From Aurantiochytrium sp. KH105 (lineage: Eukaryota; Sar; Bigyra; Thraustochytrida; Thraustochytriidae), in contig BGKB01000210.1 of assembly GCA_003116975.1 (NCBI GenBank), positions 186,001 through 250,000 on the forward strand: a stretch of DNA of 64,000 nt, read 5' to 3'. Below the pieces are notes generated by a model. It did not search any database. It saw only the letters and a program-made list of their open reading frames with translations, and had not been told where the DNA came from. This document shows, one piece after another, positions 1 to 64,000 of the stretch (position 1 is its first letter; each line of letters begins with the position of its first letter). A program made the position numbers and the translations under genes.

Positions 1-582
1 CCGAGGGCCTCGCGCGTCTGCCGCGCCAGGAGGGTCGACCGGGACCCGCTCCGGACGGAGGTTTGTACGAGCGCGGTCGAGGCCGCGAAGAAGCTCCCTG
101 TGGCGCGGCTCGAGGCGGGTTTGCGTCCCGTGAAGAGGGAGGAGGAGGGCCTTGCGCCAAGGCTCGCGTCGCAAAAGGCGCGCAAGGGAAGAAATGAATG
201 GACGGTGAATGAACGAGTGAATGAATGAGAGCGGCCCTGCTCGAGCTCGTCGCGCAGACCTGCGACGCGAGCCACGCCGTGCCCCGGCCGCGCGACGGGG
301 CAGAGGCGCGGGCGACGACGCGCTGGACGCGCCGCGAGCAAGGGAAAAGCGAGAGAGCAGCGGGAAACAAAGCAGGAAAAGAGGGTCGTGGTCGAGAGGG
401 TGGGTGGCCCTCGTCGCGGCCCTGCCACACAAGCAAGCTCGGCGCGCGCAAAAACGCGTGGAACGCCCGCTCGTCACGCGGCCACCAAAAAAGACGCTCG
501 AGGGTAGACTTTGAAAAGGTGCATTGCACTCGTCGATGCACGTCGAGAGCTGACACTAGCGCGCTAGCTTGACAAGGCGAGC
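1..582. other. Left-edge intergenic / 5' flank, no gene seen
   Basis: This is GC-rich, arginine/alanine-coding-looking sequence with overlapping short frames and no recognisable domain in any of them. It becomes less GC-rich just before the first gene. It probably holds the promoter and 5' UTR of the gene starting at 583. No TATA-like element or other site stands out. Confidence 0.5.
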
Positions 583-3500
583 ATGGCCTCGCGCAAACGC
601 AGCAGGCGAAAAGGCAAGGCCAGTGCTCGGCCTCCAAAAAAGCGCGACCTTGGCGAAAACCACAATATTGACGACAGCAGCAATGATGGCAGCCCTGTAG
701 ATAGTAGCGGCAGTGACGCTGACGCACAAATTGCCAAAGTTCCCAAAATCGAAGTCAAGAACGAGAGCGGGAGCGAGAGTGATGAGTCATCAAATTTCGA
801 TCTCACGGCTCTTTCGCAAGAGACCTTCACTCGCTCAAAACCCTTGCCAGTGAAATCTGCGAGAGGAAAAGACCACAACGAAGACACCAAGTTTGCAAGC
901 AGCCCTGGCAGCGTCAATAGCAATGAAAGTAAGAGCGACAACGACAGAGATAGCGACAGCGATAGCGATAGCGATAGCGATAGTGATAGCGATGGTTCCG
1001 ACTTTGACCTCAATGCGCTTTCGCAGGAAGTGCGTCCTGCCACAGATTTTGAAGGCTCCGAGGTCGAGGACTCGGACTCGGACAATTCTGGTTCTGATTC
1101 TGCATCCACCGTAGAATCAACGAACGCGGCCTCAGACTCGTCTTACAGCGACAACTCTGAGTCTGAATCTGAAGAGGAAGAAAGCGCGGCTCCGGATCCT
1201 CCTGACGCGGCGGGTACAAACGGACGGAAAACGAACAAGGCGAACTCCACAGGCGACGACGACGACGACGACGCCAACGACAACGAAACGAATCTGAAAA
1301 AGGAGAAGAAAACGGGCAAGGAGAAAAAGAAGGTAAAAAAGGAGACGAATGGCGCAAAGAAACCCAAAAGGTTCAAGGATGCGATCACGAGAATGCGATC
1401 GATTGGTCGTGCTTCCATCGTCCACGTGCAGACCCGCAAGGGACGAAAATCGAGGTTCAGAGTGTACATCAAAAATCAGTTTGACAAAACCAATCAGAAA
1501 CGAGAAATCAATCTCAGAACCTTCGAGGAAGCGCGCGACGTTGCCATTGGATATACACAGCACAAGTATTGGGGCGTTCGCCAAATCAAGGGCTACAAAT
1601 GGTTCCAAGCCTTTATCATTCGGAACAGCAAGATCATTGGGCTCAACTTTCACTCTACGGCCAAACAGGCGGCACGCGAGCATGACGAGGTCCTCGTCAA
1701 CAATCATCCTCGGTTGGACTTTGACTCTTTGCGTCTTAATTTTCCCGAAAAGTATCGTGCAGCCATGAAAAAGGGCGCCTCAGGGGCAGATCTCTTTGAA
1801 AAAGCCTTTGCTCTTTGCACGAAACCGGCGCCTCTCAGCTTGCCTGCACGAGAGGCCACGGCGCGCGGCCCGTACACACGCGAACAAACGCAACAGCGTG
1901 CCTTTATCAAGCATCTGGTCCCTGGTGGGACCTACACGCGACGCTGGCGGGATAAAACCTTTGCAAGGTATCGTGGACGATGGACAAACTCCAAGACGAC
2001 CACGCAAGAGCACCTTGAGCTTTTTAATTTGGAGCGGCTCATCGAGCAGCTGCTTGCGCAGGATCGCTTCACAGAAGCTGCGCGCGTGGCGCATGATCTC
2101 AATCGCCACGTCATCACCATGGGCCAGCTTCCCATCTCGAGACCCTTTCGGTGCATGGTCATGGTGACGACACTGGCGCTTGCCAGAGGAGGCAAGATGA
2201 GCATGGCCGAGAGCTTTGTGCGAAAGCTCCTGCCTCTCGTGCAATCCTTTCACGTCAGCTTGGTGCGTCACTATCGTGTTCTCCTGGGCGAAAACGTGTC
2301 ACTGACCAAGCTTCCTCTGGACGTTGATACACGTCAGCACCAAATATGGGCCAACTGGAACGAAGAAAGGCACCATTCACCGCACCTTGTCCTCCAGCGC
2401 CAAAAGGTATGGGCTGACGCCCGTGCATGGCTAATTACGCTTCTCGGGCGGTTTCGCGGCGCGCTGGGACGAGCTGACGAAGCGTTACTATACTTTGACC
2501 AACATCTGCAGCTTGTCACCTTTCGCGAGCGTATCGAGCCCCGACTTTGCGCTGCAGCCATTTGTGTGCTTCGCACGGAAGACCAAGATGCCTCGCTGAG
2601 TCAGCTCGAGGCTCTCAAGCGCGCACAAACATACTTGCACCAGGTTGAGGCCCAAGGCCCGCTTGCAAGCGATCTGATCGAGTGTATCGTCGAGACGCAG
2701 CTGCAGATCGTTCTTCTCGTTGGTGTCTCGAGCACACAGCGACTTACGCAACAGAGTCAGGACGTCGCCTGGATGGATAGTTCCAAGAATCTCAAGAATG
2801 CGAGGCGGAACAGGTCGGACGCCTTTGTCACCGTCTATCAGTACGCTGCGACTTTCCCCAACCGCGTTGCGGGTCCTTGGGGTCTCGCCCGTCTCTACGA
2901 TTTGCAGCTGCAAATGACTGATGAGGAGGACGAAATCTTTCACGCAAAATCCAAGGCTGACTTGCGCGGCGCACTCCGCGATACGCTGCGTCGCGACCCT
3001 CTTCATTTGCTGGCGGCGCAGAAACTCCTTGATCTTCTCGACCCGCCACTTCCGGGTGAGATTTTTGATCATAACGATCCCGAAGGAGCGCCCGCCCGCT
3101 TTGTTGACGAGGCTGTAGGCCTTGCGTCCTCGCCCAAGAAAAGAGGTGCCGACGACAGCGATAGTGACAGCGACGTCGAAAGCATCAAGAAGTCAGCAAG
3201 CGCTAGTGCAGGACACAGCCAAACGGCAACGCAGACATCCGTCAACGAGTGGGTTCCTGCTGATGCTGATGTGGAGGCGCAAAGGACGACGGACACGATT
3301 TGCGATAGTATCGAGTGCCTCCCGTTCGAGTCTTGTCCCACCTTGTCTGTGCTCTTTCGATTTGCGTTCGGTCCGCACTTTGCGTACGAAGGCCAAAAGG
3401 AAGCGCTCAAACTTTGGAAACTTCTCGACACTTGCCCTCCAGCTTGTCTCGCCAAGGCAGGCAAGACGCGAAGGTGGTGGCGCGACCGCTTTTTTACGGA

Positions 3501-3732
3501 CTGGAAAGAAATTCGCTTTGAAATGACGTGGTGCAAGGCAGTACCCGAACAAAACTCGATTCACCTTGTACTTTTGCAACAAATTTTGGCTACAGGTGTC
3601 AAGATGGGCTTTGTTGAGCGCAGCGAGGAAACGCTGAAAGATCCCACATCTGAGACTTTCGATGAAAGCGAGGAGAACGACGATGGTCGTGGTGACGTCC
3701 AAGACGACAGCGACGATGACTACAAAAGATGA
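583..3732 (+). CDS. Large acidic nuclear protein: AP2/ERF-like domain plus TAF1A-like (RNA polymerase I factor) region
   Basis: Single-exon gene of 1049 aa starting at an ATG. The N-terminal ~260 residues are Ser/Asp/Glu-rich, with an (SD)n run and a lysine-rich segment before residue 265. Residues ~327-392 match the AP2/ERF pattern: YWGVRQ, W-x-A-x-I, LNFHSTAKQAAREHDE, ending LNFP. A basic stretch just before it (about 270-325) may be a second, weaker copy. From ~480 to 1010 the protein is alpha-helical. Features resembling TAF1A, a subunit of the Pol I selectivity factor SL1, are a segment around YAATFPNRVAGPWGLARLYD and a C-terminal Trp pair (W965-W966) inside a KTRRWW...F pattern. The tail is acidic. 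A role in rDNA transcription is therefore inferred, with the AP2 domain as a possible DNA-contacting module. The TAF1A likeness is by eye only. The gene could instead be a generic helical-repeat nuclear protein. Confidence 0.6.
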   Translation: MASRKRSRRKGKASARPPKKRDLGENHNIDDSSNDGSPVDSSGSDADAQIAKVPKIEVKNESGSESDESSNFDLTALSQETFTRSKPLPVKSARGKDHNEDTKFASSPGSVNSNESKSDNDRDSDSDSDSDSDSDSDGSDFDLNALSQEVRPATDFEGSEVEDSDSDNSGSDSASTVESTNAASDSSYSDNSESESEEEESAAPDPPDAAGTNGRKTNKANSTGDDDDDDANDNETNLKKEKKTGKEKKKVKKETNGAKKPKRFKDAITRMRSIGRASIVHVQTRKGRKSRFRVYIKNQFDKTNQKREINLRTFEEARDVAIGYTQHKYWGVRQIKGYKWFQAFIIRNSKIIGLNFHSTAKQAAREHDEVLVNNHPRLDFDSLRLNFPEKYRAAMKKGASGADLFEKAFALCTKPAPLSLPAREATARGPYTREQTQQRAFIKHLVPGGTYTRRWRDKTFARYRGRWTNSKTTTQEHLELFNLERLIEQLLAQDRFTEAARVAHDLNRHVITMGQLPISRPFRCMVMVTTLALARGGKMSMAESFVRKLLPLVQSFHVSLVRHYRVLLGENVSLTKLPLDVDTRQHQIWANWNEERHHSPHLVLQRQKVWADARAWLITLLGRFRGALGRADEALLYFDQHLQLVTFRERIEPRLCAAAICVLRTEDQDASLSQLEALKRAQTYLHQVEAQGPLASDLIECIVETQLQIVLLVGVSSTQRLTQQSQDVAWMDSSKNLKNARRNRSDAFVTVYQYAATFPNRVAGPWGLARLYDLQLQMTDEEDEIFHAKSKADLRGALRDTLRRDPLHLLAAQKLLDLLDPPLPGEIFDHNDPEGAPARFVDEAVGLASSPKKRGADDSDSDSDVESIKKSASASAGHSQTATQTSVNEWVPADADVEAQRTTDTICDSIECLPFESCPTLSVLFRFAFGPHFAYEGQKEALKLWKLLDTCPPACLAKAGKTRRWWRDRFFTDWKEIRFEMTWCKAVPEQNSIHLVLLQQILATGVKMGFVERSEETLKDPTSETFDESEENDDGRGDVQDDSDDDYKR

Positions 3733-3988
3733 TGCAGAAGAAGAAGGGGTCATCTGGAGAAGCTTGGAATCATATCTTGTATTCATTCAGGCACGCTGCG
3801 CATTTGTCCTGTGCTGATGTTTTCCTTCTACTTTCCTTTATGAAGTCGTCAACTGATTGATTTTAAAGTCTTTTGAACGGGAAATTTTGTATCATAGAGC
3901 GTGCGCGTATGCGCGCGGGTCTTGTGCAATTTGGGGATACAGCTTCACGCGCCGCGATCTCGTGCAGATAGATATCGTTGTTTTTATT

Positions 3989-4927
3989 CTATGCAGTAAT
4001 CTCGGCATTATCCTTGTACTCCTTCTCTTCAGCCTCGTCAACTTTTGTTTCTGTAACAGGAGAAGACATCTCTGTTCGAGGAGACGGAGATCGGGGCGAC
4101 ATGATGATGCTGTGTTTGAACGCGCTTGCGACAGTGAGAGATTTTTGCACACGACGGACGGTATCCTTGAATCGGATCTTGGCGATACGACCCGTGTCGA
4201 TCTTCTCCACCAAATGTCGAGGGTACACCTCTCCTTCGTTCCCTTCGTCCTCATACTCGAGATCATCATCCACGCCATGCTGATCCTCGGCAGCGGAGAA
4301 GCTGACGGTAACCTCGGCACCATCATCGGAAGTCGCCAACACAATACCCTGGAAAGCAAGGCAACCATCCTTTACTCTGACGCGGTCGCCGACCTCGAGC
4401 GTTGTCCAGCTTTTCACCTTGCGCACCTCACCTGCAGAGATATCGACCCTTATGAGTTCTGCTGGAACAGCGCTTGCGTCTTCGCCATCAGTGCCAAGGT
4501 ATCCTTCGTCGTCATTGTCGAGGTGCACCTCGATGGTGGTATTTGCTGCAACGACAACGACGCCTTCGACGAAAAGTGCACCGAGGGACTTGTCACGGAC
4601 CTGGACAATATCGCCGACTTCGTATACGCTATTTTCGAGATACCGCTGGTATGCACAGTAGTGATCGTTTACCTTTGCAACAGCTTGCATGAGGTCCTCA
4701 TCATCGTGCCCGTCAGCGCTTCGTTTTTTATAGAGCTCGTCATACTCCTTGTATGCGGTTTCCATGTGTTCAAAGAGGTTGCCAAGGTGTTCCTGGGCTT
4801 TCGATGTGCAGGCATTCTTGACGCCAATTGACTCGTGACTCTGGCGCATTGTTCTGCGCTCCTGCGTGAGCTCATCGTGGAGCGTAGAGTGCGAGACCTT
4901 TTGCAAGTCGCTAGCGCCAGACCCCAT
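3989..4927 (-). CDS. Candidate N-myristoylated protein with two SH3/Tudor-like barrels
   Basis: Single-exon frame of 312 aa from the ATG at 4927. The open frame runs upstream to 5056 but only reaches a GTG and is closed by a TGA just beyond, so the ATG is preferred unless an unseen 5' exon exists. The protein starts MGSGASDL, which fits the N-myristoylation pattern (Gly2, small residue at 6). A charged helical segment follows (about 10-100). Two similar modules come next: EVGDIVQVRD from ~103 and EVGDRVRVKD from ~178. Each continues into beta-rich, acidic sequence like SH3-type barrels (Tudor, KOW or Mib/Herc2-like). The tail is Ser/Pro-rich and acidic. No family was recognised. A membrane-anchored scaffold or binding protein is inference. 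An overlapping + strand frame of 324 codons is hydrophobic antisense and was not called. Confidence 0.6.
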   Translation of the reverse strand: MGSGASDLQKVSHSTLHDELTQERRTMRQSHESIGVKNACTSKAQEHLGNLFEHMETAYKEYDELYKKRSADGHDDEDLMQAVAKVNDHYCAYQRYLENSVYEVGDIVQVRDKSLGALFVEGVVVVAANTTIEVHLDNDDEGYLGTDGEDASAVPAELIRVDISAGEVRKVKSWTTLEVGDRVRVKDGCLAFQGIVLATSDDGAEVTVSFSAAEDQHGVDDDLEYEDEGNEGEVYPRHLVEKIDTGRIAKIRFKDTVRRVQKSLTVASAFKHSIIMSPRSPSPRTEMSSPVTETKVDEAEEKEYKDNAEITA

Positions 4928-5414
4928 GGCTGCCTCAACTTTGTGGTCAAAAGTGTCGCGCACACGGCGACCTGCTTTTGCCTTATTTGGTGCGCGAGCT
5001 ACGCTGGCTATGCGTGGCTGGCGGCGTTTTGTTGCTCCTCGCTCGCTTTCTTGCACGCGTATTCAGTGCTTGCGGCTTTTCTTGCTCTCGGAGCGGTGCC
5101 TTGCTTGCTGCCCGCGGGCGAGGGCTTTGGCAAAGGATGGATGCTCCGTCGAGGCTGGCTCGGGAATCGCTGCAGGTGCACACACGCCCCAGGGTTGGAC
5201 ACCGCGCGGGAGCGGGACGGCCATCTTTCATTCCAATTTCTTGCCAATTAAGCCAGTGAGAGAGGGAACAGCGTGACTTGATTTGAGACGCGGCCAACAG
5301 CGAGAAATTGACTTTTCTTTTGTTTTAGCTTATCAAAAGTTTTGGCGCGATTTACCGGACAAAAAAATGGAGATCTTCCATTTACTTCTTACTACTCCTA
5401 CTATTACTCGGTAA
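4928..5414. other. Intergenic between two minus-strand genes
   Basis: This holds the 5' flank of the barrel protein (right to left) and the 3' flank of the four-exon membrane gene. Several short frames exist, including a minus-strand ATG near 5220 followed by about 55 codons, but none shows a domain. A missed 5' exon for the downstream gene is possible here. Confidence 0.4.
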
Positions 5415-6988
5415 TCATACATTGCCAGTGGAGAGCTTCGCGGGCGCATTGCGCTTGCGTCGAGTGTCCCCCACTTGGAAGATGGTCTGGACGCCGAAGC
5501 AAAAACAGGGCAGGACGAGGAAAGCAACAATTACTGCGAGCGTCATGGGTCGCAGCGTGCATGTGGATTGACGGCCCGAGGGAACCCACCAGATGGTTAG
5601 GCCATAGACATTAAAGCAGACAAACATTGCCGTAAAGAGGCCAATGATTCGGTTCACCCATCGACGCGTGTAGTTCTTGTCGACACTAGAAATGTGATCC
5701 AATCGACGTGCAAGTTCAATTCGCGTGCAAGATAGACAATAAACAGGTGGGGTCAGATGGCAAATTGACAATGACTTTTCTCAGGCAGCACGGACGTACC
5801 ATATAACCCCGCGATCGTAGGTTGCGACGCAAGCGGCACCGCAATTGAGGAAAAAGTTGACGCCCAAAAAACACATGAATATACTGCGCGAAGAAAGGGT
5901 AGGCGGCGGTCAGCACGTCGTGAGAAGACTTGATCTTCTGTTTTGCCAGCACGAGACATCAAAGTACGATTCGCTTCATTTCACAGTTCACTTCACTTAC
6001 AACAGGAACTTTTTCTCTCCATCATTGCATTGCGAAGAGGGACCCTCACTTGTCGAGGTCCTATACAGAGTTGCAATCGTCGCAAACCATGGCGCGTAAC
6101 ATACGAAAAAAAGACACATCCAGCCTGCCGCAACACGCGAGCATTCGCGCAGGTTAATTTCGTGGCGGAAAAAGGTTTTCTGCGAAATGGTGGATCGTAA
6201 ATAATCATTGTCGCGGTCTTTAAGCACGACGGCTACGAGATTGGAAACGTAACAAGCCGCGTTAGACATTGGTTAGTCATGCAGTCGATTTTTTGGACTG
6301 TGCTTGCGTCGAAAGCTTTGCATCGAAGAGGTAACGTACCAAACATGGAGTCTTCGAGAACAACGTCCTCCCCGTGGGCGTTGCGAAGCGCCATTTTCAG
6401 CGTTTTGTTGAATCTGCTCACTACTTCAGATGTCCATACCTCGGGATGTTCTTGACGAATCGTGTCGGCTGCCTCGACGAGGCCCTTGCGCGCGAAGTCA
6501 AGACGAGCACGACTTGTAGCGCTGTTGACTCTCCACACAGTGAACTCGTCGGCGTAAAGTTCGAGATCTTCGATGAGCTCATCGACGGAATCGTGGCGAA
6601 GGTCGATGATACCCTTTGTTGACATGGACGCAGCGCGGAGCGTGCTTCGTCGAAACATGCCCCCGTCTCGCGTGCGACGCGACGGTGGCACGGCGATCAT
6701 GTCCATGGGCTGCCCTGGGACCGGTGGCGGCGCCGGCATTGGTGATGCCGGATCATCCTCATCACTGCCGCTCCCTAGCCCGTCGTCTGCGGGCGGTGGC
6801 ACGCTGTACGGCGCATCATCGTTGTCCTCGAGCACCGTCCCTGTCGATGTGCGCGAGACCGCGGAAAGTCTCCGTTCGTCGCCCGCGCTGTAGCCGTCTT
6901 CCTCGTCGTCTTGGCCGTGGCTCGTCTGTTGCGCGTTACCATCTCGCAAGCTCACGCGCACCTCTTCTTCGTCCTCGTACGCGTGCAT
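5415..6988 (-). CDS. Orphan multi-pass membrane protein, four exons
   Basis: Spliced model read by eye: exon 1 6340-6988, exon 2 6001-6232, exon 3 5800-5883, exon 4 5415-5685, giving 411 aa. Donors are GTACGT, GTAAGT and GTACGT. Acceptors end TAG, CAG and TAG. Intron 1 has CTAAC-type branch sites. Frames join exactly (phases 1, 2, 2), which supports the model. Residues 1-115 are acidic, proline-rich and disordered. A soluble helical part follows (~115-215). About four transmembrane helices come next: WMCLFFVCYAPWFATIA, FIFMCFLGVNFFLNC, IIGLFTAMFVCFNVYGL and MTLAVIVAFLVLPCFCF. A short basic tail closes the protein. I recognise no family. It is divergent from the aspartoacylase gene across a ~600 bp GC-rich interval. 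Confidence 0.7.
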
Positions 6989-7587
6989 CCTCGCTAGCCG
7001 CAGCGTTCTGCCGCCGCACGCCGCCCTTGCGTCTCCCGCGCGCGCGAGCGGCCCTGCCGCCTGCGCGGGCCTGGGCGCGGGCTAGAGCGCTATAGCTCGC
7101 CCCTCGCGCGGTCCGTGCCCGCGAGCCCGGCCGCACCTTCGCTGCCTCTTCTTCCTCCCCCCCTCCGCCGCGGCTCGGCGTCGGGCGCGGGCGCGGCGAG
7201 CGTGGCCCTCGCCGCTCGCGCTCTACGCGCCGCGCTCGATATGCGTGGCGGATATGCGTGGCGGATATGCCTGCCGCCGCGTCCCTGCTCGGGCGGCGTG
7301 CGAGGATATCGATGGATGGATGGACGCACGGATGGAGGGAGGGAGGGAGGGAGGGAGGGATGGAGACGCACGGCGGCCGCCCCGGCGTGCGCGCGGGGCG
7401 GAGGCGAGCGGCGACGGCGCGCGCGGCAGACCCGGATCGAGGCGCGCGCGGAGCAGACTCGGCCTGGCTGCCGCGGCGGGCGCGGACGGCGCAGCGCAGG
7501 GGGCTCGCGCGGAACGGCGGCGCGTGCTAGAGCGGGCGAGGCGCGGCGCGTCCAAGGGCGAGGAGCAGGCGTATCTTGGCGCGCAAG
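6989..7587. promoter_or_regulatory. Divergent (bidirectional) promoter interval with a triple 13-bp repeat
   Basis: This 600 bp interval separates the minus-strand membrane gene (ATG at 6988) from aspartoacylase (ATG at 7588). It is very GC-rich and CpG-dense. It contains a 13-bp tandem repeat, gatatgcgtggcg, at 7238-7250 and 7251-7263 with a degenerate third copy at 7264-7276. A (GGGA)n tract lies at about 7334-7361. Regulatory use is inferred from position only. Confidence 0.4.
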
Positions 7588-8676
7588 ATGGCGCAGCAGA
7601 AGCGCGAGGCGCAGGCGGAGGGCGGCGCGGGGGGCGGCGAGGCGGAGATGGCGGCCGCGGCGGTGCAGCGGCTGGTGGCGAAGCGCGCCAAGACCGCGGC
7701 GGCCGTGAAGACGGTGGCCATCCTCGGCGGCACGCACGGGAACGAGCTGGCCGGCCCCGCGCTCGTGCACTACTTCCAGAGCGAGCCGGCGCTCGTGGCG
7801 CGGCCGACCTTTGAGACGCAATGCGTGCTGTCGAACCTCAAGGCCATCGAGGCCAACAGGAGGTATATCGACACGGACATGAACAGGTGCTTTGACTTTG
7901 CGGCGCTCTCGACCTCGGAGAAGACCCCGGAGGCCGAGCGCAACGCCGAGCAGCAGCGCTCGCTCGAGCTCAACGAGCTGCTCGGGCCCAAGTTTTCCGA
8001 GGAGCCCAAGACGGACCTCATTCTCGATCTGCACAACACAACGTCAAATACGGGCGTGCTTCTGTGCCTGCACAAGGAAGACAGTTTTGCTCGTGAGCTC
8101 GCTGCCTACGTGCGACAGCAAGACAGTCAGGTATGTGCGACGTTTTGGCCGCAGGATGATCCTCCGTTTCTGCCGACTGTGTCGCGCAGCGGCATGACCT
8201 TTGAAGTCGGTCCTCTGCCGCATTCCACCATGCGGGCCGCCGTCTTTGAGCACTCCAAGAAGCTCCTGCTGCACGCTCTCGATTATGTAGAGTTGCACAA
8301 CCAGCATGCAGCCGGTGGCGAGACTGCGTCATCGCTCGAGCGTATCACGGTCAAGATGCCCGTGGCCGAGCGCGTCGCCGCTGTAGACTACCCGCGAGGT
8401 GAGAACAATCGGCTGACGGCCTTTATTCACCCGGATCTCCAAGGCATTTCGGAGCTTCGCCCGGGCGGCAGCATTTCGCACGGGTCGCCAATCTTTCAGA
8501 CCGAGGCCGGCGATACCGTCACGCTCGACGTCGAGCAGTATGATCTTCCCAAGGACGAGGTCTTTTTCCCCATGTTCGTCAACGAGGCTGCCTACTACGA
8601 GAAGGGCGTTGCTTTCTTCCTCACGCGTGTCACAGAGCACGAGGTCAGCATCCTTGCCAAGAAGCAGGATGCCTGA
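7588..8676 (+). CDS. ASPA: Aspartoacylase-like zinc carboxypeptidase-fold deacylase
   Basis: 362 aa from the ATG at 7588. A second in-frame ATG at 7648 would remove 20 residues. It belongs to the AstE/AspA family (M14-like zinc hydrolases), which hydrolyses N-acyl amino acids such as N-acetylaspartate to acetate and the amino acid. The zinc-ligand motif GGTHGNEL gives His50 and Glu53. The third ligand is in DLHNTTSNT, His149. NRCFDF and FEVGPLPHSTMRA match family motifs around the substrate site and the catalytic Glu. The N-terminal ~40 residues are Ala/Lys/Arg-rich and could be a weak targeting sequence. The length after this extension matches the family (~310 aa). The exact acyl-amino-acid substrate cannot be read from sequence. 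Confidence 0.9.
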   Translation: MAQQKREAQAEGGAGGGEAEMAAAAVQRLVAKRAKTAAAVKTVAILGGTHGNELAGPALVHYFQSEPALVARPTFETQCVLSNLKAIEANRRYIDTDMNRCFDFAALSTSEKTPEAERNAEQQRSLELNELLGPKFSEEPKTDLILDLHNTTSNTGVLLCLHKEDSFARELAAYVRQQDSQVCATFWPQDDPPFLPTVSRSGMTFEVGPLPHSTMRAAVFEHSKKLLLHALDYVELHNQHAAGGETASSLERITVKMPVAERVAAVDYPRGENNRLTAFIHPDLQGISELRPGGSISHGSPIFQTEAGDTVTLDVEQYDLPKDEVFFPMFVNEAAYYEKGVAFFLTRVTEHEVSILAKKQDA

Positions 8677-8704
8677 ATTTCCAAAGAATACAAGAGGGAG
8701 AAAA

Positions 8705-8735
<31 letters not shown>

Positions 8736-10721
8736 TCAGACCGGCGGCCAAGGCGGCCAAGGCGGCAGCCAGCCAGGTAAGGCGCCGGCCAGCCGGCCAG
8801 CCAGCCAGTCAGGCAGTCAGCCGGAAATCTGGTCCTTCCCGAGGTTAGGTCTCGGGTGGCGCGGCGTTTTGGCAGAATAATAAACATGAAAAAAGATACG
8901 TTTTTTTCGTCCCGTCTACCTTGATGTTATGCCTGGCTGCTTGCCATGGTTGCTGGCTGCGCGATTTGGAGAAATCTCACAACCCACGACCTCCTTTCCT
9001 GATTTCGCGGGGGCCCTCCATCTTCCTCTTGCGGCTGAATGCCGCGCCGAGTCGTATGCCGTGCGAGATCCTCTCTTGTGAAGCGCAGGCAGCGTGGCTA
9101 CAGCAACCTGGACTCGCAACCGAGTCCTTGCGCGCTCCCACCCACCACCATCATCATCATCATCATCATCGTGAAGCCTCAACTTATTTCGCGCGTGCGC
9201 TCGCATCGTGTCGTGGCGTGGCAGGCACGCCTGGCTGGCTGCACCAGCCATCCGCCATGACCGGCATGGCAACAACCCAACACAACCGCGAAGAGTCCCA
9301 ACCTACAGAAGTAGTATAGCACTGCATCTTTTTCTATTACGTTGCCAACCAAGTGCAAGCCACACAACCCAAGCAACTTGTGTTGCTTGCCTTGTTTCTC
9401 TTGCAACTGCGATCGCCCGACGGCCCGCCTGCGTCGCCTGGCTGGCCGATCGACCCGTGGCGAGAGATCGGCCAGTCGAACGGATGCACGAACGGATGCA
9501 CGAGCCTCACAGCCTGCGCAGGAGATTGATGGCAACATTAGATACGAAAGACAGCGCGCAGTGCCGTGCAGGTTGTTTGCCGTGAAAGACAAGCAGGGTC
9601 GGTCGGCCAAACTCTCCCTCCCGTCGCCCGGCGCAATCAGGCCGCGCCGCTCTGCACCGGCAGCAGCCTGTGCGCGGCGGACATCATGCAAGCTGCAGCC
9701 AGCTGCGACCAACCACCATGGCAACTGCAAGGAGCGCGGCGTGAGAGGCGACCGCGCGCGGCGAGTGCTGCAGGAAGGAAGCGGCACGGCGAAACGAGCG
9801 CGGGCCCCGCGGCTCGTCCACTACGGCGCAGAGGATCTGTCTACTTGTCTGCTCCCTTTGTCTCATTTTGTTTCGCTTTATTTCATTGACGGGCCCGGGT
9901 CAGCCTCGCGGCACTGCAAAGTGGACTCGCCAGCGCAGCGGCGGCTGCGGGGAATATCCGCGCCTCTGCGCCGCGGTAACTCCCGATACTCTCCGCGGCG
10001 CTAGCAGGGGCCAGCCGATCCTTTTGGCAAAAGCTGCGGGGAGGATAAGGGTACGGAGATTGTCAGTGAAGTAGGAGGAGGGAATAGAAATTTCTCAGGG
10101 AAGCGTCACTGGGACGAAGCTCAGAAATGGAGGTGATCATCACTACCACAGCTGGGAGGGGGAATAGGGCGGTGATGGCGAAAAAAGGAAAAAGGAAAAT
10201 CCCTCTGGAGCGGCGGCGTGAATCCAAAAAATCCAAATTCAAATTCAAATCCAAATCCAAATCGAAGCGAAGCTTCATTGCGTACGTTGCATTCATTCGC
10301 TCGCTTCGGCCCGCGACCACGAGCACGCCCGCGTCTGCACGCCGACGCTCGCTGGCGCCCCACCCGCGACTAGCTCACGACCTCCGCGTCGCGCCGTGGC
10401 GGCGAGCTGCGCCGTTCCCGGACCCAAGGCAACTGTCAATCGTTCACGCATCGATCGACCGGAGAGTTTGCTTAGCTAGCTAGCTTCGGGCGACCCGAGC
10501 CACGTTGGCTTGGCATCTGCACTCTCCGACCGATCGATCGACGGATCGATCGATAGATAGACGGGTAGACAGACAGAGACGCGGCAAAGCGCTTGCGCGC
10601 TTGCTCGCCCACGCACGAGGGTCGTAACCCACGATCCAACCAACCGACCGACCGATTGACTGACTGACTGAAAACGTTGACGACGCATAGATAGAAAGAA
10701 GCCACGAAAAGAACAGGCAAG
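8677..10721. other. Intergenic, ~2 kb, simple repeats, no gene seen
   Basis: It begins with the 3' UTR of the aspartoacylase gene, including a (GAAA)n tract (~8709-8733) and an AATAAA-like AATAATAAA near 8877. It also holds a (CAT)n tract at about 9148-9170 and repeated AAATCC/AAATTC runs around 10228-10262. A cluster of GATCGATC/GATAGATAG tetranucleotides (~10530-10570) lies in the 5' flank of the protease gene. Frames of 100-200 codons on both strands are low-complexity and show no domain. Confidence 0.5.
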
Positions 10722-12170
10722 ATGCGCACGCTCGCAGCACTGACGGTGGCGGCCGGCCTCGTGGCCACGGCCCAGGGCAAGGTCTCGTTCGAGATGTGCT
10801 CTGACGCCCTCAATGACTTTGGCATTGAGGACGTGATCCTCCCCGAGTTCGCCGTCGCCGGCGAAAAGATCGCCGTTGAACTCGTGCAGCGCCCCAACCG
10901 TGCCATCGGCAAGGGCCACGTGCGCGTCGAGGTCGACGTCGAGGGCGTCAAGGTTGCGCATGAGACGTACGAGCTCTGCGAGGTCGCCGAGTGCCACATG
11001 AACGCCCACACCCTTGGCAAGAGCATGATCTGGCTCAGCCTGCCCCAGGCCATGCCCGCCGGTTTTGAGACCAGCATCAAGGTTATTGTCAACGACCACA
11101 ACGGCGCCCAGCTCTCGTGCATTGACGTGAGCGGCGTCCAGGTGCAAAAGCCCGGCAACAACGGCGGCAAGGTGCTCCGCGCCACTGCCGAGGGCGACAA
11201 GGAATTGAGCCTTTCGCGCAACGAGCTCGAGTTCCTCTTTGACAAGTGGGCTCGCGAGTTCGGCCACAAGTTCTCTGTCTCGGAGACGGTCAAGCACATG
11301 CGCACCTTTGCCGAGAACCTCGAGCAGATTGCCCTCCACAACAAGGCTGGCCACTCGTTCACGCTCGGTCTCAACGAGTTTGCGCACCTTTCTCAGGAGG
11401 AGTTCGCCGCGACCCACTTTGGCTTCAAGGGCGGCGAGACCCCGGAGCTGACCGTGGACCGCGAGTTCTACCAGCTCGACGTCTCGACGGGCGCGCTCAC
11501 GGATCTCCCGGAGGAGGTTGACTGGTCCAAGAAGGGCGCCGTGACCCCCGTCAAGAACCAGGGATCGTGTGGCAGCTGCTGGAGTTTCTCGACCACGGGT
11601 GCTCTCGAGGGTGCCTACTACCTCAAGACCGGCAAGCTGGTGTCCTTTTCCGAGCAGGAGCTCGTGAACTGCGACCACGTCGACCAGGGCTGCAACGGTG
11701 GTCTCATGGACAACGCTTTCCGCTGGATCATCGAGAACGGAGGTCTCTGCAGCGAGGAGGACTACCCTTACAAGTCGGGCTCGGGCTTTGCGCCGCGCAC
11801 GTGCAAGGTCGACTCGTGCTCCACCGTTGAGGGCAGCGCCCCTCAGAGCTTTGTCGACGTCAAGCACTCGGAGATGAGCCTCGAGGAGGCCGTGGCGCAG
11901 CAGCCTGTCGCCATTGCCATCGAGGCGGACCAGCTCGCGTTCCAATTCTACCGCAAGGGTGTCCTCGTTGGCAACTGCGGCTCGCGTCTCGACCATGGTG
12001 TCCTCGCGGTCGGCTACGGCACCTGGACCGACGGCAAGAAGTACTGGAAGGTCAAGAACTCGTGGGGTGGCACTTGGGGCATGAACGGCTACATTCTCAT
12101 CCAGCGCGGAAAGCATGTGCGTGGCGGTGAGTGCGGCCTGCTCCTCAGTGCCTCGTACCCGGTGCTCTAA
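10722..12170 (+). CDS. Secreted cysteine protease: ML domain fused to papain (C1A) peptidase
   Basis: 482 aa, single exon. A signal peptide (~1-19, ending ATAQG) leads into an ML (MD-2-related lipid-recognition/NPC2-like) domain at ~20-140. That domain has four cysteines (C26, C86, C91, C133) spaced as in ML beta-sandwich folds. An I29-type propeptide follows (~170-240, ERFNIN-like helix and a GLNEFAHLS motif), then the mature C1A peptidase from about LPEEVDW. The active site is complete: oxyanion Gln280, nucleophile Cys286 in GSCGSCW, His425 in LDHGV and Asn446 in [16 protein letters not shown] is typical of the cathepsin L type. It is predicted to act in the endolysosome or outside the cell. 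ML-papain combinations are known in oomycetes, usually with ML at the C-terminus. Here ML comes first. Confidence 0.93.
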
Positions 12171-12689
12171 GTAGTCGAGTAGTGTGTATCCTGGCGGTCT
12201 CGATTTGCAAAAACAACATGTATAGGCTGCTCATGCAGACAATCGTACTGCTTTATACGCATATGCGTTGTCTACCCTAGGGTGTCGGCGCCTCTTTTTG
12301 TGCATGCCTTGCTTGCTTGACCTGGCTGGTTGTAGTTCTTGAGGCATGAAAAAAGTATTTTTTCTCACTATTTTTAGAACGATTGATTGAGACTTGGAAC
12401 AGATACGAAATTGAAAATCAAGCAGAGGAAGATTTCGTCGTTTCTCCTCATTTCGCTTTCCGCAAGCGCTTCTCTTTTGATTCTTGTCTTGTACTCCCTT
12501 ATACGTACGATTGTTTTCAAAATACATAGGCCTACCATGCGTTGAAAGGAAATTCATTCATGTTTTGGATCGTCTTGCAGCTAGCTAGCATTCCGAGCGC
12601 AGAATGCAAACTGACAGCAAGACAACAAACATGGGGAAGGGTCGCTATCGCTCAGTTGCCGTCACAAAGGGATGGGTTCATTGGTGGTG
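12171..12689. other. Intergenic between convergent protease and ALKBH6 genes
   Basis: This AT-richer stretch carries the 3' UTRs of two convergent genes. There are T-runs and A-runs (for example near 12345-12375) but no coding signal. No clear terminator-like structure was seen. Confidence 0.5.
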
Positions 12690-13547
12690 TTACTTCGGAC
12701 TTGGCGCAACGACTTCCGTCCGCATGGTGATAGAGACTCGCGTCGTGCGAGGAATGCGATCACCTACCCTAGCTTGTGCGGCTTCAATGTTTGCAACGTC
12801 TGCGCTGACGACCTCTTCAAGCAATGCAGGGACACTATGGAGAGCGTCCTTGTAGGCGTCTGCGGCAAAGACCACGAGACTTCTCGGTTGGAGAAGCAAC
12901 GTTGCCAGTTCACGAGGTTCACGCACGCCAATTTCGTCAGTGGGCAATCGTTCTGTGAAGCGGAAGGTAGCCGGGCTTCCCAGAGAGATACAAGCAACAA
13001 GGCTGTGATAGACGGGGCCATCGGTATGTCCGAGGATCCCCTGCCCCGGTTCGTACTCGTTGAGAAGCGCATGATTTGGACGTTGTGCAGGCGAAAAGAT
13101 GCCAGCTTGGACGAGACTCGAGGCCAAGGTGTCAAGCCAAGGTGGCATATCGGGCTCGCGATAACATTGCAGACGACGAGAGCGAATATCTTTCCAGCTG
13201 GCTGCTTTGCTGTATGTTTGTTCAAGCATATCGTCATGCTCCTCTACAGTGCAAAAGTTGGGAATGTACCAGACATCACGCAAGCCGGAGGCTGCGTGAA
13301 CGCGAAAGGCCTCGAGACCATCTCGCGCTAGGACGGTATTTGTCGCGCCAGCTAGCACCGTATGCTTGAAAGGCGGAAAGTCTATTGGTACGCTCTCTGT
13401 TGGCTTCGGGTCGGCGGCGGCTTTACCCTCTTTTGATTTGCTTGCAGGTGTCACTTCTACAGCGCGCTCGCTCACCTTGCTTGAGCCGGCAGCGGCGACA
13501 AGACCGGCTTTGCGTCTCTCCTCACGAAGCATGGCCATAAAGTCCAT
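12690..13547 (-). CDS. ALKBH6: ALKBH6-like Fe(II)/2-oxoglutarate dioxygenase
   Basis: 285 aa from the ATG at 13547. The frame extends 12 nt further to a GTG, which is not used. It is an AlkB-family dioxygenase of the ALKBH6 type, with PNFCTVEEHD, the RRLQCYREPDMPPWL region and NHALLNEYEPGQGILGHTDGP. Iron ligands are His174 and Asp176 (HTD) and the distal His237 (DALHSVP). The 2-oxoglutarate-binding Arg lies in RTTRVSITMR. The Ala/Lys-rich insert near residues 20-55 is probably disordered. Human ALKBH6 is ~240 aa, so the extra length is N-terminal. Its substrate is not settled in any organism (nucleic acid repair or RNA demethylation is suggested). Confidence 0.9.
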   Translation of the reverse strand: MDFMAMLREERRKAGLVAAAGSSKVSERAVEVTPASKSKEGKAAADPKPTESVPIDFPPFKHTVLAGATNTVLARDGLEAFRVHAASGLRDVWYIPNFCTVEEHDDMLEQTYSKAASWKDIRSRRLQCYREPDMPPWLDTLASSLVQAGIFSPAQRPNHALLNEYEPGQGILGHTDGPVYHSLVACISLGSPATFRFTERLPTDEIGVREPRELATLLLQPRSLVVFAADAYKDALHSVPALLEEVVSADVANIEAAQARVGDRIPRTTRVSITMRTEVVAPSPK

Positions 13548-14055
13548 GGCCCCAAACACGCGAACGACGTTTAGCGCGTTGGGTGGAGAATACCAGACGA
13601 GGCAAGTGCACGCGTGAGTGTGCTGTGCGCAAGAGATGACGGGTTGCTTGAGCCGTCAGCCAGCTTGCTTTTGTTGCTGCGGCTGCGCCAAAGTTTTGCT
13701 TCTCCTTGTTCTTCTTGTTCTTCTTCTTGGCAAAATGAGACTTGACTTGCACCAGGTGGCCAGGGAAAAGGCAGGTCAGATTTCAAGCTTGACATCGACT
13801 GATGGCGGCGCAACCTAAAAGAGTGGATGGATGCTCCATCATGCCCAAAGGAGAAAAACCAAAAAGTAAAAAGGAAAGAGCTTTCGTTCTTGTTTGTTTG
13901 GTTTGTTTGTTTGATAAATCAATCAGGCAGGTGTTAAAAAGACGGATCAAGGTGGCGAGAAAGAGCGCAATCCGCATCCTAGGCAGCAGTCGATCAGTCC
14001 CAGGCGCTTCATGCAGTCATGTATCACTCAGAGAAGGCGGTCGCATTGCAAAGCC
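13548..14055. other. Intergenic between ALKBH6 and alanine aminotransferase
   Basis: It contains the 5' flank of ALKBH6 and the 3' flank of the aminotransferase gene (both minus strand). It is rich in TTGTTT, CTTGTTC and similar runs. A minus-strand frame overlapping the ALKBH6 start (13522-13752) is Lys-rich and looks spurious, although an unrecognised 5' exon cannot be excluded. Confidence 0.4.
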
Positions 14056-15690
14056 TTAGTTCTGCTTCGTGAGCTCGAGATGGTGCTCGCGGAAACGATG
14101 CATGGCATTCTCAAGGGACTCCTCGTCAGGAAGAATGGTGAGACGCAGGTGGAAAGTGCCGTCGACCTGGTTGAAGCCGCTGCCAGGAACAGCGCAAATG
14201 CCAGTGTTGCGAAGGAGAGACAGCGCGTAGGCAGTATCGGGAGCCTTGCCTTCGCGACGCGCATTTTCTACAAATTCGGCAGGGAGCTCAATGGAGGGGA
14301 AAGCGTACATGGCACCGCTCAGAGGCTGGCAAGAGACACCGGGGATGTCGTTAAGGAAGCGCTCCATCATGAGAGCCTTCTTTTGCATGCTACCGAGAAT
14401 CGCGTCGCGCTCGTTAAAGAATGCGTCCCGCGAGGGGCCGGGGGCAGGAGGGCGTACCATGAGGTCGGTCATGACCTGGCCGTCAGTGTTGGAGCAGAGA
14501 CCTGATGAAGCAAGCTTGACAATCTGCGCGTGCACGTCCTCGTCAAAGTTGCACAGCTCCATGTAGCCGCCACGGCGACCGCATTCGCCAATGAAGCCCT
14601 TGCTCGTAGAGTGGAAGGATGCGAGTTCAATGGGAAGGCCAAGGTCCTCGACCACAGACTTTACAGAGATGAAGGGGCGGTCTTCGGTGTAAATGTTCTC
14701 CTGGTACACCTCATCAGCGAGAAGGACAAGCTTGTTCTTGTAGCAGAATCGCACAACGTTGCAGAGGTCGTCGTACGAAAGCACGCTGCCGGTGGGGTTA
14801 CCGGGGTTGATGAGCACCATTGCGCGGGGCTCATTGCCCTTGGCAACAGAGTCCTCGTAGGTCCGGTTGAGTTCCTCCGTGGTGAGTGCCCACTGCTTGC
14901 TCTCGTCGAGGTAGTATCCCTCGGCCTGGCCATTAAAGAGCGCAATGAGCGCAGAGTAGATGGGGTACTGGGGTACTGGTGTGAGGATGGCGTGTGATGG
15001 ATCGGCAATGAGGGCAGTGAGGAGCATCTGAATGCCAGAGGATGCGCCGTTTGTGAGAAAGATGTTGTCCGGATCACACGGGTAGCCGTCGCGGTCCTCG
15101 ATGAACTGTGCGACGTTCTTGCGGACAAGCTCCGTACCCTGGCTGTCCGTGTATGCGCCAGAGCCTCCGGGCATGTTGGCGACGAGTTCTTCTGCGCGCT
15201 CGATTTCGGCCTCGGTGAAGAGCTTGCTGAGGTTCTCGCGATGCTCAGGGGCAAGAAGACTCGGGCTGTCGACGAGTGCGAGGACTTGGCGGTAAAAGGT
15301 GATGGGCGGGGTGCCTACTGCCTGAGGGTTGCCAATGTTGCAGAGGAGAACCTTGTCAAACGGGTACTTTTTGGAGCCCTGGCTGAGCTCCTTTTGAATC
15401 TTGCCTGCGGCGATGGGGACTTCTCCGCGAACGGCGTACTCCATCTTACGGAGGTGCTCGTTCATGGTGTCGAGACGAAGTGTCGGGTTGGCGACGGCGT
15501 GCGCCTTGGTCGCGGCGGCGGCGAAGGAGCTGGCGGGCGCCACGTTTCCGGGGCGGCGCGCCTTGCCAAGGGTCTGGACCGGGCTTGCGCCAGGTCCCTG
15601 TGTCCGCGTTGCGAAGCTTCTGGCGGCGTTGCGCGCGAGGCCGGCGCGCTCTCGCCTTCCGGCCACCCGCATGGTCCAGACGGCGGTCAT
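14056..15690 (-). CDS. GPT: Alanine aminotransferase, probably mitochondrial
   Basis: 544 aa from the ATG at 15690. An in-frame ATG at 15672 (MRVAGRRERAG...) gives an equally good start. It is a class I PLP aminotransferase that interconverts alanine + 2-oxoglutarate with pyruvate + glutamate. Diagnostic motifs are CNIGNPQAVG, GGSGAYTDSQG, FLTNGASSGIQ, INPGNPTGSVL, LADEVYQENIY and the PLP-lysine motif STSKGF (Lys364 counted from 15690), followed by GECGRRGGYMEL and, near the C-terminus, FHLRLTILP. The first ~45 residues are rich in Arg, Ala and Ser without acidic residues until later, as in a mitochondrial presequence. The length suits the ALT family (~480 aa) plus that leader. Confidence 0.96.
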   Translation of the reverse strand: MTAVWTMRVAGRRERAGLARNAARSFATRTQGPGASPVQTLGKARRPGNVAPASSFAAAATKAHAVANPTLRLDTMNEHLRKMEYAVRGEVPIAAGKIQKELSQGSKKYPFDKVLLCNIGNPQAVGTPPITFYRQVLALVDSPSLLAPEHRENLSKLFTEAEIERAEELVANMPGGSGAYTDSQGTELVRKNVAQFIEDRDGYPCDPDNIFLTNGASSGIQMLLTALIADPSHAILTPVPQYPIYSALIALFNGQAEGYYLDESKQWALTTEELNRTYEDSVAKGNEPRAMVLINPGNPTGSVLSYDDLCNVVRFCYKNKLVLLADEVYQENIYTEDRPFISVKSVVEDLGLPIELASFHSTSKGFIGECGRRGGYMELCNFDEDVHAQIVKLASSGLCSNTDGQVMTDLMVRPPAPGPSRDAFFNERDAILGSMQKKALMMERFLNDIPGVSCQPLSGAMYAFPSIELPAEFVENARREGKAPDTAYALSLLRNTGICAVPGSGFNQVDGTFHLRLTILPDEESLENAMHRFREHHLELTKQN

Positions 15691-15942
15691 TCTCGCTTCG
15701 CTTCGCGTCGTTCTTTAGCTTTCTTCTCCTCGCTTGCTTGTCCACTCGCTCGCTCGCTCGCTCGCTTGCCTCGCTGCTGCTTTGCTGCTGCCGCTGGCGG
15801 CTTCCTGGCTCAGGGGCTTCCTCCGGGCGCTGGCGAGGCCCGTCCGTGAGCGTCTGACTGCCTGGGAGGCGTTTGAAACCCAATCACCCGCGGACTTTCC
15901 TCCCTCCCGCGCAGAACTCGCTGGTTTTCCTCGCGCTCGCGC

Positions 15943-15981
<39 letters not shown>

Positions 15982-18299
15982 TCTGCGCTCCTCGGCTCGC
16001 TCTTCGATCGCGGCTGCTGGCTCGCTCGCTTGCTCGCTCGCTCGCTCGCCGGGTCCGGGCTCGCGAGGGATTCGGGGTCGCCGTTCGGGGTCTGGCGAGG
16101 CCCGAGGCCGGGGAGCTCCCCCTGCTTGAGCTTGCTTTCGCCGCCTTGCTTCCTTCCCTGTTTCTTTGTTTCTTTGTTTCTCTGCTTCTTCCCTTCTTGC
16201 TTGCTTTCTTTCTTTCTTTCTTTCTTGGCTTCTCGCTGCTCGCGGAGCGTTCCTGCGCCGCCTCTCCTGGACGCACTGGGCGGCGCCATTCCGCACTTGC
16301 GCGAAGGCCATTCTGCACTTGCGCGCGCGCGCTGCAAGTGCGGAATGCGCCCCTGGTGCCGGCCGCCTTAGCTCAGTGGCCGACCGTTTGCTCTACTTGC
16401 AGGGGCCGCACGCAAGTCGATGTAAGAAAGAAAGAAGGAAGGAAAGAAGGAAAGAAGGAAACAGGAAGTAGCAAGTCCATTCTTGGCTGCGAGTCCGTCG
16501 CGCCCATTCCCTCCCTCCCTCCCTCCTTCCCTCTCCCCGAACCTCTCTCGCCCGCCCGCCCGCCAGCCAGCCAGCCGGCCGGCCGGCCGGCCAGCACGCG
16601 CTCGCCCGCCGCGCCTTCTCATGCCTGCCCGCGCCGCGGCGACGCCCGGGCGCGGCCAGGTCGAACAATGCGAAGACCGCCGGGGCGTGCCTGTTTCCTC
16701 TGCGCGAGGAATGAGAAATTCCTCCCCGGCTCATAGGTAGTAGCAGCGCCTGCCTGCTGGACTGTTTCACTTGCCTACAGTCAAGTAAAGAAATACCGCA
16801 GAGTAGGGGAGTCAGCGGCCACCCACGGCACTGCCGACTTGGGACGAATTCTCGACCTCGCCTCGTTCATGGCGAACAAACACGAGCTGCGGCATCTGCA
16901 GATGGCCGGCCGCCGGCCGCATCTCGACAAGCAGTTGCAGATGCAACGCGATGCGACGCGATGCGATGAGACAAGATGTGATGCGCGATGCGAGCCTCTT
17001 GGCGAGACGAGCCGGAGCGCGAGGATATGTGACTCGGGGCGGCAAGTATGGGAGGGAAAAGGAGGTCAGGAGTGAGCGCTTTTGTGACGCCAAGACCTTC
17101 AAAGGACGCTCGATCGGTCGATCGGCGACAGACACTGCCTCGCGTGATCGATCTCGGCAGGTGCAGGTGCAGCACGCTAGCGGCTCTAGTGGGCAGAAGC
17201 AGTGACTGGCCGTCGCGCGGGAGCGGCAGCGGCTCGAGCCGTTCGCCGACTCTTGCCGTGGACCCGGAACCGAATGTACGAGAGTAACGGTGCCGCCATG
17301 ACAGTCACCAGCGCAATAGAATCGAATGGTGCGATCTACACTTCCAAAGAGGGGATTCTTCACTTGGGCGAAGAGTTCTTAAATTGTGCCGTGAATCCGC
17401 TGCTACGGGCGATGAACTTACCATACTTGGCTGGCTGATTGGCTGCCTGATTATACCAAGAAGAGGCCAGTCGGCAGGCGAGGGCGATGCCAAGATCTGC
17501 AGCAACAAGCTGCAGCTCCAATTTGTTCAGATAGGGGAGAAAACGGACGGTACGTGTGCCCTCTCTCGGCATCGAATCTCGGCAATAGGAAAGCGAGCGA
17601 GCAACTGCTCTCGATTCGAACACCCACCCACTTTACTTTTTGAAGGTGCACGAGGCCTCGTTCCTCGAACAAAGCCTCTCGCCCGCGAACGAATCAGCAA
17701 TCTGGCCACTGACGCACCATGCTCACGCACGTCTTGGCGACGAGCACATTTGCCACGGCCACTCACCATTGGTTGTAAAATCAACCCGTGTGCGTCTGAG
17801 CCAAAATTGCCCCTCGACGTATGGTAGTTCCCGACTTTTGAGGAAAATGGACCAACGATTCGCTACTAAATGTAGGTAGGAGCGCTTCTGCTTATCAGAG
17901 GCAAATGGCCCGGTCACGGTCACCAGCAAAGCGAGACGCACACTTGCAATGTGAATTTCGATAGCGAGCAATCATCCGACAATGCTCGCTCGCCATATAG
18001 AGCCGTAGAGAAAAGCAGAGAACGGGTCAAAGGTCGAAAAATTGAATGGCCTTCAATCGAGCCAACACGGCTGATCCTGCCGTGAAGCAAATGCGCAGAG
18101 CCAACGAAGCTTTGCCGAACTTGTAGCCGTATAACAAGGCAAGGAGACCCCAGCCAAAGAGCTGTGAAATGCTGAAATGTTTGATTGGAAAGCTTTGAAG
18201 TGCGAGAGAAAATCGTGTTCCTCGGTGTAAAGACGGACACTTAGAAAAACAGCTTTTTTTGGGGGGAGGGGGGGGGGGGGGGATGAGCCGATTGGTGGT
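15691..18299. other. Gene-poor interval with microsatellites
   Basis: No gene supported. The first part is strongly low-complexity: CTCG-type repeats, a (GTGC)n tract at ~15943-15982, (CTTT)n at ~16200-16226, (CTCC)n and GCC/CCGG runs to ~16600. From ~16.8 kb the sequence is of mixed composition without long credible frames. At 16366-16385 there is a short match to a tRNA 5' end/A box (GCC TTAGCTCAGTGG) without a matching T arm. A G-tract of about 22 bases (one A interrupting) lies near 18261-18282 and precedes the repeat array. Confidence 0.5.
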
Positions 18300-19420
18300 T
18301 GCGCTCTATCCTCTAGGCTATCGAGCATCATGATGCTCGTGCTCTTTGTCCGAGGTCGCTTGTCCTCAGTACGCTGAGTTTGAGTTTCAAAGTGCTGATT
18401 GACCAGGGCGCCTCGAGCAGCGAAGTATCACGTTGCTCGTGCTGTTTCTTCAACATCGCTTGATGGCATAGCGGCCAAAGACACGGTAGTCAAGCTGCAA
18501 AACACCATGTTGCTTGTGCTCTCTCCTCAAGGTCGCTCAATGCCATCGTGCTGAGAATGAGCTTCGAAGCGTTTCAATTGTTGGGGCGCCTTTGATCTGC
18601 AAGACACCACATTACTAGTGCTCTTTCTTTGAGGTCGCTTGTTTTCAGCACGCTGAGGTCGAGTCTCCAAGCGCCATTGCCTCCCCCTCCCCACGACCCT
18701 GGAGCTACAAGGCATAATCGCATTGCTTGCGCTCTTTCTTTGGCAAACGTTAATTTACGGGGCGCCTTTAATTTGCAAAACGCCGCATTACTTGTGCTTT
18801 TTCTTTGAGGTCGCTTGTTTTCAGTACGCTGAGGTCGAGTCTCCAAGCGCCGATTGATGCCCCCCCCCCCCCCCACGACCCTGGCGCTACAACGCATAAT
18901 GGCATTGCTTGCGCTCTTTCTTCGACATTGCTTGATGGCATAGCAGCAAAAAACAAGGCAGTTGAGCTGCAAAACATCGGACTTCTTTTGCTGTTTTTCG
19001 GAACTGCATGATGTCGCCGCAACGCACCACGTCAACATTTAAGTCGCAAAGAATTACATTGCACGTGCTCTCCCGCGTTGATGCATCGCACACTGTTCCA
19101 AATGTAGCTCAGATCGCTGTTTGATTGGTGCGCCTCCGAGTTACAGGGTGTCTGATTGCTCGAGTGCTTCGGCATACCTCGATGGCACAGTAACCGAAAG
19201 CACCAACATCAAAGCTGCAAAGCATCACATTGCATGAGCTTTTCCATGTTACCTAATCTCACCCAATCGAGGACGTCATTGAAATCGTCGATTATCTGTA
19301 GTGCTTTGGAGCAGGAAAGTCTCACATTGGTCGCACTCTTCGGCATTTCATGTTTCTTGATGCCGAGGTTGTTTCTAGAGCTGATCGCGACTTCAACCTT
19401 GCGCAAGAGAGACTGAACCA
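18300..19420. repeat. Degenerate tandem/interspersed repeat array
   Basis: About 1.1 kb made of diverged copies of a shared element containing CACATTGCTTGTGCTC, a TTCGAGGTCGCTTG-like block, CAGTACGCTGAG, and GGGCGCCT...TGCAAAACACC. The GGTCGCT core recurs at ~18354, 18531, 18633 and 18808 (spacings ~177, 102 and 175). The stretches 18600-18745 and 18775-18925 are the best-conserved pair, including CACGACCCTGG and a poly-C run that differs in length between copies. The block around CGCTTGATGGCATAGC recurs near 18454 and 18928. Later copies (19050-19350) are more decayed. No coding frame spans it. It could be a satellite, a decayed non-coding gene family or remains of a transposon. Confidence 0.7.
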
Positions 19421-21961
<2,541 letters not shown>

Positions 21962-22628
21962 GTCGTTAGCGTTTCTGCGCTATCGCCTTTGCCCGCTTTC
22001 AACGAGCAGCTCCATTCTATCATGCATGTAATCAACATTCTCTTTCCTCTTCCGGCATCTATCGCCAAAGAGCGAGAAAGTAACTCACCACACGCTAGAA
22101 CCTGGTCACATTGGGTCGCTGGCAGTCAGGGATAACGTGCAAGAGTCTGCCGACCCCGAGGCACGCCATTGTGCTGTAGGTCCTGGGTTCGCCCAGGTTA
22201 TGCCGCCCTTTCGCAAAAAAGAATCAAGAGTAAGCCCATCGACCTTGTTCTCACATTTGATCGTTTGTCTCTCCTTGTTTCCCTCCCTTGCATCCATGCC
22301 TTTCCCTTTCACCTCCTCTCCACTTTTCCTTTGCTGGCCTTCTTGTGCTTCGCGTTCAACTTGGGTCTCTGTCTTGCTACTTTTACCTCTCCCCTTGTTC
22401 CCTTCTAAAATAAAATGCTTGTCCTCTTCCTAACGACCAAGACTCGGCAGTCTCACGGCTTGCAAAAGACCAACGAACGAACGATCACTGTGCGCGGACG
22501 TGCGCACGGCGACGACAGTGCGGCGCGCGCTTTAGAACGCGAGCAGGTCCTCTCCGCACCACCGCCTTCTGCGTGCCTAGAATAAATCGAGGCCGCAGGG
22601 AAACGTCGACACATACATTAGCGAGAGC
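21962..22628. other. Histone H3 3' flank and GINS1 5' flank
   Basis: Pyrimidine-rich sequence with the hairpin at 22182-22197 and an AATAAA at 22409-22414. A second AATAAA-like (GAATAAATC) near 22580 lies just before the GINS1 start. No coding signal. Confidence 0.5.
22182..22197 (+). promoter_or_regulatory. Perfect 6-bp hairpin with TTCG loop downstream of H3
   Basis: The 16 bases cctgggttcgcccagg form a 6-bp stem with a UUCG tetraloop. It lies 221 nt after the H3 stop. Its size (6-bp stem, 4-nt loop) is that of a histone mRNA 3' stem-loop, but the sequence and the distance are not canonical. An AATAAA at 22409-22414 further downstream offers an ordinary polyadenylation alternative. Confidence 0.35.
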
Positions 22629-23470
22629 ATGACGTCCATCTTACCATACGGCGCCAAGGGGCGCGAACTCTTGCTCGAACTCAAGCGCAGCGAGTGGTTG
22701 CCAGCATACAATGTAAGTGAAGGATACAGTATGTTGCTTCTTTTGCTCGTCCAGACCAAAACATTGAACTGACAGCATTTGCGAGGAAAAACGACAGGAC
22801 GATGGCGTGCGTCAAGTGCTGGGCGAGATCGATGCCTTGTACAAAAGAATGCGCTCGCGCATGGCCGAGTCTCGCGACATGCGCGAGCCCTTTTACGGCT
22901 GCCCGCTCATGGTGTACCATGCAAGCACGCTACGAAACAAGCGATGTCTGCTCGCGTATCTCAAATATCGTGCTGATCTCATTGGCAACTTGCGATGGGA
23001 TGCCGGCAGTGCCATCCCGGAAGACCTTCGACGCAAGCTTTGCGCAGAAGAGGTGCAATACTTTTCAGCCTATGATACCATTCTCAGCGACTACATGCGC
23101 GAGGTGGACCTCGATCTTGCAGCGGTACGTGCAAGGAAATTGGCCGGAAAATCATGCTGCTACTTTAATAATCTGTTGCGCGGATCAAAATGAAAAGAGA
23201 CTAACATGATTACGCTTGTGCAAACCGCTGGCGGTTCCCCATATCGCGCGCGATTGCCGCCACGTGCCGGACGCTATTATTGTTTACTTCGCGCAGGACA
23301 TGGAGCCACCCAAGAATTTGTACGTTGAAGTCCGCGTGCTTCGAGACTGTGGCGAGATCGACACGGTGAGCGGGCCCGTGGTCCTGGCCAAGGACACCAC
23401 GCACAACCTCCGTCGATCTGATGTGGAGCATCTCATCCGCCAAGGCGCTCTCGAGCAAGTGACTTCATAA
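22629..23470 (+). CDS. GINS1: GINS complex subunit PSF1, three exons
   Basis: Spliced model: exons 22629-22712, 22798-23124 and 23297-23470, giving 194 aa, against ~196 aa for animal PSF1. Both introns (85 and 172 nt) are phase 0 with GTAAGT and GTACGT donors and CAG acceptors. PSF1 is part of the GINS tetramer, which with Cdc45 and MCM2-7 forms the CMG replicative helicase. Family motifs are WLPAYN|DDGVRQVLGE across intron 1, LRNKRCLLAYLKYR, LRWDAGS, the DMEPPKNLYVEVRVL block opening exon 3, and the C-terminal LIRQGALEQV. Frames through both introns contain stops, so splicing is required. An AATAAA at 23660 may be its poly(A) signal. It lies downstream of H3 in the same direction. Confidence 0.95.
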
Positions 23471-23766
23471 GCACAAAGACACCAATTTTCTCCTCTTGAA
23501 GTTGGCAAGCCATCTCTACTACGAGTTTTTGCCGAGCCAGAGAGAGAAGACCAAGGTCAGCCAGACAGGCACGCAGGCAGGCAGCGCTCGTGTTGGCGGA
23601 GCAGGCCCGCTTACGAGTCCGTGACTAGTTCGTGCACAAGATGGCCTTGACGTGTAAGCAATAAAAAGAAAAAAAGTCGAAGACTGGCGCCTCAACAGCG
23701 ACCTCAGCACCGCATTCATTTTGCATGAAGCAGGACCTGTCTGTGAGCCAGAGTGACAAGACAGTC

Positions 23767-24180
23767 TCAGATACGAAGTGCTTCTCGGATTTGCGTCGGG
23801 ATCTTGGCGACACGCTGCGTGTTCATGTCGATGCAAACGACCTCAACATCGGTCTCGACAATGATCGTCTCGGGACGGTCCTTGACGGATGCCCGCTGCT
23901 TGAACACAAGGCGAAAGTCCGAGGGAGCCTCGACAGAGGACTCGACAACGAGCGTGTCGGCGTGCTTGGCGCCTCCTTTAAAGGTCATCTCGCCCATTTT
24001 GCGCACGTACAAAGCCAGGCCCTCCTTGTCCATAAGCGTCTTGAGGACATCGATGCCCACAGCCTCGTCGCGCGCGCGCTCAAAGTACTTGAAGTAGTTG
24101 CCCGCGTAGATGGCTCCGGTCAGGTCCGTGTCCTCATAGTACATGAGCATCTCCGACCTGTAGCCGCCCTGTGCCGTCAT
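23767..24180 (-). CDS. Hot-dog fold acyl-CoA thioesterase (4HBT/YbgC type)
   Basis: 137 aa from the ATG at 24180. Motifs YYEDTDLTGAIYAGNYFKYFERARDEA match the 4-hydroxybenzoyl-CoA/YbgC thioesterase active-site helix, with the catalytic Asp in DTD and the Y-x-x-NY motif. The rest follows the single hot-dog domain, ending in ...CIDMNTQRVAKIP. It would hydrolyse an acyl-CoA or aryl-CoA thioester, but the substrate is not readable. The open frame continues upstream to an in-frame ATG at 24354, which would add 58 residues that are Cys/Arg-rich and could be an organelle leader. I prefer the shorter form because it already makes a full domain. It is convergent with GINS1. Confidence 0.85.
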   Translation of the reverse strand: MTAQGGYRSEMLMYYEDTDLTGAIYAGNYFKYFERARDEAVGIDVLKTLMDKEGLALYVRKMGEMTFKGGAKHADTLVVESSVEAPSDFRLVFKQRASVKDRPETIIVETDVEVVCIDMNTQRVAKIPTQIREALRI

Positions 24181-26882
24181 GGTCTTGAGGACGTTGCTCT
24201 GTCTCTCGCACGTGTCTGTCTCTTGATTCGTCGCGACGCTCGTCCGTCTTTGGTCTGCTCCGAAGCACGAGGTCCTCTGCGTTTGTTGGCGGTGGCGGTG
24301 GCCACAGCAGCGGCAGCAGCGCAAGTGACTCCCTCGCCCCAGCGAGCGAGGCATCGCAGGTCGACGACGTCGTTCCCTTGGCGCAAAAATGGGTTGTCCA
24401 CCGGGAACAAGGGGCACACTTGCCTTTGGTGCCCATGGTGCCCCTAAATTTAAATTAAAAATCTTGGCGATCGCGCCAGCAAGCCAAAAAGCACTGTGAC
24501 CTCATTGTTCTCGCTCTTGTCTGCATCACTTTACTTTGCTCTGCTCTGGCCTGGAGGCTGCTCTGGAAAAGTAAAATTTTCCAACGCTGGCAAAAGAAAA
24601 TTTACTCCATTTCGGCTCTTTGACGTCTTGTCACAGTCCCTGATAAAGGCGTACTCTATATATTCCGAAAGGGAGCAGAGTTGCCTGGTTGGCGCAGGAA
24701 TGGATTCATGGAAAAGCGCAATTTTTGCACTAGGGAAACGTAGGAAAAGTCCATTGTCTCGCTTTTGTCTGGTCTTGGCGGTAGAAAAGATCAGATGCAC
24801 GAACAACCTTAGCCGCAACCGGTTATGCAAACGTTTTCAAGAAGCTGTTCTCGGAGTCAGAATCTCTCTACGTAAAAATTCAGGGCCAAACCAGTTTCAT
24901 CTAAGGTGAATCTTATGACGGGCAAACAACGTTCAACCAAGCTATATACCGTCACCAGCCGAGCATCAAACGTCCGCAGCCGCGATCGCTGCAAGACCGT
25001 ACGATGCGATGGGGGAAACTGCCGCACAAAGGCAAGGTAGGTCTGTCTCAAACTTCATAGGAATCTTGAGCTGCCCCATCGAGGCCGCGATCTCTCCGTT
25101 TGGCCTTGACCCCCTCGGAGTTTTCCTCCTACACACGCCACTGCCATGGCAAAAATCGACCTCCCTCAACCGCGACAGCGACTCGCCCCGATCGGACCTG
25201 GCTTCCAACATTCCGGCCTGCACTGTCAGAGGCGCCGCGAGATGCGCTGGCCGAGTACGACGACTCGTAGAAAGAATCCGGACGCCACTAAGAGCGCATC
25301 TCGCGCTGCCGCCGCTCCGGGCCGCTCTCTCGCGCGCGAGCGAGCCCTCTCGCAGTCCGCCTCGCAGCGCCGTCCTAGCGACCGGCTACCGGAAACACGT
25401 AGTGCCCGGCCAATCAAGTGTCTGCAACCGTGGCGCCCCTTGCGGAATCTTCCGCGCTTTGTCCCACCACCGGACCCGGAGAATTCGCGCCGCTGCGGCC
25501 GGGCGTGCAACGATCATTCCGCTCAAGAATTGTCCCGGTGTTTTGTACGTGCGTCTATTCCGCGCAATTTCCTTGCCCGAAAAAGCCTTTTCACGTTTCT
25601 ATCGAATAGAAAGCGTCTAAGGACGCCTACATAGAGGTAATCAGTGCCAGGTCAATTTTCCCGTGCCGACTTAGCTACACTGGCACGAGCTAGCCAGCTG
25701 TGTGAGAGGTGAAGCGCACGGCCGGGCGTTTCTCTTTCTCTGCTCGCCACTGAACATGCTGTGGGAAGGTGAGGGGGCTTGCGCGCAAATAGAGGTACGC
25801 TAGGGGGTCCTAGGGCGCGGCGCGCAGGGGGCGCAAGCAGGGTGGAGGCGCAGCAGAGACAGAACGAGAACGAAGTCTGCCACTCCACGTTTTGCCAAGC
25901 CAAGCCGAGCCGAGCCGAGCTGCGCCAAACAAAGCCCGTGTCCGACGGCGCCCCACGCGAAGAGCTTCGCCGCGCCGCCTGTATCCGGAGACGCCCCTCG
26001 CGAGGAAGCGTCGCCGCGCCCGAGGACGTCCGTTCGCAGGGCCCGAGGTCGCTGACGTGGGTCTCACACAGGTCGGTCTCTTGCATATCTTGGTTGATCC
26101 ATCCATTCGCGCATTCCTTCTCTCCAGCGAGCCGACCCACCCAGACCGATCGCAAGACCGCCGACGGAGCGCCGCCCGCAACGCAGCGAGCCGGCGACCG
26201 AGCGCGGTAGCCCGCGCCCTCCTCCCCCAAGCAAGCCCCCTTCGTGCGCTCCGGAGAGACGGAGTCGGGCTAGGTGTTTTTGAAATCTGAGCCTCCTTCA
26301 TCGAAGCTCGCAGCGCATCCGTCTCGTTCCCTCGCTCCGGTTTCTCGCTCGCTGCCCTCGAGCGCAGCCGCACGAGCCAGACAGACAGACACGCAGTCGT
26401 CGGCGCCCGCCCTCCGTCCGAGGCAGCTAGCAGCAGCAGCAGCAGCGTGCAGCAGCAGCAGCGTGCAGCAGCAGCAGCGTGCGTCAGACGCTCATCGTGC
26501 AGACGTGCACGTGTGCGCATACAGTATACGTTCCTAACGACATACGTGCGTCGCAGCGGCAAGCAGCAGCTGCAGCAGCAGCGCGAGTCCAGTGGCGGCA
26601 GAGGGGACAGAGCGCCCGCGGCCCGAGAAAAGTCCGCGTCGCCGGTCTCTCTCTGTGAGCACGCTTTGCGCAACGAGGACGTCGTCGCGCGCCCGTGCCG
26701 CTCGCGCCAAGTGAGTAACTAACTGGCCGCCGGCTCGTGCCAGGTGTGCGCTGTCCGTCACCCTCCCAAGCGAAGCGCCCGCCCGCCCACCCCGGGCAGG
26801 CAAGCAAGCAAGCAAGTCAGGAAAAGCAAGCGGCGAGCGAGCGAGCGGGAAGAGTAGTCACGCAAGCAGTCGAGTCGAGACG
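24181..26882. other. Intergenic, no gene seen
   Basis: After the thioesterase 5' flank (including the alternative start at 24354) there is an AT-richer patch (24430-24900) and then a GC-rich stretch. A CAG-rich microsatellite lies at ~26427-26482. The region before 26883 probably holds the 5' UTR of the acidic protein. Frames of 100-290 codons are Arg/Ala/Ser-rich and frame-ambiguous, with no domain. Confidence 0.5.
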
Positions 26883-27494
26883 ATGATGATGATGATGCAG
26901 ACGCAGCAGCGGGAGCAGACGCAGGAGCAGACGTCGCAGCAAGAGGGCGCGACCGTGAAGCTCGCCGAGGTGGACGACGGCTGGTGCATGGTGTCGCCGG
27001 CCGAGCAAAAGGACCTCGACAAGGTGCAGAACGGCCAGTTCGGAGGCGAGCCGACGAGGGTCGTCGACATGGACGAGGACGAAGAGTGCTTCTCGGACGT
27101 CCAGGACGACTTTGTCTTTGAAGAGGACGACACCGAGTGCGAGATTGACGATGACGAAGAGCTGCTGCCCACCGCCAAGGAAGCGGCAGCCATTGTAAAT
27201 AGAAAAAGCGACCAGCAGCAAGAGGGTCACCATTCGGACGATGCAGGCCCTGTCGACATGGAGTTGTCAGAGGCCGGTACGAATGAAGAAACCGAGGCAG
27301 GACAGGGAGATCCTGCCTTGGAGGATGACGATGATGACGGCGACGACGACGACGAGGCTTGCCCGTCGTCGTCGCCATCTCCGTCGTCGCCTTGCTCGCC
27401 TCAGCAGGCAGCTCGTAATGGGACCTCGAGCAGCGGGCGCAGCAAAAAGTCGAAAAAGTCCAAGCGCAAGAACCGTCGTCGTGGTCGCAGATAA
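26883..27494 (+). CDS. Small acidic protein of unknown function
   Basis: 203 aa beginning with five Met codons and a Gln-rich stretch. The middle (~30-95) is moderately complex and acidic (DDGWCMVSPAEQKDLD, FSDVQDDFVFEEDD, CEIDDDEELLPTAKEAAAIV). The second half is Asp/Ser-rich. It ends in a strongly basic tail of Lys/Arg (about 180-203) that resembles a nuclear or nucleolar localisation signal. No domain recognised. The start is ambiguous among five tandem ATGs. The coding call rests on the non-repetitive middle and the single long frame. It may be a nuclear chaperone-like or regulatory protein, but that is speculation. Confidence 0.55.
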   Translation: MMMMMQTQQREQTQEQTSQQEGATVKLAEVDDGWCMVSPAEQKDLDKVQNGQFGGEPTRVVDMDEDEECFSDVQDDFVFEEDDTECEIDDDEELLPTAKEAAAIVNRKSDQQQEGHHSDDAGPVDMELSEAGTNEETEAGQGDPALEDDDDDGDDDDEACPSSSPSPSSPCSPQQAARNGTSSSGRSKKSKKSKRKNRRRGRR

Positions 27495-29002
27495 GCGACG
27501 TTACGAACGCACTGGAACGTGCTGACGACGGGCGTGCCTGGATGACATTGTATATACAGAAAACACCAAAAAATAGAGTAGAGCGCGGTCGGCACAAGTA
27601 TAGCAAACGAGACAGCCCCAAGACTGTTGTTGCTTGCATGCATGCTGTCTCGCCTGCGTGCTTGCCGCCGGCTAAAGCCACCAAGCTAGTTCGGACACCA
27701 TGGGGATGGAAAGTCAGTTCAAGACGAGGGGAGCAAAGGAGAAACCCTGGTCTTTTCTCGCATTTTTTTTTTGAAAAATCAAACAAACAACAGAAAAGGA
27801 AAACTTCCGAAAACGTTGGCGCCGCAGCCGTCTTCGCTGCAGCGTCTACCCAAAAACAGCAGAAAATCACAATCAAACAAACAAGCTAAAAAGCATCCAC
27901 CACTGACCTACCTACCTACCTACCTACCTACCTACTTCCGGGCCTTTTGGCATCCTGCACACCTGTACGTAAAAAATTGCCATTCGACCCTGTGCCAAGT
28001 GTTGAATGTCCCCAAAGAATTTTCTCCGTTTCTTCTGCCTGTCTTTTTGCCTGTTCCTTGGCGCATCTCGGGACCCGCTTGGGGTGAAACGGTCTGAAAG
28101 AAGCCAAACGGATAAAAATGACAACTGTAAGCACCAAAGAACGAGCATAGTGGAATCACGTTGTAATTACATCCATACAGCTTTAGCAACCTACCACGAG
28201 GCAACCGATAGAATTGCTGAGCTACAAGGTCAAGGATGTAGTACGAGCCTTTACATTGTCTACTTCCTCTCCCTTTTCCGTCAAGAGCAAGCCCCAGTTT
28301 TCAGCCGGGCGAGGGTGCTTAGTGACCTTTGCCGGGCCCAAAGGATGTCTTATTTGCCTGTTGCAAATTCTTCTTCCTTGTGATCTTTGGTGGCTTGTGA
28401 TTGCACTCGTAGATTGTACATCTGAAACAGAAACAGAAGAAGGACCGTCCTATGTCTTAGGCAAACTCTGCCCTGCAAAGTAAGCTTTGGCCGAGTCTTC
28501 GCAGTGAAACAATGGAAGAAATTTGAACAAAATTAGAAGATGTGCTTGACCTCATCGTTCTGTCATCCAGGAACTCATTCAAACAAATGCAAGATGTGAA
28601 TGATCCCGAGCAAAGAGCGCATTTTAAGTGCGTGAGCAAGATAGAACGCGACACAGAGACGTGGTCTCGGTCTCATCCAGGATGCTCCTAAACGCCGATG
28701 TGCCGTAATGTCTATTCAATAAAATCAGTGCATTTTCTCTCCAGTCGCCGCTTGGTGCTTTCATGGCTGCAGGTTGTTGCTTGGCCTGGGGATTGGCTTG
28801 CCGGATCCTACGAAATGGGTGCAAAAGTAAACTGACTATGGCCATGGCATTTTCATGGTGCTAAAGCGAGCAGCCATAGGCCTATGCAACTTTCAATGTT
28901 GCTAGGCCTACAAGTAACGTTGTTTGACATATATCGTGCGTGAGCGAGCAAGAGGCAAGTTGACATGGAAATGGAGGAGTGATCAAGCAATCACGGTTTT
29001 TA

Positions 29003-29056
29003 GTCGTTCTACGTGCGTAGAAGTTAGGGTTTTTCGTCGTTCTACGTGCGTAGAAG
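29003..29056. repeat. Two direct copies of a palindromic element, 33-bp period
   Basis: A 21-base segment is repeated exactly at 29003-29023 and 29036-29056. Each copy contains the near-perfect inverted repeat TTCTACGTGCGTAGAA (7-bp arms around a central TG). It sits in otherwise non-coding sequence. A dimeric-factor binding site is conceivable. Confidence 0.6.
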
Positions 29057-32000
29057 AATCTATGCCATTTTGTAGGATAATCAAACGCAGTGAAACGATT
29101 CCGTCTTTTATGCCTATGCGAAAGATTCTTAAGGCTAGCCAGAACCGTACGGGGCGCTATAATTTCCGTGCGCGACCAAGCAAGTTTTAACAAGAACAAG
29201 AGGCCACGCAAAGCAATCTCTCTGCCTTGCCTATCGTTGATGGCTAGTACAAGTTCGATCCACGAAGAAACCGAGTGCTTCTGTGAACGATGAAGCGAGC
29301 CGTTCTCTTGACAGCAGATACCTTGCTGGCTGGCTGGCTGACTGGCTCTCTCCCGCTCTCTTCGTTTCCAATGCAATCGAGCACGGTACATTTCAAGATC
29401 AAGCAAGCCATCGAGGCGCGATGTCCAGGTCTCGCTTCGATCTTGCCGCTGCATCAGGTCTGCGAGCAAGCGTTTACTTCTGGCCAGACTGACCCATCGG
29501 TTCTGTGCGGTCCAACTAGGGAGATCACCAATCTGGGTTGCCAGCCCACCACGGCTTGAACGTCAGTCACAATCATTTTCTCGGACCACTCCGTCCGTAT
29601 CCATTCATCCGGCCGAGTCCATCCATCCATTGATCATTTTCGTGGCTCGCCTTTGCCATTTTATCCGGAGCACACGGACGCTAGGCAAGACACCCACAAA
29701 GGCCAGCCACGAAGGCTAGCCACGGAGGCCATCCAGCCAGCCACTGCCACTGCCAGCGGTGCGGGCGTCTCCACGACCGGTCGCCGATGGAGGACTTCAT
29801 GAACGAATGAATGTATGAATGGATGGATGGATACGAGGCGAGCTGGGCGCTGGCCGGTGCGGCAAGAAGGCCGAGCCACGCTGCGCCTCCATGCAGCCAT
29901 TCAACGTCAGTCATGTCACTGTCAGCCACAGCCACAGTCAGTCGCGTGGGCGTCTAGAGCCTCCCTCAATTACTAATCTCCAGACTGCTTTTGCTTGCGG
30001 TGCTGCAGCGCGCGCGTTGCGTTGTTTCACTCTCGCTCTCTCTCTCCCCTCCATCTCACCCCCCGCGTCGCCAACTTGCTCTTTTCTCCCGTCTCCCGGC
30101 CTCCTTCCATCCCAAGCGACCTGAAGCTGGCTGCTGCAGCTGCTCGTACCGTCTGGCGCGGTCACAATCCTGCTGCACCAGGGCGACGCGGCAACCCCGC
30201 GGATTCGCTTCCCAGGCGCGCGCATCAGCATCTTGGTCTGTCGCGCCGCGCTGGAAGGAGTCGTGGAGCACGATTGGCCGCGGCTGGTGTTGCTCGAAGA
30301 AGAAGACGGAAGAATAATTTTTACAGCAGAAGCAGCAGCCAGGAGCAGGCAGCGCCGAGTCCGAGAGCAAGAACGGTATCGTTGTGCGAAGAGTTGGCCA
30401 ATGGATGGAGCTTGTTTGTTTTGCGGCCCGCGGCGGCAATGCAAGCGGACGCGATCAAGAATCGCGGTGTCCTCCGAGAGGAAGGAAGGTGGCTCGACCG
30501 ACCGATCATTTGTGGCGTCAAGATCGATCGCGTCGCAAGTCGAGGTCGAGCAAGACGCCCTCCTCAATCGATCGATCCATCGATCGATCGATCCATCGAT
30601 CGATCTATCGGCAGGCCGGACAATGCCCAGGCAACAACTCGAACGCACCGCCTCCGCGCCACAGGTCTCTGACGGCGCGGCCGCAGGGAGTAAGTGGCGA
30701 GTGGCAAGTTGGATGGCGTGGCGTACGTGGGCGCCGCAGCCCTCCTGCGCCATTGATTGATAGAGGAGCCTGGCGTGCTCACTTGCTTACTTGCTCACTT
30801 GCTGGCCGCAGCCAGGAAACTTGAAGAGGGTGGTTGCTTCTCATCTCAGGCTGGCCACGAATCGTACCGGATGCGAGGCAGGGCGAGGAAACAGCGTAAA
30901 GTTTGCTTTGCATCGAGACAGTGCAAGATCCGCGCATCGTTGATTGGGAAGAGGAAGCCTGGAAGGAAAACTGGTAAAGGAAAGGAAGGAAGGCAACGAC
31001 GCCGGCACGGACCGAGCGCAGATTCTGGAAAGCCGGGCAAATTTGCCGGGCCAGCTGTCGCGCAGTCCAGGCTCCCGCCCGCCGGCTCAGGCTCCGGCGC
31101 CACCTCGCCCGGCTGCGGACGGCTCCTACCTGCCTGCGTGCCTGCCTGCGTGCCTGCCTGCGTGCCTGCCTGCCTCCCTACCTACCTACCTGCATGGCCT
31201 GGCTGGTCTGCGCGAGATTGTTCGCCTTTCTCTCATGTCTGGCCGTTTTGAGATGCTCTATTTTTTTTTTGCCGAGCCCACATTGTCAATTCGGTGATGC
31301 ACGTGCGCGTATTCATCCTTTGGAATGAGAAAAGAAGCCAAGACAGCCCCCACCGCTGTCGGGGATCTGTCTGTGGCATATGGCTGGTTCACGGAGTTGC
31401 GAGGTCATCTTGATCGCGGCGCAGCTCAGCTCAGCTCTGCTCTGCTCTACTCTGCAGCTGGTAGTGGCTGCTCGATCGGCCCAGGCTGGAGCGGCGCGTC
31501 GTCTTCGCATTTCTTTTTTCTTTTTTTCTTTTCTTTTTTTCAGGAATTTCTTTTTCTTTCCCGCTTTTTGCCCCGGCTCGCCCCACCTACGTCCCACACT
31601 AGTCCCTTTTTGTCGCTTTGACTCGGTACCACCACCAGCACAGAGGACGAACCCAGCCACAGCTCGCCCACAGCGACTGCCTAGGCTTCCTTCCTCGAGC
31701 GTGGCCTTCCGAGAAAGGGAGAGGAAATTGCGGGGAACATGAAAAAGAGCGACGCGACGCGACGCGCTGCCTTGCTTTGCTGCGCAAGAGGGGAGGAGAT
31801 AGACAGGACGGAACAACGCAGCCAGGGCAGCGCAGAGAAGCAGTTAAAGCAGGACAGGACGCGATTTCGGGCCGTGTCACGGGGCGCGGCAGGCAGACGC
31901 TATACATGGGCGAGGCAAGCCTGGCCGACGGCCCGGTCCGGCCGGTCCGGTCCTTGCATGGGGCGCCTGCACACTTTTTTCCTCCTTTAATTTTTTTCTC

Positions 32001-34637
32001 TCCCCAGCAAGCCGCCAGCTCGTGTCGGCCGCGCTTTTGACAGTGCATTGCTAGGCAGGCAACTGACCTTGTTTGCCTTCGATTGACTTGCGTTGTGTGT
32101 CGTGCCTTGGTCTTCTCCATGTCCGCGCCATAAAAAGAGGTCGCTTGGTTGCTGCCTGTCACACGGCTTCACCATCTTCTTCTTCTCCTCATCTTGTCTG
32201 TAATGCCACGTCGCATTGCATTCTACTGCATCCTATTGCATTGCACGGCATTGGCTCTTGGCGCCAATGGTGCGCCGGAGCTCGGAGCCCTGGGCCTCGG
32301 AGGCCACGCGGCCGGCCGGCCACCAGCGAGCCAGGCTGGCGGCGATGGGATCGCCGGTACGAGTTCACGGCGGCCGCGCTGCGGTATATGCGCATGGGCG
32401 TCTACGGTCTGTCTCCGATCGCGGCAGCGGTGCTTTGTGGCTCTTGTCGGTGGCCGATGGTCACAGCTTCGCCTCGACGACCCTCGTCGCACATTTGCTC
32501 GCGCGCTGCACCTGGCGTGGCTACGGGCTGCCTGGCCGCAGGCAGCAGCTGCAGCTGCAGCTGCAGCTGGCTGGTCCCCGATTCCACGGCTCGGCTCGCG
32601 GGCCCGGCGAGAGGCGAACGCCCACGGTCGCGACTCCACTACGCGAAGCGGTCCTCCGGCCGGTCTCCGGTCGGAGTGCGGGCTTCCGCGGGAGCGCATT
32701 ATAGCAAGCAAGCGACGCCAGGCGATGAACGTGCGCCGCCGTCCATGCCTGCCTGCACCCCTTGCTCGCTCGCTTGGCGGCCATGCCTGCATTTCATGCA
32801 GTGCGTTCGGTCGCTCTCTCGTCGCGGTCTTTTCCCCGCGACCGCGCTGGAGAATCCAGCGACCGCCTCGCGGCGCCGCGCGCCTGTCGCGCGTCGACGT
32901 CGACAGCGAACGAAGCTCTTGCGTTCGCGCGGCATCTGCGGCTGCTTGCTCTTTTCCCGTTGTCTTTCTTTTTTCTTTTCTTTTCTTTTTCCTTTTTTTT
33001 CTTTTTTTCTTTTTCTTTCTTTTCAAATCCTGGGTCTCAATCTGTCCCTTGTCTGACTTGCCGTCTTCGATCGATCGTGCGCTCGAAGCTCAAGCCGAGT
33101 CCACGCGCCTCGCGGGGCCAGTGCTAGGCGGGCGTGCGGCGAGGTCGAGACGGACGAGGCCAAGCTCGGGCGGCCTCGCTGACGAACGCGAGTCGCGAGA
33201 CAACCAGCCAGGCAGGAAAAACTCATAAGCGGAAGGATTGATGCTATGCAAAGCAATGCACAGCAAAGCGACGCAAAGCAACCCAAAGCAGCCAGGCGCT
33301 CGCGGCGCCGTCGCACATTGGCGGCGGAGCAAGGCGAGGCGAGGCGCGTCGTCGGCGCCGAGACGATCGGAGGTCGCAGCGGCTTTCGAGCGACGGACGT
33401 ACGCGCCGCAGTGGCCGCGGCCGCGACTGCCGGACGACCTATCGTTCGATCGATCGTTCGATCGTTCGTACCTGCGGAGGGAGCGAGCGAAGGAAGCCGA
33501 GGCGAGCGAAGAGCCTCCTCGAAGGGGCTCCGGCCGCAGGCCCTCGAGCTCGCTGCAAGTGCCGTGGTTTGCCCTGCATCCAGCAGATAGATGTTGATGC
33601 AGACGAAGCCGCAGCGTCCGCGTTCGCGCGCGAGAGAACGCGCGGATGATTGGGTGCAAGCATGTGTGGATGCGAGGACGCATGGCATGGATAGACGGAC
33701 GGATGGACGCGGGGGCGAGGTGGCTGGCTGTGCAAGCTGCTGCTGCGCTGCAGCAGCAGCTACAGCTGGCTGGTGGCTGACCCGCCACCGAAGCCGCCGC
33801 AGCCAGGAACTTGAAGGAGCGAGCCGAAGTGGGAGGGCGGGGCGGAGATTTGTCTCAACTGGCCGGCCAGGCCCGCGGCGGTGTGGCTGCTTCCTGACCC
33901 GACCGACGCTGGACTCGCGGCGCGGTGCACATATCCTTGCGTGCGTGCGTGCGTGCGTAGAATGGATGCTTGGACTCCGTCGGAGCGACGGGCTGTTGCA
34001 AGCTGCGCTGCAGCCAGACAGACTCCGGCTGCTGCTGCTGCTGCTGCTGCGTTTTCGTGTTTGTCTCGTCGATTTGAAAAAGCCAAGCAACGCGAATTTG
34101 AATCGATTTGGATTTCAAAACTGGACTGCGTCGCGCCTCGAGGCCGGGGTCGCGAGGCGGCCGCGAGATCAGCCAGGCTGGGCTGCGCGGGCCGGGCTGC
34201 GCGGGCGCGCGGAGGATGGTTTGGCGCGGTAGGAGACGGGCGAGAGCGAGGGCGGGCCGCCTCCGTCGCGCTCCTCGTCTTCCTTGCTTTTTTCAAAAAA
34301 GCCTTACGGGAGAAAGCAGGGAGTCGGCCTTCCTGTTCTTTGTTTGCCTCCTTTCGCTTCCTTCCTCCCGCTTAGGGCGGGCGGGCGGGCTGACTGACTG
34401 GCTGGCTAGCTGGCGCCACTCCGCCGCAGTCGGCGGTGCGGCTCGTAACGCTGCTGCGGGCGCGTAGCCAGGGTTGAGCGGCGGCGCGAGGCGGGGCGGC
34501 AGAGCGAGCGCTGGGGTCTCGAGAGGAGCGAGGCTTGCAAGACACACCCTGTTTTCATTTTTGATCTTTCTTTCTTTCTTTTCCAATTTTTCATTCTCAA
34601 AAATTTTTGCTTTCCAAATTTTGTTTCAAATTCAAAA

Positions 34638-34720
<83 letters not shown>

Positions 34721-34722
34721 TC
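34638..34722. repeat. (TTTC)n microsatellite, ~21 units
   Basis: About 85 bases of uninterrupted TTTC tetranucleotide, flanked by T-rich sequence. It lies ~0.85 kb upstream of the first channel gene. It gives a mirror-repeat polypyrimidine tract able in principle to form triplex DNA. Confidence 0.95.
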
Positions 34723-35282
34723 CTGGTTTCGAATTCATTTCCACAAACCAACTCCTCCCTCCCTCCCGCCCTCGCGCCCGCCCTCGCCCGCCCGCCCGCG
34801 CCCCCTCCTTCCCTTCGCGGCGCCGCGCCTCCTTCCCGCGCGGCCACGCTCGCGCGCGAGCGCGAGGGCAAGAGACAGACCGTCAGTCAGTCAGTCAGTC
34901 AGACGGGCGCGCGTCAGAGCCTGTAAAAGTAAGAGACACAGACAGACAGAGGCGCCGCTGGCCAGTGAGTGAGGGAGCGCCCGCTCGCCCCACCACTCGC
35001 ACCGCTCGCTCGCTCGCCCGCCGCCGCTCCCGGCGCCAGTCCCGCAACCGGGAAGCCCACGCCCCCACGCCCACGCAGCCACCGCCGACCCGGCGTCCAG
35101 CGAGCCCAGCCAGCGAGCCCCGCCGGCGAGCGAGCGAGCGAGCGAGCGCTCCCGGCGCGGGCCGAGTCGCGAGGCCCCAGCCAGCGAGCGCTCGAGCGCC
35201 GAGGCGTGTGCCGCAGCGCTCCCCGAGCGCTGTTCATCCATCGATCCATCCCTCGATCCATCTCCGTCTCCAACTCCAGCGC

Positions 35283-35327
35283 CAAGACAAGTCAAGACAA
35301 GACAAGACAAGACAAGACAAGACAAGA
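35283..35327. repeat. (ACAAG)n pentanucleotide tract in 5' flank of first channel gene
   Basis: About eight AGACA/CAAGA units, ~240 bp before the ATG at 35566, so probably within the 5' UTR or promoter. Confidence 0.85.
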
Positions 35328-35565
35328 AACCTCGCCTCCGGCGCCCGCTCGCTCCGAGCAGACGGCGAGAAGCGCAGGCGCCGCGTCGATCGGTAGACAG
35401 ATAGATACTAATCCCCTTCTCGGCCGCGTGCGCGGGGACGACGAGTCGAAGAGCGACAAGGAGGAGGAGAAGGAGTAAAGAGCGAGAGAGCAAGTTCGTT
35501 CGTCGCGAGCGCGCCTCGCTTGGCTGGCGGCCGCAAACGCAAAAGGAGGAGAGGAGGAGGAGAAG

Positions 35566-38199
35566 ATGAGCACGCCCGTGAGCCCGAGCGGGAGCGACGC
35601 CGGCACCGTGCAGGCGCCGCCCACCGCGAGCGGCGTCAGCGTGCGCAGCGGATTCACCACACGCACGCCTCTGAGCCCCAGCACGCTGCGCAGCCCGCGG
35701 CAGCGACCCAGGACGCAGTCCAGCGCGACGTGGCGTAAGAGCCTCTCCAGCGCCGACGAGGCCCTCGAAAAGGCTCTCAAGAAACCCGCCGCGGCCACCC
35801 CGGAAGAACCTGCACCCGAACCTGACCACGAGGTGCGCATGCTCTCCAGCCACACCGGCCGCTTCGAGGATAGCGAGTTCGACGAGAATGAGAGACTCGA
35901 CAAACACGAAAACCTCTTTTGCGGATTCCTCCGCCGCAGGCCAATCAAGTCCTTTCTCTTTGTGCTCGGCATCACCCTCATGATTGCCGGCGCATGCATG
36001 AAGGCCATTGACCGCGTCGACATCCGCCAGGTCCCAGAGGCTCTGCTCTTTGTTGGCTCTTCCCTGGCCATGGGCATCGTTGCCGATGTCATCACAGAGA
36101 CCTTCGGAGGCCTCCTCACAGCCATGGTCGGCATCGCCGGACGCCGACACAAAGAGGCCGAGTACCAGCTCGCCGTCGCCCACTTTTACTACCGCAGTGT
36201 CATCAGCAAAATCGACGTTCTCATCTGGGACCTTCTCGTCATCATCATGTTCACTAGCTTTGTACCCCGTGCGTCCGACAGCACTGCCATTGTGCCTACT
36301 TGGGAGCAGGCTTATTACTATCTTATTCGCCTCCTTGGTATCTGGGCTATGGTTCTCTTTGCACGCGTCCTTACGCAGCTCTTCCGCATGTACCTGACTC
36401 AGGACTTTGGCGTGCGGTCCTTTTCAACGCGTGTCAAGGACTCGCTCGACCGCGAGATCCTGCTCGCAAAGCTTCGCATGGTCCGCCCCAACCCCAACTT
36501 TCTTAGTCTCGCCAACCGCCTTCGCGTCGTCATGGACGGCGGCTACGGCGACCCTGAACTCTGGCAGGCCGTTGTCCGCCACGTCAACACGCACCACGTC
36601 GATGGCTTCGAACCCACCTCCGGCAAGCACGTGCCCGTCAAGCCCGGACAGGATCCCGGCCTCAGCCGTCGCGCACGCCCCGTTGCAGCTTCCATCTTCT
36701 CACGTCTCATGGAAAGCATCAAAGAACAGCGATACGACTTTCTCCATAGCGACGAGAACCTCGTAGATGGCGAACATAGCGACAGCGACGACGACAATGA
36801 CCCGGCGTCTAGCGAGGACACCGTCGTCAACGCCGAGCGCAAGGCAACCGGCAAGTCTTCCCGTGCCGACGGCGGCATTCGCAACACGGAAAGCTTCCGC
36901 ACCATCCGGAGCGATGAGCCCGCCGAGACGCCCGCTCTCGAGGAAGCCGACGAAGCCGCCAACGATCAAGGCGACGATGATGAGATCGCCAGCGAGTTGA
37001 TGCCTCCTCCTCTGGACTTTAGCGATCCCAACACGCGTGTCGACCTTGACGATCTCCAGGTCCACTTTGACAATGAAGAGAAACATGGCGCCGCCGTTAC
37101 CACAAAAGCACAGTCCCACTTGCGCGAACTCGATGAAGAACCCCCCGTGGAGACCCTGCAGGCCATCCAGGAAGAGTACGCACAGCTTCAGGATAGTGAC
37201 AAGAGCGACTCCAGTCGCCGCCAGCTTCTTTCGCACATGTCTTCCCGTCTTGGCAACAAGGTCTTTTTCAAGGACGAGGTGCTTCAGGCTCTCAAGCAAA
37301 TTGACTCCGCCTACAACTGGGAACATGTCTGGTCTCAGCACTTTGACCCCAAGGGGAGCGGCCTTCTCACCTGGCCTCGTATGCGCACCATGGTCTTGAA
37401 CTTTTACGAGCAACGCTACAACCTGTCGCTCTCGCTTCAGGATTCCAACGCTGCCATCAAAAGCATGGACGTCACCATTCTTTCCATCCTTCTCGTCATC
37501 GTTACGCTCATCAGTCTCACCTTTTTCACGACCGACATTGCTTCCACGCTCACCAGCTTTGCGACCGTTGTCGTCGGCTACTCTTTCATTTTTGGCAACA
37601 GCGCCATGCAGTCCTTCGAGAACATCATCTTTCTCTTTGGTGTGCATCCCTACGATGTCGGTGATACCCTGCTTTTTAACAACAACCGCTATACCGTCAG
37701 TCGCATTCGCCTTCTCACCACGGACTTTGTTCAGGCCGATGGTGCGATGATGCGCCTGCAGAACTCGTACGTGGCCACGCTCGGGCCCATTTTTAACCTC
37801 GACACCTCCCGCAACCATTCTATTGGCTTAGATCTCTACTTCCCGGCCACCGATGTGCGCGAGTCCACGGTCAAGGCCATTCGCAACTCCCTCAACGAGT
37901 TTGTCAAGGCCAACCCTTCCTCTTTCGAAGGTGCATTTTTCACGGCCCGCAACTTTCTTCACCCTCTCGAAGGCAATGGAGAGCTCCCTGGCAAGGGCAC
38001 GCACGCCACCCATGTTCACTTTGTGCTTTGGATCACCTACGCGTACTCTTTCAACGATGCCGGTCGCATTTTTATGGATCAGACCCAGATCATCACGCAC
38101 TTGTCAGAGACGCTCGCTACCCTGGGTCTCAGCAAGCCCATCATCGACGACACACACCACGGCGCGCAACGCTTTGGTACTTCGTCTGGCCAGCAGTAA
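35566..38199 (+). CDS. MscS-like mechanosensitive channel, array copy 1
   Basis: 877 aa, single exon. The layout resembles fungal Msy and plant MSL10-type channels with six transmembrane helices. The N-terminus (1-120) is disordered. TM helices lie at ~126-148, ~160-185, ~215-235 and ~250-275. A cytosolic linker holds the module around ELWQ...HHVDGFEPTSGKH...RRARPVA (~330-380), then an acidic low-complexity part. The EF-hand-like loop DPKGSGLLTWPR is at 594-605. TM5 is at ~630-655 and the pore-lining TM6 at ~660-690 (SFATVVVGYSFIFGNS). The beta domain starts HPYDVGD. Such channels open under membrane tension to release ions and solutes. The EF-hand position 12 is Arg instead of Glu, so calcium binding is doubtful. 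It is the first of five tandem copies and is closest to copy 2 in linker and EF-loop wording. Confidence 0.9.
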   Translation: MSTPVSPSGSDAGTVQAPPTASGVSVRSGFTTRTPLSPSTLRSPRQRPRTQSSATWRKSLSSADEALEKALKKPAAATPEEPAPEPDHEVRMLSSHTGRFEDSEFDENERLDKHENLFCGFLRRRPIKSFLFVLGITLMIAGACMKAIDRVDIRQVPEALLFVGSSLAMGIVADVITETFGGLLTAMVGIAGRRHKEAEYQLAVAHFYYRSVISKIDVLIWDLLVIIMFTSFVPRASDSTAIVPTWEQAYYYLIRLLGIWAMVLFARVLTQLFRMYLTQDFGVRSFSTRVKDSLDREILLAKLRMVRPNPNFLSLANRLRVVMDGGYGDPELWQAVVRHVNTHHVDGFEPTSGKHVPVKPGQDPGLSRRARPVAASIFSRLMESIKEQRYDFLHSDENLVDGEHSDSDDDNDPASSEDTVVNAERKATGKSSRADGGIRNTESFRTIRSDEPAETPALEEADEAANDQGDDDEIASELMPPPLDFSDPNTRVDLDDLQVHFDNEEKHGAAVTTKAQSHLRELDEEPPVETLQAIQEEYAQLQDSDKSDSSRRQLLSHMSSRLGNKVFFKDEVLQALKQIDSAYNWEHVWSQHFDPKGSGLLTWPRMRTMVLNFYEQRYNLSLSLQDSNAAIKSMDVTILSILLVIVTLISLTFFTTDIASTLTSFATVVVGYSFIFGNSAMQSFENIIFLFGVHPYDVGDTLLFNNNRYTVSRIRLLTTDFVQADGAMMRLQNSYVATLGPIFNLDTSRNHSIGLDLYFPATDVRESTVKAIRNSLNEFVKANPSSFEGAFFTARNFLHPLEGNGELPGKGTHATHVHFVLWITYAYSFNDAGRIFMDQTQIITHLSETLATLGLSKPIIDDTHHGAQRFGTSSGQQ

Positions 38200-40200
38200 A
38201 GTTGTCCATTTTTCTTCAAGCCTCTCGTCCTTTGACGTTGTCTGTTCAAGATGGGAGGAGGGAGAGGCAGCTGCGCCAAGCAAATCCAAGAGTTCTCCAC
38301 GAGGAGCTGTTTATGACGACCGTTTTTCCCTCACTTTCTCAACTCTATTATTCGTATCCGCTCCTGTCCTGCACATCATATATTTTTTATTCCAAGAATC
38401 ATCTTTGCCCTTGCTCGGTTTTGGCCTTGTCTCATTTACTTTCATGCACCTGTGCTGCTGCATGCTTCGCTCAACGAGGAGACCATGGCAGTGGTGAATG
38501 CATGCTTGCTTTCTTTCTTTCGAAAGCCTGCCTCAGCCTTGAAGTGAGAAAGAGAGCAAACGAGCCTCCTTCACGTTCTGCGCCTTACTAAACGCTTCCT
38601 TCACCGAATGACGCAACGAACGCCTCGTGCAAACCCATGGCCAGGGTAGATTTCCTCGCTGCTGTTGACGTAACTTCACTTCCAGATGCATCACCAGCTT
38701 ACACACATGCCGTGATTTACGCACGCCTGTTTTGCATTTTCCTCAGGAACAGATCGAGCGAGAATCTCGCGCCCGGGCCGCGGCGATGACGTGGTGCTCG
38801 CCGTAGCTACCGGGCTGTTGCGCTCTTGGCAGCAAATCGCTGTCGTCACTCACCGACCGTTGCGTGCAGGCCTGGTCGGCGCTACTAACAGCGAGCCTGG
38901 AGATTCGTGGAAATCCTGGAACATCGCGCTCGCTCGCTCGCTCGCTCGCTTTGTCAAGAAGCTCCATGACAAGCAGCTGCAGCTGCAGCGGCGGCGACAG
39001 ATCTGGGATCGGCAAATAGACGGCCACGCTGACCCTCAGCCACAAGATGCACACAAACGTCCAATCTCGTGTGCAAACAGCAGCAGCTTTCCAACGCTAG
39101 CGCCAACGTAGACGCGCAATCCATGCCAGCACGGCTGTTTTGCAGTGCGCCAATCCCCTGCTGCATTCTCCTTCGTCGTCCTTTGGCCGCTGCACAATAG
39201 CGCCTTCTTCCCCTCTTGGGAAGCCTCGTGTGTGTTTTCGTCCCCCACGAGTGTCTCTCGCAGATACGTGCAACACGCACCAGACTCAGCCCATTTATCC
39301 GCTTTTATAACTGTATGCTTCTGTGTTTGGTACGGAGTGATGACTTCAGCCTTGGGGGACGCGGGTTTCCCACCGCGCTTGTACTTGTATCAGAGCTCGC
39401 GCGCAGAACCTCTTTTCGCGCGCACAAGAACAGAAATTCCTCGCATGCGATGCGTGCGGGCGGTATCGTGCGCATCTTCATCCTGCAATTCCTGTTCGCC
39501 TTGCGGCCGCCGCTCCGACACCGCCCACCGCGCTCAGCGCAGCGCAGCAAGCAAGCAAGCAAGCACGCTCCGACCCGGCCGGGAGCGCACGCAGCCCCGG
39601 AGAGAGAGAGGGTTTGTTTTTTCGGCGGCCGAAGCGAAGGAAGGACCAGGGTCGCGCGCGGGAGCGGTTGGCTGGCTGCAAGGCACGCAGGCTTTGCCGC
39701 TTCACCTGCGTGCTTTCCAGCACCGGCGCCTCGGGGCTTCCTCCACTCCGCTCCAACCCGAATTATTCCGCGCGGTGGCGGCCACGAACACTCGCCCGCG
39801 ACGCGGCTCGGCAGCGACTTGCATCTGGCTGCACGGCTGCAGAATCCCCTCGCGCTCGGTCGGCCGCGCGCGCGTTTATCTGCGTGGCGCGCACGTCTGT
39901 TGTTTGTTGGCTGGGTTCTTTGCTGGTTGGTTGGTCTGTCTGTCTGTTGTGGCTGCCATTGTTCGCCAAGTGTGCTTGCGTCTGTGCTGCAGCCATTCTC
40001 CGATAGTCTCCAGGAAGCGAAGCGAGAGGAGAAAAAGCGCGCGGCGAGAAAAAGCGCGCAGCGAGCGAGGTCTCGACGGCCGGCAATCAAGAACTGCGCG
40101 CGCCGCAGCCGCCCTCGGCCGCGCCCGAGCAGCGCAGTTGCTGCTGCGCCGCGCCGACGCGGGCCGCGCTGGCCGGGTCTGCGTGCGTAGGCCGCGCGCG
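38200..40200. other. Intergenic between channel copies 1 and 2
   Basis: 3' flank of copy 1 and 5' flank of copy 2. The frame of copy 2 stays open upstream to 39145 with in-frame ATGs at 39340 and 39445, but the residues are Arg/Ser/Ala-rich without a domain. A CTCG repeat lies near 38929-38950. Nothing else was recognised. Confidence 0.5.
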
Positions 40201-43200
40201 ATGGAGGGGCCCTCCACGTACCCGTTGAAGAAGAACAGGGACAGCGGCGACGGCAGCCCAGACGCGACCGGTGATCAGGACGGCGCGGGGCTGTACGCCA
40301 GGGTCGGCGACGTCTCCGCGGAGCCGTGCGAGGAGCAGCAGCTCGACAGCGAGCAGTCCGGGGCGCGCGTGCAGCACGACCCTGACCAGGACGAAAAGCT
40401 TGCAGCGTGGCAGGGCATGCAGCACCTTCAACACCAGCAGGAGGACGACCTGGGAAACGTCCCGTGGAGTGGCGAGGACAACGAACAGCAACAGAGCAGC
40501 TGGAACAACCAGGCGCTCGACAAGGATGAGGCCCAGTTCGCTCAAGAACTTGCGCAACAGCAGCTAGGGATAGAACTTCAGCATCGCCTGGAAAGCCATG
40601 TTGACCAAACTCAACAGCAGAAACATCAAGGTGGTGGTGACCAAGAGGACGCGCAACAGCATGCAACCGTCCCGACCCAAGCACACAACAATGGATACGA
40701 TGAACAAACCGCCGATTATCAATCGAATCAATTCGACACAAGTCAATTCGACTCAGGTCATAGCAATTACAATGACAGCAGCGGTGGAATTCATCTCCTC
40801 AATACGGACGAAGACCAGCAAGACAATCACATTGAGCAACAGCCCAGCACAAATAAAGGCAAAGAGGGCAAAGATGGAAACACTCAAGACGATCACTGTG
40901 ATGGAAAGCAGCAGCAAGAACAAGATGCCAGCGAGGGAGCTCAAGAAAATGAAAAGAGCACTACAAAAGAAGTTCAACCATCGCAACATTCGGAATCGAA
41001 AAAGTTCACCTCATTCTTACCCATGTCGGTGTTCAAATCCAGGGCGCCCGCTGTCTCCTCAATCCAAGAAGGCGTCGCTTCGACGCCAGGTCTCCCCGAG
41101 GAGCAAGTGCATCCAGAAGTTTTGCAACCCAATGATCCAAAACAGGCGGCTGATGCAGAAATGGAAATGCATCTACAGAGCCTTAGCGGGCCCACACAGG
41201 CAGAAGAGCAGGCCAAAGAAACTCTATACGTTGCGGACTCGCACGAGAGCGACGACAAGGGAAAGAACCACTCTGATGAAGATTGGTCCTCGGACTCGGA
41301 GTCCACCGACTCGAACACAACCGCGGGGCCCTTGTGCTTTTGCTTTCGAGGAAGGCGATTCGCGCGTAAACTCCGTCGCTACATCACCCTCCGGCCCGTG
41401 CGCATCGCTATTTTCTCCGTGGGTCTGATTCTTATTGTTGTGGGATCATTTATGAAGGCTTTTAATGTTCTCGACGACCGCTACTTACCTACGGCGCTTT
41501 TATTCACGGGCTGCTCCCTTAGCTCAGGCATTATTGCTGACCTCATTGTTGTCAGCATCTTTTGGCTGCTCTCCAAGCTTGTGCACGTTTCCGAAAACAA
41601 AGAGGTCGAATACTTTGTCACGGCAACAGTCTTTTACCTCGGCAATATCCGCAATGGCCTTATCAATCTCTTGTGGTGTCTTATCATCATCATCATGCTC
41701 GTCTGCTGGGTCCCACGCGACGAAAACGAGACCATTGTTCCGAAATGGTCATCTGCTTATTACCACACGATCCGTATCCTCGCCATCCTCGCGCTCACAA
41801 TTCTCGCGCGAATCATCTCTGTTCTCATGCGCTCGTACCTCGTTCAGGACTTTGGCACTCGCTCGTACCAGGAAAAGGTCAAAGAAACGCTCGGAGAGGA
41901 AATCATTCTTGCAAAGCTGCGCCGCGTCAAACCCGACCCCGTCCTCACAAGTTTGCAGTCGCGCACGCAGCTTGTCATTCGCGAGGGAGGCACCGTTGGT
42001 CCCGAGCTCTGGCAGAATTTGTTGCGTTACGTGAACTCTCACCACGTCGATGGCCTCGAGCCGCGCAATGGCCATCACCAGGCCGTTCAGCCGGGCGTTG
42101 ACAATGGGCTTTCCAAGCGTTCACACCCCGTTGCGATCTCCGTCTTTGCTTGGCTCGTTGCTCGCATCGATGCAATCAAGAAACCCCCAAAGCAACAACG
42201 ACCCAGCAATAGTACCGGACATTCACGCAGCGCATCTTTTCATAGCGCCGGGACCGGAGATAGTCTGGACGATGACAACTTGTACGATCGCGATCTAGAC
42301 AACGCCTGGAATACCAATACATTCGATGAGCGGAGCGCTACGGAATCGCCGCCTGTTGCCTCGCTTTTTGCGCGCTCCGCAAGTCCGCCAATGCCGCCGC
42401 CCTCCTCGACGTCGTCTTCGAACGTGTCAATGCAGTCTCTCGCGAGGCCCAGCCTTGCGAGTACACGGAACGCAGACCGCTCCTCAATGTTTGAGCTTGC
42501 AGAGCCGGCTGTACGATCACGTTCCTCGGGCGAAGTTCCCCGAGCGCGCCGTCGTAAAGGCCCAACCACGTTTGCCGGCGTCATGCGCAGGGCCAAAGCC
42601 GCGCTCGACCCCATTGGGGACAGCCGCGCATCAACACCAAGGAGCATGGACCGTATCGAGCTTTTAGCGCGCAACGAGGCGCTTTCGTATGCGCGGCAAA
42701 AACGAAAAGCCTTTGCCAAGGATAACGGGCAGACGCGCCTCTCTTTGCGGTTCTTGCTCAAGCAGGATGTCTTGCCGATCCTCCAAGAAATCGACTCTGC
42801 ATTTGACTGGGACCACCTTTGGGAAAAGTACTTTGATCCCAAACGCAATGGCTTTGTGACGTGGCACACCTTTAAGGAAGTCATCACTGGCTTTTATGAG
42901 GCGCGCTACAACCTAGCGCTCACGCTGGCGGACTCGCAGGCTGTCCTTAAGAGCATGGATGTCGTCATTATGTCTGTGCTCATGATGCTCGTCATCACCA
43001 TGGGACTTGCACTGTACAGCACAGAGCTCGTCGCAATGCTTGCGAGCATCGGCACGGTCATCGTCGGCTACTCATTCGTCTTTGGAAGCACAGTGGCGTC
43101 GTCCTTTGAGAACATTGTCTTTCTCTTTGGCATTCACCAATATGATGTCGGTGACTCGCTCTACATGAACGGCGACTTTTACACCGTCTTGCGCATTCGC

Positions 43201-43875
43201 TTGCTCACAACTGACTTTTTACAAATGGATGGCAACTTTATTCGGCTCGAAAATCATCAAGTGGCGGCCATGGCCCCGATCTCGAATTTGTCAACTTCGC
43301 GCAACCACGCCGTCCGTCTCGAGACCTTCATCCCGACCGTTGAAGCCACCGAAGCCTTCATTCTAAAGCTCAAGGAGAAGATCAAGACATATGCAGACAA
43401 CAACCCGCATCTCTATGCGTACATCATCGCGCAGGCGCGCGATCTCATGCACCCTATGCGCGCGACCGGCGAAATGGCGGCCTGGGGTACGCACGCCACG
43501 CACACGCGCATCATATTCTGGGTGGAGTTTTCCTTTTCCTTTGAAGATGTTGGTCGCGTATTTGACGCTCAATCTCAATGCGTTGTAAAAATTGGCGACA
43601 TTCTCACGAGCCTTGGTGTCGTAAAACCCCTCTTGGACGGACCCTTAGTGGGTGCATGTCCGAGAGACAGCGACTCTACGGCCCCCAAGGTCGAGCCCCA
43701 CCGCCCGCGCATGGCTCCTTTGACGGGCCCAATCACTGCGAGCAGCTATATGAGTTCTCAACCCGCTGCAGAGGGCCGCGACTCGCCCGTCTTGCAAGCC
43801 CCGATCCCGATGCGCGTGCACTACGACGAGCACCAGGAATTCCCGCCTCGAACGACCACGCCCGCGAACTATTGA
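40201..43875 (+). CDS. MscS-like mechanosensitive channel, array copy 2 (long Gln-rich N-terminus)
   Basis: 1224 aa from the ATG at 40201. Upstream in-frame ATGs at 39340 and 39445 would add 287 or 252 low-complexity residues and are less likely. Residues 1-375 are Gln/Asn/Asp/Glu-rich and disordered, unlike the other copies. TM helices lie at ~399-421, ~434-460, ~485-505 and ~520-546. The linker has ELWQ...HHVDGLEPRNGHH...KRSHPVAISVF. The EF-hand-like loop DPKRNGFVTWHT begins at 879, with Thr at position 12. TM5 and the pore helix (ASIGTVIVGYSFVFGS) lead into the MscS beta domain (HQYDVGDSLYMNGD). The C-terminal tail is proline-rich. Function is as for copy 1, and the long polar N-terminus may mediate assembly or clustering (inference). 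An 18-bp minisatellite follows the stop. Confidence 0.9.
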   Translation: MEGPSTYPLKKNRDSGDGSPDATGDQDGAGLYARVGDVSAEPCEEQQLDSEQSGARVQHDPDQDEKLAAWQGMQHLQHQQEDDLGNVPWSGEDNEQQQSSWNNQALDKDEAQFAQELAQQQLGIELQHRLESHVDQTQQQKHQGGGDQEDAQQHATVPTQAHNNGYDEQTADYQSNQFDTSQFDSGHSNYNDSSGGIHLLNTDEDQQDNHIEQQPSTNKGKEGKDGNTQDDHCDGKQQQEQDASEGAQENEKSTTKEVQPSQHSESKKFTSFLPMSVFKSRAPAVSSIQEGVASTPGLPEEQVHPEVLQPNDPKQAADAEMEMHLQSLSGPTQAEEQAKETLYVADSHESDDKGKNHSDEDWSSDSESTDSNTTAGPLCFCFRGRRFARKLRRYITLRPVRIAIFSVGLILIVVGSFMKAFNVLDDRYLPTALLFTGCSLSSGIIADLIVVSIFWLLSKLVHVSENKEVEYFVTATVFYLGNIRNGLINLLWCLIIIIMLVCWVPRDENETIVPKWSSAYYHTIRILAILALTILARIISVLMRSYLVQDFGTRSYQEKVKETLGEEIILAKLRRVKPDPVLTSLQSRTQLVIREGGTVGPELWQNLLRYVNSHHVDGLEPRNGHHQAVQPGVDNGLSKRSHPVAISVFAWLVARIDAIKKPPKQQRPSNSTGHSRSASFHSAGTGDSLDDDNLYDRDLDNAWNTNTFDERSATESPPVASLFARSASPPMPPPSSTSSSNVSMQSLARPSLASTRNADRSSMFELAEPAVRSRSSGEVPRARRRKGPTTFAGVMRRAKAALDPIGDSRASTPRSMDRIELLARNEALSYARQKRKAFAKDNGQTRLSLRFLLKQDVLPILQEIDSAFDWDHLWEKYFDPKRNGFVTWHTFKEVITGFYEARYNLALTLADSQAVLKSMDVVIMSVLMMLVITMGLALYSTELVAMLASIGTVIVGYSFVFGSTVASSFENIVFLFGIHQYDVGDSLYMNGDFYTVLRIRLLTTDFLQMDGNFIRLENHQVAAMAPISNLSTSRNHAVRLETFIPTVEATEAFILKLKEKIKTYADNNPHLYAYIIAQARDLMHPMRATGEMAAWGTHATHTRIIFWVEFSFSFEDVGRVFDAQSQCVVKIGDILTSLGVVKPLLDGPLVGACPRDSDSTAPKVEPHRPRMAPLTGPITASSYMSSQPAAEGRDSPVLQAPIPMRVHYDEHQEFPPRTTTPANY

Positions 43876-45681
43876 AACATTCTGTCTCTTTCTTACTATC
43901 AACACAGATCTTGGTCCAAATTGCTTGCTTGGTCCAAATTGCTTGCTTGCTCCGAATGGCTTGTTTGCTCCAAATTGCTTGCTTGCTCCAAATTGCTTGC
44001 TTGCTCCAAATTGCTTGCTTGCTCCAAATTGCTTGCTCTATGATCGTGGCGCTTGGCTGGTCCAAGGGAGAGACCCTACTCTACCCTTCGCACTTTTTTT
44101 TCTCCCCCATGTGCGATCTTCTGGCCCTTGACTTTTCGGAAGCCCTCTGGCAGGAGGCTGGCTGCGTTGGCCGGAGGCCGGTCTGATCTGGAAAGCCGGG
44201 CTCGCCGAACGCTTCCCCACCACCGGAGCCGGATGTCGGCCGCCCCGCCGAGACAAGACAAAACAACCCGTCTCACATAGTACCTCCATCGGCCGCCGCC
44301 ACTGACCGAAAAAAAGTCCGAGTTCGTCGTTGTTCTTGACAAAGACCGGCCACAGCTTTTTGCCTGGCACTGGCACCTGCAGCTGTCTGACTGTACCTGC
44401 GTTTCCAGGCGGCAGAGGGTGGCGGCTGCCAAGGAGCTCGCGTCGCTCGCTCACGCGCTCCTAGAAAAGTCTCCTTCGCGCTGGTCAGGGCTCGCGGCAG
44501 GGCGCTTGTCTGCATATGCATCTTCGACTTCGAGCCAACCTGAGCCAATCGATTGGCAGCGCCGTCCGTGTGGTACGTCCGCCACCTCGACCCCGGCCAG
44601 GCCTCGCATCAACCCCAGCCAGAGCAGAGCGTCCACCCGCCCGCCCAAAGAAGCGTCCTCGAAAGCGTCCGTCCTCTCGGCCCGAGCCAGCCACCATGGC
44701 CAGCCGTGCTCTCTTCGCGCCCGCGTGTCGTCTTCATCCTGCGTCCCTCAACTCGCGACCGGCCACCGGCTTTCCCCCCTCGCGGTCGATCTCCTCGTTC
44801 GCCTGGCCGCTGTCTCCGCCGCCGTCGCTGCCAAAGAAGAAGCCACCGCCGGCCCCGAAGAGCCCGAGCGCGTCGCTCTTTCGACGATCGATCGATCGAT
44901 CGATCGATCAATCGATCTCAGATCGATCGTCGTCCCGGTCGAGGTCGATCTCGCGGTCACTTTTCCACCCGGCCTGGCTGGGGGCCTTGTTCGGCCACCC
45001 CTCGAGCCGTTCCCTGCGGTAGGGCCGGGAGCCCTCTGCCACTGCTGCTCTTTTTCTTTCCTCTCCGCTGCCTCGCGGCGAGAAGCGCAAGCTCGACGAA
45101 ACGCGCTGCCTTCCGCAGCCGCCACCTCCTGCGCAGCACGGCACGGCCCTCCCTCCCTCCCTGCCTGCCTGCATGCGGAGCAGGTCAACGGTACCCGCGG
45201 GAGTCCCCATCCCGCACGCGCAGCGCCAGCACAACACTACACAACGCGACCGCGAGGCACGTTTGCTCTTCTCCGCGCGCATCCTCGAGCAGTGGCCGGT
45301 CTTATGAAAGTTGTTGTTCCAGAGCATAAGCGAGTAGGCTATAACTTCCTCGTGGCTGCACGAAGAATGTGCGACGGGGGCAGGTGCTTCGGCAGAGGGA
45401 GGCTGCGATAATGGCGGCGAAACGACTCCGGCTGCGGCTGCGGCGTGCCGAGAAGGGAGGGAGCCTGGGGAGGAGCAGGCATACCGGCATCGCCGCATTT
45501 GCATGGCGGGGGCCGATTGAGACGCTGGCCGAGCGAGAGAGAGCGTCTGACTGGCTGGCTGACTGACTGCCTGCCTGCCTGTCCGGTGAGGTGACCGTGG
45601 CTCTCACAGGCCTCAGGCCAGGCAAGGCAAGGCAAGACGAAGGAGGGGGACGTGGCGTGGACGAGAAAGCAGACCGCGACG
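43876..45681. other. Intergenic between channel copies 2 and 3
   Basis: Apart from the minisatellite it holds a (GATC/ATCG)n tract at ~44884-44930, and CTGCCTGC runs close to copy 3. No gene supported. Frames here are Arg/Ser/Pro-rich and overlap on both strands. Confidence 0.5.
43911..44036. repeat. 18-bp minisatellite, seven units
   Basis: Seven head-to-tail copies of TTGCTCCAAATTGCTTGC, with small changes (G for C in units 1-2, three changes in unit 3). It starts 36 nt after the stop codon of channel copy 2, so it is probably in its 3' UTR. Confidence 0.95.
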
Positions 45682-48666
45682 ATGATGCCGGCAGCCCAGG
45701 TCGCTGCCACAGACGAGGCAGTGCCCATCATTGCAGTGGCAAGAGACGTGACGCCGCCGCCCGCGGGAAGCCAGGCCCGGTCTCAGGAACCAGGTCAGCA
45801 ACAGCCGCAGCAGCAGACGCAAACAATGGGCGGGTTCTCGACGACAAAAGCAGACGCTGGAGGTCCAGGAGCGCACCAACAAGAACACACGGTGCGCATT
45901 CAAAGCGAGGACTCATGGCTCGACATGGAGGACTTTGAAGGGAGCAAACGCGGGCCAAGCACGAGGTGCGGCAAGTTTATTGCCAAAATCCTCGCCTTTA
46001 TCAGGTATCGCAGGTTCAAGGTTGCTCTCTTCTGCATTGGCGTCCTCTGCATCCTTGCGGGAATTCTCTCCTACTATCTCGAGTCTCTCGAGACCCAGTC
46101 CAAATTCTTTTACAGAGCGCTCTACTTCGTTGCGGCTGCGCTCATGTCAGGCATTCTTGCCGACATAATCGTCATGCTCGTTCAGCTAGTCCTCGATTAC
46201 TCGATCGCAAAGGCATCCGCTGCCAACAAAGACCTCGAATACAAGTTCACCTACATTACGTACTACTTTTCCATGGTTCGCAGCTTCACAAGTCGTCTCA
46301 TTTGGACCATCCTTGTCATTATCGCCTTTGCTGTCATCGTGCCTCGCACTGCCGACAACTCCGTATCTCCCTCGTGGGCCATGGCGTACTATCACCTGAG
46401 CCGCCTGCTCGGCATCCTCGCCCTCGTCATTGCCACACGCATCGTCTCCAAGGTGCTCAGGCAATGGCTGGCGCAGGACTTTGGCGCGCGATCCTTTCGC
46501 CCACGTATCCGTGAGTCCCTCGCGCACGAGCACTTTATTGCCGCGCTGCGTGGCTCAGAGGGAACGGCCGTCTTCAAGACGCTCTTCAACAATTCTCGCA
46601 ACATGTCCATGGAGGGCGGTGTTGACCCGGAGATTTGGCAGACTCTCATGCAATACGTCATCTCGCACCATGTTGACGGCTCCGAGCCTCCCTCGGGCAA
46701 GCATGTGGCGCGCAAACATGCCAAGGCCACTTCGGGCCTCGCAAAACGATCAAGACCCATTGCTATCCAAATCTTTGCACGTATCCTTGCCAAACTAGAA
46801 GAGCTCGGACACCTTAGACAAAAGCAAGAACAGGAGCGAGAACAACAAGAGGCAAAGGAAGCGGTTGCGATCTCGGAAGTTGATGATAACGTCAACAACG
46901 CACGCAACCAATCTCCGGCAGAGGGCTCGGACTCAAGTTCCACCGCCAAAGACGGGTCGGGCACCATCACTGCGGCACGGCGTGCGAGCGCCTCGAGCGT
47001 CGCATCTGGCACTGGCACTAGCGCCAGCGCCAATGCCACTTCGCGTCGGCCTTCTTTCACAGCCGAGGGATCCATCTTGGCGGCGTCAAATTCGATGCGC
47101 GGAGACGATAACAACAATAACGCCAACAGCAATGCCAACAGCAATGAGGACGAGGACAATGAGGATGAAGACGAAGACGATGAGGATGACCAGCTTGCAA
47201 TTCTCTCGACTCTTTCCAACAGGCTTTCCGCTTCGAAATCAACAAACAGTATTGGCGACGCCAACGTTGAAGAAGCCAAGGAGGATACGCACGACGCAGC
47301 GTCTCAAGATGCGCGCGACAACATCGATCGCGATCGCATGCCACAGGACGATGACATGATGGGCAATTCACAACTTGCTGAAGGCGTCGAAGGAGATGCT
47401 CAGGCAGCACCAGGCACCCTCGCTCGATCCGGAACGTCGCGGCGTCGCTGGCAGCGCGTGAATCTAGCACGCCAGCAGGGAATGCTGCGACTCAATGGAG
47501 GCAGTAACGGGGGAGAAAATAATAATACTGTTGCGATGAGCGATGCGGAATTGGCCGAAGACACCTTTCGATTGACGAAGATGGTGCGCAAGCTCGCCAA
47601 GGACCTCAATAAAGTCGAACGCGACAGCTCACGACCCAGTCTTGCGGGCCAGACGATGGTTTCGAGTATTAGCTCGACTCGCGTTGGGACGCGCATCATT
47701 CTCGAAGAAGACTTTGTCGATGCCTTTTCGCGCAAAGACGCCAGCGTGCCATGGGATAAATTATGGAAGAAATACCTCGACCCGGAGAATACGGGCTTCA
47801 TTACGTGGCAGCGTTTTCGTAAGCGTCTGCTCGACATGTTCGAGTTCCGGCTCAACTTGGCATTGACTATTCTTGATGCCCAAGCTGTTATCAAGAGTAT
47901 GGATGGTCTCATCATGTCAGGTCTCATTGTTGTGGTCCTTATCATTGGCCTCACCATGTACTCGAGCGACTTTGTCTCGCTGCTGGCAAGCTTGGGTACC
48001 GTGATTGTCGGCTACTCGTTCATTTTCGGCAGCTCAGTGCAGGAGTGCTTTGACAACGTCATCTTCCTCTTTGGGATGCACCCATACGATGTGGGTGACG
48101 TTATCCTTATCGACGATCGGCGCTTCAAGGTCGCTCGCATTCGTCTTTTGACGACGGACTTTGTGCGTAATGATGGCAGCTTCATCCGCCGCTCCAACCG
48201 CACATTACGCGACGTGGTTCTTATCAATCTGTCTACTTCGGAAAAACATTGCCAGGACTTTTCTACCCTGCTGCCTGCTGTCGAGGTCACCGAGCATTTT
48301 ATGCAGCTTTTGCAAGGGGATATCAACAAGTTTGTGGCGCAGCATCTCGACATGTTCGCCTCCATTTCTTCCTTTGTAGTGGAACTCGCGCACCCGCTTG
48401 ATTTGCAGGGTGAGCTCAGCGCGCGCGGTACGCACCCTACGCACGCCCGTGTCCGCTTTTGGGTTTCCTTTGCGTTCACCTTTGAGGAAATCTCGCGCAT
48501 TACTGCAGCGCGCACCACATTTTTGCTTTTCATTGGCGATGCACTGCGTCAGCGCGGCGTCATCAAGCCTCTTGTAATCGATGGTCCGCACGCCCCGCGT
48601 GAACGCGAGGAACCAGTAGCCGCCGTCGAGAGCGTCGCAACAAGCCTGCTGGCCAGCTCCTCGTAA
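45682..48666 (+). CDS. MscS-like mechanosensitive channel, array copy 3
   Basis: 994 aa from the ATG-ATG at 45682. The open frame begins at a GTG at 45652, which is not used. The N-terminus contains EDSWLDMEDFE, echoed in copy 4. TM1 is at ~113-132 (FKVALFCIGVLCILAGIL) and three further helices follow to ~265. The linker carries EIWQTLMQYVISHHVDGSEPPSGKH and RPIAIQIFARIL, then a long Ser/Asn/Asp/Glu-rich disordered part. The EF-hand-like loop DPENTGFITWQR begins at 700. TM5, the pore helix (LASLGTVIVGYSFIFGSS) and the beta domain (HPYDVGDVILIDDRRFKVARIRLLTTDF) follow, then the conserved ARGTHPTHARVRFWVSFAF block. It is very close to copy 4 from the EF loop onward, pointing to a later duplication or gene conversion between these two. 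Confidence 0.92.
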   Translation: MMPAAQVAATDEAVPIIAVARDVTPPPAGSQARSQEPGQQQPQQQTQTMGGFSTTKADAGGPGAHQQEHTVRIQSEDSWLDMEDFEGSKRGPSTRCGKFIAKILAFIRYRRFKVALFCIGVLCILAGILSYYLESLETQSKFFYRALYFVAAALMSGILADIIVMLVQLVLDYSIAKASAANKDLEYKFTYITYYFSMVRSFTSRLIWTILVIIAFAVIVPRTADNSVSPSWAMAYYHLSRLLGILALVIATRIVSKVLRQWLAQDFGARSFRPRIRESLAHEHFIAALRGSEGTAVFKTLFNNSRNMSMEGGVDPEIWQTLMQYVISHHVDGSEPPSGKHVARKHAKATSGLAKRSRPIAIQIFARILAKLEELGHLRQKQEQEREQQEAKEAVAISEVDDNVNNARNQSPAEGSDSSSTAKDGSGTITAARRASASSVASGTGTSASANATSRRPSFTAEGSILAASNSMRGDDNNNNANSNANSNEDEDNEDEDEDDEDDQLAILSTLSNRLSASKSTNSIGDANVEEAKEDTHDAASQDARDNIDRDRMPQDDDMMGNSQLAEGVEGDAQAAPGTLARSGTSRRRWQRVNLARQQGMLRLNGGSNGGENNNTVAMSDAELAEDTFRLTKMVRKLAKDLNKVERDSSRPSLAGQTMVSSISSTRVGTRIILEEDFVDAFSRKDASVPWDKLWKKYLDPENTGFITWQRFRKRLLDMFEFRLNLALTILDAQAVIKSMDGLIMSGLIVVVLIIGLTMYSSDFVSLLASLGTVIVGYSFIFGSSVQECFDNVIFLFGMHPYDVGDVILIDDRRFKVARIRLLTTDFVRNDGSFIRRSNRTLRDVVLINLSTSEKHCQDFSTLLPAVEVTEHFMQLLQGDINKFVAQHLDMFASISSFVVELAHPLDLQGELSARGTHPTHARVRFWVSFAFTFEEISRITAARTTFLLFIGDALRQRGVIKPLVIDGPHAPREREEPVAAVESVATSLLASSS

Positions 48667-49668
48667 CTTTAAAAAAAAAATGAAAGAAGACTTGCATTCA
48701 CCAATCATGGCTTGAAGCCCGTCTTGTTTTCCTTCGTGTGTGCGTGTGCGCGTACGTGTGCGTGTGCGTGTGCGTGTGTGCCTCCTTTCCTTGTTTTGCA
48801 ACACAAGTCGTCGATTGGGTATGAAGTGGCTCTCTGCCACAATCACTTTGCTAGCCACCAGTAGCCTTTCTTCTAATGATCATCATTGACGATCATGAGC
48901 ACAAAATGCGTCGCGTAGCCATCACTTCCTCTCGTTTCCGATCGACATCATCTGAGTTACGATCGACACTCTCATCACTGCCAATGCTCTTGCTATTGTG
49001 TGCTGGAGGATAAATGATTGGCCGGCAGATCCAGCTCTTGCACGCCTCGGGGTTCGGCTTCCGCACCCTGTAAATCTTCTACCGCAGCTGCCAGGAGCTT
49101 GCTCTTTTTTTTGCTCTCTCCTCGGCCAGCCACAACAGCCTCGCCACTCCGTGTCATCAATCTCGCGAACTCCTCGCGAACCCGATTCGCCCTCTCGTGC
49201 CAGCAGCCAGCTGGCTGGCTGTTGTCGGGGCTCTGGGAAGCCGGCTGCCAGGGCTGCTTCCTTTGCTTGTTTGTCGGCCGGTCCTCGATTCATTCCTTCG
49301 CAAATCGAGATCGCAAATCGCGACGTGAATAGAAAAAGCTAGTTTCCGCGAGTCCGAGGCCGAGTCCACATCGTCGCGGTCCGACCGACCGGCCGACTCG
49401 ACGGCAGAGCCCGAAAGGAAAGCAGATCGATCGGCCGCCCGAGCCCAGGCGCGGAGCCCGGGCGCTGCGAGCGGAGACGCGGCAGCGGGCGACGGCGGCG
49501 CAGACGAAAGAGACGCGCGAACTGCAGGCGGACCCCGCTCGCGCCGAGGCGTCGGGCCGATCGGCAATCGCCTTGAAGCGAGGCTCGGCAAGAGGGCCCG
49601 GCTTGGCCTCGACGCGTGGACCACGCACGCGCGCGGAGGAGAAGGCAGTAGCAGCGCGCTCCGACGCG
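48667..49668. other. Intergenic between channel copies 3 and 4
   Basis: A GTGCGT-type repeat lies at ~48737-48780. The rest is mixed sequence becoming GC-rich toward copy 4. The copy 4 frame stays open upstream to 49573 (TTG). No other coding signal. Confidence 0.5.
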
Positions 49669-52476
49669 ATGGCAAGTCCCTCTCGGTCAGACAATGGCGA
49701 GGCGCGGAAAACTCGCGTTGGCTTTGCCGAAGGCCCATGGCGCACGGGGGGCGCGACGAGCCCGAGGACGGCGCCAGCGGCGCCATCCCATCTGGAACCC
49801 ATCGTGCCGACGGAGCATAGCTTGCAGATCTCGGCGCAAGACTCGTGGCTTGGCGATGACGAGCTCGAAAATAGCAGACGCGAGGAACGGCGGCCTCTAG
49901 TGATAAGCAAGGTAGCGGGCTTCTTTTTGCGGCGCAAGTTCAAGTTGGCTCTTTTTATTGTCGGTGTTGGATTTCTACTCGCTGGCATCCTCTCGTATTA
50001 CGTTACAAGCACCGGGGCGCAGTCGAAATACTTTTACAGAGGCATGTACTTTGTGTCGGCCTCGCTCATGGCCGGCATTGTCGCGGACATTAGTATGCTG
50101 TGTCTCGAGAATCTGCTCGAATTCTTTTACTCCAGGACCTCCTCGGACAAGAACCTCGAGTTCACCTTTACTTCGATCACATACTATTTTTCCCTAGTTC
50201 GTAACACTGCATCGCACCTCGTCTGGTGTGTCCTCGTGATTATTGCCTTCACCGTGGCCGTCCCACGACTCGATGGACATACGATTGCTCCCACCTGGGC
50301 TCTGCCTTATTACCACCTGATTCGTGTCTTGGGAATCCTCGCACTTATAATTGCCTCGCGTATTGCCTCCAAGGTGCTCCGTCAATGGTTGGCGCAGGAT
50401 TTTGGGGCGCGGTCGTTCCGGCCTCGCATCGTGGAGTCCTTTGGCCACGAGCACTTCGTCGCGCTGCTTTGTGGCAGCGGCCGGAGCCCAGTCTTTCGGA
50501 CACTTTACAAGAATTCGCGCGCCATGTCTGGCAACGAGGCGTCAAACCCGGAGCTCTGGCAGACCTTTTCTCACTATGTGATATCGCACCATGTGAATGG
50601 TGCCGAGCCCAGCTCGGGCCGTCACACCTTGCGAAAGTTCGGCCAAAGCAGCGCCCTTGCAAGACGTGCGAGGCCAGTTGCGATTCGGATCTTTGCGCGA
50701 ATTCTCTCGAAACTCGACAGACTTTCCCAGGTTCGTGCCGAGCAAAGCAAAATTGACGACGCAGCGCTTGACGTCAAAGAGGATTCTGAATCATCGCGTG
50801 CGGAGAGAGCGGAACAGGAGGAGGTCACCGCGACCGCTTCAGCTCCGCGGGGCCCCTTAGGTGCCGCGTCTTTCGAACTGGCTCCACTGTCATCGAACTC
50901 GCAAGGTGGTACAGCTGAGGATGACGAAGATGACGACGATAGGAGGGACGACGAAACTAAGGAGCGCATGCATTGGCAGCAGCAACGTACAACGGTCCCG
51001 AAGCACCATCCCACGGAGGACGAGCGTGGTGGAGCCTCACCGCGTGCCCAACCGGACGAAATCGGAGGTACTGTTTCCTCGCAAGCCACAAGGGAAGCAA
51101 ACCAAGGAGCCCAGACATTCCCAGCTGTGAGTTCGCGCTGGCGCCACGCCAACCTTTTACGCCAAGGAGGCGCCGCTCGGTTGGTGCGTGCAAAAGACAC
51201 TGTGACCCTCAGTGATGCCGACCTGGCCGAGGACACCAACTTGCTTCTAGATATGATGAAGCGGACATCAAAGAGTGTCGACCCTGGCCTGGTGGCGTCC
51301 GCTGCGCAGAGCGCTGACGCTTTGGCGACTTCTGATGGCGCTGCAGATACCTCGACTTCGGATATCGACCCCTCCCCAAGCCAAAACTTCCTCGGATCAC
51401 TAGGCAAACTCGGACGCGCGCGTTCGCGCGTTGAAATGTCGAGAGATATGCTGGGACAGAGCTCAACGACAATGGCTACACGTATCATTGTCAAGGAGGA
51501 CTTTGTGGATGCTTTTTCACTGGAAAACGCCGACACGAGGGAACAATGGGAAAAAGTCTGGAAAGAATTTCTTGATCCGGAAAACACCGGCTTTATCACA
51601 TGGCAGCGTTTTCGCAAGCAGCTCCTTGACATGTTTGAGTTTCGTTTTAACCTGGCGCTGACCATTTTGGACGCGCAGGCCGTCATTAAGAGCATGGATG
51701 GTCTCATCATGTCGGGGTTGCTCGTCTTTGTCCTCGTCATTGGACTCACCATGTATTCGAGTGACTTCGTCTCACTTCTCGCGAGCTTTGGCACTATGCT
51801 CGTTGGCTACTCCTTCATCTTTGGCAGTTCCGTTCAGGAGAGCTTTGACAACGTCATCTTTCTTTTCGGTGTGCATCCGTATGATGTGGGTGACGTCGTG
51901 CTCATTGATGACCGTCGTTTCAAGGTGGCCCGCATTCGTCTGTTGACGACTGACTTTATGCGCAACGATGGTAGCTTCATTCGTCGCTCAAATCGCACTT
52001 TGCGCGACCTGGCACTCATCAACTTGTCAACGTCCGAAAAACACTGCCAAGATTTCTCCACGCTTCTCCCCGTTGTGGACGTCACGGAGGCTTTTATGCA
52101 GTCGCTGCAAATGAGTCTCAACGAGCTTGTGGCGCAGCGTCCCGATATGTACGTGTCGATCTCGAGTTTCGTCAACAACATTGTTCACCCGCTCGATGCT
52201 TCTGGAGAGCTTAGCGCACGTGGCACACACCCAACGCACTCGCGTATCACCTTTTGGGTTTCTTTTGCTTTTACGCTGGAGGAGATCACGCGCTATTCCG
52301 CGGCACGAACAACGTTTCTACTCTATGTTGGCGCGGCCCTCACGCGTCTTGGCGTTGCCAAGCCGCTCATTGCAGACTCTCCACACGCAACCCACGAAAC
52401 CGGTGACATCGACAGCGACAGCGAGCCGGGGGCTGACGTCAAGGTTGCCGACGACGATGGTCTCGTTCCGAGCTGA
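49669..52476 (+). CDS. MscS-like mechanosensitive channel, array copy 4
   Basis: 935 aa from the ATG at 49669. Domain order is the same as copy 3: N-terminal QDSWLGDDELE, TM1 FKLALFIVGVGFLLAGIL, three more helices, the linker ELWQTFSHYVISHHVNGAEPSSGRH with RPVAIRIFARIL, an acidic disordered part, and the EF-hand-like loop DPENTGFITWQR at 636-647. TM5 with LVFVLVIGLTMYSSDF, the pore helix FGTMLVGYSFIFGSS and the beta domain HPYDVGDVVLIDDRRFKVARIRLLTTDF follow. The Asp of HHVDG is Asn here (HHVNG). The C-terminal tail is acidic. A 13-base string just inside the coding start (49683-49695) recurs just after the stop (52483-52495). Function is presumed to be osmotic/tension-gated release as for the other copies. 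Confidence 0.92.
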   Translation: MASPSRSDNGEARKTRVGFAEGPWRTGGATSPRTAPAAPSHLEPIVPTEHSLQISAQDSWLGDDELENSRREERRPLVISKVAGFFLRRKFKLALFIVGVGFLLAGILSYYVTSTGAQSKYFYRGMYFVSASLMAGIVADISMLCLENLLEFFYSRTSSDKNLEFTFTSITYYFSLVRNTASHLVWCVLVIIAFTVAVPRLDGHTIAPTWALPYYHLIRVLGILALIIASRIASKVLRQWLAQDFGARSFRPRIVESFGHEHFVALLCGSGRSPVFRTLYKNSRAMSGNEASNPELWQTFSHYVISHHVNGAEPSSGRHTLRKFGQSSALARRARPVAIRIFARILSKLDRLSQVRAEQSKIDDAALDVKEDSESSRAERAEQEEVTATASAPRGPLGAASFELAPLSSNSQGGTAEDDEDDDDRRDDETKERMHWQQQRTTVPKHHPTEDERGGASPRAQPDEIGGTVSSQATREANQGAQTFPAVSSRWRHANLLRQGGAARLVRAKDTVTLSDADLAEDTNLLLDMMKRTSKSVDPGLVASAAQSADALATSDGAADTSTSDIDPSPSQNFLGSLGKLGRARSRVEMSRDMLGQSSTTMATRIIVKEDFVDAFSLENADTREQWEKVWKEFLDPENTGFITWQRFRKQLLDMFEFRFNLALTILDAQAVIKSMDGLIMSGLLVFVLVIGLTMYSSDFVSLLASFGTMLVGYSFIFGSSVQESFDNVIFLFGVHPYDVGDVVLIDDRRFKVARIRLLTTDFMRNDGSFIRRSNRTLRDLALINLSTSEKHCQDFSTLLPVVDVTEAFMQSLQMSLNELVAQRPDMYVSISSFVNNIVHPLDASGELSARGTHPTHSRITFWVSFAFTLEEITRYSAARTTFLLYVGAALTRLGVAKPLIADSPHATHETGDIDSDSEPGADVKVADDDGLVPS

Positions 52477-53320
52477 TTGCTGTCGGTCAGACAATATGCT
52501 CGAATGCGTTTACTTTAGGGCAATATGAAAACAAAAGCAAGCAAAAGTCACCTCTGTTTCTTTGTCTTCCTCCTGGTAAATGTCATCGCTCTATTTAAAA
52601 TTGATGACGCGAAAGCGGCAAAACAAGCTCGTTCTTATCGCACCCTGCCGCAGTCTCAACCACAGCCATGGTCCCAGCCCCGCACCCTAGCCAGTAAATC
52701 AGCCAACCAAGCCAAGTTGGCCAAGCGTATAGGCAGACAAACAGCCAGGCATTCACATGAGGCAGTCAGGGTGCACCGGCCCACGCCCTTCCCCGCAGCC
52801 AGGGCCGTCTTCGCGCGCTCCCGCAGCCTGGTCCAGAGTCGGTGCTCACTAACAATAAGGAAAATATTGTGTGGCCCACAGCGAAAGAGAGAGAGAGAGA
52901 GAGAGGAAAGAAACAGAGCGCTGACAAGCGGTGTCCCAGCGTCCGTGTCCTCGGGCTACCTCTGCTGCCATCACGCCTGCGTACCACGCACTCCCTCGCC
53001 TCGCGCCTCCGGCCGCAGCGCTGCCGCTGCATTCCGCAGGTGTCCACCGCGCTCGCTTCGTCCTGGCCGCACTCGTGGCGTGAAGGGTGGGCCAGCCGCA
53101 GCAACCTGGACCGTCCGAGTCGAGAAGAGCGAAGAGACGCAAAAGGGCGCCGACAGCTCCGTAACAAGCAAGCAACGTGGCTGGTGAGAGAAGGTGCAGC
53201 GGCCAAATACTAGTAATTAAGCAAGCAAGCGAGCAACTCCGACCGAATGAAAAAGGCGGGAGTGAAGGTAGCAGGCGCCGCAAAGGCGGTAGAGGCAGCG
53301 CGCGGAGGACGGGGGGGGGC
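52477..53320. other. Intergenic before the degraded fifth channel copy
   Basis: This is where the N-terminal transmembrane half of copy 5 would be expected, but no helix-like homologous sequence was seen. A frame from the ATG at 52525 (220 codons) has a hydrophobic start (FFVFLLVNVIALF) but then becomes Arg/Ser-rich and overlaps other open frames, so it was not called. A (GAGA)n tract lies near 52887-52906. Confidence 0.45.
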
Positions 53321-55054
53321 ATGCTGGAACCAGACACCGAGGTTGGCCCTTCCTTGTGGCAATCACTTCAACAATACACGAACCTTAAGCATGTTGATGG
53401 CAGCGACATTTGTAACGCCAAGAGCGACTCGTTTCAACAAACGCAGAAGACCGCGCTAATGAAGCGTGCGCGACCTATGGCAATCCAAACCTTTGCACGA
53501 ATTCTTTTGAAGATTGACGAAATTCATCGGTAACGCTTGATTACGGATCTGTCGTCCATCGCTGCTACAGCGTGCCTTCCTGAGATCGTAGCACCTCTAG
53601 GTGCCAATAGAGAGGAAGCAGAAGCTGACAGCACAATGGTTGGCTCCCCCGACTTTTGTGTATCTCCACAGCACATGCCAAGACCGCCTCCGAGTACTCC
53701 ATTTACGAGTCGCAGAGATATTGTGGGTTCATCGGCTCTCGACGCGATTCCTGAGACGGGTGCCATGGAAGACCTGCGTCGCTCTCAATAAGCTCACGAG
53801 AAAGTAACACCCCTGATTGATGCACATTTGGGCCGAATTGAAATGGACAAACTGCATCAAGAAACTCATCAATCGAAAAAAGGGCTTGAGCGGCAGAGAA
53901 GCATTTCACGTCTCGGCGCAAGTCAGGCTCGCCTCAAGGATCAAAGTCTTGCGGAGGACACTAAAATGCTGGACTCAATCATGCTCACGCGCGGGCAGGG
54001 CTCCCGGGAAGAAAAAAAAATCTTCCGGTTTCTCAATGTTGGCCGAAGATCATCAAGTAGCTCTTCGGATACAAGCAGAGATTCTTCAGCTGGCTCAAAT
54101 ATGTTTGCGCAGACTGCGGAATCTCGCGTCGTGACGCGCCAAGACTTTCTTGACGCCTTTGCAGGAAACGCGGCGACCGCAGCAGAACTCTCTTTGTGGG
54201 AGGACCTCTGGGACACTCATCTCGACTCGGAAAGATCGAACGTCATGACGTGGCAGCGTTTCCGGGCGCGTGTTCTTCACATGTTTGAGTATCGTCAAAA
54301 TTTGGCATCGACGATTCTCGACACTCAGGCCGTTGTTCAGAGCTTAGATAGTCTTATCATGGCTGGCCTTATGGCCTTTGTCGGCTTGTTCGCGGTGGCA
54401 ATGTTTTCCACGTCCGAGAATCAGCTGACAAATGTTGCCGCATTCGCATCAACAATTGCTGGCTTCTCGTTTGTCTTTGGTGGCTCGATGGGTGAAAGTT
54501 TTGGAAACGCCATTTTTCTCTTCTCGATGCACCCATACGACGTGGGCGACGTTCTGCTCTTGGGTGGGCAACGTCTTACGGTGAAGCGAATTCAGCTCTT
54601 CACCACAGACTTGATCACCATTGACGGTTTTCACTATCGCAAGCCCAACAGTATCATGCGGACAGAAACCTTTACAAATCTTTCCACGTCAGATCACAAC
54701 TCGAACGATTTCGTCACCCTCGTTCCCGCGTCCGAAATCACGGCAGACTTTGTGCAGAACCTGCACGCCAAACTTTACAAGTGTGTGGAAATGAACCCCG
54801 ATATGTACAAGGACGTTGACATTTTCTTGACGGATGTGCTTCATCCCGGACGACTCCAGGGAGAGCTTAGTGCGAGAGGCACGCATTCAACGCACGTCGA
54901 GGTTCATTTTTGGATCGACTATGCCTTTGAATTTGTGGCCATCGACCGTCTCCTCGTCGCGCGCACCGCCTTTATCTGTTTTCTCAGCGATGTTCTCCGT
55001 GAGGAGGGCATTGCCAAGTCCCTAGTAGTCGAACGCGAACGAGATATGACGTAA
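53321..55054 (+). pseudogene. MscS-like channel, array copy 5: 5'-truncated with two in-frame stops
   Basis: The frame starting at 53321 enters directly at the cytosolic linker (SLWQSLQQYTNLKHVDGSD, then RARPMAIQTFARILLKIDE), so TM1-4 are missing. The same frame then meets TAA at 53531-53533 and again at 53789-53791, with coding-like sequence between and after. From 53843 (ATG) a clean frame of 403 aa continues through the degenerate EF-like loop (DSERSNVMTWQR), TM5, the pore helix (FASTIAGFSFVFGGS), the full MscS beta domain (HPYDVGDVLLLGG) and the conserved ARGTHSTHVEVHFW end. I see no splice pair that removes the stops while keeping frame. It is either a decaying pseudogene or a gene now expressed only as a pore-domain fragment from 53843. 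Confidence 0.75.
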
Positions 55055-55069
55055 TGCTAATTTGTCTGT

Positions 55070-55245
55070 TTTGCTAGCTGGCTGGCTTGCTTCCTTGTTT
55101 CCTTGCTTTGCTTGCTGGCTGGCTGCTTGGCTGGCTGGCTGGCTGGCTGGCTGGCTTGCTTCGCTGCTTGTTGGCTAGCTGGCTGGCTGGCTGGCTTGCT
55201 TGCTTGCTTGCTCGCTTGCTGGTTGGCTTGCTTGCTCATTTGCCT
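55070..55245. repeat. GGCT/GCTT low-complexity tract
   Basis: About 175 bases of CTGG and CTTG tetranucleotides directly after the fifth channel copy. Confidence 0.9.
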
Positions 55246-56165
55246 TTCTTAGTGCTAGGTGCATCGCTTCACACCGAGCGTGCTCGTGCACCATTTTGTT
55301 CTAGACTACAACCTCAAGGTATCAAGCCAAAGGGTCAGGGACGAGCACGAGCAGCAGCAGCAGATTCGCTGCCCTTTAGCCATCCAGAAAGGCTCTGCAA
55401 TCATCGAGCGCCCTCTATGGCGACGTTTGAGCACGAGCGCAAGCAAAGGCGCGATTCACGCAAAAGTACAGTTCCATACACCTGAGGCTGTATAGTCATA
55501 GTGTGTGCAAACAAACGAATGACTGACAGTGACCAATCCGCATCAATCACATAATGGTCGTACTTCCTAGCGCTGGTAAACGTGTCCCATGCACCCTCTA
55601 CGCCACACCCTCCCAGCATCTACCTCGCACCGAATTATCGTACGGGGGCAGAGGACAAGTCCCCCTTACGTTAGTGTGTGCGGAACGCAGATTCGCGGCA
55701 CCATAGCATTCCCTAGTGGGTTTCTACCTACACATTTGTTGGCGCGTGCGTAGAAGCACGTGCACACTGCGCAGGCCGACGGAGAGAGACAGACTCCGAT
55801 CGATTGAGGTCGATCGTTCGATCAAGGCACGAAACGAGGCGGCCAGGCCCGGCCTGCAGAGCGACGGTCGCGCGGCGAACGCGTGCGAGTCGCCCCACCC
55901 CCCCCCCCTCCTCCCTCTTTCCCTCCACCCCCGCCCGCTCGCCCCGCGTGGCGTCGCACCGGGCGGACGAGGCCGGCCCATCTAGGAGCGTCGCACGCCT
56001 CCGGTTCTCCGGCCTATTTGGGCCCCGCGAGACGTGACGGAGAAGGCGCGCGCCCGCTTTGCTTTGCTTTGCTTTGCTTTGCTTTGGTTTGCTTTGCTTT
56101 GCAGACGCCCAAGTCTCCTTCCCTCGCCCTTCAACCTCCCCGCGCGTCGACTCTCCTCGTCGAGG
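55246..56165. other. Intergenic / 5' flank of the RhoGEF gene
   Basis: Mixed sequence with no credible gene. A (TTTGC)n pentanucleotide tract (~56058-56103) lies ~60 bp before the RhoGEF ATG and is probably in its 5' UTR. A CCCCACCCCCCC run lies near 55895. Confidence 0.5.
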
Positions 56166-57944
56166 ATGGCCTTTGTACGTCTGGAGCCCTCGGAGCTGAG
56201 CGAGCTCGTGCACTATGTACCCTTCACGCTGCAGTGGCTGCGCAAAGAGGACTCCGAGGCTGGCGACCTTTTCTGTGGAGATGCCCTTGATGTTGACGAC
56301 GACGAAGTGTACGTCATGATGAAGGAATTGCTTGACGCCCACATTGAGCAGGACGGGCTTGGGTCCGATGATCTGACCTCCATGCTCTCCGAACACCCTC
56401 CGGCAGCCTGGGCGCGGGCAGTGCACATTATCTTTACGCATGCCGAACCGCGCATCATCGACCCGGACCACGCTGTGGAGCTCCTTGCCAAGATCGGCCT
56501 TGAGGACCTCACCTCTGACGAGGTTGTTCGCGGCGCTGCCTCTGTCATACAAAGTATGGACGAGAACGCGCGCGAAGCCCTGTACGAACTGTGCAAGACG
56601 CTTCGTGACACCTGCATGGATCCCGAAATGACTGCGGCCGCGCTGGCAGCCTCCATCTTGCTCACTGGATCCCCGACTCCAGACGATCGAGAGCAGTCCC
56701 ATTTCGCAATGTGCTCACTCGTGGATTATGCAGACGCGATCTTCGGCAAGGGTCCGGCAATTCATGCAACGCTCATGCGCGCTCCTCGCACGCAGCAGCG
56801 GACGCTCTCTCCGCCAGAGATTATTAAAAAGCGCGAGGAACTTCGTGCATTCTTGGAGTGGCGCGATCCACCCGCTCAGGCCATTGTGACCGACCTTTTC
56901 CGCAACTTTGACTTTGTCGACATTGCCCGTGGCCTCAACAACAAGTACGGAGGCGTTCCCGAGGAGTGGGCCGACGAGCTGCAAGCTCTTGCAGACGCAG
57001 ACACGCCGGGTGTCGAGTGGTACAACATCACCAAGGCGGCGCCAAAGCCTCGCAGACTCTCGCTGCTCCCACGTCCGAATCGCCGGCCGCTCTCGCGCAA
57101 AAATATGTACAAGCCCACCAAGGTGGATCTGGTGATTGACGAGATTATTGCTACTGAGGTCTCTTACCAGGATTCGATGCGCGAACTTGTGGAAGAGTAT
57201 GTTTCCATCATCACGGACATTGCCGAGGGCCGTAAAGGCCCCGATGCCCAGGCCGCGCTTGGTCTGTCCGCTGAGACGATCCGCCACTGCTTTGGCACCC
57301 GCATCGACGACGTCCTCGAGGCAAGCACCGCGCTGTTGGCGCAGCTCGACCTAGTTGGTCTCGTGCCAATTCCGCCATTTGATCCGCTTGGACGCCCGGG
57401 CCTTACGGCGAAAATTTTGGGAGAGCATGCCGAGGAATTACGCGTCTACGCGCCATACATTAGCTCGCACATGACCTGCATGAATTCACTCAAGGAGGCA
57501 GCGGCTAAAATTGAGCGCGAGGAGAAGTCTAGCGCTGCGACATCTGCACGAAAATTCTTCAAGGTGGACCGGAAGAAGGAAACCAGACAAACCTTTGTGT
57601 CAATTTGGTTCGAACGGTCGCAGATGTGCGCCAGTCTCCGTGGTCAAACGCTTGAGAGCGTTCTCATGAAGCCTGTCCAACGCGTCCCGCGCTACAAGCT
57701 CTTGCTTGAGACACTCCTCAAGGAGGTGCCCAAGATTGATCCTAATCATCCCTCGCTCCCGATTGTCGAGGATGCGCTCGAAAAGGTAAAGGAGGCTGCT
57801 ATTCAAATCAACACTGCCGTCCGCCAGCACATGAAGCTGCAGTCCATTCTCGGCAAAGATCACATGATCAGCCCCAACTCTTCAATTGCCCGACGCGATG
57901 GTGAGGGCAACTTCCTTGCGATTGTCAATTCCTACGTTGGCTGA
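56166..57944 (+). CDS. Rho guanine nucleotide exchange factor with N-terminal RhoGAP-like region
   Basis: 592 aa from the ATG at 56166. Residues ~319-552 form a Dbl-homology (DH) domain. It opens with DLVIDEIIATEVSYQDSMREL and contains the signature helix LESVLMKPVQRVPRYKLLLETLLKEVP (from ~496). DH domains catalyse GDP/GTP exchange on Rho-family GTPases. The N-terminal ~190 residues are helical, with a pattern (EALYELCKTLRDTC...MTAAALAASILLT) that recalls the end of a RhoGAP domain, although no arginine finger could be assigned, so that part may be inactive or unrelated. The usual PH domain after DH is absent, since the protein stops about 40 residues beyond the DH. A basic patch (RRLSLLPRPNRRPLSRK) sits between the two regions. 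Confidence 0.85.
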   Translation: MAFVRLEPSELSELVHYVPFTLQWLRKEDSEAGDLFCGDALDVDDDEVYVMMKELLDAHIEQDGLGSDDLTSMLSEHPPAAWARAVHIIFTHAEPRIIDPDHAVELLAKIGLEDLTSDEVVRGAASVIQSMDENAREALYELCKTLRDTCMDPEMTAAALAASILLTGSPTPDDREQSHFAMCSLVDYADAIFGKGPAIHATLMRAPRTQQRTLSPPEIIKKREELRAFLEWRDPPAQAIVTDLFRNFDFVDIARGLNNKYGGVPEEWADELQALADADTPGVEWYNITKAAPKPRRLSLLPRPNRRPLSRKNMYKPTKVDLVIDEIIATEVSYQDSMRELVEEYVSIITDIAEGRKGPDAQAALGLSAETIRHCFGTRIDDVLEASTALLAQLDLVGLVPIPPFDPLGRPGLTAKILGEHAEELRVYAPYISSHMTCMNSLKEAAAKIEREEKSSAATSARKFFKVDRKKETRQTFVSIWFERSQMCASLRGQTLESVLMKPVQRVPRYKLLLETLLKEVPKIDPNHPSLPIVEDALEKVKEAAIQINTAVRQHMKLQSILGKDHMISPNSSIARRDGEGNFLAIVNSYVG

Positions 57945-58274
57945 TTTCTATTCATCTTTTCTTCCCCACCCTCACCAAATAATGATGATGATGATGTTGT
58001 TGTTGTTTTCGTCTGTTGTTCGTTGGCAAAAGAAGAAAAAGGCCTGTTGCCAAGAGCTATCTTTTCTTTGGTGGCCCGCTCACGTGCACACTCCTTTTGT
58101 CGAATCATTTCCTTAGAACTTCTGCTCGCCCACCCGCCCACCCAAAGCACCCAACCCACCCTGTTTATTGTTTGACTGACTGTGAAAGGGAAGGACGCAA
58201 CGCGAGTGTTTCAACTTTGGAAGCCACTTCGTTCGACAGGTTGGTGTTTCCGGTTTTGCGTTGTTGACATTATT
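57945..58274. other. Short intergenic interval
   Basis: 3' flank of the RhoGEF gene and 5' flank of the sulfotransferase gene, same strand, ~330 bp. It contains an ATGATG run near 57982. No other feature. Confidence 0.5.
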
Positions 58275-59918
58275 ATGAGTCAATCAACACAAAACCAAGT
58301 GGAGCCGGCCGAACGACCGTGCGCCATGGGCGGTGCGGAGGACAGCCACCCTGACGCTGGGTCTCCAAGGTCGGCACGCCAGGGACCGGTGCGCTCCCTG
58401 GGAAACGATGATGGTCGTGTGCCACCAAACAAACCCGATACTCCGTTGTCGACGACGAGAACATGGGGCAGTGCCCACCAAGGCGCGGAGTCTCCCACGA
58501 ACCATGAACCTGTGCGAAACCGATCGCCTACCCACGCGCCACGATCCAGTCAAAAGGAGGATGCGCCAGGGTCTCCATCCCGCGGATCTCGACCTGCTAC
58601 GCCATCACCAGCGCAAACGCAAACGACAACCTTGATGAGTTTTCGATCAAATCGAAACATATTAATCTTCGCAGGTCTCTGCGTCGTTGCAGTGCTGAGC
58701 GCCATGCAAGCACTGGCACCACCACTCGCGACACTCTTTTCCGACACTGGCCTTGTGCAGGATGATCCCGTACTCTTGCCGGAGCAAGAGAGCCCGAGGT
58801 CTCAATCTGGCAGTGACCGCATTGTCACCGCTCCAAAAGATTCTGGCATGCCGCCACCTGCGAAAAGTTCGGGAAAGGCCAGACGAGGACGTCTGCAATG
58901 CGAAGCAAACGCCAAATCCGGCATCTCTGTGCGCCGAGATCCTTGCTTTGTGAGCGGCATCTCGAAGCGATGCGGTTGCCCCAGTCGCTTCACGCTGCGA
59001 CTTTTGCGACCTCGATCATCCGTCAATCTCGACATCACACCGAGCCAACTTCAGGATGAAGCCGTCTTTGCGTACATTCACGTGAACAAAGCGGGTGGAC
59101 AGACTGTCAAGTCCATTTTAATGGACGCCATCCAGCGGGGCAATTGGTCCGCAGCCGATTTGGGGACATATACCGGCTGGCAGGCGCTTCGCAATCCAGC
59201 TTTGGCCACATCAGTGGAAGACATTGACGTCTTCAAGCATCCTAGCATCGAAATCTTCTCGTGTGGCGACGAGGGAACCCGGCACGCGCTTCCTCGACCG
59301 ACACGAATTGGCAAGTGTGCGGTGCGCGCGATATGGGGCGGCCTTTCCATGGGGCTGTGCGACCTCTTCCCTGAGCGCCCTTGCATGTATTTCACGACTC
59401 TGCGCGATCCCATCAAGCGTGCAGTGAGTGAGTACAACTACTTTTGTGTGCTCGGCGCGGAACACCGGAAAAAGTGGCTCCCGGAGTGGCGCAAGCTCGG
59501 TCACTGTCCCGTTGACATCTATGAATACTTCAAAATGGAATTGACGGCACCAAACTTTCTTAAACTACGCCTCACGCGTGGCTGCGACACCAAATGCGGC
59601 GTGGAGGCGGCCAAGACAAACCTCGCGCACCCATGCGTCCAGTTTCTTGTAATCGAGCACATGAAAGAAGACATGCGCCGCTTTGCGGACAAACTGCGAG
59701 GCCCGTTAGCAGATGCATTCGAGGCCGCACTTCAAGAAGAGACTCACATCAACAAGAGCGAGCTGCAGGCGCGAACAAAGGCTCAGATGCAGAATGAGAC
59801 CCTTATGGGAAATTTGGCAGGTCTCCTCGAGGACGACATGGCCATTTACAATTATGCGCTGACGATTCGCGACGAAAAGTGGCGAAGCCCTCTCCAGGCC
59901 TGCCCAGCATCCATGTAA
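58275..59918 (+). CDS. Type II membrane carbohydrate sulfotransferase-like protein
   Basis: 547 aa from the ATG at 58275. The frame is open back to a GTG at 58182. The first ~120 residues are a polar cytosolic tail. One transmembrane segment (~127-150, ILIFAGLCVVAVLSAM) gives type II Golgi topology. The catalytic part carries the 5'-phosphosulfate loop of PAPS sulfotransferases, YIHVNKAGGQTVKS (His269 region), and the 3'-phosphate motif TLRDPIKRAVSEYNYF (Arg377-Asp378-Pro379), as in heparan 2-O/6-O-sulfotransferase-like families. Asn-Lys-Ser and Asn-Glu-Thr sequons are near the C-terminus. It would transfer sulfate from PAPS to a glycan in the Golgi, consistent with sulfated extracellular polysaccharides. 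The acceptor is unknown. AATAAA at 59932 lies 14 nt after the stop. Confidence 0.85.
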   Translation: MSQSTQNQVEPAERPCAMGGAEDSHPDAGSPRSARQGPVRSLGNDDGRVPPNKPDTPLSTTRTWGSAHQGAESPTNHEPVRNRSPTHAPRSSQKEDAPGSPSRGSRPATPSPAQTQTTTLMSFRSNRNILIFAGLCVVAVLSAMQALAPPLATLFSDTGLVQDDPVLLPEQESPRSQSGSDRIVTAPKDSGMPPPAKSSGKARRGRLQCEANAKSGISVRRDPCFVSGISKRCGCPSRFTLRLLRPRSSVNLDITPSQLQDEAVFAYIHVNKAGGQTVKSILMDAIQRGNWSAADLGTYTGWQALRNPALATSVEDIDVFKHPSIEIFSCGDEGTRHALPRPTRIGKCAVRAIWGGLSMGLCDLFPERPCMYFTTLRDPIKRAVSEYNYFCVLGAEHRKKWLPEWRKLGHCPVDIYEYFKMELTAPNFLKLRLTRGCDTKCGVEAAKTNLAHPCVQFLVIEHMKEDMRRFADKLRGPLADAFEAALQEETHINKSELQARTKAQMQNETLMGNLAGLLEDDMAIYNYALTIRDEKWRSPLQACPASM

Positions 59919-59931
59919 CCTATGTATGAAG

Positions 59932-59937
59932 AATAAA
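59932..59937 (+). terminator. AATAAA polyadenylation signal of the sulfotransferase gene
   Basis: AATAAA lies 14 nt after the stop and 13 nt before the end of the opposing Med1-like coding sequence, so the + transcript should run into the convergent gene. Confidence 0.5.
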
Positions 59938-59949
59938 AGCATCTCCTTT

Positions 59950-62127
59950 TTAGTCCAGGTACCCAAAGATCTTGGCCAGGGCCATAGGCAGGCTTGGTGA
60001 GGCCTCCAAAAAGCTGGACATGTCGGACGGCACAGTTTGCAAAGGTTCACTCTTTTGTTCAGGCACTGTCACGTCAAGCACAACGTTCTCTCCTTCGAAA
60101 ACTTGAAATTGGCGCGGCGGCACAGCACGAAGCATAACGACGCGTTCTTGGTCGATATCAAGGTGCTCGGATGCCTCTGCCTGGGCCTCTGGACTCATTT
60201 GTGGATCCCCTAACAACGACCAAGAGCTTTGCGGTGCGCGCTGCGCCTTGAGCATACGCTCCCGGCGTGAAGCACAAACGAGAACCCTGCGTTGCCAGCC
60301 AGAGTCTTGACTTGCACTGATTTTCAGACGTTTCGACAGAGGCTCGTCATTCGTCGCAGACGGTGTCTTTGGCGCGACTTCCATGATAGTATTGAATACA
60401 GCACTTGCAAGGAGCGCATTAAAGCGAGTCTGTTGATCCAAGCGCCGGAGAATCTCAACGAGCTGATCATGCTGGCTCGGATGAAGCGACACCTGATGCA
60501 CAATGCTTGCGAGATTCTTTTTCCCTTGCGAAGGCACCGCTGGTCCTGGGTCGATACGAATGCGTATCCTGTTGGTTCGTGGGTTACCGTTCGCGCGCAC
60601 GTTGACGCATACATCAAGACGAGGCGGTGTCTGCAGTGCAACGTCCTTGATGGGTAATCGGCCCCGTGGAGAAAGGAGAAGTGCAAGCACGGCACCTTGT
60701 GCCACGGCATCATTTCCGGATGCGCCGGCAGTTCCATTCGCGTTTGATACCGCCGAAGAAGAAGAAGTTGTCGGGGGAGGGAGAGACGAAAGTGAAAGCA
60801 AGCTCTCTGCTGCATCAATACCGAATTCTACTGGCGGTTCAAATGACAAAACGAGCGCTGTCTTTTCTTGCCACGCGACGTCCTCCTGACGAAGATTTGC
60901 TGTCTGAGCGTCGTGGCGAGCTGCAAGTGTCACAACGAGACGCTGACAGGGCGGCGCACCGGCCTCTCCTTGCGGAGCGCGGAGAATCTTGCTCGCGTCG
61001 CGAAGTGGACTCACATGCGCAGCATCGAGACGCGAAAGATAGCCAGCCGCGACTGGGCGTGGGCCCATTGAGGCCTCGATCCCGCGTGCGACACGTTTGA
61101 CGCCACCCTGCGATGCCATGAGCGCGGCTTCGGCATCTTTAGATAAATCATGAAGCGATCCAGCTTTGAGCGCAACCTCAAGATCAGAACGGCGAATGAG
61201 CGCACGGATCTTGGCATGCAATAGATGAATCTCGCCATCTCGATCGGCGTGCTTCAGACTTTCTAAAATGTCGCTCGCCTCGTCGACGAGTGCAGTCGCA
61301 TCACCGCTTTCATTGACGAGCTGCGTGCTGAGGCTAATTTCCCCCTCATTCGAGTACATGACTTCGACAAGGAGGTACTGACCGTGACTAATGTAGATTT
61401 TCTTCTCGTCTTCAAGATCGTTCATGAAATCGAGGCGAAGATCCTGTGCAAGTTTGAAGAGTTGCGAAGGCAAACAGAGAGAGTGTACCCCGTATTTGCG
61501 GTCATAGCCAAGACTGCGCTCATCGCGCTGTACTTTGGCATAGTCTTTCAGTCGTTTGGCGCGCGTTGTGAGCGACTTGAGACGACCAGACTTGTCACCA
61601 AAATCACGCAATTGATCCCGAGCGCGAGCTCGCCGCACTGGATCCATGGCACCGATTGATTTCTTGTAAGGGTTAGTCACGAATTGACGCAAATTTGCGC
61701 ACGTCTCGCGAAATTGGGCCACCGCTGCGCCTGGGCCCTCGGCACCATCGAGCGTGCTAGCATTGAGCGCCGCAAGGGCGCGTGCGGATTCAACGAGGCG
61801 CGAGGGTGCTTCGGATGTTTCATCGTCTGCGCTAGTGGTGGTATCAGCCCCCTCGTTTGTAGTCGATGCCGTTGTTGACGACGTTTTCGAGGCTTTTTTA
61901 TTGGTGCCGACCTCGGTGGGGCCTTCGAACTCGGCCCCGAAGCCTTGCTCGAGCGCGCCCAGGCGCTGGCGCACAACGTCCCGCAGCGCTTCTACAAGCG
62001 CGACGGCCGTCTTTCTGTCCACCTCATCCTCTACCCCGCCCAGATCGTCCTCCTCCTCACCGAGGCCCGCCATGTCCACGTCCATATCCTCGAAGCCCTC
62101 GCCACCTCCTAAATCGTCAAACTCCAT
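59950..62127 (-). CDS. Candidate Mediator subunit Med1-like protein
   Basis: 725 aa from the ATG at 62127. The open frame extends to a TTG at 62247. The N-terminus (1-150) is acidic then Thr/Ser-rich. A helical, basic region follows (~150-250). The stretch KKIYISHGQYLLVEVMYSNEGEISLSTQLVNE, followed by a helical ILESLKHADRDGEIHLLHAKIRALIRR, has the order and feel of the Mediator Med1 N-terminal domain (beta-strands, then a domain with L-x-x-L helices). Further beta-rich segments follow (RLVVTLAARHD, ALVLSFEPPVEF, LDVCVNVRAN). Mediator bridges activators and RNA polymerase II. The assignment is by pattern only, with no motif that is diagnostic on its own, and other nuclear regulators remain possible. 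The gene is convergent with the sulfotransferase, 31 bp apart. Confidence 0.7.
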   Translation of the reverse strand: MEFDDLGGGEGFEDMDVDMAGLGEEEDDLGGVEDEVDRKTAVALVEALRDVVRQRLGALEQGFGAEFEGPTEVGTNKKASKTSSTTASTTNEGADTTTSADDETSEAPSRLVESARALAALNASTLDGAEGPGAAVAQFRETCANLRQFVTNPYKKSIGAMDPVRRARARDQLRDFGDKSGRLKSLTTRAKRLKDYAKVQRDERSLGYDRKYGVHSLCLPSQLFKLAQDLRLDFMNDLEDEKKIYISHGQYLLVEVMYSNEGEISLSTQLVNESGDATALVDEASDILESLKHADRDGEIHLLHAKIRALIRRSDLEVALKAGSLHDLSKDAEAALMASQGGVKRVARGIEASMGPRPVAAGYLSRLDAAHVSPLRDASKILRAPQGEAGAPPCQRLVVTLAARHDAQTANLRQEDVAWQEKTALVLSFEPPVEFGIDAAESLLSLSSLPPPTTSSSSAVSNANGTAGASGNDAVAQGAVLALLLSPRGRLPIKDVALQTPPRLDVCVNVRANGNPRTNRIRIRIDPGPAVPSQGKKNLASIVHQVSLHPSQHDQLVEILRRLDQQTRFNALLASAVFNTIMEVAPKTPSATNDEPLSKRLKISASQDSGWQRRVLVCASRRERMLKAQRAPQSSWSLLGDPQMSPEAQAEASEHLDIDQERVVMLRAVPPRQFQVFEGENVVLDVTVPEQKSEPLQTVPSDMSSFLEASPSLPMALAKIFGYLD

Positions 62128-62724
62128 CTTGCCGAAAGTCTTGCTGCCGCTGGTGCGTACGCTACAGCTCCTGCTGCCGGTGCTACTGCTGCGCACGCGC
62201 CGCGCGTGTCCTCTCCCGCGCGCCTCGCCTCGCCTCGCTCGAGGCAAGGGCTGCGTTAATCTTTTGCTTGCATAACAGCAACCAGGCTGCGCACAATCAA
62301 TCTATGAGACACCCAAGGAATAAGCAGGCAAGATGGTGTGGTGTATACGTGTAGCATGCGTGAGCAACAAAAGTGGCAGGTGGACGGGCAGCGACATAAA
62401 AGACGTCTGCGGATTTTCCTTGTTTCATTTACGCAAAGCGTGGAATAAAGATCTACTGTGTCGTGTTCCTGTCTCCCTTCAAAGATGTCATTCCAATACA
62501 CATTTGGCACGCTGTAAGACTGCTACGCGAGCGACGTACAAGCTCGAGCTCGAAGTTCGCAGAAAAAGTGTCTCGTTTTTTTTCTAAACATTGCTTAGGA
62601 GAGGAGTAAAGACGTGCAAGTGTACAATGTTGAGCGTATTCCTCTGAGTCGTCAAGGCTTGCACAACGTGCGTTCTGCATGAAAAGGGAAAAAGGACCGC
62701 TGCTGGACAAAGCTACCAATGTGA
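62128..62724. other. Intergenic between Med1-like and Hook genes
   Basis: 5' flank of the Med1-like gene and 3' flank of the Hook gene (both minus strand). A T-rich run lies at 62575-62584. No coding signal. Confidence 0.5.
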
Positions 62725-64000
62725 TCAGAGCTGCTTGCGCGACTTGGCGAGCCACGAGCCCTGTGCAGTAGATTTGAGCGCGGTGTTGCGCTGAATCGAA
62801 AGCCCCATGTCATAGAATGCGGACATGACGAGACGCTGTTCACGCAAATGAAGCGCATTGTCTTCGTCGCGGATCTTGCGGAAGTTCTCGATTCGCTCCG
62901 TTTTCTCGTCGAGCTCTGACTTGAGTGTTTTCAGTGCAACCTTGTACTTTGATTGAGTTGCGTGGAGCGACTGTTTGACATAAGTCTGGAGTTTCTCCTT
63001 GTCTGTGGCGAGCTGGAGACATTCCGACTCCTTCTCCTTGAGAGCCGTCTTGAGCTGCTCGACAACCTCGTGGCTGGCGCCTTGTGAGGCGTTGGCAGCG
63101 GCCTGAGTGGTGGCACGCTCCAATTCCTCCTCAAGCTGGGCACTGGCCTTTTCGAGCGCCGTCAATTTTTCCTTGAGCTCGGCGTTTTCGAGCTTCATCG
63201 AGGCGGTCGCAGTTTGCTGCGAGTGCGCCTGAACCTGGTGAGCAAGGCTGGCGTCGGCATTGACGCCCTGGTCCCCTGCTCCCGGGCTCGAAGCGCCGGC
63301 ACCGGCGGTACCAGCGAGATCGAGCTCTGCCTCGAGCTGAGCAATGGCCTCCTTGCTGCTGTTAAGCTGATCTTTGAGAAAAGATTCGTGGTCTGCAGCT
63401 GCCTTGAGCTTGGACTGCACAGAAGCAATCGTTTCATCCTTGGTGCGCATTTCATTGCGAAGTCCAACAAGCTGAGATTCGAGGTCCACGCTCTTGTCCT
63501 TGTATGTTTCGAGTTGTTGCTTGAGCGTAGAGACGGACTTGATTTCGGCATCCATGCGAAGTTGCTTGTCGAGGCTGGTCTGGTTTTCATCTTGGAGTTC
63601 TTTGATTTGCATGCGCAGTTGGCTCGTTTCCTCGAGCTTTTGCATGAGCTTGCTAATCTTTGCCTCGGCTTTGACAAGCTGCGATGATTTTGCCCTCGCG
63701 ACATCGAGCTCGTCGGCCTGAGTGCGTACTTCTTCCTCGTATTGCGCAACCTTTTCTTCCAGAGTGCGCGTCATGGAAGCGTGTTCCTGCTTTGACTCTT
63801 CGAGCTCAGTTTCCACCTCATCGACGTGGTTGAGGGCGTCTCTCAGTCGTCTCTCCAGGTCTCGTACCTTGTCGTTCAAAGTGGCGACCTCTGCGGCGCT
63901 GGTGCTGCTGGCGCTGTTGCCCTGGCCTTCACCACCAGAAGGACTGCGGGCAGGAATGGTGGTTCCTGATGAGGCGGCAGCGCCGCTACTGCTCGTATCG
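62725..64000 (-). CDS. HOOK: Hook-family dynein adaptor, C-terminal part (runs off the right edge)
   Basis: The frame is open from 62725 to the window end at 64000, so the N-terminal part, including the calponin-like Hook domain, lies outside. At least 424 residues are visible. Nearly all is heptad-rich coiled coil. Two stretches match Hook proteins. One is DELDVARAKSSQLVKAEAKISKL...LEETSQLRMQIKELQDEN...LKQQLETYKD, equivalent to the spindly-like/dynein-binding coiled coil. The other is the C-terminal block RLVMSAFYDMGLSIQRNTALK...GSWLAKSRKQL. Hook proteins activate dynein and link cargo such as early endosomes to microtubules. An Ala/Ser/Gly-rich break near 63240-63330 separates coils. An upstream Ser/Gly/Ala-rich linker lies at 63880-64000. 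Confidence 0.88.
   Translation of the reverse strand, partial: DTSSSGAAASSGTTIPARSPSGGEGQGNSASSTSAAEVATLNDKVRDLERRLRDALNHVDEVETELEESKQEHASMTRTLEEKVAQYEEEVRTQADELDVARAKSSQLVKAEAKISKLMQKLEETSQLRMQIKELQDENQTSLDKQLRMDAEIKSVSTLKQQLETYKDKSVDLESQLVGLRNEMRTKDETIASVQSKLKAAADHESFLKDQLNSSKEAIAQLEAELDLAGTAGAGASSPGAGDQGVNADASLAHQVQAHSQQTATASMKLENAELKEKLTALEKASAQLEEELERATTQAAANASQGASHEVVEQLKTALKEKESECLQLATDKEKLQTYVKQSLHATQSKYKVALKTLKSELDEKTERIENFRKIRDEDNALHLREQRLVMSAFYDMGLSIQRNTALKSTAQGSWLAKSRKQL

Follow-up and report, generated by a model that had tools for sequence, protein, structure and literature searches.

Five tandem MSL10/Flycatcher1-type loci in Aurantiochytrium sp. KH105: a probably old array whose fifth copy looks broken differently on two haplotypes

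The closest described systems are the plant six-TM MSL channels, Arabidopsis MSL10 and Venus flytrap Flycatcher1. These have a long cytosolic TM4-TM5 linker, a pore TM6 with a Val/Phe/Gly gate region (V549, F553 and G556 in MSL10, PMC10560256) and the MscS C-terminal domain. Fission yeast Msy1/Msy2 and Aspergillus MscA/MscB are described as large MscS-like proteins (840-1011 aa) whose tails vary in length and which group closer to plant MSL9/10 and FLYC1 than to bacterial or organellar forms (PMC9367656). Tandem duplication of MSL channel genes has been reported for Arabidopsis MSL7/MSL8 (PMC10552396), and microsporidia are reported to have expanded their MscS-containing proteins to five or more copies per genome (PMC3879972, in whose main text the word 'tandem' occurs 0 times). 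At the small end, TcMscS of Trypanosoma cruzi is reported to work as a channel with a minimal MscS fold and a membrane part of two short helices (PMC12334622). The array described here shares the six TMs, linker, gate region and C-terminal domain of MSL10 and Flycatcher1, with 23-31% identity to MSL10 over the 168-residue MSL10 stretch compared, and differs from them in its protist host, tandem arrangement and long low-complexity tails. MSL7/MSL8 are a pair from another lineage, whereas the array holds four to five genes; microsporidia are parasites and, like the array host, eukaryotic microbes with an MscS expansion, a likeness by description only.

The window, i.e., the whole stretch of 64,000 nucleotides that was analysed, contains five MscS-type loci in a row at 35566-55054, all on the + strand (Table 1). 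A preliminary description of this DNA had recognized the five consecutive loci and had counted four as intact and one as degraded, and both claims hold: the fifth, copy 5, is without TM1-4 and has two in-frame TAA codons. All 51 of 51 tblastn matches of the six paralogue proteins (array members and a dispersed sixth paralogue) against the whole window at E 0.01 fell inside the five loci, and this search revealed no hidden sixth array member. Genome-wide, at least ten MscS-type loci were found; the assembly of this protist comprises two haplotypes. Its genome also yields paired pieces of a Pfa-type PUFA synthase (best 930 bits, none above the cut-off of 1010), which as a sign of a thraustochytrid is no more than suggestive, as the model gives weak matches in 11 of 14 control genomes too, above the cut-off in none. 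We consider it likely that the locus is an old tandem array of the MSL10/Flycatcher1 type, in which genes 1-4 work and copy 5 was broken differently on each haplotype.

Table 1. Positions of the array members and adjoining features in the window.
Feature	Position	Strand	Basis
Gene 1, intact six-TM MscS/MSL10-type, 877 aa	35566..38199	+	ORF, hydropathy, PF00924, MSL10 match
Gene 2, intact, 1224 aa	40201..43875	+	MSL10 8.9e-23; dN/dS 0.157
Gene 3, intact, 994 aa	45682..48666	+	PF00924 3.2e-4; MSL10 2.3e-19
Gene 4, intact, 935 aa	49669..52476	+	76% identical to gene 3, pore half
Haplotype parting point	53319..53320	.	haplotype alignment: C206 homology stops at 53319 in a G-run, copy 5 sequence starts
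Copy 5, remnant of TM4-TM5 linker	53320..53842	+	five paralogues match within 53342-53530 (tblastn)
Copy 5, open pore half (TM5, TM6, C-terminal domain), 403 aa	53843..55054	+	PF00924, MSL10
TTGC/GGCT simple-repeat tract, 3' of copy 5	55060..55250	.	

Genes 1-4 are a real array under purifying selection. They are found in identical order and strand, and with similar spacing, on C206, the separately assembled contig of the partner haplotype (gene 1 at C206:73423-76053, gene 3 at C206:83641-86646). Coding identity is 96-98% from haplotype to haplotype versus 82-85% between genes (main alignments between genes), and dN/dS between haplotypes ranges from 0.047 (gene 1) through 0.104 (gene 3) to 0.157; the start of gene 2 was placed at the ATG common to both haplotypes. 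As the separately assembled C206 has matching order and strand, a false join of genes 1-4 is argued against, and for these genes the preliminary description's worry that unrelated contigs had been joined here falls away. An assembly artefact, in the array or at the copy 5 junction, is highly improbable: the partner contig does end in a high-copy repeat within copy 5, and the junction in the window does fall in a G-run, but genes 1-4 recur on C206 and the window contig continues beyond copy 5, where it matches another partner contig, C226. Doubt about the assembly is confined to the copy 5 junctions.

The common TM architecture that had been ascribed to all five loci is present in genes 1-4, in whose hydropathy plots four segments near the N-terminus are followed by an extended hydrophilic region (the TM4-TM5 linker), TM5 and TM6 (six segments in gene 1, for example), and not in copy 5, with its missing TM1-4. 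Hydropathy places about 129, 399, 111 and 90 residues before TM1 in genes 1, 2, 3 and 4, respectively, a correction of the nearby earlier range of ~110 to ~390. The MscS beta domain, earlier assigned to every member, was recovered in four of the five, which exceeded the curated PF00924 cut-off of 20.2 bits (21.9, 21.2, 21.6 and 31.7; E-values include 1.9e-4 for gene 1 and 1.7e-7 for a slightly longer frame of copy 5). Gene 2 had no Pfam match at E 0.1, PF00924 included, and is still placed in the MscS superfamily because of its homology to MSL10 (8.9e-23, compared with 1.4e-18 for gene 1 and 5.7e-16 for copy 5). Among solved structures, MSL10 ranked first and Flycatcher1 next for all six paralogues searched singly, and likewise for the A1 profile (4.6e-34, two stretches). 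In contrast, the MscS-type locus on C7 ranked bacterial MscS first and that on C111 matched weakly, with MscM best at 0.0015; this contrast covers C7 and C111, with the C26 and C44 loci left out. A weak model of gene 4 aligns to MSL10 from before TM1 through the C-terminus and has its best structure matches in MSL10 and Flycatcher1; unrelated enzymes ranked under the MscS rows in the Foldseek search with this model.

The three MSL10 gate-region residues align with V/F/G in five of the six paralogues and with A/F/G in copy 5; the gate Phe and Gly are kept in 6/6 and the Val in 5/6. The loop before TM5, earlier described as EF-hand-like, has that likeness only in outline. Scored against what we take to be the canonical Ca2+-binding EF-hand pattern, 0 of 11 sequences matched (six paralogues, five of them on both haplotypes), and loop positions 3 and 12 failed in all six paralogues. 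Msy1/2 presumably have a Ca2+-binding EF-hand, unlike the array loop with its lack of canonical ligands, and the likeness between them is one of description, not of sequence.

By homology, the products of genes 1-4 would each form a heptamer in which a kinked TM6 lines the pore. The hydrophobic gate would consist of a Phe ring, the Val one turn above it and a hinge-side Gly, and would open when membrane tension acts on TM1-5, while the long TM4-TM5 linker and the variable N-terminal tail may tune or localise the channel. We infer channel activity, tension gating and membrane site, as well as the order of the copy 5 events. Channels of this type are known already, and what is modestly unusual is the cluster, with its age and divergence. 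A single protist genome carries five intact MSL10-type genes, four within one block of 17 kb, which gives a compact natural set in which to study how variable tails and linkers affect tension gating. Apart from copy 5 and the array, this is ordinary gene-family biology.

Pore-half identity is only 35-43% between gene 1 or 2 and any other member, and 76% between genes 3 and 4, which differ at 54% of third positions. The dispersed sixth paralogue (contigs C30 and C87; dN/dS 0.075) is 58-61% identical to genes 3/4 and forms the sister branch to genes 3/4/5. As genes 1 and 2 are so far from the others, most duplications look old, and as a close relative sits on C30/C87, the MscS family is partly dispersed. 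Judged from these sequences, the array does not appear to be one recent burst. The preliminary description was right about a head-to-tail array of one MscS subfamily; its further claim, that a local expansion points to selection, finds no support in that form, given the divergence of genes 1/2 and the relative on C30/C87. A recent adaptive burst, with hetero-heptamers of differently tailed subunits serving an osmotic response, is quite unlikely: tails of about 90 to 399 residues are combined with a conserved pore, and genes 3 and 4 have not diverged far, but genes 1 and 2 are deeply diverged, the dispersed paralogue lies within the clade and haplotype dN/dS is far under 1. Among contigs of prokaryote genomes and viruses, none of the 110 and 48 A1-profile pattern hits, respectively, was confirmed as a relative (tblastn, E 1e-3), an absence that holds at those settings and is not proof. 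Thraustochytrid MscS genes or a five-gene MscS array did not occur among the literature matches listed (titles and abstract starts, outside subscription journals).

Copy 5 was probably once a coding, fast-evolving member of the gene 3/4 branch (branch length 1.65 changes per column) that appears to have lost its start and TM1-4 and acquired two stops on the window haplotype, and to have received a repeat inside TM1 on the partner haplotype. Both lesions are present as assembled. In the window, the TAA codons lie at 53531-53533 and 53789-53791, upstream of the open pore half. On C206, a gene-5-like start breaks off early in TM1 at a high-copy repeat, in which the contig ends; this start scores 68 against gene 3 and 65 against the dispersed paralogue (maxima of 200 shuffles 55 and 50, respectively). 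As the C206 tail carries a start that is missing from the window, the start and TM1-4 of copy 5 appear to have been deleted at 53319/53320. On C226, partner-haplotype homology to the window resumes at about 55155. Domain, DNA and protein searches of the protist's own genome, in which only the best candidates were scored, found no second gene 5 pore half elsewhere. One could be concealed in a gap between the C206 and C226 ends. Copy 5 thus looks like a channel gene that is dying through a different lesion on each of two haplotypes. An intron that rescues the frame was considered: one donor-like GTAACG at the first stop and a few acceptors, inspected by eye, gave no convincing in-frame pair. Genes 1-4 and the C30/C87 paralogue are each a single open frame, and such a rescue is unlikely.

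Alternatively, copy 5 may be alive, its pore half translated from the ATG at 53843 into a minimal MscS subunit with two TMs, which would build a channel by itself or enter gene 3/4 heptamers. Its 403 codons are open, TM5, TM6, the gate Phe and the hinge Gly are kept, divergence from gene 3 at codon positions 1/2/3 (0.36/0.28/0.62) resembles that of coding sequence, and none of 500 neutral simulations run at the full divergence remained free of stops. This pattern may predate the damage, however, as 11% of 500 runs with a quarter of the divergence neutral were without a stop. The window copy has lost its original start, its pore half is preceded by two in-frame stops, its branch is long, and the partner haplotype yielded no allele; we regard a live copy 5 as unlikely. 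It is very unlikely that the array consists of MSL10-type subunits with interchangeable tails and that copy 5, once a six-TM subunit, was trimmed to a pore-only subunit with two TMs; if true, copy 5 would show a large MscS channel naturally converted into a miniature like TcMscS, with the change polymorphic at present. The miniature two-helix channel of T. cruzi works (PMC12334622), and its helices and minimal fold as described there resemble what remains of copy 5, but TcMscS is an intact gene, whereas copy 5 is the remnant of a six-TM one.

The window lies on contig C210 of a 76 Mb assembly with 367 contigs, in which most MscS loci occur as near-identical pairs; we took these as two haplotypes. 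The array has its partner on contig C206, where positions 60001-92262, up to the contig end, align with window 22082-53319. A second partner contig, C226 (reverse strand), resumes the match from about window position 55155. As had been described from the sequence alone, four array members are intact: genes 1-4 are open and keep their order and strand on C206, with starts placed at ATGs common to both haplotypes. Each encodes four N-terminal segments plus TM5 and TM6 by hydropathy. Their N-termini do differ widely in length: the preliminary description put ~110 to ~390 residues before TM1, and by hydropathy TM1 starts at residues 91 to 400. Pfam detects the MscS beta domain above cut-off in copy 5 and in every intact gene except gene 2, which phmmer groups with the plant channel MSL10 (8.9e-23).

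Coordinates of the array, its partner copies and neighbouring features (dN/dS is window versus partner haplotype; TM1, its first residue by hydropathy)
Feature	Strand	Window	Partner copy	Codons	TM1	dN/dS	Pfam
Gene 1	+	35566-38199	C206:73423-76053	877	130	0.047	
Gene 2	+	40201-43875	C206:78018-81692	1224	400	0.157	
18-nt tandem repeat		43892-44053					
Gene 3	+	45682-48666	C206:83641-86646	994	112	0.104	
Gene 4	+	49669-52476	C206:87720-90524	935	91	0.117	
Copy 5		53320-55054					
Copy 5 pore half (403 aa)		53843-55054					
TTGC/GGCT 4-nt repeat tract		55060-55250					
RhoGEF-domain protein gene		56166-57944					1.6e-25
Sulfotransfer_2-like gene region		58278-59918					6e-5
ORF	-	59950-62247		765			

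Coding identity between haplotypes is 96.0-97.9%, against 81.9-84.5% in the main alignments of the four intergenic blocks. Together with the low dN/dS values, this shows that genes 1-4 are kept as proteins; the dispersed sixth paralogue (contigs C30 and C87) has a dN/dS of 0.075. Between window and C206, synonymous divergence of ~8-11% (dS ~0.08-0.11) and intergenic difference of 15-18% are very high for two alleles within one organism and may reflect a hybrid or long-asexual past. Fragments of a polyunsaturated fatty acid synthase of the Pfa type are paired as well and are suggestive of a thraustochytrid. The best of them scores 930 bits and none exceeds the curated cut-off of 1010; 11 of 14 control genomes likewise give sub-threshold matches to this model.

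The fifth member is degraded, as proposed, with two in-frame TAA codons. Homology to C206 ends at 53319 within a G-run, immediately followed by gene-5 linker sequence, in which five paralogue queries (copy 5 itself excepted) match inside 53342-53530, up to the first TAA (53531-53533). After the second (53789-53791), the frame is open from 53792 through the stop at 55052-55054. At codon positions 1, 2 and 3 the pore half differs from gene 3 by 0.36, 0.28 and 0.62, a coding pattern. All 500 neutral simulations at the full divergence from gene 3 contained stops (mean 7.7), and 11% of runs stayed stop-free at one quarter of that divergence. Beyond the shared flank, C206 carries a 77-codon open start with the first part of TM1 and an EDSWL motif that also occurs in gene 3 and the dispersed paralogue. 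This start is interrupted by a repeat (about C206:92040-92262, locus L011) within which the contig ends. Among the best 40 of 68 candidates scored, the repeat has 39 other places in the genome, and because 37 of these are 98-100% identical, the sequences suggest a recently active mobile element. The same dispersed repeat was noted at L011 and loci L040-L046. C226 opens with ~2.9 kb of another repeat (C226:75660-78561, equal to L030:5660-8561) before rejoining the window downstream of copy 5. This repeat has 56 other matching stretches in the genome (66-93%); one of its ORFs has 311 codons and another 546 or more, and neither matches a Pfam family at E 0.1. Domain and DNA searches of the genome found no second copy 5 pore half among the best-scored candidates. 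The divergence pattern, the simulations and the haplotype lesions argue that copy 5 was probably coding through most of its history, evolving fast, and was lately broken by different lesions on the two haplotypes.

Pore-half identity is 76% between genes 3 and 4, 58-61% between the dispersed paralogue and these two, 35-47% between copy 5 and the rest, and 35-43% between genes 1 and 2 and all others. The tree makes the dispersed paralogue sister to genes 3+4+5 (94/100 with the paralogue included, 82/83 without it) and sets copy 5 beside gene 3 (95/94). Only 4/9 of its inner branches are starred by the tool, and the positions of copy 5 and of the MSL10 outgroup, both long branches, are unsure. 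The best reading of these comparisons is a set of old tandem copies, with a more recent duplication behind genes 3 and 4 and a further member that was moved to, or left at, another site.

A genome-wide Pfam search gave 17 MscS matches: four dispersed loci, the C30/C87 paralogue and genes 1, 3 and 4, each twice, and copy 5 once. Gene 2, present on both haplotypes, came in through the protein search, which brings the genome to at least 10 MscS-type loci; the array accounts for five of these. This total is not unusual: a diatom study (PMC11085791) reports two or more MscS channels for each stramenopile it covered, with a maximum of 18 in Naviculaceae. The clustering may be unusual. Expansion of the family in eukaryotic microbes is already known (PMC3879972), as is tandem MSL duplication (AtMSL7/AtMSL8, PMC10552396); the array is a larger cluster of this kind in another lineage.

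MSL10 and Flycatcher1, the closest relatives with solved structures, are described in PMC8844309 and PMC10560256 as tension-opened heptamers with a TM6-lined pore, a Phe-ring gate and a TM4-TM5 linker involved in gating. By homology, the array channels would likewise be heptamers lined by TM6, with a Phe ring as the gate opened by membrane tension and the linker participating in gating. Their likely role is to release ions when hypo-osmotic conditions cause swelling, or to pass on a signal from that swelling; the differing tails could target or modulate them, and putative hetero-oligomers are possible.

The EF-hand-like loop noted before TM5 exists in outline. Judged against the canonical EF-hand loop pattern, however, positions 3 and 12 fail in all six paralogues and none of 11 sequences matches in full, which makes direct Ca2+ sensing unlikely. 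In the alignment with MSL10, the loop falls opposite a segment that has the T-G-x-I-T core in common with it.

Downstream of the array, the 765-codon ORF has no Pfam match at E 0.1. The 4-nt repeat tract recurs at dozens of genome sites, and the haplotype alignment splits at the 18-nt tandem repeat right behind gene 2.
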